From Megamerina dolium (lineage: Eukaryota > Arthropoda > Insecta > Diptera > Megamerinidae): DNA of 64,000 bases. The stretch is taken from contig OY978525.1 of the NCBI GenBank assembly GCA_963854835.1, forward strand, positions 45,450,938 to 45,514,937, given 5' to 3'. The notes below the pieces were generated by a model that saw nothing but the letters and a program-made list of their open reading frames with translations, had not been told where the DNA came from and searched no databases. Below, in pieces: positions 1-64,000 of the stretch (the stretch's first letter is position 1; each line of letters opens with the position of its first letter). Made by a program: the position numbers and the translations under genes.

Positions 1-14
1 AAATGAATGTATTG

Positions 15-1091
15 TTATTGTTGGGCATATCTGAAGTGTATAAGAGATACAGTAAGGGGTCCAACGCTTCCTTGAGGAACGCCAGCGTGAATATCGAATG
101 GATTTGTTGTGTAATCCTTGTGATGTACGAGAAATTGTCGTTTCGTGAGGTAGCTACTAAGCAATGAGGAGACATTTGCAGGCAGTAATAGTTTGAGTTT
201 GTAAATAAGGCCATCGTGCCATACTTTATCGAAAGCTTGAGTGATATCAAGAAAGACAGCTGAGCAATACTTATCAGAGTTACAATGCGGTGGACTTGCT
301 CTATGTGCCGTGCTGTTTTCTAAATCCAAACTGATGTTGGGGAATCAGTTGGTTGAGATTAATAAATGGAGTTATATTCATGACAAGTAGCTTTTCGAAT
401 ACTTTAGAGAGTATAGGCATGGGTCTGATAGGAGGTGTCTTTTCCTGGTTTTGCTATCATAATAATTTTTGAAGTTTTCCAGCATTTGAGATAGTGTTTA
501 ATACGAAGGATAGCATTGAAAATGTGCATGAGATGAATTACTGAAGCCGGAGTTAGCTCTTTTATCATTTTACCGGTAATTTGATCTGGACCAGGTGATT
601 TTTTTGGGTTTAAATCTTTATAAATTGCTTTGATTATGTTCTTTTTTTTAATTTTGAGCGTTATTGAGCAAGGTTGAGAAGTTAATATTGGTAATGAGGA
701 CTGTGAAGAGGGTGGATTGGGTGTAAACACACCTTTTAGGTGGTCTGCAAAAGCCAAACCCTTCTCACAGTTGCTTTTAGCTCACTTACCGTCGCTCAAA
801 AGGATGGGGGAATCAGTGAGAATTTTTTTTTGCTGATTTCCACAAAGAGTAGTCTGACGCTTCACCAGGTGTTAATTTGGCTATGTATTCTTCCAAATCT
901 TTGTTGTTTTTATTTTTTAGGGCTTGCTTTAACTGTGTTTTCAGATTCGGTGATCTGAATTCTTGCCATTGCCTTCGGAGTCTTCTTTTCTGTCTTACTA
1001 CCAATTTAATGTCGGCTGGTGTGTATAGGCTATAGTTTGATTGCTTGCATACCCATGTGCAGGTGGCTGAGCTGAGAGCTAATGAGAGCAA
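15..1091 (-). pseudogene. Jockey-like LINE reverse transcriptase, decayed and cut by window edge
   Basis: Three consecutive minus-strand pieces read as one reverse transcriptase of the jockey group. 1091-813 is the basic linker ahead of the RT domain. 757-404 holds the first RT block, including KSPGPDQITGKMIKEL. 329-15 holds the palm start DITQAFDKVWHDG and the block GVPQGSVGPL. Residues resembling the LSKVFEKLL and QFGFR blocks are readable across 330-403, so the pieces are contiguous and only frame-broken. The catalytic YADD box should lie below position 1, outside the window. RT of this group copies element RNA at a nicked chromosomal target. The frameshifts make this a dead copy. Assignment to non-LTR RT is secure; the exact clade is inference. 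Confidence 0.8.
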
Positions 1092-1204
1092 CTGGTGGAA
1101 TTTTTCCAGTACTGAGTCTCCATCGTGTCCATTTCTTAATACAGTATTTAGAGGAAGATGAGAATTTACATATTTCTTGAATTTCTTCTTCTTTTTCGCT
1201 TTAA

Positions 1205-1345
1205 AAAAAAAAATAAATAAATATGTGGCACTTAAAGCCCCAAAGGGCTCATTGGCCGAGCTTCTCTTCCATTACTGTTGTGCGTCTTAAATTTTGGACA
1301 GTATTAGAATGGACCAACCAAATAGGTCTTGTAGGTTACACAGTC
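1205..1345 (-). repeat. tRNA-derived SINE, 3' tail fragment
   Basis: The segment beginning atatgtggcacttaaagccc and running through cttccattactgttgtgcgt matches the tail region of SINE copies near 6400, 53650, 53950 and (opposite strand) 40050. An A-rich stretch at about 1202 lies beyond the 3' end. The tRNA-like head is missing. Orientation is minus because the tail is at the low coordinate. Confidence 0.7.
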
Positions 1346-2045
1346 AGTGACCGCTCTACTAGATTTAGTTTGACACGTTTGACCACTAAGATGGCTTCTG
1401 TATTTCTCCCTCTTTCCTAAAATGATAACTTTTACCTATGGAGTGATTAAGAGTTTGGGTGAGTGTTTCCACCATTTGATCTAACTTGCTAGCTGTGGTG
1501 AAGAAGCTGTGAAGAATTGGATATCAAGAGTTCTTGGACATTGTGCCTGAATTAATGAAAAGTGTCAGCCATTTTAGAAAGTTGAAAGTTGAAAATTGAA
1601 AGTTTATAGAGCCGAAAAAAGCCAAATTTTCTTTAAATATGTCACTCTTTTAAGTGTGACATTAAGTGTGTGTTTCTGTCATCCCGTATTACTAGTGCTA
1701 CGAGAGCTTTCGGTTCAATTAAATATACTGACTAACTTACATATCCATTACAATCGATTGTAGCAATATGTAGAATGGTTCGCCATTCACATCTTATCTC
1801 TGCACGCTGACATCAGTTAGAAATTCTAAGCACAGTAAGGTTCTCCCGTCACAGAGTGGGCAATTCGTCTTCGCCAGCGGCGTTTAATTAATAACTTTAA
1901 AAGTAAAATAGATATTTTGAGCCCTGTTTTTTTGTATTAAAAAATTAAAACTACAAATTAAAAAATTATAAAAAATAAAACAAATAAATTTTAACAAAAA
2001 ATTTTTTAATAAATCTCAACCAAAATTATTACAAAAAAAAAAAAT
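1346..2045. other. No recognisable gene
   Basis: AT-rich sequence. Only short open frames are present and none resembles a protein I know. From about 1900 to 2045 it is mostly A and T runs. Confidence 0.5.
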
Positions 2046-2049
2046 CGGA

Positions 2050-3043
2050 ATCTGAGTTGCCAGAGTATGACAAATCAGTTTTCAGATTCTTCATTAAAAG
2101 CAAGCTCATATCATCTTCGTCCAACATAATTTTTTTTGCAAAGGAAATTGAAGAACTATTGGACAATGAGGCTAATAAAGGACCGGAAGAATCTAAAAGT
2201 GCGTTTCTGGTATCCTCCATTGTATTTTGTGCGGCTTTCGCGCATATCTCGGTAATTCTGCTTTCTGGCTTCAAGTGCTTCCTCGGGCATCATACCATTT
2301 GGAAGTGTCCAATGGGCTATAATGTCTGTTCCATGAATCAAAATAGACGATGCATGCAAAACCAGGAGTATAAACGAACAAAACTTTCAATAGTTCCATA
2401 GCATAAGTCCGAAATGCTTCAGTTTTGTGTCATACCCTCAGGTCAGTGCAATGCAGATTACACTGAATCGATGTATTAAAAGTTTAGATGTCGGAAAAAT
2501 GTTTTTGCCTTGTTTCCGTTGTTGGTAATAAGTGAACTTGCCACTTTTGTATTGGAATTCCATACGAAATATGCAAGACACACTCCAAAAACCTAATCCA
2601 GGCGTGAAGACTTGATAACCCATATTCAAAGAGGTTTTAGTTATTTGGAAAACACTTCACCAAATTTAATTCGTTCACATAATTCGGTGTTACGCTACAG
2701 ATTCCGCATGTGTGGGAAGAGGACTCTGAGATAACGCGGCACTTTTGAGTCTTACTAGATAGTTCTGAAATAATTTTTCTGGATGTCCAACAGGTGGTTT
2801 TTCAATCAACTGCATTGGTATATCCAGCCATTCCTGGTAACGTTTCTCGAAATACACCTTATTTTTTACCACCTTACACCTTATTTTTTCATCTTTTAGC
2901 AAGCCTACTATTAAAACTACGCAGTTTTCAACAATTTCGTAATGCTGCTGCTTATTTAAAGTATCAATACTTATAACTGTGCCAAAAGCATAGTTTTCCA
3001 TAGCGAGAAAATTCTTTGTGTGGATACTAAAGCACAATAACAC
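2050..3043 (-). pseudogene. Decayed ORF of an unclassified repeat-associated insect protein family
   Basis: Minus-strand fragments in order: 3043-2690 (117 aa, containing KPPVGHPEKLFQNYLVRLKS), 2629-2438 (63 aa, with LGFWSVSCIFRMEFQYKSGK) and 2359-2057 in two frames (MMPEEALEARKQNYRDMRES, then RNALLDSSGPLLASLS). The EEA-EARK-YR block followed by an S-S-P-L-SL block, with a P-x-G-x-x-xxF-basic block far upstream, is a pattern I associate with uncharacterised multi-copy insect proteins that often sit in mobile DNA; this is recollection, not a search. No catalytic motif is visible. At least two frameshifts make it a pseudogene. A decayed cellular gene is also possible. Confidence 0.4.
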
Positions 3044-3252
3044 CCACAGAAAAAGTTAAGTTTAGTCTGAATACGGTTGAATTTGATAAAGTTCTACTCC
3101 ACGAAAGACAGGTATACGCTACCAGGAACAAGTTGTTAACACACTTAAAGCGGGTCACTAACATTGACTCGTTATGCAATACATACATACCTTGATATAA
3201 ATAAAAACATACACTGTTATGTAAACAAATACATATATTTTGCACATATTAG

Positions 3253-3393
3253 CCTGGTCCAATTCCCGGAATGCGTCCACCTTTGGGAGCTGGATCTTTG
3301 CACCAACCACAAGCAAAGGGAAATAGCATGGGATTCATAATGCCTTTATATACAATAGGAATTATTCTATTCTTTGGATATACTATTGTCAAG
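3253..3393 (+). CDS. RIC3: RIC-3 exon: proline-rich segment and transmembrane helix
   Basis: The exon follows an AG at 3251-3252 and stays open for 47 codons to the GT at 3394. It begins PGPIPGMRPPLGAG, a Pro/Gly-rich linker, and continues GNSMGFIMPLYTIGII followed by LFFGYTIVK. The GxxMPLYTIGIIxFFxYTI block is the most conserved signature of RIC-3 proteins and forms their second hydrophobic segment in the ER membrane. The reading frame is closed upstream by TAG at 3250-3252, which is itself part of the acceptor. The donor GTGATT is weaker than GTAAGT. The phase at the start cannot be known without the previous exon. Confidence 0.85.
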
Positions 3394-3472
3394 GTGATTA
3401 TATTACTATCCACGTAAAAATCTATTAGGAATTATTTGTTTAAAAATTTTGTGAATATTTTAATTTCTACAG

Positions 3473-3599
3473 GTAGCCTTAAGGAAGTCTGTACCAAATG
3501 CTCCGTATGGTTCACTATCATCGGACTCAAGTTTTCGAAATGAAGTGTTTGGGCGTGAAGATGGTCGACATGTCGAGAGTGTCGGCAGATCTCGACTTG
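3473..3599 (+). CDS. RIC3: RIC-3 exon: post-membrane charged segment
   Basis: A pyrimidine-rich tract and CAG end at 3472. The exon reads VALRKSVPNAPYGSLSSDSS followed by FRNEVFGREDGRH and ends in phase 1 at a good donor, GTAAGA (3600). The preceding intron is only 79 bp, a typical short fly intron. The basic residues just after the membrane helix, followed by a polar stretch, match the RIC-3 layout, in which this region faces away from the membrane next to the coiled coil. The next annotated exon joins in phase with or without the microexon at 3677. Confidence 0.82.
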
Positions 3600-3676
3600 G
3601 TAAGATAATATCAAAATCATATTATTTGATTGCAGCTTTTAACATTAATAAAATTTGCATTATTTGTGCAATACAG

Positions 3677-3697
3677 GGTGGGATGAGCATCAAACAA
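3677..3697 (+). CDS. RIC3: RIC-3 microexon of 21 nt (probable cassette)
   Basis: Twenty-one bases lie between a consensus acceptor (AATACAG, ending 3676) and a consensus donor (GTAAGATT, from 3698). Using the one-base overhang of the previous exon it adds GWDEHQT and leaves a one-base overhang again, so it can be included or skipped without changing frame. It is too short for ORF-based detection. Drosophila ric-3 is reported to be alternatively spliced, which makes a cassette microexon plausible here. That it is used is inference. Confidence 0.6.
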
Positions 3698-4074
3698 GTA
3701 AGATTCCATTTATAAAAGCTGAATTGATTTTTTCAGTCATTTTAAAATATGTCCTACTTTTGAATAAAGATACTTACGATTTTTAAATTTCACGATCTTT
3801 CGATCAATACAGCTTGGTATATTTACTATTTGAGGTAGAATAACTCGAAGTTTCGTTATTCGGGACGTAATACACATAATAAGCAGCATAGAAAGTATGA
3901 AAATTAAAATAGAACATTTTGTCTAAAAGAATTACATATCTATTTCACAAGCTGTCGTAAGCTGCTGTATCGTTGTATAGTTTTATGCATGGTGTAATAA
4001 AACTAAGGCGGTATCATCGGAAGGATGTTTGTTGCAATTTCGACAATTTCTGCATTCGTACTAGAAGTGACGTT
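3698..4074. other. Start of the 31-kb intron; nothing recognised
   Basis: AT-rich intron sequence after the microexon donor. No open frame or repeat family is recognised before the RTE tail at 4075. Confidence 0.55.
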
Positions 4075-4076
4075 CT

Positions 4077-6362
4077 TCTTCTTCTTCTTATGTGGCCATA
4101 ACAACCGATGATCGATTTAGGCCGAACATATAATGCGGCGCCATTCTTCTCTGTTCTTCGCTTGCTGACGCCAATTAAATATTCCAAGCGCCCCCAGGTT
4201 ACCCAAAACTTGGTCCTTCGAACGGAGGTTTGTTCTTCCTCTTCTTCTGCGTCCTCCAGCGGGTGCCAATTTAAATACCCTTCTCGTTGGAGCGTTTTCT
4301 TCCATTCGCTCGACATGATCCAGTCAGCGCAGTCGCTGGATTTTGATCCGCCTCACCATGTCAATGTCAGCGTATAGCTCATACAGCTCATCCTGTGCAT
4401 AACTTTTCTTTCCTTTCATCCGTGGTAGAAATAGTCCAGGCTTCTGGCCCATATGTTAGGACAGGAATAATGAGGGGCTTGTAGAGTGTGATTTTCAATC
4501 TTCGAGAGGATTCGACTACTCAGTTGCTTACTCAGCCCAAAGTAACACCAGTTAGCAAGAGTTATTCTACGCATGATCTCCAGGTTGACGTAATTACAGT
4601 TGGTGATGCTGGCTCCAAGATAGACAAAGTCCTTCACCACCTCGAAAGTGTAATTGTAAACAGTCACGCGTTGTCCAAGACGCCGGGACTCTGTTCCTAG
4701 ACACTAGGTACTAGGCCCTCGTTTACCGTAAGCCCTATTCGACGTGACTCTCGTTCCAATTCAGAGAATGCTGCACTGACTGCTCGCAAGCAATATCGTC
4801 GGCAACTTTTATCTTCAACTTTTGTTGAAGATAGTGCCCTTATGTCGTAAATCTGCAGCTCGTATAATTTTCTCCATATTAAGGTTCAACAAGTCACACG
4901 ATAACGAATCACCTTGCCTGAAACCTCGTTCGGTATTAAATGGAGGGGAGAGGTCCTTCCCAATTTTCACTCCACAACGAGAGTTACGCAGTGTCGTTCT
5001 GCAAAGTCGAATGAGTTTTGCATGTATACCAAATTCAGGCATGGTTGTGTGGAGGTAATACCTTATCGTACTGTCGAAAGCGGCTTTATATGATGAATAG
5101 GTGATGTGTGCCGATCTGTTTTTCTTGGGTCTTTTCCAGGATTTGGGGTAGTGTGAAAATTTGATCGATGGTGGCTTTATTCGGTCTGAATCCACACTGA
5201 TAAGGTCCAATCAGATTGCTGAGCATAGGCTTCAATCTTTCACACAATACGCACGATAAGACCTTGTATGTTATGCTCAGGAGACTTATGCCACGGTAGT
5301 TGGTGCAAATTTCTTATATACGGAGCAGAGAACACTGACACTCCAATCATCGGGCAGATTCCCATTTCCGCCACGACAGTAAGGCTCCGGGATTTAAAAC
5401 GCCACTCAGACGCTTGATTTTCTCAAAGAATTTTCGAGTCTTATTCCTGTTTCTATACATCTCGATCTCCTTACACTCGAGTTTTTCTAGCTCTCTTTAC
5501 ATACTCCTGAAAATACTTCCTCTTCTCTCTATACCGCTCCTTAACAGCTCGCGTGGCACCTACACGCGAGCGGTAGCGTTGTGACACTCCTGATCATACC
5601 ACTTATTCCTCAGAGGCCGGTAACAGCAGTAGTTATGGAGTGGGATATGTGTGTCCACTATGCGCATGTATCATTAAGAGGAGTTTTTTGCATAAGCAGA
5701 TCCGATAATCGAGTGGTAAATGTGTTTGCTGTCTCTGGCGATTGCAGCTTATTGATGTCAAGCTTTCTCTGTGTGGGACTTCGTTTGTTCTTTGCGACAT
5801 ATAAACGTGTTCGTACTTTAGCACCTTAGTGATCCGAGTCGATGTTGGCACCACGGACCGATTTCACATCCATCACGTGATCAATTTGGTTTCTCGTTCG
5901 CTGATCAGGAGACAATCATGTCGTTTTGTGGATATCGAGATGCTGGAATCTGGTACTACTAATTACCATGTTTTGTGCTGCGGCGAAGTCGATCAGCCTC
6001 ATTCCGATATCAGAAGTCTTTTGGTGGAGGCTGAATTTTCCGACAGTAGGTACCCTCCATACCTACCCTGGCATTGAAATCGCCAAGCACGATTTTAATG
6101 TCGTGGGGAGTGTTGAGGGCTGCGGTCATAAGTTTTTTCGACGCGCTGAAAGCTCTCTTTGGTCGCATCGTCTTTCTCATCCGTCGGAGCGTGGGCACTG
6201 ATTAGACTGATGTTAAAAAATTTGTCTCTGATGCGCATTGTGGCCAGCCGTTCGTTCACAGGCGTGAAATGTGAGACCAGGTGTCGGAGTCTCTTGCTGA
6301 CCAAAAATGCACATCCTAGTTCGTGCCTCTCCACATGGCAACTATAGTAGATGACACAGGAT
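4077..6362 (-). pseudogene. RTE-type LINE, old 5'-truncated copy with (GAA)n tail
   Basis: Read on the minus strand this runs from endonuclease remnants (about 6334-6010, with IKIVLGDFNARVG) through RT (5210-4815, including GFRQGDSLSCDLLNL) to the C-terminal region (4667-4117, with ENAPTRRVFKLAPAGGRRRR). It ends in ATAAGAAGAAG repeats at 4091-4075. The element encodes an AP-like endonuclease and RT that together nick DNA and copy the element RNA. Compared with the near full-length copy at 47930-51305 it is shorter, shows many frameshifts and stops, and has clearly lower identity, so it is an older insertion. The 5' end is lost near 6362. The tail type differs from the (TAAG)n of the other internal copies. 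Confidence 0.82.
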
Positions 6363-6394
6363 ATGTCACACAGATGTCATAGTTATTATACATA

Positions 6395-6612
6395 AAATAA
6401 AAATAAATATGTAGCACTTAAAGCCCTGAAGGTCTCATTGGCCTAGCTTCTCTTCCATTACTGTTGTGCGTGTTAAATTTTAGACAGTATTAGAAGGGAC
6501 CTATTTATTTTAGCCGGTTCCGAATGGCAGAACCCTTGTGACATAACTTTTTCTGAGCTTTGTCACAGAGTTCTTTTAGAAGCTTTTTCATGGCCAGTTG
6601 TAAATAGATTTG
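6395..6612 (-). repeat. tRNA-derived SINE, head missing
   Basis: Starts aaataaatatgtagcactta, then cttctcttccattactgttg, agccggttccgaatggcaga and ctttgtcacagagttctttt. The same blocks occur in the same order at 53945-54170 and, reversed, at 39960-40115. Minus orientation; the tRNA-like head is absent. Confidence 0.75.
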
Positions 6613-7255
6613 ATTAAATAAATTATTGCTGTATGTAGTTGTACAAAATAAGTGTTAAACATATTTCCGTTTTTAATACATAGTTATTTTTTTAGCTTTA
6701 ATATGGCAACACTCCATATTTTGAAGTTCAATGGAAAAGAAATTGAACTAAATTGGGAAATATTTTTTGTAAAGTCGCCAAAGAATTTTCGATTTTATTT
6801 TTTAAAGTAAAAGAGTTTTGAATCTAGCTTGATCCGCCTTACTTTTTAAAATTAAATATTAAATTACGAAACGAGTATATTTAGGTATTTGTATATGCAT
6901 ATGAATAAAATAATTTCCATTTATTTTTATTAGTGAAAAGGAAAACAAATAATAGTAACTCGTGAGAAAGGCGAAATAAATGAAAAATTTACTTACCAAC
7001 AATATGTAAAAACTATACCAAATATGTGTATCAGAGGAAAATTCATTTGATTCTTCTTCTTTTCCTTATTATCGTCATACAATAATATCAGTAGGTGTAT
7101 ACACACATACACATGCTCGTGTAGTCGATCGCTATAACGACAGAGAAAGAAGAAACAATCAAATGAAATTTCACTGAACGTAAAATGTAGCGTTATAGGA
7201 ATTTTACATTGTATATTAATTCTTGCTTTATACATAGATATGTACTAAAGGTGCA
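6613..7255. other. AT-rich intron sequence, nothing recognised
   Basis: Short open frames only, for example 7235-6993 minus, with biased composition and no recognisable motif. Confidence 0.5.
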
Positions 7256-7621
7256 TGACTTGCCAACGTAAGGCATGAAAAACCAATCGACGCTTGATCA
7301 ACTAATGTTGCGATTAGTCAATACGTATACGTAGGTAACGGATCAGCTGTTCCGATCTATATCATACAAAAGCCATAAGAGCGATTAGTCAAAACGGATT
7401 GGTAGGTCACGTAACGTTGAAATCTGTAGATTTTAGATTTTCAACGGAGTTAATGTCAAAAATGAGACTTGATGGAATTCAATGTAGGGATTATTCATTC
7501 TCTTTTCTCTCATTTATATTTGTATTCTGTATTATATCTAGTCATCTCTTTCCTACTCGTTGTATTTCTAATGATCATTTATTATCAGATCTTTGAACTC
7601 GTTAGACGTCAAAATAACAAG

Positions 7622-8185
7622 ATGGGCGATGAAAAATTTATTAATTTAGTACAAAGCAACGAAATAATTTATAATAAATACAATGTATTTTACAAATTTC
7701 CCGAAAAAAAGAGCAGTGTGGAGGAGTATTGACAAAGAAATGGGGATGACAGGTATGTATAGCAAAACTATTTTACAATTTATACACGTTTATTGTGTAG
7801 ATGAATTGTGTATAAGAAGATGGATCACTTTTAGGGACAGATATGTGAGGGAGTATATATATGTAGGTATATATATTTTAATATAGAAAAACGTATTTGT
7901 AGTGTACGATGCACAACTAATATATTATCCAGCAACGAGCTAGCAGGTTGTGGTCCTCAAATCTTTCTGGATATTTCGCCAATACCATCACCTCTTCTAT
8001 CGCCATCTCCAGCACCACCTACACCATCAGCACCACCACCAACATCATAGGCCGCTGCGAGTAAAAGAAAGAGAGTGAATTTAGAGGCTATAGAAGCATT
8101 CACGAAAGTTTGTGCGGCACGAGTAGCCAATATCAGCGCTCAGCATGATGAAGTTGTGAAGAGCAATACAACCCAGAACTATTGA
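7622..8185 (+). pseudogene. MADF-domain protein of the Harbinger element
   Basis: The frame opens at ATG 7622 with MGDEKFINLVQSNEIIYNKY and NVFYKFPEKK, the start of a MADF domain (a Myb/SANT-like DNA-binding fold). A frameshift near 7715 moves it to VWRSIDKEMGM, the expected next helix. After a gap that may be an intron (GTATGT at 7752), 7930-8185 encodes a Pro/Ser-rich stretch with one stop and then AAASKRKRVNLEAIEAFTK followed by VCAARVANISAQ. Accessory proteins of PIF/Harbinger elements have this N-terminal DNA-binding plus C-terminal helical layout. Broken by at least one frameshift and one stop. Confidence 0.55.
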
Positions 8186-8493
8186 CTCGTAATTTTCGGA
8201 AGTGCATTCAATAGTGCTACGCAGTACTCGCCAACAAGTAGTCAAGATACCAAAACTATTTTCAATGACTACGTGCTCGAGAAATCCTATAATTAAATAT
8301 TCGCTTTATTCTTGTAAGTTTAGTACCAGGATTTGGTCGCATGATGTTTGTCCTCAATGGAAACGCAGCATCTCCAACGAAAAAATGTGGAAAGTGTTCG
8401 GGTGATTGCGTGGACAACGGAACGCTGCATTTGCGTGTTACTGAGTATAGCTTGCTTAAAAGGCGAGCTCTTAAAAATACCTTTTAATAAAAT

Positions 8494-9235
8494 TCAGGTT
8501 ACTATGATACATATGTATTTGAAGAAATTATATTTGAACATACCTCCATAGCTCTGGCTACCGAAGCTTCCAACGCTTATCGACGTAAAGGTATATTTTG
8601 CGTCGCACGTAGCCATCAAAACAATGCTGTAAAATTTCTTATAATTATAGTACATTGTTCCAGATTCTGCCGGACACTTTATGCTGATGTGCTTTCCATC
8701 TATTGCACCTACACAACATGGAATATTCCACACTTGCATGAAGTCAGCAGCAATGTCCTTATATTGGACTTCTGATGGATGGCTGACGTAAATTGAGGAA
8801 AGTGCACACCACAATGCCTCACAAGTTCCGAGAATTATATTACGAATCGAAGTTTTCCCCAATTTGTGACTTCATACAATGCTTTGCACAGATGCTCCAT
8901 GCGCCATGCATCTTAAAATAAGAACACACATTATTGACTATAAAACGTAATTTCACTTCTTACTTACAATAGTATAGCAAGGCGTTCCTCTGGGCCAATT
9001 CTTTGTCTGGACTTCCGCAATGAATTTCCCACATGACGCAATAGCAATTCAAATAGAGGACGCGACATCCAGTATGTACGTAGAACTGTTGTCAATCCAA
9101 TTTCTTTATTTGTTTTTTTAAACTTTGAAAAGGTATCCATTGTTCGACCAATCGGAATTAATTGGACTAACTCGCCATCTTTTCTGTTGCGTCTATTTCC
9201 ACATCACTTACTTCCATTTTAAATGTTTATGGTTT
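8494..9235 (-). pseudogene. HARBI1-like DDE transposase, broken
   Basis: 8862-8494 encodes 122 aa with GKTSIRNIILGTCEALWCAL, then CVGAIDGKHISIKCP, NYKKFYSIVLMATCDAKY and SVGSFGSQSYGGMF. The first catalytic aspartate is in the VGAIDGKH motif and the second is expected in the ATCDAKY region. The N-terminal part continues out of frame at about 9235-9000 (MSRPLFELLLRHVGN then GPEERLAIL). The C-terminal third with the catalytic glutamate is missing, as the frame ends at 8494 and plausible coding sequence is not seen beyond. Family known function: cut-and-paste transposition into 3-bp targets. Defective here. Confidence 0.78.
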
Positions 9236-9887
9236 TTATTTGTATTATTAAGATACATTTCTTGTGAATAGCACGACACAATGCACGTCTGTATATGTAC
9301 ACTTATATTCTACGTATATAAGATACAACACAACAGAATAAAATTATTTGTTTTGACGTGTTGACTAATCGCACTACGGTTTCTATGTTACCTTACTTTA
9401 CTTTCCCTTACCTTATTGCATTGATTTTCTCCGCTACGAGCAACGTCTACGTCACCGTCATACGGTGGTGAGTTTTCGTTTACACGACATTCCCATAAGA
9501 TAAGTGGTGTCAGCTGACACGTTCTACGTTTTTACGTCGGTCGCTAGTTGCAGCATAATACAAATCATCAGTGCCTGTCATGAAAAGCAACAACAATTAT
9601 AACGTACAACATACTCGTAGTACTCTCAAATATTCGTATATTTGAAGAGAAAAAACGGATGTATGGAATATTTCTTGCACAAGAAATGAGTGGGGTATTC
9701 TATTTGCCTGATATTTTACTCGCAGTCATTCTCATTCTATTTAGATATGCTTTGCAAATATTGTACATGTTTTGAGACTAAAGAGAATCATTCGAAAACC
9801 AAATACATTTTCGCAGCTCTTTAATACAGAATAGCTCTTAAGTTAAGTGCCCATAACGATAACAATAATTGCTGTTGAACAGTTATA

Positions 9888-10411
9888 ACCTAGACAGACG
9901 GCAGCCTAATTCCGGATTACCGGCGCACTTAATCCGAATAAAATAATAACCTGACAGACGGCAGTATTGCGGATTAACTAAACGGCTGATTGATGTTTTA
10001 TTAGGTCTGTCCACTTACATTACTATCACTATCAATTTCTGTCATCTATCACTCTCGATATGAGAAAATCTACAAGAAGTACGTGAACTGGAAACTATCA
10101 GAAACTTGTAAATTGGTATTCACCGTTCGTAATTGACAGCTGGATTTATTTGGTCGCCAACACTTTTCATGTTGAAAACTGTTAACAATTGTTGAAAGTA
10201 TTTTGTTTTCGAACACACCTAATATTTTGTAAAATGGATGGAGAAAAATTCACAATAGATAATTTTCAGCAGTGTTGCCATAGCAAATTTCCCTAAACCT
10301 CTTTTATTTTGAGAATTAACTCATAAAGTTTATGCGGATTAGCTGCAGTTAATTCCCGAGTTAATTCGAATTAACTCGGTAATCCGGAATTAGGCTGCCG
10401 TCTGTCTAGGC
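9888..10411. mobile_element. 524-bp MITE, copy 1, TA-flanked
   Basis: Left end acctagacagacggcagcct matches the inverted right end at 10377-10411 (rc gcctagacagacggcagcct). TA dinucleotides at 9886-9887 and 10412-10413 are the likely target duplication. A second, shortened copy of the terminal motif (cctgacagacggcag) lies 60 bp inside the left end. The copy at 40754-41277 has the same length and opposite orientation. No coding capacity. Confidence 0.85.
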
Positions 10412-10607
10412 TATTACTGTCCCGAGCTAATCAAATTAATTAATTTTGAAGTAAAACTTCAAAATTTAAGAATTTAAAAATAAAATATGTGGTAGCACAA
10501 AAAACATGTTATAAACTACCTACGTATGTATTTATAATATAAATACATATATTTTGAAATTTCAGAAGGATGCAGATTAAAACTTTCGAATACTTGCTTA
10601 TAGTTAT

Positions 10608-10621
10608 ATATTGGGTTACTT
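10608..10621. repeat. Target-site duplication of the RTE insertion (left copy)
   Basis: atattgggttactt occurs here and again at 11903-11916, immediately bounding the RTE copy. Confidence 0.85.
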
Positions 10622-11902
10622 ACTTACTTATGTGGCCATAACAACCGAATATCGATTTAGGCCGAAAATAACATGCTTCGCCAGCCATCTCTGTTCTTCG
10701 CTAGCTGGCGCCAGTTAGAAATTCCAAGCGCCGTCAGGTTCTCCAGTACTTGGTCTTTCCACCGGAGGTTTGGTCTTCCTCTTTTGCGTCGTCCTCCAGC
10801 GGGTTCCGAATATAACACCTTCTTAGCTGGAGCGTGTTCTTCCATTCGCTCGACATGCCAGCGCAGCCGCTGGATTTTGATGCGCTTTACTATGTCAATA
10901 TCGGCATACAGCTCGTACAGCTCATGGTTGTACCTTATTCGGTACTCGCCACCAACGCAAATAGGTCCAAAGATCTTGCGTAGGACTTTTCTCTCGAAAA
11001 CTCCAAGTATTCGCTCATCCGAGGTGGAAATTGTCCAGGCTTCAGCGCCATATGTTAGGACAGGCATGATGAGAGACTTGTAGAGTGTAGTTTTCGTTCT
11101 ACGAGAGAGGGCTCGACTTCTCAATTGCTTACTCAGCCCAAAGTAACACCTGTTAGCAAGAGTTATCCTACGCATGATCTCCAAGCTGACGTCATTACTG
11201 CTGTTAATGCTGGTTCCAAGATAGACAAAGTCCCTTACTACTTCAAAAGCGTAGTTGTCAACAGTGACGTGCTGTCCAAGACGCCGGGACTCTTTGTTTG
11301 TTGACACTAGATACTTCGTCTTGCCCTCGTTCACCGTGAGACCCATCCGACGCGACTCTTTTTCCAACTCTGAGAATGCTGCACTGACTGCTGTCAGTAA
11401 CAGCTAACAGCATGACACTTTTGTTGAAGATAGTGCCATTATGTCGTAGATCAGCAGCTCGTATTATTTTCTCCATAATAAGATTGAAGAAGTCGCACGA
11501 TAACGAATCACCTTGTCTGAAACCCCGTTCGGTATTAAACGGTGCGGAGAGGTCCTTCCCAATTTTCACTGCACAACGGGAGCTATGCAGTGTCATTCTA
11601 CAAAGTCGAATGAGCTTTGCAGGAATACCGAACTCAGACATTGTTGCGTAGAGGTAATCCCTTACCGGACTGTCGAAAGCGGCTTTATAATCAACAAATA
11701 GGTGGTGTGTGTCGATCTGTTTTTCTTGGGTCTTCTCCAGGATTTGGCGCAGTGTGAAAATCTGGTCGATTTACCAGGTCTGAAGCCACACTGATAAGGT
11801 CCAATCAGGTTGCTGAGCATAGGCTTTAACCTTTCACACAGTACGCTCGATAGAACCTTGTACGCGATGCTCAGGAGACTTATTCCACGGTAGTTGGCGC
11901 AA
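10622..11902 (-). pseudogene. RTE-type LINE, 5'-truncated copy with target duplication
   Basis: Minus-strand 3' half of the RTE also present at 47930-51305. 11641-11258 carries MSEFGIPAKLIRLCRMTL and ERGFRQGDSLSCDFFNLIME. 11367-10657 carries the C-terminal region ending WRQLAKNRDGWRSMLFSA. The tail is (TAAG)n at 10633-10622. A deletion of about 34 bp near 11397 removes the YADD catalytic box seen in the sister copies, so this RT would be dead. It shares a 7-nt frameshifting deletion (near 11770) and a 6-nt deletion (near 10855) with the copy at 47930-51305, so the two have a common source. Truncation falls at ttggcgcaa (11894-11902). Confidence 0.9.
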
Positions 11903-11916
11903 ATATTGGGTTACTT

Positions 11917-12385
11917 GCCTCAATTAAATATACCAATTTTTACACGTCAATATCCATTGCACGATTATATGTCTTTGAAAAACAATGGGACAGAAATAGG
12001 CAACGGCATGTGTTTTCTGTCTTGTCTTGTTTTTTTCGTTTAGCTTCGTTAGATGTGGGTTGCACCGTAAGAAAGCATGTATTCGTCGACAACGGCGACA
12101 GTTTGAGATAAACTTGTTCCATTTGGTGCGTGTTGGCTGTCAATAAATGTATAGTTCGACAACTACTCTTCAGACACGTCGAGACATACGTTTTAAAATT
12201 GATGGTGACGTGATTCCAGTTCTTGCCAATCTTATGACTCACTAACGTGCCGTTTACAGATTTTTCCCAATAACTGAAAATAGTGCAAAAAACAGGTTTT
12301 CCGCAAATGTGTCGAAAATGCCTCTATAGTAACATAAATGAGTACCATTTTCTTTTTCGGACCAAACATAGTTTAGAAAATATAT
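11917..12385. other. No recognised gene
   Basis: Sequence between the RTE target duplication and the gypsy LTR. A 100-codon minus-strand frame at 12242-11940 has no motif I recognise and could be chance. Confidence 0.45.
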
Positions 12386-12789
12386 TGTTACGATTTTATT
12401 TTGTGAACGCTTAATTCTATTTGAATCAACCTTGTTCGATCACTGAATTCTGTCAATAATGATTGCAACACTTATTTTGTACAAATATATAGAGCAATAA
12501 TTTATTTAATCAACTCTATTTATAATCAGCTATTTACAATAATTCTTTAATGGACTTGCAACTTTTGCATCTGATACTATATCAATGTTTGCGCGTTCAC
12601 TCTCAGGATTCAATTTATTTCATTTGTAAACAACTGGCCCTATTTATACTCTGTGGCAACACTCCAGAATCTTCCTCTATCGTAGTTGAGATTCTTCTCT
12701 TTCTTTCTCATTCGCTTGTTCTGGTTATCGCCTATTTCTTTTTGATGACATTCGTTGTGATGTGTAACCAACCAGCGATATTCGTAACA
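12386..12789 (-). repeat. Gypsy 3' LTR (404 bp)
   Basis: Begins tgttacgattttattttgtg and ends ttcgtaaca, so it has TG...CA ends. The internal phrases gaatcaaccttgttcgatca and ctatttatactctgtggcaa recur in the LTRs at 25977, 32242, 43319 and 53395, defining one LTR family. Confidence 0.8.
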
Positions 12790-13151
12790 CTGCCCTCCTC
12801 TTAACCTTGTTCGTCCCGAAGTTTTTATACTTCCCTCCGATATGGTGCAAGTCTCTCCATGTGCACTACTTTAAACTGCTCTTTTATTCCAGGCACGTTG
12901 AATACGATACACACGTCATTTATCTTTGCTATAATCTCTTCCGAATGAGTCTGTAGTTTAGGGGACAGGCCTTTCTTTCGTTGTGCTCTCCTTCATAGAA
13001 CCCTTTTGAAGTTACTTTCAAGTAATATCTGGCCATCATCTTATCGCTTATCATCTGCTATCCCTCTCTGATGAACTGATGTACTTCATCCAAATGTTCC
13101 CGCTTTTTTCTGGTGTAATTGCGACTCCAAATTTTAAATCAGCTGGCAGTC

Positions 13152-13860
13152 TTAACTCGTTTCCAAAAATTGGCATTGTTGGTATAGTAGTCGTCGTATC
13201 ATGTTGTGCGCATCGATATGCCATGAGGAATATTCGACCTTTCTCAGATATTCCTCCAAGGTACAGTTAATTCGTTCTACCATGCCATCAGATTGTGGTG
13301 TTGTACGAGTTTTGTTTATACCCAACATACGGCACATCTATTGGAATACAACTGATTCGAAATTTCGACCTTGGTCTGAGTGTAACTCCATCGGTACACC
13401 AAAACGAGTAACCCATTGGTTGACGAATACATCCGCAACTGTACTAGCTTCTTGATTTAGAAAGGGATATACTTCAGGCCATTTACTGAAGTAATCTATA
13501 AGCACCAGAACATACATGTTCCCTGCGTTGCTGGTTGTAAATGGTCCAGCTATGTCCATAGCAATTCGCTCAAATGGAGCATCCACCTTGTATTGATGCA
13601 TCTTACCTCGACTTTTCTTATTGGGACCTTTGGCCATTGAACATTGCCTGCACTTCCGAATCCAATCAGCGACATGGTCGTGGCAACCAACCCAATAAAA
13701 TCGTTTCTTTATTTTCTCGACGTTTTTAATGATGCCCAAATGCCCTCCTCCTATTGGACTCTCATTAGCCATTTCTTGCCAATCTGGATGTACGCGATGT
13801 CCTCCTTTACGATGCTCGAGTGCTCATAACTCTGCAGCCTTTCAATCAACTGTCCTTCTG
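13152..13860 (-). pseudogene. Gypsy integrase, frameshifted
   Basis: 13772-13338 encodes 144 aa: a zinc-binding region with GGHLGI and WIRKCRQCSMAKG (the His and Cys pairs of the HHCC domain are partly visible), then the catalytic core with AMDIAGPF (first Asp) and LHSDQGRNFES (second Asp). The third acidic residue lies in 13337-13152, in VERINCTLEEYLRKVE, one frame over. Spacing and motifs are those of gypsy integrases, which insert the cDNA into host DNA. A frameshift at about 13338 separates the core halves. The residues for catalysis are still present, so decay is recent to moderate. Confidence 0.83.
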
Positions 13861-13934
13861 GGTTTTTAAATTGTCATAACCACCTTAGCGTTGTGTGGTC
13901 AGTTCGTAGATGAAATGACTGACCGTACAAGTAT

Positions 13935-14246
13935 TTATGGAAATACTGTACAGAAAGAGAGTTTCGAGTTTCTTTCTGGCTTCGACAGGATTTTAGTGTA
14001 GAATGCTATTACTTTTTCTTGCCCATCTATGATCTGAGAGAGCACACCACCTATTCCATAGCCACTTTCATCTGTTTCCAACGCAAAATTTTGACCAGGT
14101 ACTGGATACGCTAATACTGGTGCTGAACAGAGTCTTTCTTTCAGCTGTTCAAATGCTTTCTGTTGTTCCTCGCCCCACACAAATTTTTTGTTCTTTCTTG
14201 TGAACTCATGTAGACTGCTGGCGATGTTTGCAAATCTAGGAACCAA
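13935..14246 (-). pseudogene. Gypsy RT thumb / RNase H start
   Basis: 103 aa beginning MVPRFANIASSLHEFTRKNK, then FVWGEEQQKAFEQLKERLCS and FALETDESGYGIGGVLSQ. The TDxSxxGIGxVLSQ block is the first catalytic motif of gypsy RNase H, and the preceding WxxEQQKAFxxLK block is the connection after RT. The RT palm is deleted upstream. Confidence 0.82.
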
Positions 14247-14285
14247 TCGTATATAGTAGGTACATAAGCCTAGGAAGCTTCTTAA

Positions 14286-14830
14286 TGTCCATCAATGATT
14301 GATAACTACCACGATCATTCTCTGGAACCATCTTCAAGTCTTCTGTCACATTAGCCTTTAATGCCACTATTTAAGCAGCGGTCTTATCACTATCGTCCCA
14401 TTGATGCTTCGAAGCTGTTGTCTCGAACTGAATTTTGAAGATGTTGAATGGCGTGGTTCCATCAAATGTCGGCCGCTTTAGCTTGATTGTACTCGTTTCT
14501 TTAATCACTGATATAGATGGTCCGATTATTTATAGTTGATTAAGTTCGTGCTCTAATTTCTCGAACTTTTCTTAAAGACCATCTACATGTTCCTTCAGAT
14601 CCGTGACTTTTTCATTAATGGCACCAGAAATTTCCTGAAGTTTGTAGTTAATTGTCTTCTGGAATTCTCCAATGACGTTTTCTTGGCGAGATGAACCTTC
14701 TTGAATTTTCATACGCTACTCAGCAGAATGTTCTTGAAACCTGGAGTCAATTGTTTTCTGGAATTCTCCCACAATATTTTCTTGGCGAGACGAACCTTCT
14801 TAAATTTCAATACGCATACGTATTAAAAAT
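14286..14830 (-). pseudogene. Gypsy gag remnant
   Basis: Sequence such as gttgtctcgaactgaatttt and tccatcaatgattgataact parallels the gag of the related element (52620-52800). Minus-strand frames are broken by several stops, and a duplicated motif (ttttcttggcgagatgaacc at about 14680 and ttttcttggcgagacgaacc at about 14780) shows a 100-bp internal repeat of gag. Confidence 0.6.
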
Positions 14831-14837
14831 AATTTTC

Positions 14838-15050
14838 TTTTAGTACCCATATTGTAAGAAAAATTGCGAATTGATTGAGTAATTCTTATTGCAAATTTAA
14901 AATTTGACCTTTAACAGTGTCTTGTATGAGCGTTAGCGAGAAATAATTTTTGGTTTTTATATTCACAAAAATAGGCTATATACGAAAACTATTTTTTTGT
15001 GTGTTTTTTCCTTTAATTTGGCTCTTCTGTACTTATGCCGCTTATAAAAA
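14838..15050. repeat. Foldback-element arm fragment
   Basis: cccatattgtaagaaaaatt through gagaaataatttttgg is closely similar to 39265-39375, the right arm of the foldback element in the RIC-3 intron. The matching opposite arm was not found nearby. Confidence 0.65.
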
Positions 15051-15374
15051 GTGATGTATATTTGTACATGTACCCTGGCAGCCAGAACTGGTTTTTATCT
15101 GGTTAATATGTGGGTAACACTACCTTCTAAAGTGGATAAAAAAGTGGGTAACTTTGTATAGGCTCTGAGAAAAAACTAACCACTTTCCCCCTGCACGTGT
15201 GATCACGCATCCCTGTCGCTCTCATTCAGCGACGTCATAAAGAAAACATATAGCTATACCCATCTAATTTCCCTGCTCAGGCGGCGCAAGGTTGCATTTT
15301 TAATAAACATTTCAATTTATTCTTACAATTTTCAAACACAATTTAAAATGTCAAATTCTTTATTTTATTTAAAA

Positions 15375-15475
15375 ATATTAATATTATTAATAACAACAAT
15401 AATAATAATAATAATAATGGTAACAGTAATAATAACAATAATAATAACAGTAATAATATTGGTAATAATATTAAT
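15375..15475. repeat. AAT/AAC-rich microsatellite
   Basis: Runs of aataataat, aacaat and taatggtaacagtaataat. Confidence 0.8.
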
Positions 15476-15593
15476 TTAGACGATTTTTTAAATAATTCAA
15501 ATAAAAAAAATATTTACATATGCTACAATATGAAATTTGAATAAATTACAATATTAATACAATATTACTTTTAGTAAAAGTTTCAAAATTCGA

Positions 15594-15662
15594 TTTTAAC
15601 ATTATTATAATCAAAAGAAAAGTAGTGAAATTACCTTTCTTTTGATTATAATAATGTTAAAA
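15594..15662. repeat. Perfect 27-bp inverted repeat with 15-nt loop
   Basis: The left arm 15594-15620 is exactly the reverse complement of 15636-15662. The loop is agtagtgaaattacc. Confidence 0.9.
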
Positions 15663-16245
15663 TGTTATATATTTACAATTATATTTAAAATGTTGTATAT
15701 TTACAATTAAAAATTATTAAACAATTTTTAATAAATATTAACTTTATAAAATTTGCTGCAGGTGCGGTTGCCTCAAAGAATTTCATTTTTCCTGTTAAAT
15801 ATGTAGCATCGATTTACATCTGGAAAAGGAAATAAATATTAGAGTCTTTGCTATTTAAATAATTTGTTTAAAAAGGTTGTTGTTTTGGATGCAACCACTT
15901 AGATCCAATCTGGAAAATATAAGAAATAAATTAGTTCAGTAAAATGGAATATGTGTTTTAAATAATAGATATTATTAGTGTAATTAATCGTATATTGATA
16001 CTCACGACATATATTTGTTTAAGTGAGAGAGTTTTCCGCCGGTGAACTTTCAAAGTTGGCTGCACTGATGGTGGCAATGTCGTAATAGTAATAATAATAA
16101 TCTGCAAATAAAAAATTAATAAAGAAATCAATAAAAGCATTTATAAATTATTAATAAGCCAAAGATTAAGATTTATTTCTTGTGTTTAATACGCAATTTA
16201 ACGGACGCTGTTTTTTTATAAAGTTGACACATTCAACACAACATT

Positions 16246-16345
16246 CCAGACCATGAATTCGCCAAATATGCTGACACCATATTCTAGGCACTGCAACAAA
16301 TACTATACGTGATTACAATTCACTTTTGGCGAATTTATGATCTGG
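16246..16345. repeat. Imperfect 21-bp inverted repeat
   Basis: ccagaccatgaattcgcc... at 16246-16266 pairs with 16325-16345 with two mismatches; the spacer is 58 nt. Confidence 0.8.
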
Positions 16346-16523
16346 TTCGATTTTGACTGCACTGAAGCGCTCACCACCAGTTACATATCACCACAAAAGT
16401 TACACAAATTAAAAGCACTACAATGTATGCAAGGTTAACAGATTTTAATTAAATTCTGTCTTATTTCAGTAAGAAACACAGCACTTTTACTTTTCTTTTT
16501 TTTCAGTTGCATATTCAACATAG

Positions 16524-16781
16524 TTGCAATGTAATAAAATCAAAATAAATTGTAAAAAATTTACTTACTTCAGCTATTGGCTGTATCCATAATTGAGAAT
16601 TCTATGGCATATATGGCTTATGATGAATATGCTTGCATCTGTTAGTATAAGTAATATATAATAGATAGATGCAATGTAATAAAATCAAATTAAATTGTAA
16701 ACAATTTACTTACTTGAGCTATTGGATGTATCCAAAATTAACAAATCTATGGCTAGTATAGCTTATCTTGAATATGCTTGA
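16524..16781. repeat. Diverged tandem duplication of about 113 bp
   Basis: tgcaatgtaataaaatcaaa through atgaatatgcttgcat (16524-16637) recurs as 16669-16781 with scattered substitutions and small indels. Both contain acttactt followed by agctattgg and gtatcc. Confidence 0.8.
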
Positions 16782-17304
16782 TTGCTTCTTTGCTTGCTTC
16801 TTTTCTGTAAATATAAATAGAATAAATAAAATATTATACAATTTTTGCCAACTTACCAATTTTATCGCTTCAATGTAAAATTATTACAAATTTTTTGACA
16901 GTTGACCACAAGAATTTGAATGTACATTTTTTAATTTTTGAAAGCAAAACAATGTCCTTTAAACCAATTTATGATCATTTTAATTCTAGTAACAATTCAC
17001 AATAGATTTATAAGTTAAAGTAATTACGATGAAATTAACGCTAATTGAAAAGAAAAAGTACACAAATGCATTTTAGAAGTTTGACTCTCATATATAACCA
17101 GGGGTTAATGTGTCAAAATATTTTTAAATTTATCACTTTGACAGATTTCATAAAGCAAGAATGAAAGCTCAAATTATTTTGTCATTACACGAAAAATAAA
17201 GCAATAAAAAATATCCCAGAAATATGCATTAGTATTTGTATTCAGAGAAAAAGTATTAGATTGTATTGGAATTTTAAGGGGAACTACCCACATTGCTAGC
17301 AGGG

Positions 17305-18264
17305 TAGTTATTAGTATATTAGTTAATCAAAAGACTGCTCTGATCTTATTTCGATATGTTAATATTATTCTGCTTAGTTGTTATAAAATAACTTTCTACG
17401 GAGTCAAGCAAGCGTTCGCCAACAAATGTTCGGTGAAAGTTTTCCATCTCTTACTCTCTATCTCTTGTACTCAATTTCGCATCAGTAAAAGCGCCAATCA
17501 GGAATTGTTATCGTTCAAAGGTTATGTTGCTCAGAGCATATCAATTTGATCATGCTTAATCGAGCTTCACCAATGATCGTTTGATTTTGTTACTGCATTT
17601 GTTATTGCATTGCATCAAGTGTCATGGCATCAATTCACAGCAAAGCTTAACCCTCACTCGAAGTAGTGGTTAAAAATTAAAGGATATGAAAAGCTACACT
17701 TAACGCTTTAACTATTCTCTCGTTCAAATCTGTAACGTCCTCGTTCCAGATATCTGTTGTTGGCGTTGAAATAGAAATACCGGTAGTTATCATGTTATAT
17801 CGAGAGAGTTCTTTAACTCATTTACGTCTGGATACTGAGTTGCGTTGGACGGTATTGGACTTGGCTTTAGTGACTTAACGTAAAAAATCACAATTCTTAT
17901 GTCTTTATTTCTGATATCTACAAATTTAAATATGTTATAAATACAATAAATTGTAGAAATTGAAGTTAAATTTATTTTTATTGTATTGTCAATTCAAATA
18001 ATCAAAAATTATGTTCTTTTATGAATTATGTTATTATGTTCTTTTTAAATTTAACTAAAGATTGAAAAACTTTTTCCCGGCAACTGCGAAATGGTGAAAT
18101 CATCTGAGATTGCTTTAATAAACTTTTTTTCTGTTAAATAAAACCGTGTTTCTTAGATCTCTATTAATAACTTTTTCGACTAAAATTTTATAAAGTTTGT
18201 TCCCCAGTCGCTTGTTTCTTCTCACAAAAACTTTATCTCCGGGTGCGTAGGTTTTCATCGTGTT
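17305..18264 (-). pseudogene. Gypsy remnant, left part: integrase C-terminus and 3' region
   Basis: 18264-18060 on the minus strand encodes KTYAPGDKVFVRRNKRLGN, the basic C-terminal chromodomain-proximal region of a gypsy integrase, followed by a strand-like stretch. The reading frame continues exactly from the fragment at 24369-24740 across the BEL insertion if one copy of the 5-bp duplication is removed. Below 18060 the sequence is AT-rich with short coding-like stretches and could include a 3' LTR, but I cannot place its ends. It is a different gypsy lineage from the 12386 and 43319 elements, as integrase wording and LTRs differ. Confidence 0.6.
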
Positions 18265-18269
18265 GTGTT
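18265..18269. repeat. 5-bp target duplication GTGTT (left)
   Basis: GTGTT directly abuts the BEL left LTR and recurs at 24364-24368 after the right LTR. Confidence 0.85.
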
Positions 18270-18582
18270 TGTTACGTAGGTTTTATTTGTTTGGTTTCGT
18301 ATGAAATGATATGTGTCTCAAAAATCGTATAAAATTATCTCAAATTATCGTTGGAAATTCGCCAGCTATGTCAGGTACATTCTCCAGTGTCTTTCTTGGC
18401 TTCGTGCGCGACACGCAACCGATTCGCTTGATATTGTTGACTATAATGAATTTTACAGAAAAGATGCTAACGCCACCACAGAGTTGCATGGGAATTATTG
18501 AATACTGGTCCTCACATAATACTGGTTCTCATATCAGATAATACTGGTACTGCTGGTGGACTAGAAATTATTATTCGGAACA
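18270..18582 (-). repeat. BEL element A 3' LTR (313 bp)
   Basis: Begins tgttacgtaggttttatttg and ends attcggaaca. It is similar to 24052-24363 and 30315-30626 with about a dozen visible differences. The purine-rich ggacccg... strand just inside (rc of 18583-18600) is in the place of a polypurine tract. Confidence 0.85.
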
Positions 18583-18826
18583 TCCTGCCCGGTCGAGTCC
18601 TTGGACTCGAGGTCCTCGATGTCGATCAGTCGGCAAAGTTTCTGTTACTCATCACTCCAACGTTGCTAGAACTCTTGGTGGATCTTGCGTATCCACTACC
18701 ACTGCTTCAGGCAATTGGCCGGGACCTGGCGAATATCTGGCTCAGGGACCGCAATGAGTGGAGATCCGATGAGAAAGTCGTCGGGAGTATACGCAAATTT
18801 ATGGTCGGGATCATCGGGATCATCGT
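18583..18826 (-). pseudogene. BEL element A integrase C-terminus
   Basis: The minus-strand frame reads HKFAYTPDDFLIGSPLIAVP, the TPxHFLxG-type block that follows the integrase core in BEL/Pao elements. A TAG stop follows in KQW*WIRK, and the frame continues beyond. It joins the integrase at 19838 once the RTE and one copy of its 9-bp duplication are set aside. Confidence 0.75.
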
Positions 18827-19825
18827 TGTGCAGTGAAAATTGGGAAGGACCTCTCCGCACCGTTTAATACCGAACGGGGTTTCAGACAAGGTGATTCGTT
18901 ATCGTGCGACTTCTTCAATCTTATTATGGAGAAAATAATACGAGCTGCTGATCTACGACATAATGGCACTATCTTCAACAAAAGTGTCATGCTGTTAGCG
19001 TATGCCGACGATATTGACATAATCGGCATGAACACGCGAGCAGTCAGTGCAGCATTCTCAGAGTTGGAAAGAGAGTCGCGTCGGATGGGTCTCACGGTGA
19101 ACGAGGGCAAGACGAAGTATCTAGTGTCAACAAACAAAGAGTCCCGGCGTCTTGGACAGCACGTCACTGTTGACAACTACGCTTTTGAAGTAGTAAGGGA
19201 CTTTGTCTATCTTGGAACCAGCATTAACAGCAGTAATGACGTCAGCTTGGAGATCATGCGTAGGATAACTCTTGCTAACAGGTGTTACTTTGGGCTGAGT
19301 AAGCAATTGAAAAGTCGAGCCCTCTCTCGAAGAACGAAAACTACACTCTACAAGTCTCTCATCATGCCTGTCCTAACATATGGCGCTGAAGCCTGGACAA
19401 TTTCCATCTCGGATGAGCGAATGCTTGGAGTTTTCGAGAGAAAGGTCCTACGCAGGATCTTTGGACCTATTTGCGTTGGTGGCGAGTACCGAATAAGGTA
19501 CAACCATGAGCTGTACGAGCTATATGCCGATATTGACATAGTAAAGCGCATCAAAATCCAGCGGCTGCGCTGGCTAGGTCATGTCGAGCGAATGGAAGAA
19601 CACGCTCCAGCTAAGAAGGTGTTATATTCGGAACCCGCTGGAGGACGACGCAGAAGAGGAAGACCAAACCTCCGGTGGAAAGACCAAGTACTGGAGAACC
19701 TGACGGCACTTGGAATTTCTAACTGGCGCCAGCTAGCGAAGAACAGAGATGGCTGGCGAAGCATGTTATTTTCGGCCTAAATCGATATTCGGTTGTTATG
19801 GCCACATAAGTAAGTAAGTAAGTAA
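18827..19825 (+). pseudogene. RTE-type LINE inside the BEL integrase, 5'-truncated
   Basis: One open frame of 315 codons from 18833 to 19780: KIGKDLSAPFNTERGFRQGD, then MLLAYADDIDIIGMN (the RT catalytic YADD), LVYLGTSINSSND-type thumb residues, and the C-terminus WRQLAKNRDGWRSMLFSA. The tail is (TAAG)n, 19806-19825. Full-length RTEs also carry an endonuclease and the RT fingers, both lost here by 5' truncation. Flanking gatcatcgt at 18818-18826 and 19826-19834 is the target duplication. It retains the LG pair (RLRWLGHVERMEEH) missing from the 10622 and 47930 copies, so it comes from another source copy. The uninterrupted frame suggests a young insertion. Confidence 0.9.
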
Positions 19826-19837
19826 GATCATCGTATA

Positions 19838-20939
19838 GGGGTATTATTGGGCGGGAGTTGAGACACGCCTCAATACGAACAGCTAGTGTGTGCAGCTGAC
19901 TATACCACAGAGTCTGGGAGCCGATGCAGCGGGTCAAATGATGTTTGGCGGACTTGACGGCAGCCTCCTACAAACCGCCTTGATGAGGGGCGCTGGGGGT
20001 GATGAAATGCCACTGCGTCCCCATATCGGCTAACTTTTGCTGATTAGTTGAGCTCTGACATGCGGCAAGGTCTTCCTGTAATATGCGGTTGGCCCCAACA
20101 AACGCTGTTCCATTGTCGCTGTAAAGGTCATGGCACGGGCCTCGTCGACCCGTAAAACGAGTGAAGGCGTCAAGGAACGTCTGAGACGATAGATCATCCA
20201 CCACCTCGATGTGGATAGCTCTGGTTGCCATGCACACGAACACTGATAAATAGGTTTTGAAGGTAGTGCGAGACCGCTTTGAGTCAACGCGAAAAGTATA
20301 TGGACCGCAATAGTCCACACCGGAAGCCAAAAATTTTCGCAACCCATCAACTCGTTGCCAAGGTAACGTCGCCATCTGCTGTCTAAGCATGACTCCCCGA
20401 TGTCTGCGACAAACCACGCAGGTGTGTACAAATGTCTTTACAGCTTGTCTAGCGTTCAGGATCCAGTAACGACGACGAAGTGTAAGTAACATAATTTGAG
20501 TTCCACCATGCAAGGTCTTGGCGTGCGCTTGTCGAATTAAGAGAATGACTAGTGGACTGTGTTTCGGTAATATGATTGGGAATCGTTGGTCATGAGGCAG
20601 TGCGGCCTTACCAATTCGACCACCTACGCGCACAATTTGATTCTCGTCGAGATTTAGTGGTAATAGTCGACTAGAGTTTGACAAGTCCGATCCAGATTTC
20701 AACTGTCTAACTTCCGCAGTAAAAGCTTCACTTTGATCTAAACGGACCAGCAAATTCATTGCATCATCCAATTCGTCTGTTCTGATCGTTCTTTGCTGTC
20801 GGTATTGTCGGCGCGAGGGTGTCCAACGCAAAATGTATGCCACCGTATGTAATAACCGTTGAATGGAACTGAATCGCTCCATTAGTGAAATCATGTGGCC
20901 ATCAGGTCTACGAGTGGTGATGGCATACTGCACAGCCAC
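19838..20939 (-). pseudogene. BEL element A integrase
   Basis: 20939-19968 encodes 323 aa. N-terminal part: the HGGTQIMLLTLRRRYWI block and HTCVVCRRHRG, together the zinc-binding HHCC domain. Core: VDYCGPYTFRVD (first Asp), YSDNGTAFVGANR (second Asp), and the frame breaks at about 19968 just before the block that would hold the third acidic residue. 19937-19838 continues as RIEACLNSRPIIPLYDD, then the RTE interrupts. Catalyses cDNA insertion in intact elements; here it is broken by a frameshift and an insertion. Confidence 0.88.
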
Positions 20940-21470
20940 CGTTGCCGTACACGATGATAATTTCTGTTCGCTTTGGAGAATTGTCGACTCCTCATCATTC
21001 AGGTTGACCCGTTGATCTAGAGGGGATGTTGGATCACTCAGCCATTTGGGCCCTTGCCACCATAATGGATGGTTTAGTAGCTCGTCTGGGTTTATACCTC
21101 TACTAGCACAATCAGCCGGATTTTATCCTGAACGCACATGATACCAGCGAGTAGGTGACGTAAGTTCTTGAATCTGGCGGATTCTATTTGATATATATGG
21201 TTTCAATAAAGCCGGTTGTTTCTTTATCCAGCCCAGAGCAATCGCTGAATCCGACCACAAATAGTAGGGCGTGTCTGCCAATCCTAGAGCGATTCTTACA
21301 TTTTGAAGAGTGAGAGCCAACAGAAGTGCTGCACAGAATTCGAGACGGGTATAGTGGCCCCTTTCAGCGGTGCTACCTTTGTCCGCGCGGTAAGTAACGA
21401 GATGTATGCCTCAACCTGGCCGTCAATTGTTTTAATGTAGATGATTGCTGCGTATGCATACAAGCTGGCA
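20940..21470 (-). pseudogene. BEL element A RNase H region
   Basis: 21320-21123 reads MALTLQNVRIALGLADTPYY, LWSDSAIALGWIKK (the catalytic SDS motif of BEL RNase H) and IRQIQELTSPTRWYHVRSG. A TAA stop in frame at about 21124 and flanking frameshifts break it. The same region without this stop is read in the duplicate at 27468-27731. Confidence 0.83.
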
Positions 21471-22526
21471 TCACAAAAGCCATGAAAAGTCGTGTGAGAG
21501 TCGTTGGGCTATGCCTAACCAGCGCGGCTCCTGAACATGGTTTAATATCTCCAGCCTACTACGATATGCAAGCCATTCCTCGCCAATATCGTGGGGCAAC
21601 GCCTCATCCCAAGACAGGCCAGCCGCCCACATTCGTTGTATGAAAATCTTGCCAGCAATGACGCCGGGCGCCAACAAGCCAGTGGGATCTAAAAGCTGAG
21701 CTATCTTGCTGAGCACCCTCCGCTTCGTAGGAGGCTGACAGGGCACCTTGAGGTTCACGTGGAACAATAATCGATCAGTACCAGAATCCCATCGTAACCC
21801 AAGAACCGAAGACATGGTTGGAATGATGCTCAGTTCTGTAATGAGAGATGTGTTATCAGTTAAGGACCTTAGGACCTCACCACAATTCGCGTTCCACTTG
21901 CGCAATTGGAAGTGCCCTGCTGATAGAACATTGTCCACATTACGTGCAAGGCGGATGGCCTCACTGCTGCTACAACAGCTCGTCAGGAAGTCATCCACAT
22001 AGAACGATGTTAATATGGCGTCTCGCGTCGCCGCCGCTTGTCCTTCATCAGGAATGTGACCACAATTATCATACGCACACTGATGGAGCGCATGCACTGC
22101 GTTATAGCGGCTGCACGCCATACCATATGTAAGCGTCGTTAAGCGATAAATACCAATTTCCTCGGAAGGTGACTCTCGCCAGATTATGCGTTGAAAATCT
22201 CGGTGAATTGGAGCAACCAATACTTGCCGGAACATCTTCTCTATATCAGCGGTAATCGCAATTTTATAACGTCGAAAGCGAAATATGATATTGATGAGCG
22301 AATCTTGAATTGTTGGTCCTACCAACTGTATGTCGTTAAGGACACCCCCGTGTTGGTTCTCGCTGACGTATTGAATACAACTCGAAACTTCGTCGTAACC
22401 GAATGATTTGGAACTATCTTTGACCGGTTGGTCCACACGCTCCATATGCCCAAGCACGGCATATTCACGGATGAATGCAATGTATCTGTCTCTAAGTTCA
22501 ATATTGGACGACAAACGTCGCTCCAA
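21471..22526 (-). pseudogene. BEL element A reverse transcriptase
   Basis: 351 aa open from 22526 to 21471. Motifs in order: the VSENQHGGVLNDIQLVGPTI region, KIAITADIEKMFRQVLV (first catalytic Asp), MACSRYNAVHALHQCA, TSFYVDDFLTSC (YVDD box), then the LLDPTGLLAPGVI connection typical of BEL/Pao. RT copies the element RNA into cDNA. The upstream part (22820-22596, with EEVRLEELVRSFWKLEEVPT) is one frame off, so the polyprotein is frameshifted. The tandem duplicate lacks about 148 bp of the C-terminal end (21495-21642 region). Confidence 0.9.
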
Positions 22527-22595
22527 ATAATTAAATTGTCGTATAGCATTTCTGTAAGACTCCCCAAGTTTGGGAGCATCACGTTGGAATGGCAG

Positions 22596-23252
22596 TTACA
22601 CAACGTACCGGCCTTCATATGTACGGAATAAAGTCGATGCAAAGATCCGACCACATTCGCCATTGTCCACCTCATCTGTCGTTGGTACCTCTTCAAGCTT
22701 CCAAAAGCTGCGAACCAGCTCTTCCAAACGAACTTCTTCGTCACAGAGCATGGCGCTGCATGAGAGCAAAGACGGAGTTGTGGAATTGGAATTGGCTACC
22801 TTGGCTGGGCCAAAAATCACCCAACCGGAATATGTACGCTGAGCGTAGGGTTCATCTGGTTTTCCACCGATGATGTCACTCTGTACTATGCGTCCTCATG
22901 AGTCAGCACCAACCAGGATATCCACACTACCAGGTTTCCCAAAATGTATGTCGGCCAGTTCGAGGCCTACTAAGTGTTTCCAATGGTCACCATCAACACG
23001 CACCGCAGGAGTGATTGAGGTAATTGACGGAATAACCAATGCGTCAACTTGCGTTTCGAATGTAGAATACATCGACTTTAGTGTGAGCACAACCCTACCT
23101 GCTGCCCGGGTATTGGCAATGCCACCGATACCTTCCACATGTAATTCACATTTGTGTCGATGTAGTTGTAGAGAATTAGCCATGCGATCCGCGTTGTCCG
23201 AAGCGTCTCCGAATGCATAAACCCGCGCTGTAGCCAGTAAGACCGTGGACAT
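22596..23252 (-). pseudogene. BEL element A protease region
   Basis: 23252-22896 (118 aa) reads MSTVLLATARVYAFGDASDN and continues through the VEGIGGIANTRAAGRV segment to FGKPGSVDILVGADS. This is the BEL-type retropepsin region, in which a D-x-GS/A motif near the N-terminus and an ILxGxD motif near the C-terminus are expected. The first motif reads GDAS, weak or altered. A TGA follows GADS at about 22894, before the RT-leading part. Confidence 0.72.
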
Positions 23253-23284
23253 GGCATGGGAGACGCTGGCGGTTGCAGATGTAT

Positions 23285-24051
23285 CTAGTCACAATTATGA
23301 GGATCCAATGTTGTTGGTGTGTTCGCTACTGATGATGTGGTCTGTATCTGAGTGCCATGACATAATATGGTATTGTGTTTACGTCCACAATTCCGACAAT
23401 CACCAGACGAACACTGCCTGGAAGAATGGCTAGCTCTCAAACAGTTATAGCAGAGCTTAGCCTTTCTCACTGCTTCATAACGCTCTTCCAATTTCCTTGC
23501 CATTAGTGCCGGACATTTTGTGATACGATGAGCCCCTTGATATTGAGCACATCTGCCATCGTCAACGGCCACTATATGAGATTTAACCGTTCGTTGTTGT
23601 TGTCTGTTGGAAGGCAATGATGGTAATGGGATACACAAGCCGTGTGCACGCCTTTCCAAAAACGTTAATAACTCTTCTAGCGTAGAAATATCCGTAGAGG
23701 AGCAACTCATGCTCCAATCACGTTGGGTAATAGCTGGAAGCTTGGACACAACAATTGGAACAGCCAAGGCATCCCATTTGTCCACCGGAATATTCATAAC
23801 ACGTAGAGCACGAAGTGATTCATGAACGGTATCAACTATGGTGAGCAGTCCCTTTGACGATTCCTCCATCGCTAGTTTCAGATTAAGGAATCGTGCCACA
23901 TGAATTTCTGATAATTGTTTTTTGTTATCAAACCGCTGTTTTAATGCCTGCCATACATCCTCGTACCCACCAGAGTAAACCCCCCCAATTAGTGGTACTG
24001 CATTCGCAGAAAATAGCGTGCTTGCGTTGAATTGAATTTCACAATTAATAT
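23285..24051 (-). pseudogene. BEL element A gag, 5' half deleted
   Basis: 23899-23285 (204 aa) begins within gag: FLNLKLAMEESSKGLLTIVD and LEELLTFLERRAHGL, then two zinc knuckles, CYNCLRASHSSRQC (CX2CX4HX4C) and CRNCGRKHNTILC. Readable gag continues upstream to about 24040 (YEDVWQALKQRFDNKKQ) and then meets the LTR with no leader or primer-binding site. Gag packages element RNA. Missing N-terminus means the copy cannot form particles on its own. Confidence 0.85.
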
Positions 24052-24363
24052 TGTACGTAAGTTTTATTTATTTGGTTTCGTATGAAATGATATGTGTCTC
24101 AAAAGTCGTATAAAATTATCTCAAATTATCGTTGGAAATTCGCCAGCTATGTCAGCTACAGTCTCCAGTGTCTTCCTTGGCTTCGTGCGTGACACGCAAC
24201 CGAATCGCTTGATATTGTTGACTATAATGAATTTTACAGAAAAGATGCTAACGCCACCACAGAGTTGCATGGGAATTATTGAATACTAGTCCTCACATAA
24301 TACTGGTTCCCATATCAGATAATACTGGTACTGCTGGTGGACTAGAAATTATTATCCGGAACA
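24052..24363 (-). repeat. BEL element A 5' LTR (312 bp)
   Basis: tgtacgtaagttttatttat to ttatccggaaca; followed by the target duplication GTGTT. Confidence 0.87.
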
Positions 24364-24740
24364 GTGTTCATTAACTCTTCTTCAGGTTTTTTTTGCGCAT
24401 TAGCTAATCTTTCTCGAATCGCAGTCAACTCGTCAGCCGGACAATTTTTAAAAATGTCAATGTGCTTTGCATTCGTTATGGAATGTATATACTTATAAGT
24501 TGCTAAAAGTACAAGATCTATGGTATCATTTAGGTGTTGTTGCATATTAATACACCTTTCCACCTGTCCGTTGATTTCACTGTGTAAAGTTGGAATAAAA
24601 TATTACTCAATTGAAAAGTTATGTCTTAGGAGATACTTGATTACGTTTGAATGGAACGCGTTATCTGAAACGGTTTTGCGTTTTGAAATACTAATAACAT
24701 TTCAAGTAGAGCGTCTTTTACATCAACCGTAGATCGTGAA
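24364..24740 (-). pseudogene. Gypsy remnant, right part: integrase core end
   Basis: 24563-24364 on the minus strand reads MERCINMQQHLNDTIDLVLL, NAKHIDIFKNCPADELTAIR and ends in a Glu-rich stretch, matching the region after the catalytic Glu of gypsy integrases of the 297/17.6 kind. Upstream bases to 24740 hold VKDALLEMLLVFQN-like residues with several stops. The frame continues into 18264-18060 across the BEL element. The mariner at 24783 abuts it. Confidence 0.65.
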
Positions 24741-24782
24741 GCAATGGGTTTTACAACAACATACATTTTTCCTCGTATAATC

Positions 24783-25868
24783 ATGTCTAGTTTCGTACCA
24801 GAAAAAGATCATATGCGGGAAGCTCTACTTTTTTGCTTCAATTTGAAGAAATCTGCTGCTGAGTCGCATCGAATGCTTGTGGAGACGGAAACCACTTGCA
24901 GAGACTGGTTTCGTCGGTTCAAAGAAGGCCATTTTGACTTGAGTGACAAGAAGCGTGAAATAGACTCAGAAAATTTGAGGACCATGATTTGCAGGCTCTT
25001 TTGGATGAGGACGACACCCAATCGCAAAAAATGCTTGCCGAACAGTTAGATGATACTCAACAAGCCATTTCCATACGTTTACGAGCCATGGGGAAGGTTC
25101 AAAAATTTGGAAAATGGGTACCCCATGAATTGAGCGATAGGCAGATGGAGCGACGCCAAAACACATGCGAAATCTTGCTTGCTAGACAAAAAAGAAAGTC
25201 GTTCCTGCATCTTGTGGTGACTTGCGATGAAAAGTGGATATACTTTGAGAATCGCAAACGAAACAAATCGTGGGTCGATCCCGGCCAACCAGCAACTTCT
25301 TCTCCAAGACCAAATCGCTTTGGACACAGACGATGCTGTGCGTTTGGTGTGATCAGCAGGGTGTCATCTACTACGATCTGTTGAAACCTGGTGAAACTGT
25401 CAATGCTCACCGCTACCACCAACAACTAGTGAAATTGCGCCGTGCTTTGGGTGAAAAAAGGCCTGGTTATGAACAAAGGCATGAGAAGCTGATTTTTATC
25501 CACGACGACGCACCATCGCGCGCGTCAAAACTGGTCCAAAACTACTTGGACACACTCAATTGGGAGGTGCTACTTCATCCCGTTTATTCACCAGACCTGG
25601 CCTCTTCTGACTATCACCTGTTTTCGGGTCACGTGCTCGCCGAACAGCACTTCGATTCGTATAAAGACGTCGGAAAAAGGCTTGTCGAGTGGTTTGCCTC
25701 GAAAAATGAGGAATTGTTTTGGCATGGTATACACAAATTGCCCGAGAGATGGGAAAAATGTATAGCTAGTGATGGCAAATAATATAAATAAATGAATTTT
25801 TGGCTTTCTATGAGAAAAAAAAAGTATTTTTTTAACGAAAAACAGCGGATTTAAGCTTGTACACCTAA
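24783..25868 (+). pseudogene. Mariner transposon (mellifera-like), copy 1, 5' end lost
   Basis: Starts MSSFVPEKDHMREALLFCFN with the paired helix-turn-helix region (TTCRDWFRRFKEGHFD), shifts frame near 24985 into MQALLDEDDTQSQKMLAEQL, and shifts again near 25300. Catalytic motifs: TCDEKWIYFEN (first Asp), FIHDDAPSRAS (second Asp), YSPDLASSDYHLF (third Asp), with 34 residues between the last two, the mariner DD34D signature. The C-terminus LPERWEKCIASDGK is typical. The 3' terminal repeat ends aagcttgtacacctaa at 25868; a matching left terminal repeat is absent. Duplicated at 31046-32133. Confidence 0.9.
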
Positions 25869-25976
25869 TATATATCGTATTTTTTTCTATTACGAGCGTA
25901 TTTTTCTACACCCTGGTAGATAGCTGTATCTGACATGCGGTGCGTATCTTTTTTCTATTTGAGTTGAGTTTTAAAG

Positions 25977-26427
25977 TAGTTACGTTTTTATTTTTCGAAC
26001 GTTTAAATCTACTCGAATCAACCTTGTTCCATCACTGGATTCTGTCAATAATAACTGCAACTCTTTGGTACTTACTATATACAACAACAATTTATTTAAT
26101 CGATACTTCTATTTACAATCGCTATTTAATGTACTTGCTACTTTTACCTTGCTTCGTGTGAGGTTGTCACAATCTCTTTCTGAATTCATAGTGTTATGTT
26201 GCCTCTATCACTTCCGGAAATGAATTCATTCATATGTCAATAACTCGCCCTATTTATATTTTGTGGCAACATCCTAGAATCTCCCTCTATCATAATCGAG
26301 TTTCTTCTTTTTTTTCTCGTTTGCTTGTTCTGGTTATTGCCTATTTTTTTTGTTGACATTCGTTTCGATGCTACTATTATTCTTGCTATTCACAATTAGT
26401 GATGAATAACCATCGATGCCCGTTGCA
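25977..26427. repeat. Solo gypsy LTR, copy 1
   Basis: gttacgtttttatttttcga, gaatcaaccttgttccatca, ctcgccctatttatattttg and a terminal cccgttgca match the LTRs at 12386 and 43319. No gypsy internal sequence is attached on either side, so it is a solo LTR, the product of LTR-LTR recombination. Confidence 0.75.
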
Positions 26428-26486
26428 GTACTTAACTAGAACTCTATTAACGCAGAAGCAAGCTATACACGCTACCACAAAAGCTA

Positions 26487-27434
26487 AAGGGTTATCCATT
26501 TTGCGGTTTCAAAAGTAAATGTAAATAAAACACATATAAAATATTTTTTATCATGATATTTCTTTTTTATTATAAAGTTTGAACGTTGACATTATGTGTG
26601 AAATACTACATCATTTAAATGACCACCACGCGAATTGTTGCAAGCATCGATTCTTTTGAGGTAATTTTCGACCACTTTTTGACACATATTGGGCGGTATC
26701 TCAGCCATAACGTGACGAATGTTGGTTTTTAGGTGCTCAAGAGTTAAAGGTTTATCTGCATAAACACGGTCTTTCGCGTAGTCCCACAAAAAAAGTCAAG
26801 CGGTGTCAAATCGCATGATCTTGGTGGCCACTTGATATCGCCACGACGAGAAATTACGCGGCCAGAAAATTTCTCTTGCAATAAAGCCATATTCGCTCGA
26901 GTTGTGTGGCATGTGGCACCGTCTTGTTGAAACCACATATTCTCTAATTCGTATTCTTCAATAGCAGACAAAAAAAAGTCGGTTATCATATGACCATAAA
27001 GCTCCGAATTGACGGTGACAGTCGTTCCATCGTCGTTTTCGAAGAAGTAAGGTCCAATCACACCTCCGGACCAAAGAGCGCACCAAGCAGTGACTTTTTG
27101 TGGATGTAGTGGCCTCTCTTCAATTACTTGAGGATTCTCAGAACCCCAAATACGACAATTTTGTTTGTTAACATACCCACCAAGTGAGAAATGTGCTTCG
27201 TCGCTGAAGAAAATTTTGTTCGAAAAATCGCCGTCCACCGCCTGTTGTTCAAGCACCCATTCGACGTATTTACGACGTTGTGAATGGTCAGCTGGCTTCA
27301 GTTGTTGTGTGAGCTGGATTTTATATGGATGTAGGTGTAGATCCAAATGCAAAATACGCCATAATGTGCCGTAAGACAGTCCTAATTCCTGAGAACGACG
27401 AGGAATCGACACATTCGGGTCTTCGGCAACACTT
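26487..27434 (-). pseudogene. Tc1/IS630-type transposon, copy 1, cut by the duplication joint
   Basis: Left terminal repeat aagggttatccattttgcgg at 26487, preceded by TA. The transposase on minus reads from 27412: the MSIPRRSQELGLSYGTLWRI helix-turn-helix, IFFSDEAHFSLGGYVNK (first Asp), MWFQQDGATCHTTRA (second Asp), WPPRSCDLTPLDFF (third Asp, about 36 residues on), then after a frameshift at about 26780 WDYAKDRVYADKPLT to GGHLNDVVFHT. The N-terminus and right terminal repeat are absent: at 27435 the sequence switches to BEL. The complete version is at 32741-34000. Confidence 0.88.
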
Positions 27435-30400
27435 GGATGTTAGAACACTCAGCCATTTGGGCCCTTGTCACCATAATGGATGGTTTAGTAGCTTGTCTGG
27501 GTTTATACCTCTACTAGCACAATCGGCCGGATTTTGTGCTGAACGCACATGATACCAGCGAGTAGGTGACGTAAGTTCTTGAATCTGGCGGATTCTATTC
27601 GATATATATGGTTTCAATAAAGCCGGTTGTTTCTTTATCCAGCCCAGAGCAATCGCTGAATCCGACCACAAATAGTAGGGCGTGTCTGCCAATCCTAGAG
27701 CGATTCTTACATTTTGAAGAGTGAGAGCCAACAGAAGTGCTGCACAGAATTCGAGACGGGTATAGTGGCCCCTTTCAGCGGTGCTACCTTTGTCCGCGCG
27801 GTAAGTAACGAGATGTATGCCTCACCCTGGCCGTCAATTGTTTTAATGTAGATGATTGCTGCGTGTGCATACAAGCTGGCAGCACAAAAGCCATGCAAAG
27901 TCGTGTGAGAGTTTTGGGCTATGACGACGGGCGCCAACAAGCCAGTGGGATCTAAAAGCTGAGCTATCTTGCTGAGCACCCTCCGCTTCGTAGGAGGCTG
28001 ACAGGGCACCTTGATGTTCACGTGGAACAATAATCGATCAGTACCAGAATCCCATCGTAACCCAAGAACCGAAGACGTGGTTGGAATGATGCTCAGTTCT
28101 GTAATGAGAGATGTGTTATCAGTTAAGGACCTTAGGACCTCACCACAATTCGCGTTCCACTTGCGCAATTGGAAGTGCCCTGCTGATAGAACACTGTCCA
28201 CATTACGTGCAAGGCGGATGGCCTCACTGCTGCTACAACAGCTCGTCAGGAAGTCATCCACATAGAACGATGTTAATATGGCGTCTCGCGTCGCCGCCGC
28301 TTGTCCTTCATCAGGAATGTGACCACAATTGTCATACGCACACTGATGGAGTGCATGCACTGCGTTATAGCGGCTGCACGCCATACCATATGTAAGCGTC
28401 GTTAAGCGATAAATACCAATTTCCTCGGAAGGTGACTCTCGCCAGATTATGCGTTGAAAATCTCGGTGAATTGGAGCAACCAATACTTGCCGGAACATCT
28501 TCTCTATATCAGCGGTAATCGCAATTTTATAACGTCGAAAGCGAAATATGATATTGATGAGCGAATCTTGAATTGTTGGTCCTACCAACTGTATGTCGTT
28601 AAGGACACCCCCGTGTTGGTTCTCGCTGACGTATTGAATACAACTCGAAACTTCGTCGTAACCGAATGATTTGGAACTATCTTTGACCGGTTGGTCCACA
28701 CGCTCCATATGCCCAAGCACGGCATATTCACGGATGAATGCAATGTATCTGTCTCTAAGTTCAATATTGGACGACAAACGTCGCTCCAAATAATTAAATT
28801 GTCGTATAGCATTTCTGTAAGACTCCCCAAGTTTGGGAGCATCACATTGGAATGGCAGTTACACAACGTACCGGCCTTCATGTGTACGGAAAAAAGTCGA
28901 TGCAAAGATCCGACCACATTCGCCATTGTCCACCTCATCTGTCGTTGGTACCTCTTCAAGCTTCCAAAAGCTGCGAACCAGCTCTTCCAAACGAACTTCT
29001 TCGTCACAGAGCATGGCGCTGCATGGGAGCAAAGACGGAGTTGTGGAATTGGAATTGGCTACCTTGGCTGGGCCAAAAATCACCCAACCGGAATATGTAC
29101 GCTGAGCGTAGGGTTCATCTGGTTTTCCACCGATGATGTCACCCTGTACTATGCGTCCTCATGAGTCAGCACCAACCAGGATATCCACACTACCAGGTTT
29201 CCCAAAATGTATGTCGGCCAGTTCGAGGCCTACTAAGTGTTTCCAATGGTCACCATCAACACGCACCGCAGGAGTGATTGAGGTAATTGACGGAATAACC
29301 AATGCGTCAACTTGCGTTTCGAATGTAGAATACATCGACTTTAGTGTGAGCACAACCCTACCTGCTGCCCGGGTATTGGCAATGCCACCGATACCTTCCA
29401 CATGTAATTCACATTTGTGTCGATGTAGTTGTAGAGAATTAGCCATGCGATCCGCGTTGTCCGAAGCGTCTCCGAATGCATAAACCCGCGCTGTAGCCAG
29501 TAAGACCGTGGACATGGCATGGGAGACGCTGGCGGTTGCAGATGTATCTAGTCACAATTATGAGGATCCAATGTTGTTGGTGTGTTCGCTACTGATGATG
29601 TGGTCTGTATCTGAGTGCCATGACATAATATGGTATTGTGTTTACGTCCACAATTCCGACAATCACCAGACGAACACTGCCTGGAAGAATGGCTAGCTCT
29701 CAAACAGTTATAGCAGAGCTTAGCCTTTCTCACTGCTTCATAACGCTCTTCCAATTTCCTTGCCATTAGTGCCGGACATTTTGTGATACGATGAGCCCCT
29801 TGATATTGAGCACATCTGCCATCGTCAACGGCCACTATATGAGATTTAACCGTTCGTTGTTGTTGTCTGTTGGAAGGCAATGATGGTAATGGGATACACA
29901 AGCCGTGTGCACGCCTTTCCAAAAACGTTAATAACTCTTCTAGCGTAGAAATATCCGTAGAGGAGCAACTCATGCTCCAATCACGTTGGGTAATAGCTGG
30001 AAGCTTGGACACAACAATTGGAACAGCCAAGGCATCCCATTTGTCCACCGGAATATTCATAACACGTAGAGCACGAAGTGATTCATGAACGGTATCAACT
30101 ATGGTGAGCAGTCCCTTTGACGATTCCTCCATCGCTAGTTTCAGATTAAGGAATCGTGCCACATGAATTTCTGATAATTGTTTTTTGTTATCAAACCGCT
30201 GTTTTAATGCCTGCCATACATCCTCGTACCCACCAGAGTAAACCCCCCCAATTAGTGGTACTGCATTCGCAGAAAATGGCGTGCTTGCGTTGAATTGAAT
30301 TTCACAATTAATATTGTACGTAAGTTTTATTTATTTGGTTTCGTATGAAATGATATGTGTCTCAAAAGTCGTATAAAATTATCTCAAATTATCGTTGGAA

Positions 30401-30626
30401 ATTCGCCAGCTATGTCAGCTACAGTCTCCAGTGTCCTCCTTGGCTTCGTGCGTGACACGCAACCGAATCGCTTGATATTGTTGACTATAATGAATTTTAC
30501 AGAAAAGATGCTAACGCCACCACAGAGTTGCATGGGAATTATTGAATACTAGTCCTCACATAATACTGGTTCCCATATCAGATAATACTGGTACTGCTGG
30601 TGGACTAGAAATTATTATCCGGAACA
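27435..30626 (-). pseudogene. BEL element A, duplicated right half
   Basis: Copy of 21024-24363. RNase H (27731-27468) is open where unit 1 has a stop. RT (28789-27707, 360 aa) carries ITADIEKMFRQV and SFYVDDFLTSC but fuses out of frame after LLDPTGLLAPVVIA because about 148 bp are deleted near 27920. Protease 29515-29159, gag 30162-29548 and the 5' LTR 30315-30626 follow. There is no integrase and no second LTR, so this half exists only through the duplication and never transposed by itself. Confidence 0.9.
30315..30626 (-). repeat. BEL element A 5' LTR, duplicated
   Basis: Same as 24052-24363 with a visible substitution (gtcctcctt for gtcttcctt). The GTGTT and gypsy flank follow as in unit 1. 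Confidence 0.88.
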
Positions 30627-31003
30627 GTGTTCATTAACTCTTCTTCAGGTTTTTTTTGCGCATTAGCTAATCTTTCTCGAATCGCAGTCAACTCGTCAGC
30701 CGGACAATTTTTAAAAATGTCAATGTGCTTTGCATTCGTTATGGAATGTATATACTTATAAGTTGCTAAAAGTACAAGATCTATGGTATCATTTAGGTGT
30801 TGTTGCATATTAATACACCTTTCCACCTGTCCGTTGATTTCACTGTGTAAAGTTGGAATAAAATATTACTCAATTGAAAAGTTATGTCTTAGGAGATACT
30901 TGATTACGTTTGAATGGAACGCGTTATCTGAAACGGTTTTGCGTTTTGAAATACTAATAACATTTCAAGTAGAGCGTCTTTTACATCAACCGTAGATCGT
31001 GAA
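30627..31003 (-). pseudogene. Gypsy integrase remnant, duplicated
   Basis: Copy of 24364-24740 with the same MERCINMQQHLNDTIDLVLL frame (30826-30627). Confidence 0.65.
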
Positions 31004-31045
31004 GCAATGGGTTTTACAACAACATACATTTTTCCTCGTATAATC

Positions 31046-32133
31046 ATGTCTAGTTTCGTACCAGAAAAAGATCATATGCGGGAAGCTCTACTTTTTTGCT
31101 TCAATTTGAAGAAATCTGCTGCTGAGTCGCATCGAATGCTTGTGGAGACGGAAACCACTTGCAGAGACTGGTTTCGTCGGTTCAAAGAAGGCCATTTTGA
31201 CTTGAGTGACAAGAAGCGTGAAATAGACTCAGAAAATTTGAGGACCATGATTTGCAGGCTCTTTTGGATGAGGACGACACCCAATCGCAAAAAATGCTTG
31301 CCGAACAGTTAGATGATACTCAACAAGCCATTTCCATACGTTTACGAGCCATGGGGAAGGTTCAAAAATTTGGAAAATGGGTACCCCATGAATTGAGCGA
31401 TAGGCAGATGGAGCGACGCCAAAACACATGCGAAATCTTGCTTGCTAGACAAAAAAGAAAGTCGTTCCTGCATCTTGTGGTGACTTGCGATGAAAAGTGG
31501 ATATACTTTGAGAATCGCAAACGAAAAAAATCGTGGGTCGATCCCGGCCAACCAGCAACTTCTTCTCCAAGACCAAATCGCTTTGGACACAGACGATGCT
31601 GTGCGTTTGGTGGGATCAGCAGGGTGTCATCTACTACGATCTGTTGAAACCTGGTGAAACTGTCAATGCTCACCGCTACCACCAACAACTAGTGAAATTG
31701 CGCCGTGCTTTGGGTGAAAAAAGGCCTGGTTATGAACAAAGGCATGAGAAGCTGATTTTTATCCACGACGACGCACCATCGCGCGCGTCAAAACTGGTCC
31801 AAAACTACTTGGACACACTCAATTGGGAGGTGCTACTTCATCCCGTTTATTCACCAGACCTGGCCTCTTCTGACTATCACCTGTTTTCGGGTCACGTGCT
31901 CGCCGAACAGCACTTCGATTCGTATAAAGACGTCGGAAAAAGGCTTGTCGAGTGGTTTGCCTCGAAAAATGAGGAATTGTTTTGGCATGGTATACACAAA
32001 TTGCCCGAGAGATGGGAAAAATATATAGCTAGTGAGGGCAAATAATATAAATAAATGAATTTTTGGCTTTCTATGAGAAAAAAAAAGTATTTTTTTTTAA
32101 CGAAAAACAGCGGATTTAAGCTTGTACACCTAA
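31046..32133 (+). pseudogene. Mariner transposon (mellifera-like), copy 2
   Basis: Copy of 24783-25868 by segmental duplication, with the same two frameshifts. Differences include KRKKSWVDPG (Lys for Asn), CVWWDQQG (Trp for Cys, the usual residue of the family) and ending KYIASEGK. The catalytic motifs TCDEKWIYF, FIHDDAPSRAS and SSDYHLF are all present. The 3' terminal repeat ends cttgtacacctaa at 32133. Sharing both frameshifts shows the element was dead before the duplication. Confidence 0.9.
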
Positions 32134-32241
32134 TATATATCGTATTTTTTTCTATTACGAGCGTATTTTTCTACACCCTGGTAGATAGCTGTATCTGACA
32201 TGCGGTGCGTATCTTTTTTCCATTTGAGTTGAGTTTTAAAG

Positions 32242-32681
32242 TAGTTACGTTTTTATTTTTCGAACGTTTAAATCTACTCGAATCAACCTTGTTCCATCAC
32301 TGGATTCTGTCAATAATAACTGCAACTCTTTGGTACTTACTATATACAACAACAATTTATTTAATCGATACTTCTATTTACAATCGCTATTTAATGTACT
32401 TGCTACTTTTACCTTGCTTCGTGTGAGGTTGTCACAATCTCTTTCTGAATTGATAGTGTTATGTTGCCTCTATCACTTCCGGAAATGAATTCATTCATAT
32501 GTCAATAACTCGCCCTATTTATATTCCTAGAATCTCCCTCTATCATAATCGAGTTTCTTCTTTTTTTTCTCGTTTGCTTGTTCTGGTTATTGCCTATTTT
32601 TTTTTGTTGACATTCGTTTCGATGCTACTATTATTCTTGCTATTCACAATTAGTGATGAATAACCATCGATGCCCGTTGCA
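32242..32681. repeat. Solo gypsy LTR, copy 2
   Basis: Duplicate of 25977-26427, missing about a dozen bases (ttgtggcaacat region) present in unit 1. Confidence 0.75.
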
Positions 32682-32740
32682 GTACTTAATTACAACTCTA
32701 TTAACGCGGAAGCAAGCTATACACGCTACCACAAAAGCTA

Positions 32741-34000
32741 AAGGGTTATCCATTTTGCGGTTTCAAAAGTAAATCTAAATAAAACACATATAAAATATTT
32801 TTTATCATGATATTTCTTTTTTATTATAAAGTTTGAACGTTGACATTATGTGTGAAATACTACATCATTTAAATGACCACCACGCGAATTGTTGCAAGCA
32901 TCGATTCTTTTGAGGTAATTTTCGACCACTTTTTGACACATATTGGGCGGTATCTCAGCCATAACGTGACGAATGTTGGTTTTTAGGTGCTCAATAGTTA
33001 AAAGTTTATCTGCATAAACACGGTCTTTCGCGTAGTCCCACAAAAAAAGTCAAGCGGTGTCAAATCGCATGATCTTGGTGGCTTGATATCGCCACGACGA
33101 GAAATTACGCGGCCAGAAAATTTCTCTTGCAATAAAGCCATATTCGCTCGAGTTGTGTGGCATGTGGCACCGTCTTGTTGAAACCACATATTCTCTAAGT
33201 CGTATTCTTCAATAGCAGACAAAAAAAAGTCGGTTATCATATGACCATAAAGCTCCGAATTGACGGTGACAGTCGTTCCATCGTCGTTTTCGAAGAAGTA
33301 AGGTCCAATCACACCTCCGGACCAAAGAGCGCACCAAGCAGTGACTTTTTGTGGATGTAGTGGCCTCTTCAATTACTTGAGGATTCTCAGAACCCCAAAT
33401 ACGACAATTTTGTTTGTTAACATACCCACCGAGTGAGAAATGTGCTTCGTCGCTGAAGAAAATTTTGTTCGAAAAATCGCCGTCCACCGCCTGTTGTTCA
33501 AGCACCCATTCGACGTATTTACGACGTTGTGAATGGTCAGCTGGCTTCAGTTGTTGTGTGAGCTGGATTTTATATGGATGTAGGTGTAGATCCAAATGCA
33601 AAATACGCCATAATGTGCCGTAAGACAGTCCTAATTCCTGAGAACGACGAGGAATCGACACATTCGGGTATTCGGCAACACTTTCACTTACAGCAGCGAT
33701 ATTTTCGGTGGTACGATCGAAACGATGATGCACAGGCCTTACAATATCTGTAACCGATCCAGTCTCTTAATATTTCTTCACAATTTTGCCAATTGCTTGC
33801 GTAGTTGGACGATTATGTAAACCATAATCTCCTCTTAAAGCACGATATGTGGCTGTGGCAGAATCACCATTTTTGTAGTAGGTTTTTACAATTTTATTTT
33901 GATAGTTAAGCGAAAAAGAAAGAAATTGTTTTAACAATTCAGTTTGACAGATGTCGAATTCTAGCCCTATACTTTTGAAACCGCGAAATGGATAACCCTT
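32741..34000 (-). mobile_element. Tc1/IS630-type transposon, complete ends, 1260 bp
   Basis: Terminal inverted repeats of 30 bp: aagggttatccattttgcgg... at 32741-32770 and its inverse at 33971-34000 with one mismatch (tcgcgg for ttgcgg). TA flanks both sides (32739-32740, 34001-34002), the expected target duplication for this superfamily. The single gene on the minus strand is the transposase listed separately. Confidence 0.9.
32846..33940 (-). pseudogene. Tc1/IS630-type transposase
   Basis: Reads from about 33940: KIVKTYYKNGDSATATYRAL (first helix-turn-helix), a break near 33760, SIPRRSQELGLSYGTLWRIL (second helix-turn-helix), IFFSDEAHFSLGGYVNK, a frame change near 33366, VTAWCALWSGGVIGPYFFEN, MWFQQDGATCHTTR, PPRSCDLTPLDFF, and after a frameshift WDYAKDRVYADK to GGHLNDVVFHT. 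Three catalytic aspartates are recognisable; a small deletion removed the Trp-Pro seen before PPRSCD in copy 1. At least three frame breaks mean no active protein. The family performs cut-and-paste transposition at TA sites. Similar transposases are widespread in insects. Confidence 0.87.
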
Positions 34001-34173
34001 TAGTTTAGGACGCTTGCTTTGCTCCATCCTTTTTAAATAATAATGAATGTGTGACAAGTGTGTAACATGTGTGATAATTGATTAAGTACTACACATAGTC
34101 CATTCTTATATTATATACAAATAAGTTATATATCAATCTGTTGCGCTTGTAATTTAATATGAGGTATATAATG

Positions 34174-34260
34174 GGTACCGTAGCTCAATGGTTAGAGCGT
34201 TGGTCTTCTCATCTGTAGGTCGTTGGTTCAATCGCTGGCTGAAGCACAACTTTAATATTG
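34174..34260 (+). repeat. SINE head / tRNA-like sequence
   Basis: gtagctcaatggttagagcg is a good RNA polymerase III A-box region and ggttcaatcgctggctgaag a B-box region, spaced as in tRNA. The acceptor stem does not pair, and the text after it (aagcacaactttaatattga) parallels the SINE copy at 39829. Treated as a SINE head, not a functional tRNA. Confidence 0.65.
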
Positions 34261-34780
34261 ATGTTAGTTAAATCAGCTAGACTGGTCGTTTAAACTTACT
34301 GTAAACTGCATTGAAATTTCACTGATAAACCGCTAATCAAATTTAAATTTAGTTTAAACGGGACGAAGGAGAAGTAACGAAGAAAATAACAACCACACGA
34401 TTTTTACACTAAGATCACGTTTTAAACATTATAAGTCGAAGCCAAACTATCAATTTCTCTACCTTATATAAGTAACCCATGGTTTAACGATTTACTTAAG
34501 ATCGTGAAAAGCAGCTGCATAAATTACGTCACGATATCATTTAATGTCGGTGAAAAATATTTTTCTAATAAAAAGAAAAACAAAATACATGAGCGATATT
34601 ATTGCCGAGATTTTAATTCGTTCCCCATGGTTACATATTAGAATTTGTAATTCCTTCTCTGCTCAAGTGAGCATCATTTACATAAATAATCAACACTTTA
34701 ACCTTGTCACAATTCCATCGTATATAAAATTTAGATATTTATACACGTAATACTAATAGTAAAGTAATAACAAATTCTAG
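34261..34780. other. End of the 31-kb intron
   Basis: No coding sequence recognised. The short inverted pair cgtttaaactta (34288) / agtttaaacg (34351) hints at a small hairpin. The branch and acceptor region ends in aaattctag at 34780. Confidence 0.5.
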
Positions 34781-35058
34781 GATTGACTCTACGCCAAAAT
34801 GGAAATGGCAGTGAACTTTATAATGAAAGTATATCTGCCACAACTGCCGCCTCTAATTTGTCATCTACACTAAAACGACATCAACAATATCAGCAAAAAG
34901 AAGTCTCAAGTGCTGGGAGAGCTGCGGTACGAAATGTTTTGTTTAAGGATTCCGATCAACTTACGGAAATACAGAAATTGCGAAAAAAGCTCGAGGATAC
35001 GGAGAAAGCAATGGCGAAATTAATTGCTGAAATGAATTCTGATCAATTCAAAGCGAAG
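34781..35058 (+). CDS. RIC3: RIC-3 exon: coiled-coil region
   Basis: After AG at 34779-34780 the exon, taken in phase 1, reads LTLRQNGNGSELYNESISAT, a Ser/Thr-rich spacer, KRHQQYQQKEVSSAGRAAVR, and then the amphipathic helix DQLTEIQKLRKKLEDTEKAM with AKLIAEMNSD. The L-x-x-L/K-x-x-L-E-x-T-E-x-A-M pattern matches the coiled coil that follows the membrane segment in RIC-3 and is thought to help assemble receptors. The donor is AAG/GTTAGA at 35059, phase 0. Open frames continue past the donor to 35097, so read-through of the intron would add only 13 residues. Confidence 0.82.
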
Positions 35059-35262
35059 GTTAGATTGGAAAACTGTGGATTACATTTATTTAAATAAAAA
35101 GAAATTTAAAATTTTTATCGAATTGCGGGAAATGCACACGCATGTACATATAAGTAACTAAGCGACTTATGATCATATGAAGGATTAAAAAAAGTATTTA
35201 CTAAATATTTTATTTTTGTTTTTTCTTGTGTGTGCATTAAATTTCATATTATAAAGAAATTG

Positions 35263-36862
35263 GGGAATAAGTGCAGAATACGGACTCCTACGGGGGAAAA
35301 ATAAAAAATTGCCTCGGATAGAGCTTATTTTTGTGAATATAAAAAATAAAAAATTTGTCGCTGCAAACACCCATATAAGGCGTGGCTCAAGGTCAAAGTT
35401 CAAAATTGAGGTCGAGATTATTCGATAGACACGCAATTTTTTCCTACAATATGGGTATCATAAGAAATGTTTTTTAAATACCTTTTTACTGATGTATATC
35501 ATTTTTTACCTATTTTTCACAATTTTAAAAGTTATCAAAAATATAAATTTGAATATTTTTTTTTCAAAATCCATTTTTTTTTTAATTAAGCCTTATTTAC
35601 CCATCGAAAATTTAGCACCATACTAATGCCTATACAATTACCTTTATAACGGTGTATAAAACATGTTTTTCAAGAATTTATATGCATTTAAAATTTTTTT
35701 CAAGCTGATACTTCATCAAGTGTTTCCAATATGGACAGCTTTCGATACAATTACCTGTATGTCTTCAAATTCAGTATCGCAACCAACAATATTTTAAAAT
35801 AAAAGCTTTTTTTGATAGCCGGCCTTTGGCCGGGCGCAAAAAAAATAACCCTTATAGGTCCGACGCCGGCTTCGCGACCAACAGTATTTCAGGATAAAAG
35901 CTTTCTTGATAGCCGGCGTTTGGCCGGGTAAAAAAAAAATAACCCTTATAGGTCCGACGCCGGCTTCGCGACCAACAGTATTTCAGGATAAAAGCTTTCT
36001 TGATAGCCGGCGTTTGGCCGGGTAAAAAAAAAATAACCCTTATAGGTCCGACGCCGTCTTCGCGACCAACAGTATTTCAGGATAAAAGTTATTTTGATTG
36101 TCGGCCTTTAGCCGGGCGCCGAAAAAACAACCCTTATAGGCCTAACGTCAGTTTCGCGACAAACGTTCTAGCATTGAAATCTCTTTGTAATTTTTAGTAT
36201 TGAAATTTTATTCATTTGTTTCAATATTGTATTCACCATCAGGATAAACTACAACACCGGGTTCTGACAAAGTTGTCTTTATCAGATTAATAAAAGAATT
36301 AGTTAATTATACTATTTCATCCTATTTTACTATAATTCTTTTGTATATGTTTACCGCTATGATTATAACTGTCTCACTATTCTTCTGTGCACATATTTGC
36401 TATAGCGAAAGTATAATCATAGAAAAATATATTTAAAATATATAAAAATTCTTTAAAAATATATATACCATTGGAAAGGTAATCCTATGATCTTTAAAAT
36501 AATATATAATTTTTGATAGGTTAATTGGGGACTTTTTCGAAAAAAAAATAGGTTTATAAAAAATTTATATTTTTCTTCATAACATTTAAAAAGTTAAAAA
36601 TTCATATAAAATATTATATACCTATAAAAGGGTATTAAAATTACCTGTGTTTTGATACGCATACTGTACAAAAAAATTGCTTGTCTACCGAGTAATCTCG
36701 ACCTCAATTTTCAACTTTGACTTTGAACCACGCCTTGTATGGGCATTTGCAACAACAATTTTTTAGTTTGTTATAACGACAAGAATAACCTGCATCCGAC
36801 GCAATTTACTATTTTTACTTTCTCAAGGAATCCGTATTCTTCACTTATGCCAGAAATTGACT
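35263..36862. mobile_element. Foldback-type element 1 in RIC-3 intron
   Basis: Long inverted arms: 35263 onward (ggaataagtgcagaatacgg, cccatataaggcgtggctca, ttgaggtcgagattattcga) is repeated inverted up to 36862 (rc gcataagtgaagaatacgga, cccatacaaggcgtggttca, ttgaggtcgagattactcgg). The arms are about 300 bp and diverged. The centre holds four 94-bp tandem repeats. No protein is encoded. A second element of the family lies at 38056-39400. Confidence 0.82.
35812..36190. repeat. 94-bp minisatellite, about four units
   Basis: Units start at 35812, 35906, 36000 and 36094, each with ttgatagccgg, a run of A, taacccttataggtccgacg, ccggcttcgcgaccaacagt and atttcaggataaaag. The last unit is more diverged. 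Each unit contains ccggcctttggccgg-like palindromes. A partial unit precedes (35777-35811). Confidence 0.92.
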
Positions 36863-37599
36863 TTCTTTGTTATTTGTTATATTATTTAATGGGTTTTATT
36901 ATTTTACTTTAAGATTATCGCTCTTCATTTCATAAAACGGCAACAAAAAGTATAAGTGTACGACAACATAAATAAATAAAAATTTGAACATAAACGGTAA
37001 CTAGATCACCTTCGATGTCATATGTATATCCATAATTAGCATGTGAAATATATCAATATATGCCTTTTCCATTAATTTGCTTTTTTAAATGCATCCAATG
37101 CTATTGATATCTCTCGTCATGCAAGGCAATGGAGAGACATGAACGGTCGGTCCTGGGTTCAGCACTTGATGTGCTGATCTCATAAGAGATTCCAAGAGAC
37201 AGATAAACCCTAACAGAGCGCTCAAAATCCTCAGTGGGCCCTGTCTCGTAAAGTTTATTGTATGTATTGTATGTACGTATTTAAAAGCATAAAGATTAAA
37301 ACATCTTTTTGGTGGACATATTTTAAATGATCTGAAAAATCGTTCTCTTTTGCTTGATACTATATATGTCATATCGTATGTCCTAGTTAAAATACAATGG
37401 CTCGTAGTTATAGTCAATGTTAAGATCATATTAAAGTTAGAATTGGCTTTTTGACGGATTTTTGTATGGGAAATATGTCCAACAATTCGATTCTAAGTTG
37501 ATTATCTTTGACTATAACTATGGGCCAATACAATTTGTTTTTACTTTAAATACATTTTATACATATTCCAACTTTTTCATATTGAAAAACAAAAACTAG
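36863..37599. other. Intron remainder before RIC-3 exon at 37600
   Basis: No repeat family or exon recognised with confidence. A short + strand stretch at 37124-37180 is open (AMERHERSVLGSALDVLIS) after an AG but has no proper donor in a useful phase, so I do not call it an exon. Confidence 0.45.
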
Positions 37600-37685
37600 T
37601 TGTAACAGCTATTCAAGGCTTAATAGATGCTGCTGATGAGCAATTAAAATTACGAGAGAAAAATGCGACTTCAGATTTGTCGAAG
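37600..37685 (+). CDS. RIC3: RIC-3 exon: second helical segment
   Basis: Reads VTAIQGLIDAADEQLKLREK followed by NATSDLSK and ends in phase 0 at AAG/GTTAGC (37686). The next exon joins in phase. The acceptor is one of two: tag at 37599 or cag at 37608. Both leave a two-base overhang, so this exon needs a one-base overhang before it, while the preceding exon ends in phase 0. Either the two exons are alternatives, an exon between them is missed, or there is an indel. The donor hexamer resembles that of the previous exon. Confidence 0.65.
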
Positions 37686-37845
37686 GTTAGCCAAAAACTA
37701 CGTATTACATATATACTTACTTCGAAACGTACTAACTGAAATTTCTTTTATTAACTTATTTTAATTGTTTGCTGTTGTGTTTATATTTTTATTTCTATTG
37801 AAATGATTTGAGTACAAATTATTTACTTTTATGTACATTATACAG

Positions 37846-38022
37846 ATACTGAACGAAGATGCGACCACAAACAATGATGGTTTTCCAAATGAGAATACTA
37901 CACCAGTTAAAACAAATGACATAAACATATCTAGGGAAATACAAGGTGACATACGTAAGCACGAGGCAATGGAAGTACAACAAGGAGTACCTAGAGATGG
38001 AGTTTTTGATAAATCAATAACT
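37846..38022 (+). CDS. RIC3: RIC-3 exon: acidic low-complexity segment
   Basis: Acceptor ttatacag at 37845, then ILNEDATTNNDGFPNENTTP, VKTNDINISREIQGDIRKHE and AMEVQQGVPRDGVFDKSIT, closing at ACT/GTAAGA (38023). Phase 0 on both sides, matching its neighbours. The composition (Asn, Asp, Glu, Thr) predicts a disordered linker. The 160-bp intron before it is free of transposons. Confidence 0.75.
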
Positions 38023-38055
38023 GTAAGAAATTATACATTATTCATGTATTGAAAA

Positions 38056-39400
38056 ATACGGAACAAGTCCAGAATATCCCATTTAGAGAAAAAACAAAAT
38101 GTCCTCGTATAGAGCCAATTTTGGTAACGCCCATATAAGGCGTGGCTCGAGGTCAACGCTCAAATTTCCGAGCGAAATTACTCAATAAATTCGCAATTTT
38201 TACATACAATATGGGTATAAAGATCTTTATACGTTTTCAGTGATATATAACATTTATAACCCATTTAGAATATTTTAAAAGTTATGATCAAAATAAAAAA
38301 CTTGAAAAACATTTTATCAATAAAGTATATTTTTAGAAAATGCTTATATATTTTAAATATTTTTTAAGTTGATACTTCATCAATTTTTTTCAATATGGAC
38401 GGCTTTTGATAGTATTACCTGTATGTCTTCAAATTTAGTTTCGCGACCATCAGTATTTACGTTGCGAATAAAAGTGTATCTTGATAGACGCCTTCGGCAG
38501 GGCGCAAAAAAAAATAACCCTTATAGGCCCGACGGCGGTTTCGAGACTATTAGAATTTTCAGATAAAAGTCTTTTTTGATAGCCGGCTTTTGGCTGGGCG
38601 CAAAAAAAAATTAACCTTATAGGCCCGACACCGGTTATAAGGGTTATGTTATGTTTATGTTCAATATTACATATTACAATCAATTTTACATATTATAACA
38701 AATATATCTATTATATATAGTACATGAACACAACCTTCAAACATAACCATCTAAAATTCTGGCTGATTTCACCAGATTGAATTTATGGCCATTAACACAT
38801 TTGGAATCACCATCTCGTGGAATTAAATTCCATTCCATTACCTAAATAAATTCACATCACTCATTTTAACAACTCATTCAACAAAAACCAAATTAATCAC
38901 AGAAATTCCCAATAATTGTTATATTTTGAAATAACGGGGCTTTGAAAAGTGTGATCGACGGCATATTCCTGGCCAACATTTTACATAAAAAACGCCTTTA
39001 TCGAATTAGGAGATAGTGATAATTATTACTATATTATATTATACAAATTTCCTTTAAATTCTTTTATTTACATTTATCACTATATTTCTCCTTTGTCTCA
39101 CTACTTTTTCCATATACACTTCATTGCAGTAGATAAAGTATGAAGATAAAAAGTAATATTAAAAAATTATTTTCGAATAATAAATCGGTTTTTTATTTTG
39201 ATCATAACTTTAAAAATAATCAAAATAGACTATAAATGACTGAAAGACTTTTCTTTTGATATCCAGATTGTAAGAAAAAATTGGTAATTTATTAAGTAAT
39301 TTCGATCGCAAATTTGAATTTTGATCTTGAGTCACGCCTTATATGGACTTTAGCGACAAATAATTTTTGGCTAGTAATAATACCAAAAAACGTGTGTTAA
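38056..39400. mobile_element. Foldback-type element 2, filling a RIC-3 intron
   Basis: Left arm from about 38056 (ggaacaagtccagaatatcc, cccatataaggcgtggctcg, ttcgcaatttttacatacaa). The right arm, ending about 39400, is its inverse (rc gtccatataaggcgtgactc, aattttttcttacaatctgg). Two diverged 94-bp-type repeats sit at 38440-38640. The outermost part of the right arm is degraded. The element occupies nearly all of the 1393-bp intron. Confidence 0.78.
38440..38640. repeat. Diverged minisatellite units of the foldback family
   Basis: tttcgcgaccatcagtattt, cttgatagacgcc, gcgcaaaaaaaaataaccct and a second unit from 38575 parallel the array at 35812-36190. Confidence 0.85.
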
Positions 39401-39415
39401 TAATATATTATTTAG

Positions 39416-39508
39416 GTTCTTGGAATGGAACTGACAGCATGTTGGGAGGGGGGTCTAAAATGGATAGATAGCATGCAAAATCATGTTTTATTTCCACATA
39501 GGGAACAT
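39416..39508 (+). CDS. RIC3: RIC-3 exon
   Basis: Acceptor attatttag ending 39415 and donor CAT/GTAAGT at 39509, the best donor in the gene. Reads VLGMELTACWEGGLKWIDSM and QNHVLFPHREH, 31 codons, phase 0 at both ends. I recall a VLGMEL(T) and a PHREH-type block in fly RIC-3 tails but could not check it. The intron that follows is about 15.2 kb of nested elements. Confidence 0.72.
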
Positions 39509-39824
39509 GTAAGTTTTCAGCATACTCGAAATCACAAATAGTCAACTACAATGTACAATATGTATGTTATTGCGCAAGCTTTAAGCATAAGGTGTGTTTG
39601 TTTACAGAAAATTCGTAAAATACGTACAAATTATCATCATTTTTTTTTGACGAATGGTGTTTGTTAACACCAAAAAAATTGCAACGGAGTTTTTACTGAT
39701 AAATTTTTACTTGTAAGAATTTGCAAACAAGAAAACCATATGACAAGAAAAAACTATTCTTGAAGTGTTCATAAGTTTAAAATTATAAGAAGGTAACAAA
39801 TTACACATTACAAATTATGTGGGT

Positions 39825-40115
39825 GGTGTAGCTCAGTGGTTAGTATGTTGGCCTTCTGATCTGTAGGTAGTGGGTTCAATCCCCGGATGAAGCATAACAA
39901 ATTTAATATCGATACGATTTCTCTTTCGAACGGTACCCACCTGTCGGCAAGCAATTGGCAATTCTTCCGACAGTAACAACTTGCCATGAAAAAGCTTCTT
40001 AAAGAACTCTGTGACAAAGCTCAGAAAAAGTGATGTCACAAGTGTTCTGCCGTTCGGAACCGGCTAAAATAAGTAGGACCCTTCTAATATTGTCCAAAAT
40101 TTAAGACGCACAACA
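39825..40115 (+). repeat. tRNA-derived SINE, most complete copy
   Basis: Head: gtgtagctcagtggttagta (A box) and gtgggttcaatccccggatg (B box) about 35 bp apart. Body: tttcgaacggtacccacctg, caattcttccgacagtaaca, aactctgtgacaaagctcag. Tail: ttcggaaccggctaaaataa and aatttaagacgcacaacagt, then cut by a TA microsatellite. The same segments, in the same order, occur in the other copies. Transcription by RNA polymerase III from the internal boxes is the family mechanism; the element would borrow LINE enzymes. Confidence 0.82.
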
Positions 40116-40197
<82 letters not shown>

Positions 40198-40200
40198 GTA
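40116..40200. repeat. (TA)n microsatellite
   Basis: About 35 consecutive TA units, continuing with small interruptions to about 40230. It replaces the SINE tail end. Confidence 0.97.
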
Positions 40201-40371
40201 TGTATATAGACATATTTATATACATATATACATTCTGTCAAATAAGTACCATTTTTAATTTTCCCTCTGAGAATATTTCAAAAAAATTTTTTTCTCCAGG
40301 TTTGCACAACTGTCAGCCACTATTCTGTGAATTTTTATTGCTATGTGTCATTTAGTTTGGTTACGGCGTCA

Positions 40372-40563
40372 TTAGGAACAAGTCAACCTTTTGTGTGCGT
40401 TGCGATTTTTACTATGGATAAAAATATCGAACAAAGTTTTCGACATGGTTGAATCACCAAATGGTTTTTTCAACATTTCCAACGTTTTGGCACAAGAAAT
40501 TTCGTTTGAAACACAAAATTTCACATATACTCTTTGTTTGTGTATGAAGTAAGTAAATAACAA
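40372..40563 (-). pseudogene. Mariner transposase N-terminal scrap
   Basis: QRVYVKFCVSNEISCAKTLE followed by MLKKPFGDSTMSKT matches the first helix-turn-helix of mariner transposases of the group with the start QRxxVKFCxK (GVQW-type). It breaks after about 45 residues; no catalytic part is present. A different subfamily from the copies at 24783 and 31046. Confidence 0.65.
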
Positions 40564-40753
40564 ACAAATTAGGTTTTATTAGTTAATTGAAGTCGTTTGA
40601 ATCAGTATTCAGCAAAAAAAAATGCTTGGAATCACTTCCTTTTGATATTGATTTGATATTCAAATTGATATTCACAACTAACAAGTTTTCGCAAATGGCT
40701 GTTTGTTTACTTTTTTCGATTTTTTTCTGTTTGAGAGCGAAGTCATTCTTATA

Positions 40754-41277
40754 GCCTAGACAAACGGTAGCCTAATTCCGGATTACTGAGCTAAATCGAA
40801 TTAACTCGGGCATTAGCTGCAGCTAATCCGCATTAACTCTATGAGTTAATTCTCGAAATAAAAGAGGATTAGGGCAATTTGCGCTGGCAACACTGCTGAG
40901 AATTTTTTATTGTGAATTTTTCTCGATCCATTTTACAAAATATTAGGAGTGTTCACTAACAAAACACTTTCAACAATTGTTAATAGTTTTCAACATGAAA
41001 AGCGTTGGCGAACAAATAAATCCAGCTGTCAATTACGAACTGTGAATGTCAATTTACAAGTTTCTGATAGTTTTCAGTTCACATACTTCTTGTAGATTTT
41101 CTCATATCGAGGGTGACAGATGACAGAAATTGATAGTGATAGTAATGCAAGAGAGCAGACCTAATAAAACACCAATCAGCCGTTTAGTTAATCCGCAATA
41201 TTGCCGTCTGTCAGGTTAATATTTTATTCGGATTAAGTGCGTCGGTAATCCGGAATTAGGCTGCCGTCTGTCTAGGC
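40754..41277. mobile_element. 524-bp MITE, copy 2, TA-flanked
   Basis: Inverted relative to 9888-10411 and of the same length. Ends gcctagacaaacggtagcct and (inverted) gcctagacagacggcagcct. TA at 40752-40753 and 41278-41279. Confidence 0.87.
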
Positions 41278-41297
41278 TATTACTTTCTAAAATTTCG

Positions 41298-41392
41298 TTG
41301 CTGGATAATTCTTACTGGGAAAGTAAGCAGTACATCGAATCTCTATTAATAAGTCAGTTTTCTTACTTTTCCAGTAAAAATTATACAGCAAA
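41298..41392. repeat. Imperfect 30-bp hairpin
   Basis: ttgctggataattcttactg... (41298-41327) pairs with 41362-41392 (rc ttgctgtataatttttactg...) with a few mismatches; loop about 34 nt. Confidence 0.75.
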
Positions 41393-43318
41393 GAAATTTT
41401 CCAGAAATTGACACCATTCGCTCGCAGAGAGAATAATATATGAAAAAGTACGAGAAAGCAAAACCAGCAAAATCCTGCAAGTTTCACGAACAGCTGATAT
41501 TCCACTAAGTAAATTGCAATTGTTCGTTTATATGTATATTTCCTTTGTTTGTGATCAGCTGTTTTTCTAACTTTCAAGTTTCTATAAATACAAATTTACC
41601 CAGTGAAAATTCCCCTTAAACTGAAATGTCATTTTTCTCTCTCAGTTTCCCCTATTTTGCAAGTTTTTGGAGTACGAGAACGCAAAAACTAGGTCCGTTC
41701 GCTACTTTACTAGTAAAATTTCTCTATCAACACGATTCAAGAGCGTAAGAAAATCTTCTCTAAAAAATGAGAACAAATTGAAAAAGTACGCGAACGGAAA
41801 ACTTGTAAGATTTACTAATAATTTCCAAACTCCTTCAGTTATGTCACTTGCCCTGCTTGCCCTTCAGGTCGCGGTGCTTCATAGCCTTAATAATAATATA
41901 TGTCACTTGCCAGTAAGAACAGCTGTTTTTTCTATGTTACGAATTCTTACTAGTAGAAATATTACCAGTAAAAATTTGCAAGAATTATCACAGAGAAGAA
42001 ATAATTTGCTCTCCCAATGGTTTTGGGAGAGCTTTAATGGTTTTTGGCGTACGCGAACACATTTCCAGTAAGAAATAGTCAAATTTATAATAATTTGTAA
42101 AAACTATTACGTACGCGGACGGACCTACTGTGATAGTTTGTAATAACTTTTGATGACTTGGAGTGTTCTCGTACACTTTTAATAATATACGTATGACATA
42201 TGATATAATATAGTATAATTAAGTGATTCATATAAGATTCCCTAAAGTCATATGTAATAACTTCAGTTTGAACGAAAATATCAAACATGTGAACAGCTCA
42301 CAATAATTGCGTTCGATAACACAAAAATTTGTAATAGTTTTTAATAATTTTTGAGAGTAGGCATTCAATAACGACAAAAAATTATCCATCAATCAAAAAT
42401 TGAGAGAGCAAAGTGAGTTTGTTGTTTGTATGCAGCCAGCAAAAATTATCTATCACGAAAACATGATCTGAAAGCACATGATTGCAATTTTTGTAAAGAA
42501 ACAAATTTATTTTTTGTGGAATCTGGTATTTTGTGCGCTTCTGCTTCTATCTTATCTCGAGTTAGCCAATTTGCAAACAATCAAAACCGATAAAATGAAA
42601 GATTTGATGACAAAATCGCGAGTATATAAGTCTATTTATTGTAAATCAGTGCAAGTTACTATTTTGAATGTTGCCAATTTCTACACAAACTCGGCTGGTT
42701 TACCTTCTATAGCTTTTTCCAAGGGATGGCAAATTTTCTGTTCGTTTACTTTCTTGCTTTTTCTTCCCTGTGAGAGAGAATTTTCGATTATAGTATGTTT
42801 ACACTCATATCTAGTTTTTTTGATTTCCCATATAGAATTACTTCCACCATAATCTAGGATTTTGTGTAAATCCCAATAACTTTGTAGGATTTTTCTCTAT
42901 GCAATTCTGCTTTTTATCGATTATTTCGTGAAAAGGTGATTTGACGTTGGATTTTGACAGCTAACAATCCCTTTAGAAATAAATCTTAAACGGGTATATA
43001 GATTTTCGTAATCTAGTTGTGGTAATATCTATGTCTAAACATACTATTACGTCCTTAATTTTTATTGTTGGCTGGTGATGGCTAATTTTGTTATCAAACG
43101 CAACTAATATCGCCATCATAATTGTATGTGATACTTCAATACATAGTCAGCTGGTTTTTTTCTTCTTATTCGGTCATTGGAATCTTAAATAAAAAATGCC
43201 AACAGACAGTGAAAAAACGAAAATAATAACTGCTTTGTGCAAAAAAAAGCATTGGATTTACTCAATATTGTATCAAGCCAATATTTATAATTTTATAGTA
43301 TGAGGGGCTTCTGTATTA
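41393..43318. other. Intron sequence, nothing firmly recognised
   Basis: Recurrent short phrases such as ccagtaaaaatt, ttactagta and gtacg(c/a)gaacg suggest an old, unclassified repeat around 41640-42180. A 124-codon + frame at 42478-42852 is Leu/Phe/Ile-rich but has no family resemblance and may be chance. Confidence 0.4.
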
Positions 43319-43721
43319 TGTTTTTTTATTTTGTAAACGTTTAATTCTACTCAAGTCAACCCTGTTCGATCACTGGATCTGTCAATAATAAATGCAACAC
43401 TTATTTTATACAAATTATATACAACAACAATTTATTTAATCGAGACTTCTATTTACAATCGCTCTTTACTGAACTTGCTACTTTAACTTGCTATCGTGTG
43501 ATATTACCTCTATCACTTTCTGACAAAATCGCTCTATTTATACTTTGTGGAAACACTCCAGAATATTTTTTATCGTTATCTTGTTTATCTTTCTTTCTTG
43601 TTGTCTTCTTCTAGTTATCGCCTATTCTTTTTTTTTTTTTTTTTTGAATTCGTTTCGATGCTACCATTATTCGTGCTATTCACAATTAGTGATGAATAAT
43701 CAATCATCGATACTCGTTACA
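43319..43721 (-). repeat. Gypsy 3' LTR
   Basis: Degraded start tgtttttttattttgtaaac, then caaccctgttcgatcactgg and cgctctatttatactttgtg, ending atactcgttaca. Confidence 0.8.
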
Positions 43722-43794
43722 TTGCTTTCCTCCTATCCTTGTTCAACCCGAACAAGTTTCTATGTTTTCCCTTGATATGGCGCAAGTCGTTCCA

Positions 43795-44160
43795 AGTCCT
43801 ACGTAAGATCTTTGGACCTATTTGCGTTGGTGACGAGTATCGAGTAAGGTACAATCTTGAGCTGTATGCCGACACCGACATAGTAAAGCTCATTAAAATT
43901 CAGCGACTGCGCTGGCTAGGTCATGTCAAGCGAATGGAAGAACACGCTCAGGCTGCGGTGTTATATTCGGAATCAGCTGGTGGACGACGCAGAATAGAAT
44001 ATTTGAATAACTTCCGATGGAAAGGCCAAGTACTGGAGAACTTGTCAGCGCTTAGAATTTCTAACTGGCGCCAACTGGTAAGGAAATAGCTGGTTGGCAA
44101 AGCATGCTAGATTCGGCCTAAATCGATTTTCGGTTGTAATGACCACATAAGAATGTAAGT
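43795..44160 (+). pseudogene. RTE-type LINE 3' fragment inside the gypsy
   Basis: Encodes VLRKIFGPICVGDEYRVRYN, LIKIQRLRWLGHVKRMEEHA and LENLSALRISNWRQL, then ggttgtaatgaccacataag and a short tail gaatgtaagtaag. Only the last ~120 codons are present. ttccaag occurs just left (43786) and right (44165), a possible target duplication. It keeps the LG pair, so it is not from the lineage of the 10622 and 47930 copies. Confidence 0.85.
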
Positions 44161-44459
44161 AAGTATTCCAAGCACGTTGAATACGATACACCACGTCATA
44201 TCTTTTTTATTATCCCATATGGACCTTCCCAATGAATCTGTAGCTTAGGAACCTTTTTTTCGTTGTGGATTATAAAGCATTACAAGCTTTCTTTCATAGA
44301 ACCCTTTTGAATTTGCTCTTAAATCATACTTGGCCTTCATCTTATGGCTTAACATTTGCGATCGCTCTTTGATGAAGTAATGTACTTATCCAACTATTAT
44401 CGTTTCTCGCTAGTGTAATATCCTTCCATTGTTCTCGTTGGTGTTGCTAGTCCAAATTT

Positions 44460-45335
44460 CAAATCAACTGGCAGTCTTAAATCGTTTCCAAAAATGGCTA
44501 TTGCTGATGTAGTGGCCGTCGTATTATATTGAGCGCATCAATATAAAATGAGAAACATTGGTATATGTACATCCCAGTCTTTTTGGTATTTATCTACGGC
44601 CTTTTTCAGATATTCCTCCGCCATTACATCCGAGTACTCCAAAACGAGTAATCCATTGGTTGACGAATACACCGGTAATTGTAATAGCTTCTTGATTTGG
44701 AATGGGGTATACTACAGGCCATATACATGGTTCAGCTATATCCATAGCAATTCGTTCCACCTACAGTACATTCCCTCGACTTTTCTTAGTAGGACCTTTG
44801 GCCATTGCACATTGCTTGCAGTTCTGATTCCAATCAGCGATATGAATATTGCACCCAACCCAATAAAATCGTTTCTTTTCTTCTTTTTATTTGATTCCCA
44901 AATGCCCTTCACTGGAAGCATTGTGATATTCAGCTCTCACTTTATTTATTATTGGCTTGGGTACTACTAGAATATCATTAGTGATTTTTCCATCTTCACT
45001 TTCCCATGCTCGGAATAAACATCCATCTCGTAAGTGAAAGCTTTGCCACTGCGCCCAGTATGCCTTTGCTATTGGACTCTCATTAGCCATATCTTGCCAA
45101 TCTGGACGTACTGCTCCTTGTATTCCCTAAGCTTTACGAGATCTGAGTCATTCCACTGATTTTCTTGCACTCGTTCGGTGGTCCATGACTCCTTCGGTAA
45201 GATACTCGTAAGTGGTATGTCGACAATGTGCTCCTTGCTTTCCACAATGTTTACATTCCATTTTGCAACTACGACGAGAGAGAGCATCCGAATTGTTGTG
45301 ATATCCTTCTTTACGATGCTCGATTGTAACTGCAA
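44460..45335 (-). pseudogene. Gypsy integrase, heavily decayed
   Basis: 45090-44887 carries ILVVPKPIINKVRAEYHNAS and SEGHLGIK, the N-terminal zinc region; 44870-44790 has a Cys pair with MAKGPTKKSRG. The core is mostly lost through deletions between 44740 and 44640. 45335-45069 upstream is the RNase H-integrase linker, with the frame kept for 88 codons. Confidence 0.7.
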
Positions 45336-45578
45336 CCGTTCAATCTAGCGCGCCAATTGTCCTCCTGGATTTTTAAATTGTAATAACCACCTTAGCGCTG
45401 CGTGATCATTACGTATATGAAATGACGTACAAATACGTATGGAAGTACTTTACACATTCGAGTATCGCGAGCAACTATCTTCGAATCGCACAGTAGTTTT
45501 TTTCTGGCTTCGACAGGATTATTCTATTGTATGCTATTTCTTTTTTTTGCCCAACTATGAGCTGGGAGAGCACACCAC

Positions 45579-45611
45579 CTAATACTGGGCCGAAAAAAGG
45601 CCCAGTATTAG
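45579..45611. repeat. Perfect 13-bp hairpin at a deletion joint
   Basis: ctaatactgggcc (45579-45591), loop gaaaaaa, ggcccagtattag (45599-45611). In the sister gypsy (14045-14125) the flanking text is collinear without the hairpin and about 60 bp longer. Confidence 0.92.
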
Positions 45612-46390
45612 CGGTTTGGTTTGTTCTCTCTTGTTAGCTCGTGCAGACTGCTGGCGATGTTTTCAAATCGAAGAACAAATCGCCTATAGTAGGTGCACAA
45701 GCCTAGGAAGCTTCTTAACTCGTGAAGATTTACCGGAATATGCCATCCTTGTACTGCTGCTACTTTCTCCTCGTCGGTATGTACCACTACTGTTGTTACT
45801 TTATGACCAATATATTTAACTTCTCATCTGACAAGTGGACACTTCTTCGGCTTTAGTTTAAACCCTGCTGGTTGTTTACGCGCGAATACTTCTTACAACT
45901 CTTCCAGGTGGTCGTTAAAATCTTTTCCCATAACGATAATGTCGTCGAGCTACACAAAGCACGTTTTTCAGTGTAGTCCTCTGAGTACACGCTTCATCAA
46001 ACGTTCGAAGCTTGCCGGTGCATTGCTAAGTCAAATGGCATCGGTGTAAATTGCCATAGACCATCACCTATACTGAAAGCTATTTTCTCTTTGTCCTCCT
46101 CACCAAGTTCCACTTACCAGTACCACTTTGCAGATCAAGAGTTGAAAACCACTTCGCACCAGATAGCGTGTCCAGAGTGTCATCGATTCTTGGCAGTGGA
46201 TAGTTGTTTTTTTCGTGATATCGTGGTTCTTGATACATTGGTCTAGAATCACCGGTGTCAATGTGATGTTTCGCGATGGTTGTTCGTCTAGCAGTTTTTC
46301 CATTTGATGAAAAGATTGAACTATACTTCTCCAATAGGTGTAAGCCTTTTTCAAAATCTGTTTGGTAAACACATCTGCCTATTCTTACAT
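45612..46390 (-). pseudogene. Gypsy reverse transcriptase, decayed
   Basis: 46334-46080: KHHIDTGDSRPMYQEPRYHE, then NYPLPRIDDTLDTLSGAKWF and STLDLQSG, the first RT blocks including the catalytic Asp of FSTLDL. Further down (46079-45790) are traces of the block with the second catalytic pair (atcgttatgggaaaagattt on minus) and of LRRFCTYYRRF-type thumb text. At least one internal deletion and several frameshifts. Confidence 0.75.
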
Positions 46391-46617
46391 CTGTGCTTTT
46401 AATTCCGCTCTAACAGTTCCCGATCTTCCACTCTTCACCGACGAACCCTTTTCGCAGTCTATTACGGCAGTAACTTCCTGGCAATAATCACCATTCCTTT
46501 CTTCACAACTGTAGATGTATTCGTTAGCTTTAATATTCGCACCGGTACCATTCCATTTTCTTTAGTTCGACTAGCGGCCCACAAAGTTTTTATTTGTTAT
46601 TTCTTTGTCCGCTTCCA

Positions 46618-47012
46618 CTATCCACAACTTGCCTGTCCCATCATCCATGATTTTGCTGGAACCTCTTGGCATTGACATGCCAGTATCCGTTTTATGTTTC
46701 CACTACGCTTATAACCGATGTTCAATGGTATCACGATATTTGCATAGCGTAGTATCCGTTGATTTAAATCTAACGTAAACCTATTGTCAATCATAAAAAC
46801 AACACCAATTATTACGTCATCGATGATGTCGGCCACAATGAATTCATGTTCCACGTGTAATTTCTAGTCGATTTGCGTTTCTTTATGTTGCCCAGAATTT
46901 GTGCATCCTCACCCGTTGCTGTACGCAATTTTATTCCCATTAAAGGCTCAAACCTCTTTACCAAATCGCTCTTGATTATAGAATGTGATGCACTAGTATC
47001 CAGGGTTAACAT
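46618..47012 (-). pseudogene. Gypsy protease
   Basis: 47012-46812 begins MLTLDTSASHSIIKSDLVKR; the retropepsin active-site triplet D-T/S-G is altered to DTS. 46854-46618 continues as EHEFIVADIIDDVIIGVVFM and RFTLDLNQRILRY. The two parts are one frame apart. Upstream sequence is cut by the LINE at about 47025. Confidence 0.78.
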
Positions 47013-47029
47013 GAACTATGTACTGTTCC

Positions 47030-47929
47030 TTTTACAAACAGAGTAAAGTTGAACCTTGGTATAATAACTGTTAAAGGAACCAATATAAGTTATTCCGACG
47101 AAGTCAAATACCTAGATTTACTGAATATATACAATGATGGTTAGACTGTACTGACTAACTCTTGTATGGTGGGCAAAAACCACACAAGAACTACTTACAA
47201 ACTTTCAAAAGGGAAGCTTGTTTGGCAATCACGGGGGCAATGCGTAACTGCCCTACCACTGCTATCGAAGCAACAATAGGATTATCTCTCTTACATATCT
47301 GTATAAAAAAATATGCTGCTAGAAGAGCATTGAAGATACAAATCTTGTCTTGACAGGAAGTCTTTGACTTTGGTCATATGAGTATTTGAAAAAACATACA
47401 TCATCAAAAGATTATCTGTTCATTAACAGACTTAATGATTACGAAACGACAATTTGATCGTAAATTTATGATTATCATCTCAGACCGTGATGAATGGGAC
47501 TTAGGAGGACCTTGAGTCGATCCTAGAAGTCTGAAGTGGTTCACAGATGGGTCAAAAACAGACTCGGTCGGTGTGGGATTCTACGGACCCAACACCAAAA
47601 TTTCAGAACCAATGAGCAGATGGCCTATCTTCTTTCAGGCTGAGATTCAAGCAATTTAAATCTGCGCAATGATAAATCTGAAAAGAGGCATCAAGGGTGC
47701 ACATATTACTACCATTCACATAGACAAGCTGCATTGCAAGCACTAGATTCATATTCTATGGAATCGAAACTAGTCGAAGAATGCTTCAACAACCTGCAAT
47801 CTCTAGATACAATGAATAAGATTGCACTTGCTTGGGTTCCTGGTCATTCAGGGATCGAAGGTAATGAAATTGCTGATGAATTAGCCAGGGTTGGTTCATC
47901 AGCAAACCTCATAGGCCCAGAGCCATACT
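47030..47929 (+). pseudogene. LINE RT thumb and RNase H
   Basis: Thumb: YSDEVKYLDL, then WWAKTTQ-like text and CLAITGAMRNCPTTAIEATI (47216-47275). RNase H: WFTDGSKTDSVGVGFYGPN (first catalytic Asp), FFQAEIQAI (catalytic Glu), a damaged third site, and 47734-47925 IALAWVPGHSGIEGNEIADE, which holds the last catalytic residues. RNase H removes the RNA template strand during target-primed synthesis; LINEs of the R1/LOA/I groups carry it. Several frameshifts and stops, for example TAA at 47659. Confidence 0.78.
47914..47929. repeat. 16-bp target duplication of the RTE (left copy)
   Basis: ggcccagagccatact here and at 51306-51321. Confidence 0.93.
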
Positions 47930-47965
47930 TACTTACTTATGTGGCCATAACAACCGAATATCGAT

Positions 47966-49893
47966 TTAGGCCGAAAATAACATGCTTCGCCAGCCATCTC
48001 TGTTCTTCGCTAGCTGGCGCCAGTTAGAAATTCCAAGCGCCGTCAGGTTCTCCAGTACTTGGTCTTTCCACCGGAGGTTTGGTCTTCCTCTTTTGCGTCG
48101 TCCTCCAGCGGGTTCCGAATATAACACCTTCTTAGCTGGAGCGTGTTCTTCCATTCGCTCGACATGCCAGCGCAGCCGCTGGATTTTGATGCGCTTTACT
48201 ATGTCAATATCGGCATACAGCTCGTACAGCTCATGGTTGTACCTTATTCGGTACTCGCCACCAACGCAAATAGGTCCAAAGATCTTGCGTAGGACTTTTC
48301 TCTCGAAAACTCCAAGTATTCGCTCATCCGAGGTGGAAATTGTCCAGGCTTCAGCGCCATATGTTAGAACAGGCATGATGAGAGACTTGTAGAGTGTAGT
48401 TTTCGTTCTTCGAGAGAGGGCTCGACTTCTCAATTGCTTACTCAGCCCAAAGTAACACCTGTTAGCAAGAGTTATCCTACGCATGATCTCCAAGCTGACG
48501 TCATTACTGCTGTTAATGCTGGTTCCAAGATAGACAAAGTCCCTTACTACTTCAAAAGCGTAGTTGTCAACAGTGACGTGCTGTCCAAGACGCCGGGACT
48601 CTTTGTTTGTTGACACTAGATACTTCGTCTTGCCCTCGTTCACCGTGAGACCCATCCGACGCGACTCTTTTTCCAACTCTGAGAATGCTGCACTGACTGC
48701 TCGCGTGTTCATGCCGATTATGTCAATATCGTCGGCATACGCTAACAGCATGACACTTTTGTTGAAGATAGTGCCATTATGTCGTAGATCAGCAGCTCGT
48801 ATTATTTTCTCCATAATAAGATTGAAGAAGTCGCACGATAACGAATCACCTTGTCTGAAACACCGTTCGGTATTAAACGGTGCGGAGAGGTCCTTCCCAA
48901 TTTTCACTGCACAACGGGAGCTATGCAGTGTCATTCTACAAAGTCGAATGAGCTTTGCAGGAATACCGAACTCAGACATTGTTGCGTAGAGGTAATCCCT
49001 TACCGGACTGTCGAAAGCGGCTTTATAATCAACAAATAGGTGGTGTGTGTCGATCTGTTTTTCTTGGGTCTTCTCCAGGATTTGGCGTAGTGTGAAAATC
49101 TGGTCGATTTACCAGGTCTGAAGCCACACTGATAAGGTCCAATCAGATTGCTGAGAATAGGCTTCAACCTTTCACACAGTACGCTCGATAAAACCTTGTA
49201 TGCGATGCTCAGGAGACTTATTCCACGGTAGTTGGCGCAAATCGTGGGGTCTCCTTTTTTATGTACAGGACAGAGAACACTGAGCCTCCAATCATCAGGC
49301 ATGCTTTCATCCGACCATATTCTGCTTATGAGCTGGTGCATGCGGGTGAGCAGCCCATCGCCTCCGGTCTTAAACAACTCGGCAGGCAGGCCATCAGCAC
49401 CTGCAGCTTTGTTGTTCTTCAGCCTTAAAATGGCCGTTTCAACCTCGTCATAGTCGGGTGGTGGAACATCAACACCATCATCTGTAATTGGGGTTATCGG
49501 GCAATCTCCTCCACTGGCGGAATTGTTCGTAGCATCGCCATTCAGTAACGTGGAGAAGTGTTCCCTCCATAGGCTCAGTACACTCTGGACATCTGTAACC
49601 AGATTCCCATTTCCATCACGACAAGAAGAGGCTCCGGGATTTAAACCTCCACTCAGGCGCTTGATATTTTCGAGGAATTTTCGAGTCTCATTCTTGTCAG
49701 TACACATCTCTATCTCCTCACACTCGCGTCTTTCCAACTCCCTCTTCTTGCGCCTGAAAAGACGTGTCTCTGCACTCCTTTTCTCTCTGTACCGCTCCTT
49801 AACTCGGTCGCATTGCGCCTGCTCGCAGGGTTTTTCTGTAGGCGGCGTCTTTCTCTGTGGTAGCGTCGCGACACTCCTGATCATACCACTCAT
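47966..49893 (-). pseudogene. RTE reverse transcriptase, one frameshift
   Basis: 49893-49000: a basic linker, RLKNNKAAGADGLPAELFKT, LCPVHKKGDPTICANYRGIS, LIGPYQCGFRPGKST, then the frame is lost to a 7-nt deletion near 49108 relative to the 4077-6362 copy. 48979-47966 (337 aa): MSEFGIPAKLIRLCRMTL, RQGDSLSCDFFNLIME, VMLLAYADDIDIIGMN (catalytic YADD), thumb, and the C-terminal region with RLRWHVERMEEHAPAKK and GGRRKRGRPNLRWKDQVLEN. Apart from this frameshift the domain looks sound. The 7-nt and a 6-nt deletion are shared with the copy at 10622-11902. Confidence 0.9.
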
Positions 49894-50126
49894 TCCTCAG
49901 AGGCCGGTAGTAACCGATTACCTCCTCGGCAGCATTAGTCATGGAGTGGGATATATGTGTCCACCGTGCGCATGTATCATCAAGTGGGGGAGTGTTCTGC
50001 ATAAGCAGATCCAATAGTCGAGTGGAAAATGCATCTGCTGTCTCTGGTGATCGCAGCTTACTGACGTCGAGCTTTCTCTGTGTGGGACTTCTCTTGTTAT
50101 TTGCGACACATAGGCGTGTGCGCACC

Positions 50127-50921
50127 TTAGCTGCAACAAGGTAGTGAGTGATCCGAGTCGATGTTGGCACCACGGATCGATTTCCCGTCCATCACACTGG
50201 AAGCATGCCTTCCGTCAATCACCACATGATCATTTTGGTTTCTTGTACGTTGATCTGGAGACAGCCATGTCGCTTTGTGGATGTCGAGATGCTGGAATCT
50301 GGTACCACCAATTACCATGTTTCGTGCTGCGGCGAAGTCAATCAGCCTCATTCCGTTATCGGAGGTGTTCTGATGGAGGCTGAATTTTCCGACAGTTGGA
50401 CCAAAGGTACCTTCCTTGCCCACCCTGGCATTAAAGTCGCCAAGCACGATTTTGATATCGTGGCGGGGGCAGCGGTCATAAACTTCTTCGAGGCGCTGAA
50501 AGAAGCTCTCCTTGGTCACATTGTCCTTCTCATCCGTCGGAGCCTGGGCACATATAAGCCTGATGTTGAAAAATTTTGCCTTGATGCGGATTGTGGCCAG
50601 CCGTTCGTTCACAGGCGTGAACTGTGAGACAAGATGTCGTAGTCTCTTGCTGACCAAAAATGCACATCCTAATTCGTGCCTTTCAGCATGGCAACTGTAG
50701 TAGATGTCACAGGACGCTCCTTTGGAGCAGCCCTGTCCTGTCCATCGCATTTCCTGGAGAACGGTGATGTCAGCTCTGTATTTTTCGAGGACATCAACCA
50801 GCTGGATAGAGGCACCCTCCCTATAAAGGGACCGGACATTCCAGGTGCATATCCGTAAATCATTGTCCTTTTTTCGTTTGCGGGGGTCATCAACAAAAGT
50901 GGTAGTCCTTATCCGAGGCAT
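50127..50921 (-). CDS. RTE endonuclease domain (APE type)
   Basis: 264 codons from ATG at 50921. Motifs: LRICTWNVRSL (metal-binding Asn), DITVLQEMRWTGQG (Glu), the SCDIYYSCHAERHELGCAFL region, HDIKIVLGDFNARVGKEG (Asp/Asn of the active site), ATWLSPDQRTRNQNDHVVID and the final SDH in NIDSDHSL. These are the conserved positions of apurinic-like endonucleases that nick the chromosomal target. Proteins of this kind are often labelled craniofacial development protein 2-like in insect annotations. The frame is intact through the whole domain and then shifts in the linker (50173-49799). Confidence 0.88.
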   Translation of the reverse strand: MPRIRTTTFVDDPRKRKKDNDLRICTWNVRSLYREGASIQLVDVLEKYRADITVLQEMRWTGQGCSKGASCDIYYSCHAERHELGCAFLVSKRLRHLVSQFTPVNERLATIRIKAKFFNIRLICAQAPTDEKDNVTKESFFQRLEEVYDRCPRHDIKIVLGDFNARVGKEGTFGPTVGKFSLHQNTSDNGMRLIDFAAARNMVIGGTRFQHLDIHKATWLSPDQRTRNQNDHVVIDGRHASSVMDGKSIRGANIDSDHSLPCCS

Positions 50922-51321
50922 AGTTTTTTTTCATTGGAGGGGTATTTTATGTGGCGGGTCCCAAACCCAACGCACAACCTCTAACCGAGGAGATTTTCGC
51001 CACTCACTTCAGCCGCCTCCCAGCGGGTGCCAGGAAGACGTTGCCCGTTGGTCGCCACATGGAGGGCCCCCATTAATAATAATAATGAAAGCGCCGTCAC
51101 ATAGTAAGCAGAGCAAGCTATATGACTACCCCTCATTAACAAATAAAGGTATCATCACATAGCGCTCAGATCAAACTACATGACAGCCAGTGAGTTGACT
51201 TGCGATGAGTTCAACAAGGATTGCGCTAGCCCCACCCGGTTGAGGCAGTTAGACACGTTACCTTGCGAAAACACCACCAGACCACCCACCACCACCAGAC
51301 AGTATGGCCCAGAGCCATACT

Positions 51322-51741
51322 GTGTTATAAACTGGGCGGAGGCTAAATGAAAAATAAATAACTGGGAACATAACCTTAGGGTATCACACTGGAAAGAAAT
51401 ACAACAACTTCGCCAAACCAAACGATTGGTAAGGTATTTTACCTACAACAAGGAACTGCGCAATATGTGCAAAGTAGATATTAGGAAAATAGTACGTTTT
51501 CTTTCAGGTCACTACTACCTGAAATACCATCCCACCGAATTACACATACACTTTGGACATGGAGTACCGGCTCTGCCTAGAAGAGGATGAAACCACAGAA
51601 CAGTTATTGTGTAACTGTATTGCGTTGGCAAAAACAAGGGTGAACATATTTCATCGTGATTATTTGGACCCGTTAGTAATAAAAAATGCCTCTCCTTGGG
51701 ACATTCTAAACTTCATCCGCAAGGCGGAAAAGATACTGTAA
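51322..51741 (+). pseudogene. LINE C-terminal region after RNase H
   Basis: Reads INNWEHNLRVSHWKEIQQLR, VDIRKIVRFLSGHYYLKYH and, after a frameshift near 51545, YRLCLEEDETTEQLLCNCIA with ASPWDILNFIRKAEKIL. The C-x-x-(E)5-T-x-x-H/Q-LLCxC block is the zinc-like knuckle found at the end of such LINEs. Resumes where 47929 stops. Confidence 0.75.
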
Positions 51742-52069
51742 GGACATGGGTGTCAGTTACTTCCTTTCTTTAGACTAGGAACATTTTGGTAGATAAGGAC
51801 CTGATGACATAAATTACAACTAAACCGATAGGGCATAGTAGATAGTACAATTGTGATCAAGTGGATGACAATAATTTAAATGTATTGTGACACAAAAGCT
51901 TTATTATTTCGCAGTGTCGGCAACCTACTACAGTAAATTATTATTACTATTTTTTTATCCAGTTTACCATCAATAGTCAAGCTGCTTGACACACACTGTA
52001 GTTGTGAAATGTGAATGATGGGGTAACCCACTGTTGGAGTCAGATCACGCCCCGCTGAACTGACTCAAT

Positions 52070-52950
52070 TTAGTTTAACGATTGTTTTGGGTTAGTGGAG
52101 CGATCGCTGTTCACCTTATTCTCTTTCTTTTGTCCTCCTGGAGAATTCGATCTTGATAGCTTTCGTCGCAGCCGGCAATCACGCGCCATTTGTCCTGGTT
52201 TGTCGCAAATGAAACACTTACCAGTAAATTTGTTTTCGCGTCGACCTGTTGTTCTTGCTTCAGGCTGCACTACTAACTTGAATGCCTGACGCACTGGTTG
52301 GTTGACGAGTTGGTGTACTCGTGCCATTGGTCGACACATCAAACTAGCGGTTTAATTCGCCAAAGCGCTACTGACTGTTTTGGCATATGTACTCCTGGGT
52401 GATATGACCAGTGCACACTTAGTCTCTCCGCCGCGTATACAATCTATGAAAGCCTAAATTTTTACTTTTTCGATGAATTCTTCCAAATTACCAGAGAAAG
52501 CAAGATGATATAAGCGCTCAATGTCGCAAGCGAAATCCTCTCATTACTCCGATGCACTCGCGATCATAATTCCACTCGATGCAATTAACTCTTATATTCA
52601 TATTCATATTTTCGCTGGAGTATGTCCATCAGTGATTGACAGCTATCACGATCTTTCTCTGGAACCACCTTTAACACTTCGGAAGCATTACCTTGTAATG
52701 CCACTATTAAGGCAGCAGTCTTGTCGCTATCATCCCATTGATTCTTCGAAGCTGTTGTCTCGAATTGAAGCTTAAAGATATTGAATGGCGTGCTTCCGTC
52801 AAATGCTGATGGTTTTAGTTTGATTGTTCTTGAATCTCTAATCACTGATGTGGCTGGTCCATTTATTTCTAGTTGATTGAGTTCGTGCTGTAATTTCTCG
52901 AACTTATCTTCCCAGTCGTCGACATGTTCCTTCAGCTTATCATCCAACTC
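52070..52950 (-). pseudogene. Gypsy gag
   Basis: 52947-52585 (120 aa): the coiled-coil start DKLKEHVDDWEDKFEKLQHE, then LKPSAFDGSTPFNIFKLQFE and AALIVALQGNASEVLKVVP, the capsid region of gypsy gags. 52342-52070: nucleocapsid with the zinc knuckle CFICDKPGQMARDC, where the histidine of CX2CX4HX4C is replaced by Gln. Further 5' coiled-coil text reaches about 53260. Gag forms the particle. The lost His and internal stops indicate a dead copy. Confidence 0.82.
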
Positions 52951-53394
52951 ATCTACGTGTCCTTTCAGCTCTGTGATTTTGTCATTAATAGCTCCGGAAA
53001 TTTCCTAAAATCTGAGTTCAATTCCTTTTTGTAGATTTTCGATGACGTGTTCTTGGCGAGCCGAACCTTCTTGAATTTCCACTAATAATGCCCTCTTGGA
53101 GTGCCGAATGTTGTTTGGAATTCCCGATAACTTTTTCATGGCGAGCAGAATGTTCTTGAAAATGTAAGTCAATGCGAGACGCATTTTCTTGTAGCTGTTG
53201 TTACTGCTGTTGCGTCATGGTTTTCATAAATTCCATGAGTTGACCATTCCTCAAAGAACTCATGTTCTTCTACATTAATACTCTTAGCTTGCCTTAGCCT
53301 CACCAGCAGTTCCGCTTTTACACCTGATGACGATAGTCCCCTTTTTGTTGGTATATTTTCACTATCTTAACAGAATCTCATTTCTGGCACCAAT

Positions 53395-53510
53395 TGTTAC
53401 GTTTTTATTTTGTGAACTTTTAATTCTATTTGAATCAACCTTATTCGATCACTGGATTCTGTCAATAATAATTGCAACACTTATTTTGTAGCTACAATTA
53501 TTTAATCAAC
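53395..53510 (-). repeat. Gypsy 5' LTR, truncated
   Basis: tgttacgtttttattttgtg and gaatcaaccttattcgatca match the inner end of the family LTR; homology stops at about 53510. Confidence 0.8.
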
Positions 53511-53639
53511 TTTTTTTCTGATACAAATCAAAATGCAATTTCTCACTATTTGAAGCAAAACAACAGCAGAAAAAAATAATAATAATACAATAATACTCTA
53601 GTCACAGCTACAATAGATAGTGTCAAATATGACAACTAA

Positions 53640-53940
53640 TGTGCGTTTACATGTGTGGCACTTATAGGCCACGAAAAACCGTTTTAGCCGAGGATCTCCT
53701 TCAGTACTGTTGTGTGTGCTAAATTTGAACAGTATTAGACTGCACGTCATACTTACATTAGCCGGTTCCGAACAGCAGATCCCTTGCGGCATCACTTTTT
53801 TGAGCTTTGTAGCCGAGCACTTTTAGAAGCTTGTTATTGCCGGAAAAATGCAAATTGCTTACCAACAGGTGGGTACCGTTCTAAAGAAAATTTTTTCGGT
53901 ATTAAAGTTGCGCTTCAACCGGGGATTGAACCCACGACAT
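53640..53940 (-). repeat. tRNA-derived SINE, diverged full copy
   Basis: Tail tgtggcacttataggccacg, body agccggttccgaacagcaga and head rc ggttgaagcgcaac / tgggttcaatccccggttga (B box at about 53917-53935). Minus orientation. Confidence 0.75.
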
Positions 53941-53944
53941 AAAA

Positions 53945-54235
53945 TAAGATGAAAAATAAATATGTGGCACTTAAAGTCCCAAAGAACTCTTTGGCCGAGC
54001 TTCTCTTCCATTACTGTTGTGTGTGTTAAAGTTTGGGCGGTATTAGAAGGGACCTACTTATTTTAGCCGGTTCCAAACGACAGAAACTTTTTGCGTCATC
54101 ACTTTTTCTGAGCTTTGTCACAGAGTTCTTTTAGAAGAAGCTTTTCCATGGCAAATTTTTACTGCCGGAAGAATTGCCAATCACATCAGAAAATCAACGC
54201 ACTAACCACTGAGCTACAGCGTTCTTTAGACTTAA
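53945..54235 (-). repeat. tRNA-derived SINE with deletion in the head
   Basis: Tail atatgtggcacttaaagtcc to head rc cgctgtagctcagtggttag (A box, about 54200-54220). About 60 bp containing the B box and neighbouring body are deleted (joint near 54183). Confidence 0.78.
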
Positions 54236-54331
54236 TATATAAACATATCTTAAATGTTATGACATTAAATCGTACAGTTCCAAGAATTGAACTTTTCATA
54301 CATAATTACTTACATACACATATTTACATTA

Positions 54332-54684
54332 AGGTGCTTCGCCAAAAAAAGTTCAGTTTTTACCAGAGAAGCATGAAATTTGGCTTACTTTATGACGTCC
54401 ACCAAAATATTTCAGCTCAACAGAAACTCGCAGGCTGTTTCGTTTTGAAAAATGTTAATTTTTTGAGTTTTTCTGAGATTTTTTAAAAACAAACTCTTTC
54501 TATTATATCAGCTCATTCATTGGAAAAATGAAAGCAGTTTTTCATTAAAGATTCGATTCTTAGAGGATTTATATTGAATCAAAATATTTTCGTGCACATC
54601 ATAAAGTAAACCAAATTTCATGTTTCACTGGAGAAAGCGGCATCTTATTATTATTTTCTTTAGTGTATGGAGGGTGAGGCACCT
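54332..54684. mobile_element. 353-bp hairpin MITE next to a RIC-3 splice acceptor
   Basis: The ends aggtgcttcgcc and (inverted) aggtgcctcacc are flanked by TA at 54330-54331 and 54685-54686. Inverted similarity runs about 110 bp inward from each end (agcatgaaatttggcttact against rc acatgaaatttggtttactt; tttatgacgtccaccaaaat against rc tttatgatgtgcacgaaaat). No coding capacity. It ends 48 bp before the exon at 54733. Confidence 0.82.
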
Positions 54685-54732
54685 TATTATGCATCTATCG
54701 ACAATTAGTCATAAAAAACATATATATTTCAG

Positions 54733-54885
54733 TCCAAATACCCTGCAGATGATGTTTTAAAACCAGAATTCATATACTTAGAAGGTGCTTTGGCTCATGA
54801 CTCCCAAATCTTGGTAACCGATTCAGAAACAAAAACTGAGACACTTTGTAAAAAGGGACTCAATGGATCATTAGAAGAACCAACG
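54733..54885 (+). CDS. RIC3: RIC-3 exon: acidic tail
   Basis: Acceptor atatatttcag ending 54732. Reads SKYPADDVLKPEFIYLEGAL, AHDSQILVTDSETKTETLCK and KGLNGSLEEPT, 51 codons, phase 0 on both sides; donor ACG/GTATAT at 54886. The EFIYLEGAL...SQ-LVTDSE block is coding-like and unrelated to the surrounding elements; I associate a similar block with fly RIC-3 tails from memory only. The exon lies right after the 15-kb element-filled intron. Confidence 0.75.
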
Positions 54886-54953
54886 GTATATTATTAATCA
54901 TATTCATACTTAATAAAAATAAATAATTTTTAATTATTATTTATATTTTATAG

Positions 54954-55079
54954 GTTATACTAAGCAGTAAAATGACTTTGTCGCTTATAAGTTTAGATGG
55001 TAATGAACAAAATGATAGCGAGAGTAACAAAGCTAAAAAGGATACTTCATCAACTGTTAAAATCGAAAACCTTGGTTAA
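54954..55079 (+). CDS. RIC3: RIC-3 terminal coding exon
   Basis: Acceptor ttttatag ending 54953 after a 68-bp intron. Reads VILSSKMTLSLISLDGNEQN, DSESNKAKKDTSSTVKIENL and G, then TAA at 55077-55079. Phase 0, consistent with the previous exon. The V-I/V-L-S-x-K/R-M-T-L-S-x-I-S-L-D stretch looks like a short conserved C-terminal motif; the rest is polar and probably disordered. Confidence 0.75.
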   Translation, partial: VILSSKMTLSLISLDGNEQNDSESNKAKKDTSSTVKIENLG

Positions 55080-55320
55080 GACATAACCTTGATAAAAATT
55101 ACTACAGGAAGCCAACACATTTGAAAACTATAATTATCAGTTCAATGAGAAATATAAACTAAGATTGTGCGAGTGCTTGCATGTCTCAATTTCATCTTAT
55201 TTATGCTATGTTACCTACCCTTATTATTAAAGCGTGATGTATGTGTTTCGTATTTTTCACTTTTTTCTTTATACATATGTATTATAACAAATACCAAAAA
55301 TAAAACTATTTATAACACGG
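55080..55320 (+). terminator. RIC-3 3' UTR with polyadenylation signal
   Basis: About 220 bp of AT-rich sequence after the stop with a canonical AATAAA at 55299-55304. Cleavage would fall near 55320. Confidence 0.7.
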
Positions 55321-55499
55321 TGTTTCAAAAAATAAAATAGTTACTGAACATTTCTAATTACCTGGTGGGGGTTGTAGAGTTGGTCGAATACGGCACAAAA
55401 CTATGCTTGTTAGTTATTCAGAGTTATTCAGAGTTTCAGTCACTTTTTTTTATTATATTTAACAACTTGTTGCTAATATAGAAAAAATAAGACAAAACG

Positions 55500-56039
55500 T
55501 AGGCAATCTAAGATAGAAGAGATGTGCTACTTCCAAAATACGGCTGAAAGTTACCCGCGGAACCTAATCTCTAAAAATTCGTTAAAACTACCGGACTTCA
55601 GAGAAGTGCTGGTCGCTCTCTACCCTGAAGTGTGCTGCAAGAATACAAAGCTTCTGAAAGCTGGAGAATATTTCATGACAACGCATCCGAACCCAAAGCC
55701 ATCCTTGTCTTTCCATTCCTAACTAAATATCAGATCTGCATACTTTCCCCCGCATTGTATTCACCAGGTTTAGCACCTCGAACATTTTTTCTATTCGCGA
55801 AACGAAAATTGGTGGTCACAAATTTTTTCCGAAGACGTAGATACCATCAACACAACTTCAATGCGACAACTTTAGCGATAGCACTTATACGAAAGTGCCA
55901 GCTTGTCAACAATATATCAAACAAAGATTCGTTGCAAAATTTTGGCAATTCCTTCAAGAGGATATCTACACATTACCTATTTGCAACTGGATACATGAAT
56001 AAAAACACCCAAAAATATATTTTAGTTTGTAATTTTTAA
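55500..56039 (+). pseudogene. Mariner-like transposase remnant
   Basis: Across two frames: RPEVLQEYKASESW-like text, WRIFHDNASEPKAILV (second catalytic Asp as FHDNA), ALYSPGLAPRTFFLFAKRK (third site, where the usual SPDLAPxDFF has lost both Asp residues) and a C-terminal stretch to 56036. The first catalytic region is missing. Degenerate and unrelated in detail to the mariner split by the BEL element. It begins some 180 bp after the RIC-3 poly(A) site. Confidence 0.7.
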
Positions 56040-56059
56040 TGTTAAGTATTTTTTTTTTC

Positions 56060-56194
56060 TTTTCTAACTAATCACCATTCATTTCAATATATTTTTAAAT
56101 CTGTAGATCCACTGATCAAAGCAATCCTCAAAATTCCGTTTTTGTAGCTTGTTAAGTTCTACGTTAACCGCATTGATTATCTCTGCATTGCTAT
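56060..56194 (-). pseudogene. Mariner, C-terminal part (left of BEL element B)
   Basis: Minus strand from 56189: NAEIINAVNVELNKLQKRNF, EDCFDQWIYRFKN. This is the C-terminal helix region of a mariner transposase (LQxxDFxxxFxxWxxR pattern). It continues the protein found at 62572-63190, one frame off, once the BEL element is set aside. Confidence 0.72.
56190..56194. repeat. 5-bp target duplication GCTAT (left)
   Basis: GCTAT precedes the left LTR and recurs at 62572-62576. Confidence 0.9.
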
Positions 56195-56533
56195 TATTAA
56201 AAAAGTCGAGAATTTTTGACAATTTTCAAGAATGACATTTAATTCATTTAAATTTACTTTAATTAGAAATTTATTCAATATTATATTTATTATATTTATT
56301 ATATAAAAATGAATTAAATTCCTTTCCTTTAGAACAAATTAAAAAATTCAGTCTATTCCACTCTGCCTTCGGTGTTCTTCTGCCTCGTGTCATTTATGCT
56401 GCCGTCGCTTGATCGAATTACTGTTCGTCGAATTACTGCTCCCCTTTTCACTTTTTGACCAATCAGCATTCACCACGCATACCAATTGTTACGTTGGACT
56501 TACGTCAACTGCGCTGCCAGATCGTTCGTAACA
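56195..56533 (-). repeat. BEL element B 3' LTR (339 bp)
   Basis: tattaaaaaagtcgagaatt to cagatcgttcgtaaca. Contains an extra atatttatt unit near 56275. Confidence 0.92.
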
Positions 56534-57426
56534 CTCCCCCCTGGTATATGCTGTCGATCAGGATGTACCGAGCTCTTCAGATCCAGAACGGCTATCTTGG
56601 CAGCGGGTCTCTCATAGATGCCACAAGTTGTCTTGAGTATAGCGCTTCTAACTCTTCCATCGGCACTCTTTCGTACGTCGATCACCTTGCCTTTGGGCCA
56701 GCAGTTTCTTGGGTTATTGGGATCAACTATGTATGCAATATCACCGACTTCTATGGGTTTGACATCCGCAAACCATTTTGTTCTCCTGGTGATAGTAGGC
56801 AGATACTCGGCGACCCAACGTTTCCAGAAGGCGTCTGCGAGTTGCTGCGATGTTCGCCAGTTACGACGCATTAAAACACCCTCAGTTACTGGCTCTGCAA
56901 TTGGCTTAATACCACTAGAGCTGCCTAACAGGAAATGATTAGGTGTAAGTGCCTCTTCCTCTTCGTGGTCGATAGGGATATAAGTTAATGGGCGAGAGTT
57001 AATCGTCATCTCCACCTCCATTAAAATCGCACGTAAAAGTTCGTCGTTTGGGCGACTAGTTGTCAAAATCCGTTGAAATACGTCCTTTACTGAGCGAACT
57101 AGCCGCTCCCAAGCTCCACCCATGTGTGGCGACGCTGGTGGTATAAAACGCCAATTGGTTGCAGCAGAAGTGAAGGTTTTCGTTAGCAGATTTTTATCTA
57201 GGAGAGAAAATGCTGACTTCAATTCCCTCTCAGCGCCTTTCAAGTTTGTGCCGTTGTCACTCCATATCTCCAACGGACTGCCTCTGCGCGCCATAAAATT
57301 GCGAACGGCGAGAATACAGGAGTCTGTGGTGAGCGAGTATGCAATTTCGAGATGCACCGCTCTGGTTGTTAAGCAAGTGAACAAAACCCCGTATCTTCTT
57401 TCTGTGCTTCTTTTAACCGTGACCAT
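56500..57426 (-). pseudogene. BEL element B integrase core and C-terminus
   Basis: 308 aa: RYGVLFTCLTTRAVHLEIAY (first Asp region damaged or just upstream), ILAVRNFMARRGSPLEIWSD and NGTNLKGAERELK (second Asp in WSDNGTN), PHMGGAWERLVRSVKDVFQR (catalytic Glu in GGAWERLV), LTPNHFLLGSS and a C-terminal domain with GDIAYIVDPNNPRNCWPKG. The end runs into the 3' LTR, where it terminates. The frame differs from the upstream integrase part, so one frameshift lies near 57440. Confidence 0.9.
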
Positions 57427-57448
57427 AAGTGGACCAAAGTAGTCGACG

Positions 57449-57973
57449 CTAGCAAAACGGACGACATATTGCAGAGGTGCGGACAGAAGGCAAGCAGGCC
57501 ATCCTAGGTGGTTGAGGTTGAACTCTTCTGTTTTTACAAATCTGGCAATTACGTCGAATTTTATTGGCCACGATGCGAAGTTTTATAATCCAATAAAACT
57601 GCCGGATTTCATTGACGACTGTCTCCAAGCTACCGTGATGATATTTTACGTGGAAGTGGTTTATAATTAGGTGCGTAATGTGGTGGTTGTGTGGTAATAA
57701 TACTTGGTCCGGTCGGCCTAATATTTTAACTCTGCCATCAATTCGCAAAATGCCACAGTCATCTATATAGGGTGATAGTTTGAAAATTTTGCTGGATTTG
57801 TCAACAACACCCCCAGCTGCCAAAGATGCTATAGAGTCTTTGAAGTTGTCGTATTGGGCTTTCCTCCAAAGAAAACATTCTGCTTTACGAAAATCTTCAG
57901 TACCCGGAACATTACCTAAAAATTGATTTTCTCGAATTACGGTTAACCAAATCCGAGCGCAGTACAAAGCCAT
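57449..57973 (-). pseudogene. BEL element B integrase zinc domain and linker
   Basis: 174 aa with ILGRPDQVLLPHNHHITHLI, INHFHVKYHHGSLETVVNEI and NKIRRNCQICKNRRVQPQPP, the HHCC zinc-binding region (H...H, C-x-x-C). An in-frame TGA at about 57980 separates it from RNase H. The frame changes near 57440 before the catalytic core. Confidence 0.85.
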
Positions 57974-57982
57974 AGCGGTTGC

Positions 57983-58501
57983 TCAAAGAAGACGATTCCA
58001 AGTTGAAAATCTCTCAGGTTCGGGCACTACAAGAAGCTGTTCTGAAGTCAAGTGATGAGCACCAATAAACTGTGGACGCAGCTCTTCAGTTGGAATACTT
58101 CGCAGCTCAACGGGCACAGGCCATTCGCTACGCGGAAGGTACAAAAAGGATGGCCCACTAAACCATCGGCTGTTGTTAGAAAGGTCTGGTTCACTATGCC
58201 ATTTGGTGGCTTCATCAGCGACATTAGCTGCAGTTGGAACCCAGTGCCATTCCTTGACGACGGTCAATTCCGAAATCTCACTGACTCGGAAAGCCACAAA
58301 TTGCTTGTACCGGCGGTGATCGGCATGCAGCCAGGCTAATACTGTTCGTGAGTCTGACCAGAATACGCGACTGTCAATACGGATGGAATGCGATTCGATG
58401 ATATGTTTAGCCAAGCGAGCTCCCAAAAGTGCCGCTTTTAGTTCCAGACGAGGTATGGATATTAACTTGAGTGGGGCTACTCTTGTTTTGCTGGTGATCA
58501 T
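57983..58501 (-). pseudogene. BEL element B RNase H
   Basis: 172 aa: RVAPLKLISIPRLELKAALL (start of the domain with the catalytic Glu), RIDSRVFWSDSRTVLAWLHA (catalytic SDS), FVAFRVSEISELTVVKEWHW and VPTAANVADEATKW (last catalytic Asp). Removes the RNA strand during cDNA synthesis. In the same frame as RT but separated from it by a TGA at 58532-58534. Confidence 0.88.
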
Positions 58502-58531
58502 CGTACAGTTAATTGCGCCATCGTGTGAGTA

Positions 58532-59845
58532 TCAAAGGTAGCACACTGCGGCATAGCTACTTTCACTTGCGTCAACAAATGTGTGCAATTCTATTTGAGG
58601 GTTTCCGCCGAAACCGGTTCCCATATAGCAGCGTGGAATTCTCAGCTTTTCTATTTTCGGAATAAGTTTAAGCCATCTCAGCCACTTGGAAAATTGATCA
58701 TCTGGAATTGGGTCGTCCCAGTCACACCCACTTCTCCATATCTCTTGCAAGATAACTTTGGCGTACACCACGTAGAAACCTATTAGCCCAATAGGGTCGT
58801 ATATGGTCATAACTAAGCTCAATACTTCACGTTTAGTCGGTCGCCGCTGGCAGAGGAAGAGATCAGAATTCCTATACTTGGCGGATACACGAAATGCGAA
58901 ATGGTCACTGGCGGTAATCCACCACATGCCTAACACTTTTTCCGTAGGTAACTCTTTTTCAAGATCGAGACATAGTGCATTAGTTGAATTTCCATGTAGG
59001 GTGGGTAATACTCGGCTCGAATTTGACAAAAAGTTTCTTATATGAAAGCCTCCCATTGCATGAACGTGACGCACATCTTCTGCTAACTTAATAGCCTCTT
59101 CTTCCGTATCCATACTCACCAGCATATCATCAACATAATGATTTTCGACAATACACTGTGAAGCACAAGGGAATTTCTCACGAAACTCTGCTGCATTTTT
59201 ATTTTTGATATATTGAGCGCAGCTGGGTGAACATGTGGCCCCAAAGGTCATTACTGTCATCACAAATGTAGTAGGCTCATTGGTGTTTGGTTCATACCAA
59301 AGGAAACGTAAGAAATTTTGGTCTTCTTGCCGAATTCGAACCTGGTGAAACATTTTAGCAATATCGGCCGTGATGGCAAATCGCCTCTGTCGAAATTTAA
59401 ATAGCACCGAAAGTAGAGGAGTCGTGAGGTCTGGACCTTTGAGCAACATGCTGTTCAAAGACACACCATTAGCTTTCGCGGCTGCATCCCAGACTATTCG
59501 AACCTTCCCTGGTTTGTTGGGGTGGGTTACTGCAAAAATCGGCAAATACCAGTATCTTTCAACGGCAGCATCGAGTGGTGATAAGCGTCGGGCGTACCCC
59601 TTTTGAACATAATCATCAATTTTTTGTTGAAGTATTTCAGCCAAGTTATGGTCACGTTGCATCTTCCTTCGAAGACATTGCGCCCGAAATAAGGCCAGTG
59701 GAAGGCTATCGGGGAGCTGAATATCAGGATGTTTCCATAATAGGCTGGTCTCGAAACGATTACCGACTCGTACGGTGTGTTGTTGAAGCTGCTCCAAAGC
59801 GATCTCATCCTCTTTAGACATTAAAGCAGCTGGTTTGGCTGACAT
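58532..59845 (-). CDS. BEL element B reverse transcriptase
   Basis: 437 codons. EDEIALEQLQQHTVRVGNRF and the LYXDxxIQLPDSLPLAL region precede RT; then YWYLPIFAVTHPNKPGKVRI, FAITADIAKMFHQVRIRQED (first catalytic Asp), VMTFGATCSPSCAQYIKNKN, ENHYVDDMLVSMDTEEEAIK (YVDD) and LVMTIYDPIGLIGFYVVY (the BEL-type connection). The block order and the D-P-x-G-L-x-x-P/F motif place it in BEL/Pao. The frame is unbroken over the whole domain and ends at a premature TGA just inside RNase H. Confidence 0.92.
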   Translation of the reverse strand: MSAKPAALMSKEDEIALEQLQQHTVRVGNRFETSLLWKHPDIQLPDSLPLALFRAQCLRRKMQRDHNLAEILQQKIDDYVQKGYARRLSPLDAAVERYWYLPIFAVTHPNKPGKVRIVWDAAAKANGVSLNSMLLKGPDLTTPLLSVLFKFRQRRFAITADIAKMFHQVRIRQEDQNFLRFLWYEPNTNEPTTFVMTVMTFGATCSPSCAQYIKNKNAAEFREKFPCASQCIVENHYVDDMLVSMDTEEEAIKLAEDVRHVHAMGGFHIRNFLSNSSRVLPTLHGNSTNALCLDLEKELPTEKVLGMWWITASDHFAFRVSAKYRNSDLFLCQRRPTKREVLSLVMTIYDPIGLIGFYVVYAKVILQEIWRSGCDWDDPIPDDQFSKWLRWLKLIPKIEKLRIPRCYMGTGFGGNPQIELHTFVDASESSYAAVCYL

Positions 59846-60971
59846 GTCTAAAGAGACAAATATACGCTTTAGTTATTTGAAGCAGCTCTGCTAGGGCAGA
59901 GCAGTTACAAATGTGATAAACGCGGTGAACAGTATTAACACCAATTTCAGGTGTCAGTCCTTTCAATGTCCATCCGAGTTTAGACTTTTCTGCTATTGGT
60001 TCATTTTCGCCTGCATATAAAGATTTTATAGGAGATCCAAGCGCAGCGTTATTTAACCCAATCAGCAGTTGTGGTGCAGCGTTTTTATAGGACTGCAATG
60101 GCAAACCTTTCAAGTATTTGAAATCTGACTGCAGTTTGGCAGCGTTAAGCGATTGAATAGGCAAGTCGAGTTTTTTAATTGAGCGAACGCCTTTAAGCGC
60201 GAATTTCCTATTGCTATTCTTAGGTGATATGGCTAGGTCAACCACAACAGACTCGTCTTCATACCGGTGTATATCACCAGTCCAACGTATACAGAGTGGT
60301 TGTGGTGTACCTGTTACGTTTAGTTTTTTCAACAGCTCTTCGTCAATGAGTGTAAGGGACGAGCCATCATCTATAAAAGCATAAGTTGACACTCTACGAC
60401 TACCCGAGTGTAGAACTACAGGAAGTATTCGAAACAGCGTGCTTCTACCGCTAGAATTATGCATATTAACATTGGCATGCCGCGCTCTGGCACCCGATTT
60501 GCGCTTTTTTGACGCGTTCATAGCATCAGTACCAACTAACTCTGGGTTGTGTAATAAAGGATGATGAGTGCGAATGCAACCATTAACGTTGCATGTTGCG
60601 GTCGATTTACAGCAATTTGTCGAGTGCTTCATCAAGCATCGGTGGCATAATTTTAGTTTGCGGACTATCTGCCACTTCTGACTACGCGGCATTACCTTGA
60701 AGGAGGTACAGTTAGAGATATCACTGCAATTTGCTTCGCAAACGATACATCTTACCGGATCAAAGTGATGATTAATAGCGCCTCGTTTGCGGACCCGTGG
60801 TGACTCCTTTGGCACGATAACGCAATTCGCACCTTGTGCTAGCTGGAAAAGCCAATCGCTGAAATGTTGTAAATTACAGGCCGCCAAGCTTCGTTTATGC
60901 ATTCCCCAATATGCTGATAGAAGCCCAGGCAATTTCGAAACCAGCCTCTGTTCAAATTCGGGATTGTTCAA
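59814..60971 (-). pseudogene. BEL element B nucleocapsid and protease
   Basis: 385 aa: FEQRLVSKLPGLLSAYWGMH, then CIVCEANCSDISNCTSF, CHRCLMKHSTNCCKSTATCN and GCIRTHHPLLH (zinc-binding Cys/His clusters), and the protease STYAFIDDGSSLTLIDEELL (active-site D-x-GS) with PQLLIGLNNAALG (the second conserved block). In a different frame from gag and RT. Gag and this ORF overlap by four bases (60968-60971), which may be a frameshift mutation or a remnant of a translational device. Confidence 0.87.
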
Positions 60972-62194
60972 ATGGCAAAGTCCACAATTGATTCTAGCTG
61001 GCTCTCTGACGGTGACGGCAGTTTACAAATTTGTCGCTGTAGAACGCTGATGATCAATTCAGGTCGTCCAAATCGCATTTGAAGGGTAGAAATAATTTGG
61101 TGCACGCATGAAGAGTGCAGCAATAGATTTTTAACTGCATTGCGCGCTGGACCTTCCAATGCTTGCCGTAGTCTTAGCAGATTCTCTTCGTCAGAGAATC
61201 CACAAACCTCTGTCGATTGGATATAAGCAGCATAAAACAACGGCCACTCGCTTGGCTGACCGTCATATTTGGGCAATTCTTTAGCAAGGCTGTTGCGAGA
61301 AGCAACCTGATCTCCAGTCAGTCGACGATAAGCCGAAGCATCAAAGGATAAACTATTAGCGTGGCCGGCTGTGGGCAAAGTTGTTCGCGCTGGTTGCGAT
61401 TGTGGCGGAGGACATTCTCTATTGAGTGTCGAGTGAAGTTGTAATTGCTGCTCGAGTGACTGTATTCTGTCCAATAAGGATTGAAGAACAGGTGCTGACA
61501 GATCACTCACTGGTTGTTCCACAATTGATGTTCTCAACGGAGCCGTGTCTTGTGGAGGAGTCTGCTGAACAACAGATACGTTTACACTGGAAGGAGCTAT
61601 ATTGAATGGTGCCACAGAATTAGGAGGCAGCTGCCTTGTCTGCGTTGTATGTGTCGCTGAATCTTGCATCGATATTGAAAGTCTAGGCATAGTATATTGC
61701 CTTTCATCTGGTTCATCATCGAATCCAATTGCATCGATGCGATCCAGAAAGTTGTACTGTTGTCTTAGTATAGCCTCTCTCTGCCTTAAGACTTCACTCT
61801 GCTCCTGTAACAGTTCGGCCCGGCGGCGAAGCCCTTGCGAGGTGGCAGAACTTATTGAGTAAGCGGGGCTGGCTGGCTGGTTGTCCTGGAGCAGTATGTG
61901 ATTGGCTGATATAGAATGCAATCCGTTAGCATCGAAAGGAGCTACAGATATGTCAGCATCCAAGTTGCTGGGCAGCATTATAGGAACACGTTGATGTGCA
62001 ACTCCATCATTAATGTCATGCTCTCCCTGTTCCCCTGGCAAGTTTGTCGTAGCGAGAGTATTACTTGCCATTTGATAGCTTGTCGAGGCAGCAGAATTAG
62101 AGGCAGTGGTGATACTAGGCACCACAGCGAAATTAGTTATCACAGCAGACGTCTCAAGTATATTAATATTAGCCCGTGACATTGCAATTGGCAA
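60968..62194 (-). CDS. BEL element B gag
   Basis: 408 codons from ATG at 62194. A Ser/Thr/Asn-rich N-terminus, then a coiled coil (GLRRRAELLQEQSEVLRQRE) and LLDRIQSLEQQLQLHSTLNR, then the conserved BEL capsid start LAKELPKYDGQPSEWPLFYA with STEVCGFSDEENLLRLRQAL and EGPARNAVKNLLL. The F/YDGxPxxWPxF motif is the hallmark of this gag type. It forms the particle that packages element RNA. Only about 50 bp separate the ATG from the 5' LTR. Confidence 0.9.
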   Translation of the reverse strand: MPIAMSRANINILETSAVITNFAVVPSITTASNSAASTSYQMASNTLATTNLPGEQGEHDINDGVAHQRVPIMLPSNLDADISVAPFDANGLHSISANHILLQDNQPASPAYSISSATSQGLRRRAELLQEQSEVLRQREAILRQQYNFLDRIDAIGFDDEPDERQYTMPRLSISMQDSATHTTQTRQLPPNSVAPFNIAPSSVNVSVVQQTPPQDTAPLRTSIVEQPVSDLSAPVLQSLLDRIQSLEQQLQLHSTLNRECPPPQSQPARTTLPTAGHANSLSFDASAYRRLTGDQVASRNSLAKELPKYDGQPSEWPLFYAAYIQSTEVCGFSDEENLLRLRQALEGPARNAVKNLLLHSSCVHQIISTLQMRFGRPELIISVLQRQICKLPSPSESQLESIVDFAI

Positions 62195-62241
62195 TGGTTT
62201 AATTTAATACAAGAAGTGAAGACAGAATGAATTTTTTAAGA

Positions 62242-62571
62242 TATTAAAAAAGTCGAGAATTTTTGACAATTTTCAAGAATGACATTTAATTCATTTAAAT
62301 TTACTTTAATTAGAAATTTATTCAATATTATATTTATTATATAAAAATGAATTAAATTCCTTTCCTTTAGAACAAATTAAAAAATTCAGTCTATTCCACT
62401 CTGCCTTCGGTGTTCTTCTGCCTCGTGTCATTTATGCTGCCGTCGGTTGATCGAATTACTGTTCGTCGAATTACTGCTCCCCTTTTCACTTTTTGACCAA
62501 TCAGCATTCACCACGCATACCAATTGTTACGTTGGACTTACGTCAACTGCGCTGCCAGATCGTTCGTAACA
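62242..62571 (-). repeat. BEL element B 5' LTR (330 bp)
   Basis: tattaaaaaagtcgagaatt to cagatcgttcgtaaca; one substitution (gtcggttg for gtcgcttg) and one 9-bp unit fewer than the other LTR. Confidence 0.93.
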
Positions 62572-63190
62572 GCTATCGTACCAAAGACTTTTCCCCTCAA
62601 ATTTTTCTTCATGTTTGGAAATAACCAGATATAACCAGGCGCCACATCCAGGGAATATGGTCGAATTTCTTCGATGCCAGAAAGCGCAATAAAGTTGCTT
62701 GTCATTTCAGCAGTGTGCTCTGGCGCAATATCATGGTGCAAAAAGTAGCGGCAGAGTTCCTCTTTGTGTTACAAAACAAATTTTCGGACACTTTTGGTAA
62801 AAAGTCTTCAGTATACATTTTCGCAGTTACTGTCTGACAAGTCTTTAAGGGAATGACAGTTACAATTCTTGCTCTAGTACAATTCACCGGCTATTATTTC
62901 TTGTGTCATTCGTATATTATCGAAAATTTGTCCCTTAACCAGAGCCACACTTATCTTATCGGTCGAAGATTTTGACCTTCCTTCGCAAGGCTCACCCTCC
63001 ACGGAAAAATGTCCAGTCTGGGATCGTTGATATCACTTCCATATGCTGTTTGGAGTTCACTAAAAATTTCTATGGGCTTAAGTTGACGTCGTAATCCGTA
63101 AAGGATTGCATGTCGAATTTCTTCTGACGTTGGTGGCGGAATTTCCACCAACCTTTTGCCAGTAATTTTACGTTTTCTCTTGGCCCAGAT
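62572..63190 (-). pseudogene. Mariner, N-terminal and catalytic part (right of BEL element B)
   Basis: 63151-62951: PPPTSEEIRHAILYGLRRQL and KPIEIFSELQTAYGSD, the first helix-turn-helix of a mariner. 62887-62702: a decayed middle with RARIVTVIPLKTCQTVTAKM. 62741-62590: MHHDIAPEHTAEMTSNFIAL (second catalytic Asp, HHD) and WLFPNMKKNLRGKVFGT (third site degraded: APGYIWLFP in place of APxDFWLFP). The frame ends in the GCTAT duplication of BEL element B. The rest is at 56060-56194. Confidence 0.8.
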
Positions 63191-63296
63191 ATTGCACGTC
63201 TGTAAGCCTACTGAGCCAGTTCAATTCGAACTACGGTAAATCTCACTAGGGGACAGAGAAAAGAGTTCTGCGATATCTTAAGAGAACACCAAATGT

Positions 63297-63500
63297 GGGG
63301 CTACAGTTTACAGTCACCCGCAGGAGGACACAGAAGAAGAGGAAGACCAAACCTCCGTTGGAAGGACCAAGTGTTGGGTGACCTACAGCGCTTGGAATAT
63401 CCAATTGGCGCCAGCAAGCGAAGAACAGTGAAGACTGGCGCCGCATATATGTTCGGCCTAAATCGATCATCGGTTGTTAAGGCAACATAAGAAGAAGAAG
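63297..63500 (+). pseudogene. RTE-type LINE 3' fragment with (AAG)n tail
   Basis: LQSPAGGHRRRGRPNLRWKD, then QVLGDLQRLEYPIGASKRRT, ggttgttaaggcaacataag and (aag) repeats to 63503. The tail type matches the old copy at 4077-6362, not the (TAAG)n copies. Confidence 0.82.
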
Positions 63501-63504
63501 AAGA

Positions 63505-63883
63505 ATATTTTATATATTTTTTCCAATAATTTAATTTGCTTACCGCAACTGTGTTTTCTTCTGCTCGATCGGGTTTTTATATGTGTATTCCTTTGTAATA
63601 TATCATACAATAATAAGTATATAAAGGCAAGAACAGAATACCGTTGTCAACTAAATTGGAATATATATATATAATATTTTAATATATACATTATTCTTAA
63701 TAGTACAGCCCGCCTTGCAGTATTGCAAATATATACAATCTTAGAGAATATTGAACATAAATGATGAATTTGAAATGGGTATACGTTATAAGTAAATTAA
63801 TTTGTGGTTCGTTTTTTCTTCAAGATTTCGCGTGTGTATTTCGATATATAGTTCGTTTAATAATATGTGTATGTATATGTGGT
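63505..63883. other. AT-rich, nothing recognised
   Basis: No coding frame or repeat family seen before the SINE head. Confidence 0.5.
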
Positions 63884-64000
63884 TGTCATAGCTCAGTAGT
63901 TAGTGTGTGTCCTTCTAATCTGTAGGTCGTGGGTCCAATCCCAGGCTGAATCATAAATTTAATATCTAAAAAAGTTTTCTTTCGAACGGTCTGCAAGCAA
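63884..64000 (+). repeat. tRNA-derived SINE, 5' part, cut by window end
   Basis: gtcatagctcagtagttagt (A box), gtgggtccaatcccaggctg (B box), then tttctttcgaacggtctgca as in the copy at 39825. Confidence 0.8.

What the first reader, a model, noticed from the sequence alone, without database searches (positions are those of the whole stretch)
3253..55079. A RIC-3 gene threaded through 52 kb of transposons
Seen: nine + strand exons with splice signals, compatible phases (except one joint) and a stop plus AATAAA. Known: GxxMPLYTIGII-FF-YTI followed by a coiled coil is the RIC-3 signature (nicotinic receptor chaperone). Inference: this is the only host gene of the window, and automatic annotation that masks repeats or calls ORFs would miss it.
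Basis: partly seen in the sequence, partly recalled or inferred. Interest (0 to 1): 0.85.

Follow-up and report, generated by a model that had tools for sequence, protein, structure and literature searches.

The report
Fly RIC-3 receptor-chaperone gene, transposon-filled introns
This is the back part of an ordinary fly gene for RIC-3, a helper protein that assembles acetylcholine receptors, spread over about 80,000 bases by transposons; two of its exons are alternatives to each other, and its tail has changed unusually fast.

Summary
The nine exons are real and encode RIC-3, the nicotinic-receptor chaperone. The spliced product matches fly RIC-3 proteins end to end (best E 5e-111) and passes the Pfam RIC3 cut-off. 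The odd phase at one joint is no error: exon 4 (coiled coil) and exon 5 have the same phases and are alternatives. Of 226 listed fly RIC-3 proteins, 102 carry only exon 4, 120 only exon 5, 4 both, 0 neither. The predicted first-TM exon lies 24.6 kb before the window, so ATG to stop is 79.6 kb. One conserved exon between the two transmembrane segments was not found; two 5-kb stretches there read N. The visible 500-Mb genome shows one RIC-3 locus plus a partial copy of exons 5-7 418 kb upstream. Unusual and unexplained: the tail (exons 7-9) lost the GRPPTPV and SPLADD motifs, while TM2 and the coiled coil stay conserved. Open frames and intact splice sites argue against a pseudogene. It is an ordinary orthologue with transposon-rich introns; the claim that annotation would miss it is unsupported, as relatives are annotated with many isoforms.

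The parts
3253..3393 (+). exon e1: PGPIPGMRPP stretch and second transmembrane segment (GFIMPLYTIGIILFFGYTIVK); phase 0 to 0
   Evidence: 76-86% identity to fly RIC-3 in the rows seen; 0 of 26 fly-invariant columns broken
3473..3599 (+). exon e2: VALRKSVPNAPYGS...; phase 0 to 1
3677..3697 (+). exon e3: 21-base micro-exon (G)WDEHQT, phase 1 to 1, optional in relatives
   Evidence: (GWREHQT in flies)
3698..34780 (+). intron 3, 31,083 bases, 69% of it repeated in a 226-kb sample of the genome or elsewhere in the window
34781..35058 (+). exon e4: coiled-coil exon (LRKKLEDTEKAMAKLIAEMNSD), phase 1 to 0, alternative to e5
   Evidence: the homologous segment of the Ceratitis protein is a helix (318-356) with block-mean pLDDT 84, 92, 88 over residues 321-350
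37600..37685 (+). exon e5: VTAIQGLIDAADEQLKLRE..., phase 1 to 0, alternative to e4
37846..38022 (+). exon e6: poorly conserved linker, phase 0 to 0
39416..39508 (+). exon e7: VLGMELTACWEGG..., phase 0 to 0; GRPPTPV motif of relatives lost
39509..54732 (+). intron 7, 15,224 bases, 70% repeated in the same sample, with a LINE (endonuclease and reverse transcriptase ORFs, minus strand, 47969-50930)
54733..54885 (+). exon e8: IYLEGALAHDSQILVTDSETK..., phase 0 to 0
54954..55079 (+). exon e9: SSKMTLSLISLD...KIENLG, stop TAA; SPLADD of relatives lost
55299..55304 (+). AATAAA, 220 bases after the stop (a second one at 55331)

Best explanation
It is the single visible RIC-3 gene of a fly (Diptera; family not determined). 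A first exon (ATG, TM1) 24.6 kb before the window and the nine exons here make a membrane chaperone: two transmembrane helices, then a cytoplasmic part. Splicing puts in either the coiled-coil exon e4 or the short exon e5, never both in frame, so that a full-length form and a form without the coiled coil are made. Shown: exons, phases, splice signals, homology, one locus in the visible genome. Inferred from relatives: the splicing choice in this species, residence in the endoplasmic reticulum and help in assembly of nicotinic receptors. The introns were stretched by transposons without touching the exons. The tail exons e7-e9 evolve faster than in other flies, for an unknown reason.
For: Homology: 591 proteins at E <= 1e-3, best 5.3e-111; in the listed rows that cover 100% of the query, identity is 40-51%. 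Pfam RIC3 51.1 bits against a cut-off of 28.9. Exon-by-exon tblastn in order and on one strand. Of six chains tested, five are open to the final stop (e4 or e5 alone, e3 or e7 skipped); e4+e5 together shifts frame. Relatives: 102 e4 only, 120 e5 only, 4 both, 0 neither of the 226 listed. Upstream exon A with ATG and TM1 at C1:45426371-45426572 and cassette exon B at 45426702-45426797. One PF15361 match in the genome, at e1. Neutral decay to 55% identity left at least 3 stops in 200 of 200 simulations, against none observed. Literature: full-length and coiled-coil-less isoforms with different effects on receptors (PMC4850696); 19 isoforms in Drosophila (PMC10671637, passages).
Against: No transcript data. 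The conserved exon between exons A/B and e1 (LRQERPAHLHPESIYQ..., expected phase 1 to 0) was not found in 200 kb upstream nor in whole-genome searches; without it exons A or B do not join e1 in frame. Two 5-kb stretches there read N, so it may be hidden or lost. The gene breaks 26 of 121 columns invariant in 22 flies, where no fly left out in turn breaks more than 9, and has an end branch of 1.19 against a median of 0.13, which could mean weakened function.
Confidence: 0.9

Rival explanations
1. A decaying pseudogene or redundant copy of RIC-3 that still looks intact.
For: Fast branch and 26 of 121 invariant columns broken. Two tail motifs lost that nearly all listed relatives keep. One internal exon not found. 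A targeted RIC-3 mutant is viable in Drosophila (PMC10671637, passages).
Against: No stop or frameshift in 371 codons of the e4 chain, and AG/GT borders at all exons. Neutral drift to 55% identity gave 3 or more stops in 200 of 200 runs for the whole chain; for the e7-e9 tail alone 8 of 200 runs had none, so the tail alone cannot exclude it. e1 keeps all 26 invariant columns. It is the only locus found with e1, e2, e4 and e8.
Confidence: 0.07
2. A divergent paralogue, with the true RIC-3 orthologue elsewhere in the genome.
For: Long branch. A second copy of e5-e7 exists on the same chromosome.
Against: Genome-wide searches with PF15361, P0001 and P0004 give e1, e2, e4, e8 and first-exon matches at this locus only; the other places are the e5 copy and three weak matches on C3, C5 and C6 at E 0.8, 3.3 and 5.9. 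The second copy lacks e1-e4, e8 and e9 in the 20 kb fetched around it.
Confidence: 0.02
3. The tail exons e8-e9 belong to another transcript, and RIC-3 ends earlier.
For: A 15-kb intron separates e7 from e8.
Against: e8 is 52-64% identical, in the tblastn rows seen, to the RIC-3 segment that follows e7 in the flies aligned; e9 matches the last RIC-3 segment. All these joints are phase 0.
Confidence: 0.01

Closest known systems
RIC-3 of flies (Ceratitis P0004, Rhagoletis P0006, Glossina P0007, Teleopsis P0015, Drosophila melanogaster P0070/P0073 and P0294)
   Same: Order of segments, TM2 and coiled-coil sequence, micro-exon e3, e4/e5 alternatives with the same junctions (GWxEHQT-IVTAIQG; SKL-VVTAIQG), C-terminal IYLEG...MTLSLI segment.
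   Different: e7 and e9 far more diverged (median identity 52% and 43%, where other flies of different groups have 77% and 71%). GRPPTPV and SPLADD lost. Internal exon LRQERP... not found.
Mammalian RIC-3 full-length and TM isoforms (PMC4850696)
   Same: Splicing decides whether a coiled coil follows the two transmembrane segments.
   Different: The mammalian short isoform simply lacks the coiled coil; here e5 takes the place of e4. Not compared by sequence here.

Membership tests
RIC-3 (PF15361) | Pfam RIC3 profile match above curated cut-off | tested here: met
   51.1 bits against 28.9, residues 7-178 of the spliced model
RIC-3 (PF15361) | Two transmembrane segments before the cytoplasmic part | tested here: met
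   by homology: TM2 in e1; TM1 exon A at C1:45426371-45426572, outside the window; helices at both places in the Ceratitis model. Membrane insertion itself not tested
RIC-3 (PF15361) | Coiled coil after TM2 | tested here: met
   by homology: e4 is 82% identical to Episyrphus over 38 residues of that part; confident helix in the Ceratitis homologue
RIC-3 of flies | Luminal exon LRQERPxHLHPxSIYQAMRERGRAIP between TM1 and TM2 | tested here: inconclusive
   no match in the visible sequence; 10 kb of the interval reads N
RIC-3 of flies | Tail motifs GRPPTPV and SPLADDIE | tested here: not met
   a GRPPTP-like motif is in 199 of the 199 listed proteins that have e7, SPLADDIE in 225 of 226; both absent here. 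They mark fly RIC-3 tails and do not define the family
RIC-3 of flies | e4 and e5 mutually exclusive | tested here: inconclusive
   phases force the choice here and relatives show it; no transcripts of this species
RIC-3 (PF15361) | Aids assembly of nicotinic receptors | not testable with these tools
   needs expression experiments

The most novel reading that the evidence does not exclude
In this fly lineage the cytoplasmic tail of RIC-3 has been freed from, or re-tuned to, a partner that binds the GRPPTPV and SPLADDIE motifs in nearly all other flies examined, while TM2 and the coiled coil stay under normal constraint. The gene would then be a natural experiment showing which part of RIC-3 does what.
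Probability: 0.3. Interest if true: 0.45.

Novelty: new member of a known kind. Interest (0 to 1): 0.27.

Why it matters
RIC-3 controls the making of nicotinic receptors, which are insecticide targets. The locus shows how a multi-exon nerve gene keeps its splicing choices when transposons stretch it to about 80 kb. It also explains a phase mismatch as a conserved alternative-exon pair, so such a mismatch should not be read as an error or a dead gene. The diverged tail points to motifs of unknown function that are kept in other flies and could be tested.

Tried and rejected
Rejected: a missed exon between e4 and e5 that would restore the frame (not needed; e4 and e5 are alternatives). A second e7 with GRPPTPV, or another last exon with SPLADDIE, in the window: the tblastn rows seen give only chance and reverse-transcriptase matches such as ADDIDIIG at 19.0 and 48.7 kb (output partly cut), and the genome-wide searches give none. 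A C-terminus cut by an early stop inside the last motif: I first suspected this. The MAFFT alignment and most tblastn rows for e9 put KIENLG* on DIEIIG, so that only about four residues are missing; one row (P0081) aligns it the other way, with the stop inside the motif, so this is likely but not certain.

Led nowhere: exact 53-mer of e1 in viral contigs and genome contigs, none (the tool says that the window's own genome may be left out there). Rfam and tRNA scans of the window, none. Naming the host: the nearest named LINE relatives are Zeugodacus and Bactrocera at 66-74% over varying lengths, the nearest of all an unnamed protein at 74%. The tree does not settle the family: p-AU 0.157 with Tephritidae, 0.131 with Drosophilidae, 0.043 with Calyptratae, joined to Teleopsis with support 77/75 only. 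The structure model of the Ceratitis protein is poor outside its long helices (mean pLDDT 48) and says nothing about the tail, so no fold search was made. A first count of e4 and e5 with a narrow motif put 37 proteins in 'neither'; one search corrected it.

Full report
Fly RIC-3 proteins match them one after another, on one strand and in order (nine query proteins, output partly cut). With the same nine proteins, one reversed and 20 pair-shuffled windows give no match better than 0.024.

The identity is secure. The spliced model, with X at the doubtful joint, finds 591 proteins at E <= 1e-3; the best 120 were listed, and these carry the RIC3 domain; the best E-value is 5.3e-111. Pfam RIC3 scores 51.1 bits against a cut-off of 28.9.

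The joint that did not fit is the most informative detail. e4 (278 bases) and e5 (86 bases) both enter in phase 1 and leave in phase 0. Of six chains tested, five are open to the final stop: e1-2-3-4-6-7-8-9, e1-2-3-5-6-7-8-9, e1-2-5-6-7-8-9, e1-2-4-6-7-8-9 and e1-2-3-4-6-8-9. The chain with both e4 and e5 shifts frame. Relatives do the same. Of the 226 RIC-3 proteins listed together (each call lists its best 120, out of 591 and 496 found), 102 carry e4 only, 120 e5 only, 4 both and none neither; the 120 join e5 to e3 (58) or, by a looser motif, to e2 (62). The four with both carry extra residues at the joint that look like read-through in gene prediction (inference). The 226 include several isoforms per species and were picked by likeness to the window, so they are not independent.

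What this does, by analogy: Ben-David and others (PMC4850696; abstract and sections 3, 6 and 10 read) report that RIC-3 occurs with and without its coiled coil. In oocytes the full-length form raised alpha7 currents at a high dose, and the short form inhibited them at all doses tried. Nineteen isoforms are known in Drosophila, and a targeted mutant is viable (PMC10671637, passages). A review says that fly variants with exon 2, in the luminal part, suppress human alpha7 expression (PMC9318448, passages); exon B below is probably that cassette (inference). The primary Drosophila paper (Lansdell 2008) was not read.

Outside the window: the window is C1:45450938-45514937 of a 500.5-Mb assembly in 8 contigs. 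Exon A (ATG, MQTRYQPP...LSPKKTAFIVVIIVGCIAILWPRVFHSMMFGG, phase 0 to 1) is at 45426371-45426572, and cassette exon B (GCCDFVLDSENFLNKTLEIGPQLYRRQQNF, 96 bases, phase 1 to 1) at 45426702-45426797. ATG to stop is 79,646 bases. The exon expected between them and e1 was not seen, and 10 of the 24.6 kb read N.

Copy number: PF15361 matches once. P0001 matches e1, e2, e4, e8 and exon A once each, as does P0004, which also finds exon B and e7; weak matches elsewhere are on C3 (E 0.8), C5 (3.3) and C6 (5.9), not followed. DNA across e5-e6 has two places, itself and C1:45070311-45070781 at 99%. That second place is part of a copy of window 35264-39638, 90-97% identical in its longer pieces, apparently with its own SINE insertion, 418 kb upstream on the same strand. 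It holds e5 with 0 changes in 28 codons, e6 with 4 amino-acid and 1 silent change, and e7 with 4 and 1. Eight of ten is what no selection predicts (expected fraction 0.753). The chance of eight or more would be 0.17 if dN/dS were 0.5 and 0.008 if it were 0.2, so strong constraint on both copies is unlikely there. At two e7 sites the window keeps the residue common in flies (A, G) and the copy does not (G, R), which points to the partial copy as the free one. An assembly duplicate cannot be excluded. The changed stretch in place of GRPPTPV is shared by both, so that loss is older than the duplication.

Rate: against 22 flies, one isoform each, the window breaks 26 of 121 invariant columns, while each fly left out in turn breaks 0 to 9 (of 121-130). 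By exon it is e1 0/26, e2 2/11, e3 0/1, e4 2/24, e6 2/4, e7 5/13, e8 4/20, e9 11/22. Its end branch is 1.19 against a median of 0.13. Median identity to flies is typical in e1 (82, others 85) and e4 (55, others 60), and low in e7 (52 against 77), e8 (62 against 76) and e9 (43 against 71). It is also low in e2 (48 against 69) and e6 (23 against 35), so the change is strongest in the tail but not confined to it. A GRPPTP-like motif is present in 199 of the 199 listed proteins that have e7, and SPLADDIE in 225 of 226; the window has neither. It is not a simple wreck: neutral drift, started from the window's own coding sequence, to 55% identity left stops in 200 of 200 runs for the whole chain, though in 192 of 200 for the tail alone. 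Whether the host evolves fast as a whole was not tested.

Transposons: 70.1% of the gene span repeats within the window or in a 226-kb sample of the same genome (10 kb of it N); e1-e4, e8 and e9 do not, while e5-e7 do because of the partial copy. Intron 3 holds Pao/BEL, integrase and mariner-type pieces, intron 7 a LINE and other repeats. Of 60 ORFs of 120 or more residues, 29 were scanned in Pfam; 15 have a match above cut-off, all of kinds found in transposons (the role of Exo_endo_phos, DUF1759 and DUF5641 there is recalled), and 14 have none.

Noticed in passing
21024-27434 and 27435-33683: Tandem duplication of about 6.3 kb, 97-99% identical, inside intron 3; each unit holds a Pao/BEL fragment with a mariner-type transposase beside or in it.
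   Followed up: partly
C1:45068410-45073057 of the window's genome (L031): Partial copy of the e5-e7 region, same strand, 418 kb upstream, apparently with its own SINE insertion.
   Followed up: yes
56195-62571: BEL/Pao-like element (Peptidase_A17, RVT, DUF1759, DUF5641) between 97% identical end repeats 56195-56533 and 62242-62571, about 1.1 kb after the RIC-3 stop.
   Followed up: partly
34181 and 39829; related pieces at 1224, 6410, 40118, 53684, 53963: tRNA-derived SINE-like repeats with A- and B-box-like motifs; ARAGORN calls no tRNA there.
   Followed up: partly
9877-10414 and 40751-41287: Inverted pair of a short repeat, 92% identical, with CCTAGACAGACGGCAGCC-like ends read by eye: a MITE-like element.
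   Followed up: no
35777-36140: 94-base minisatellite, 3.9 copies, in the e4-e5 intron.
   Followed up: no
upstream of the window, positions -17499 to -12500 and -4999 to 0: Two stretches of exactly 5,000 N in the fetched chromosome.
   Followed up: no
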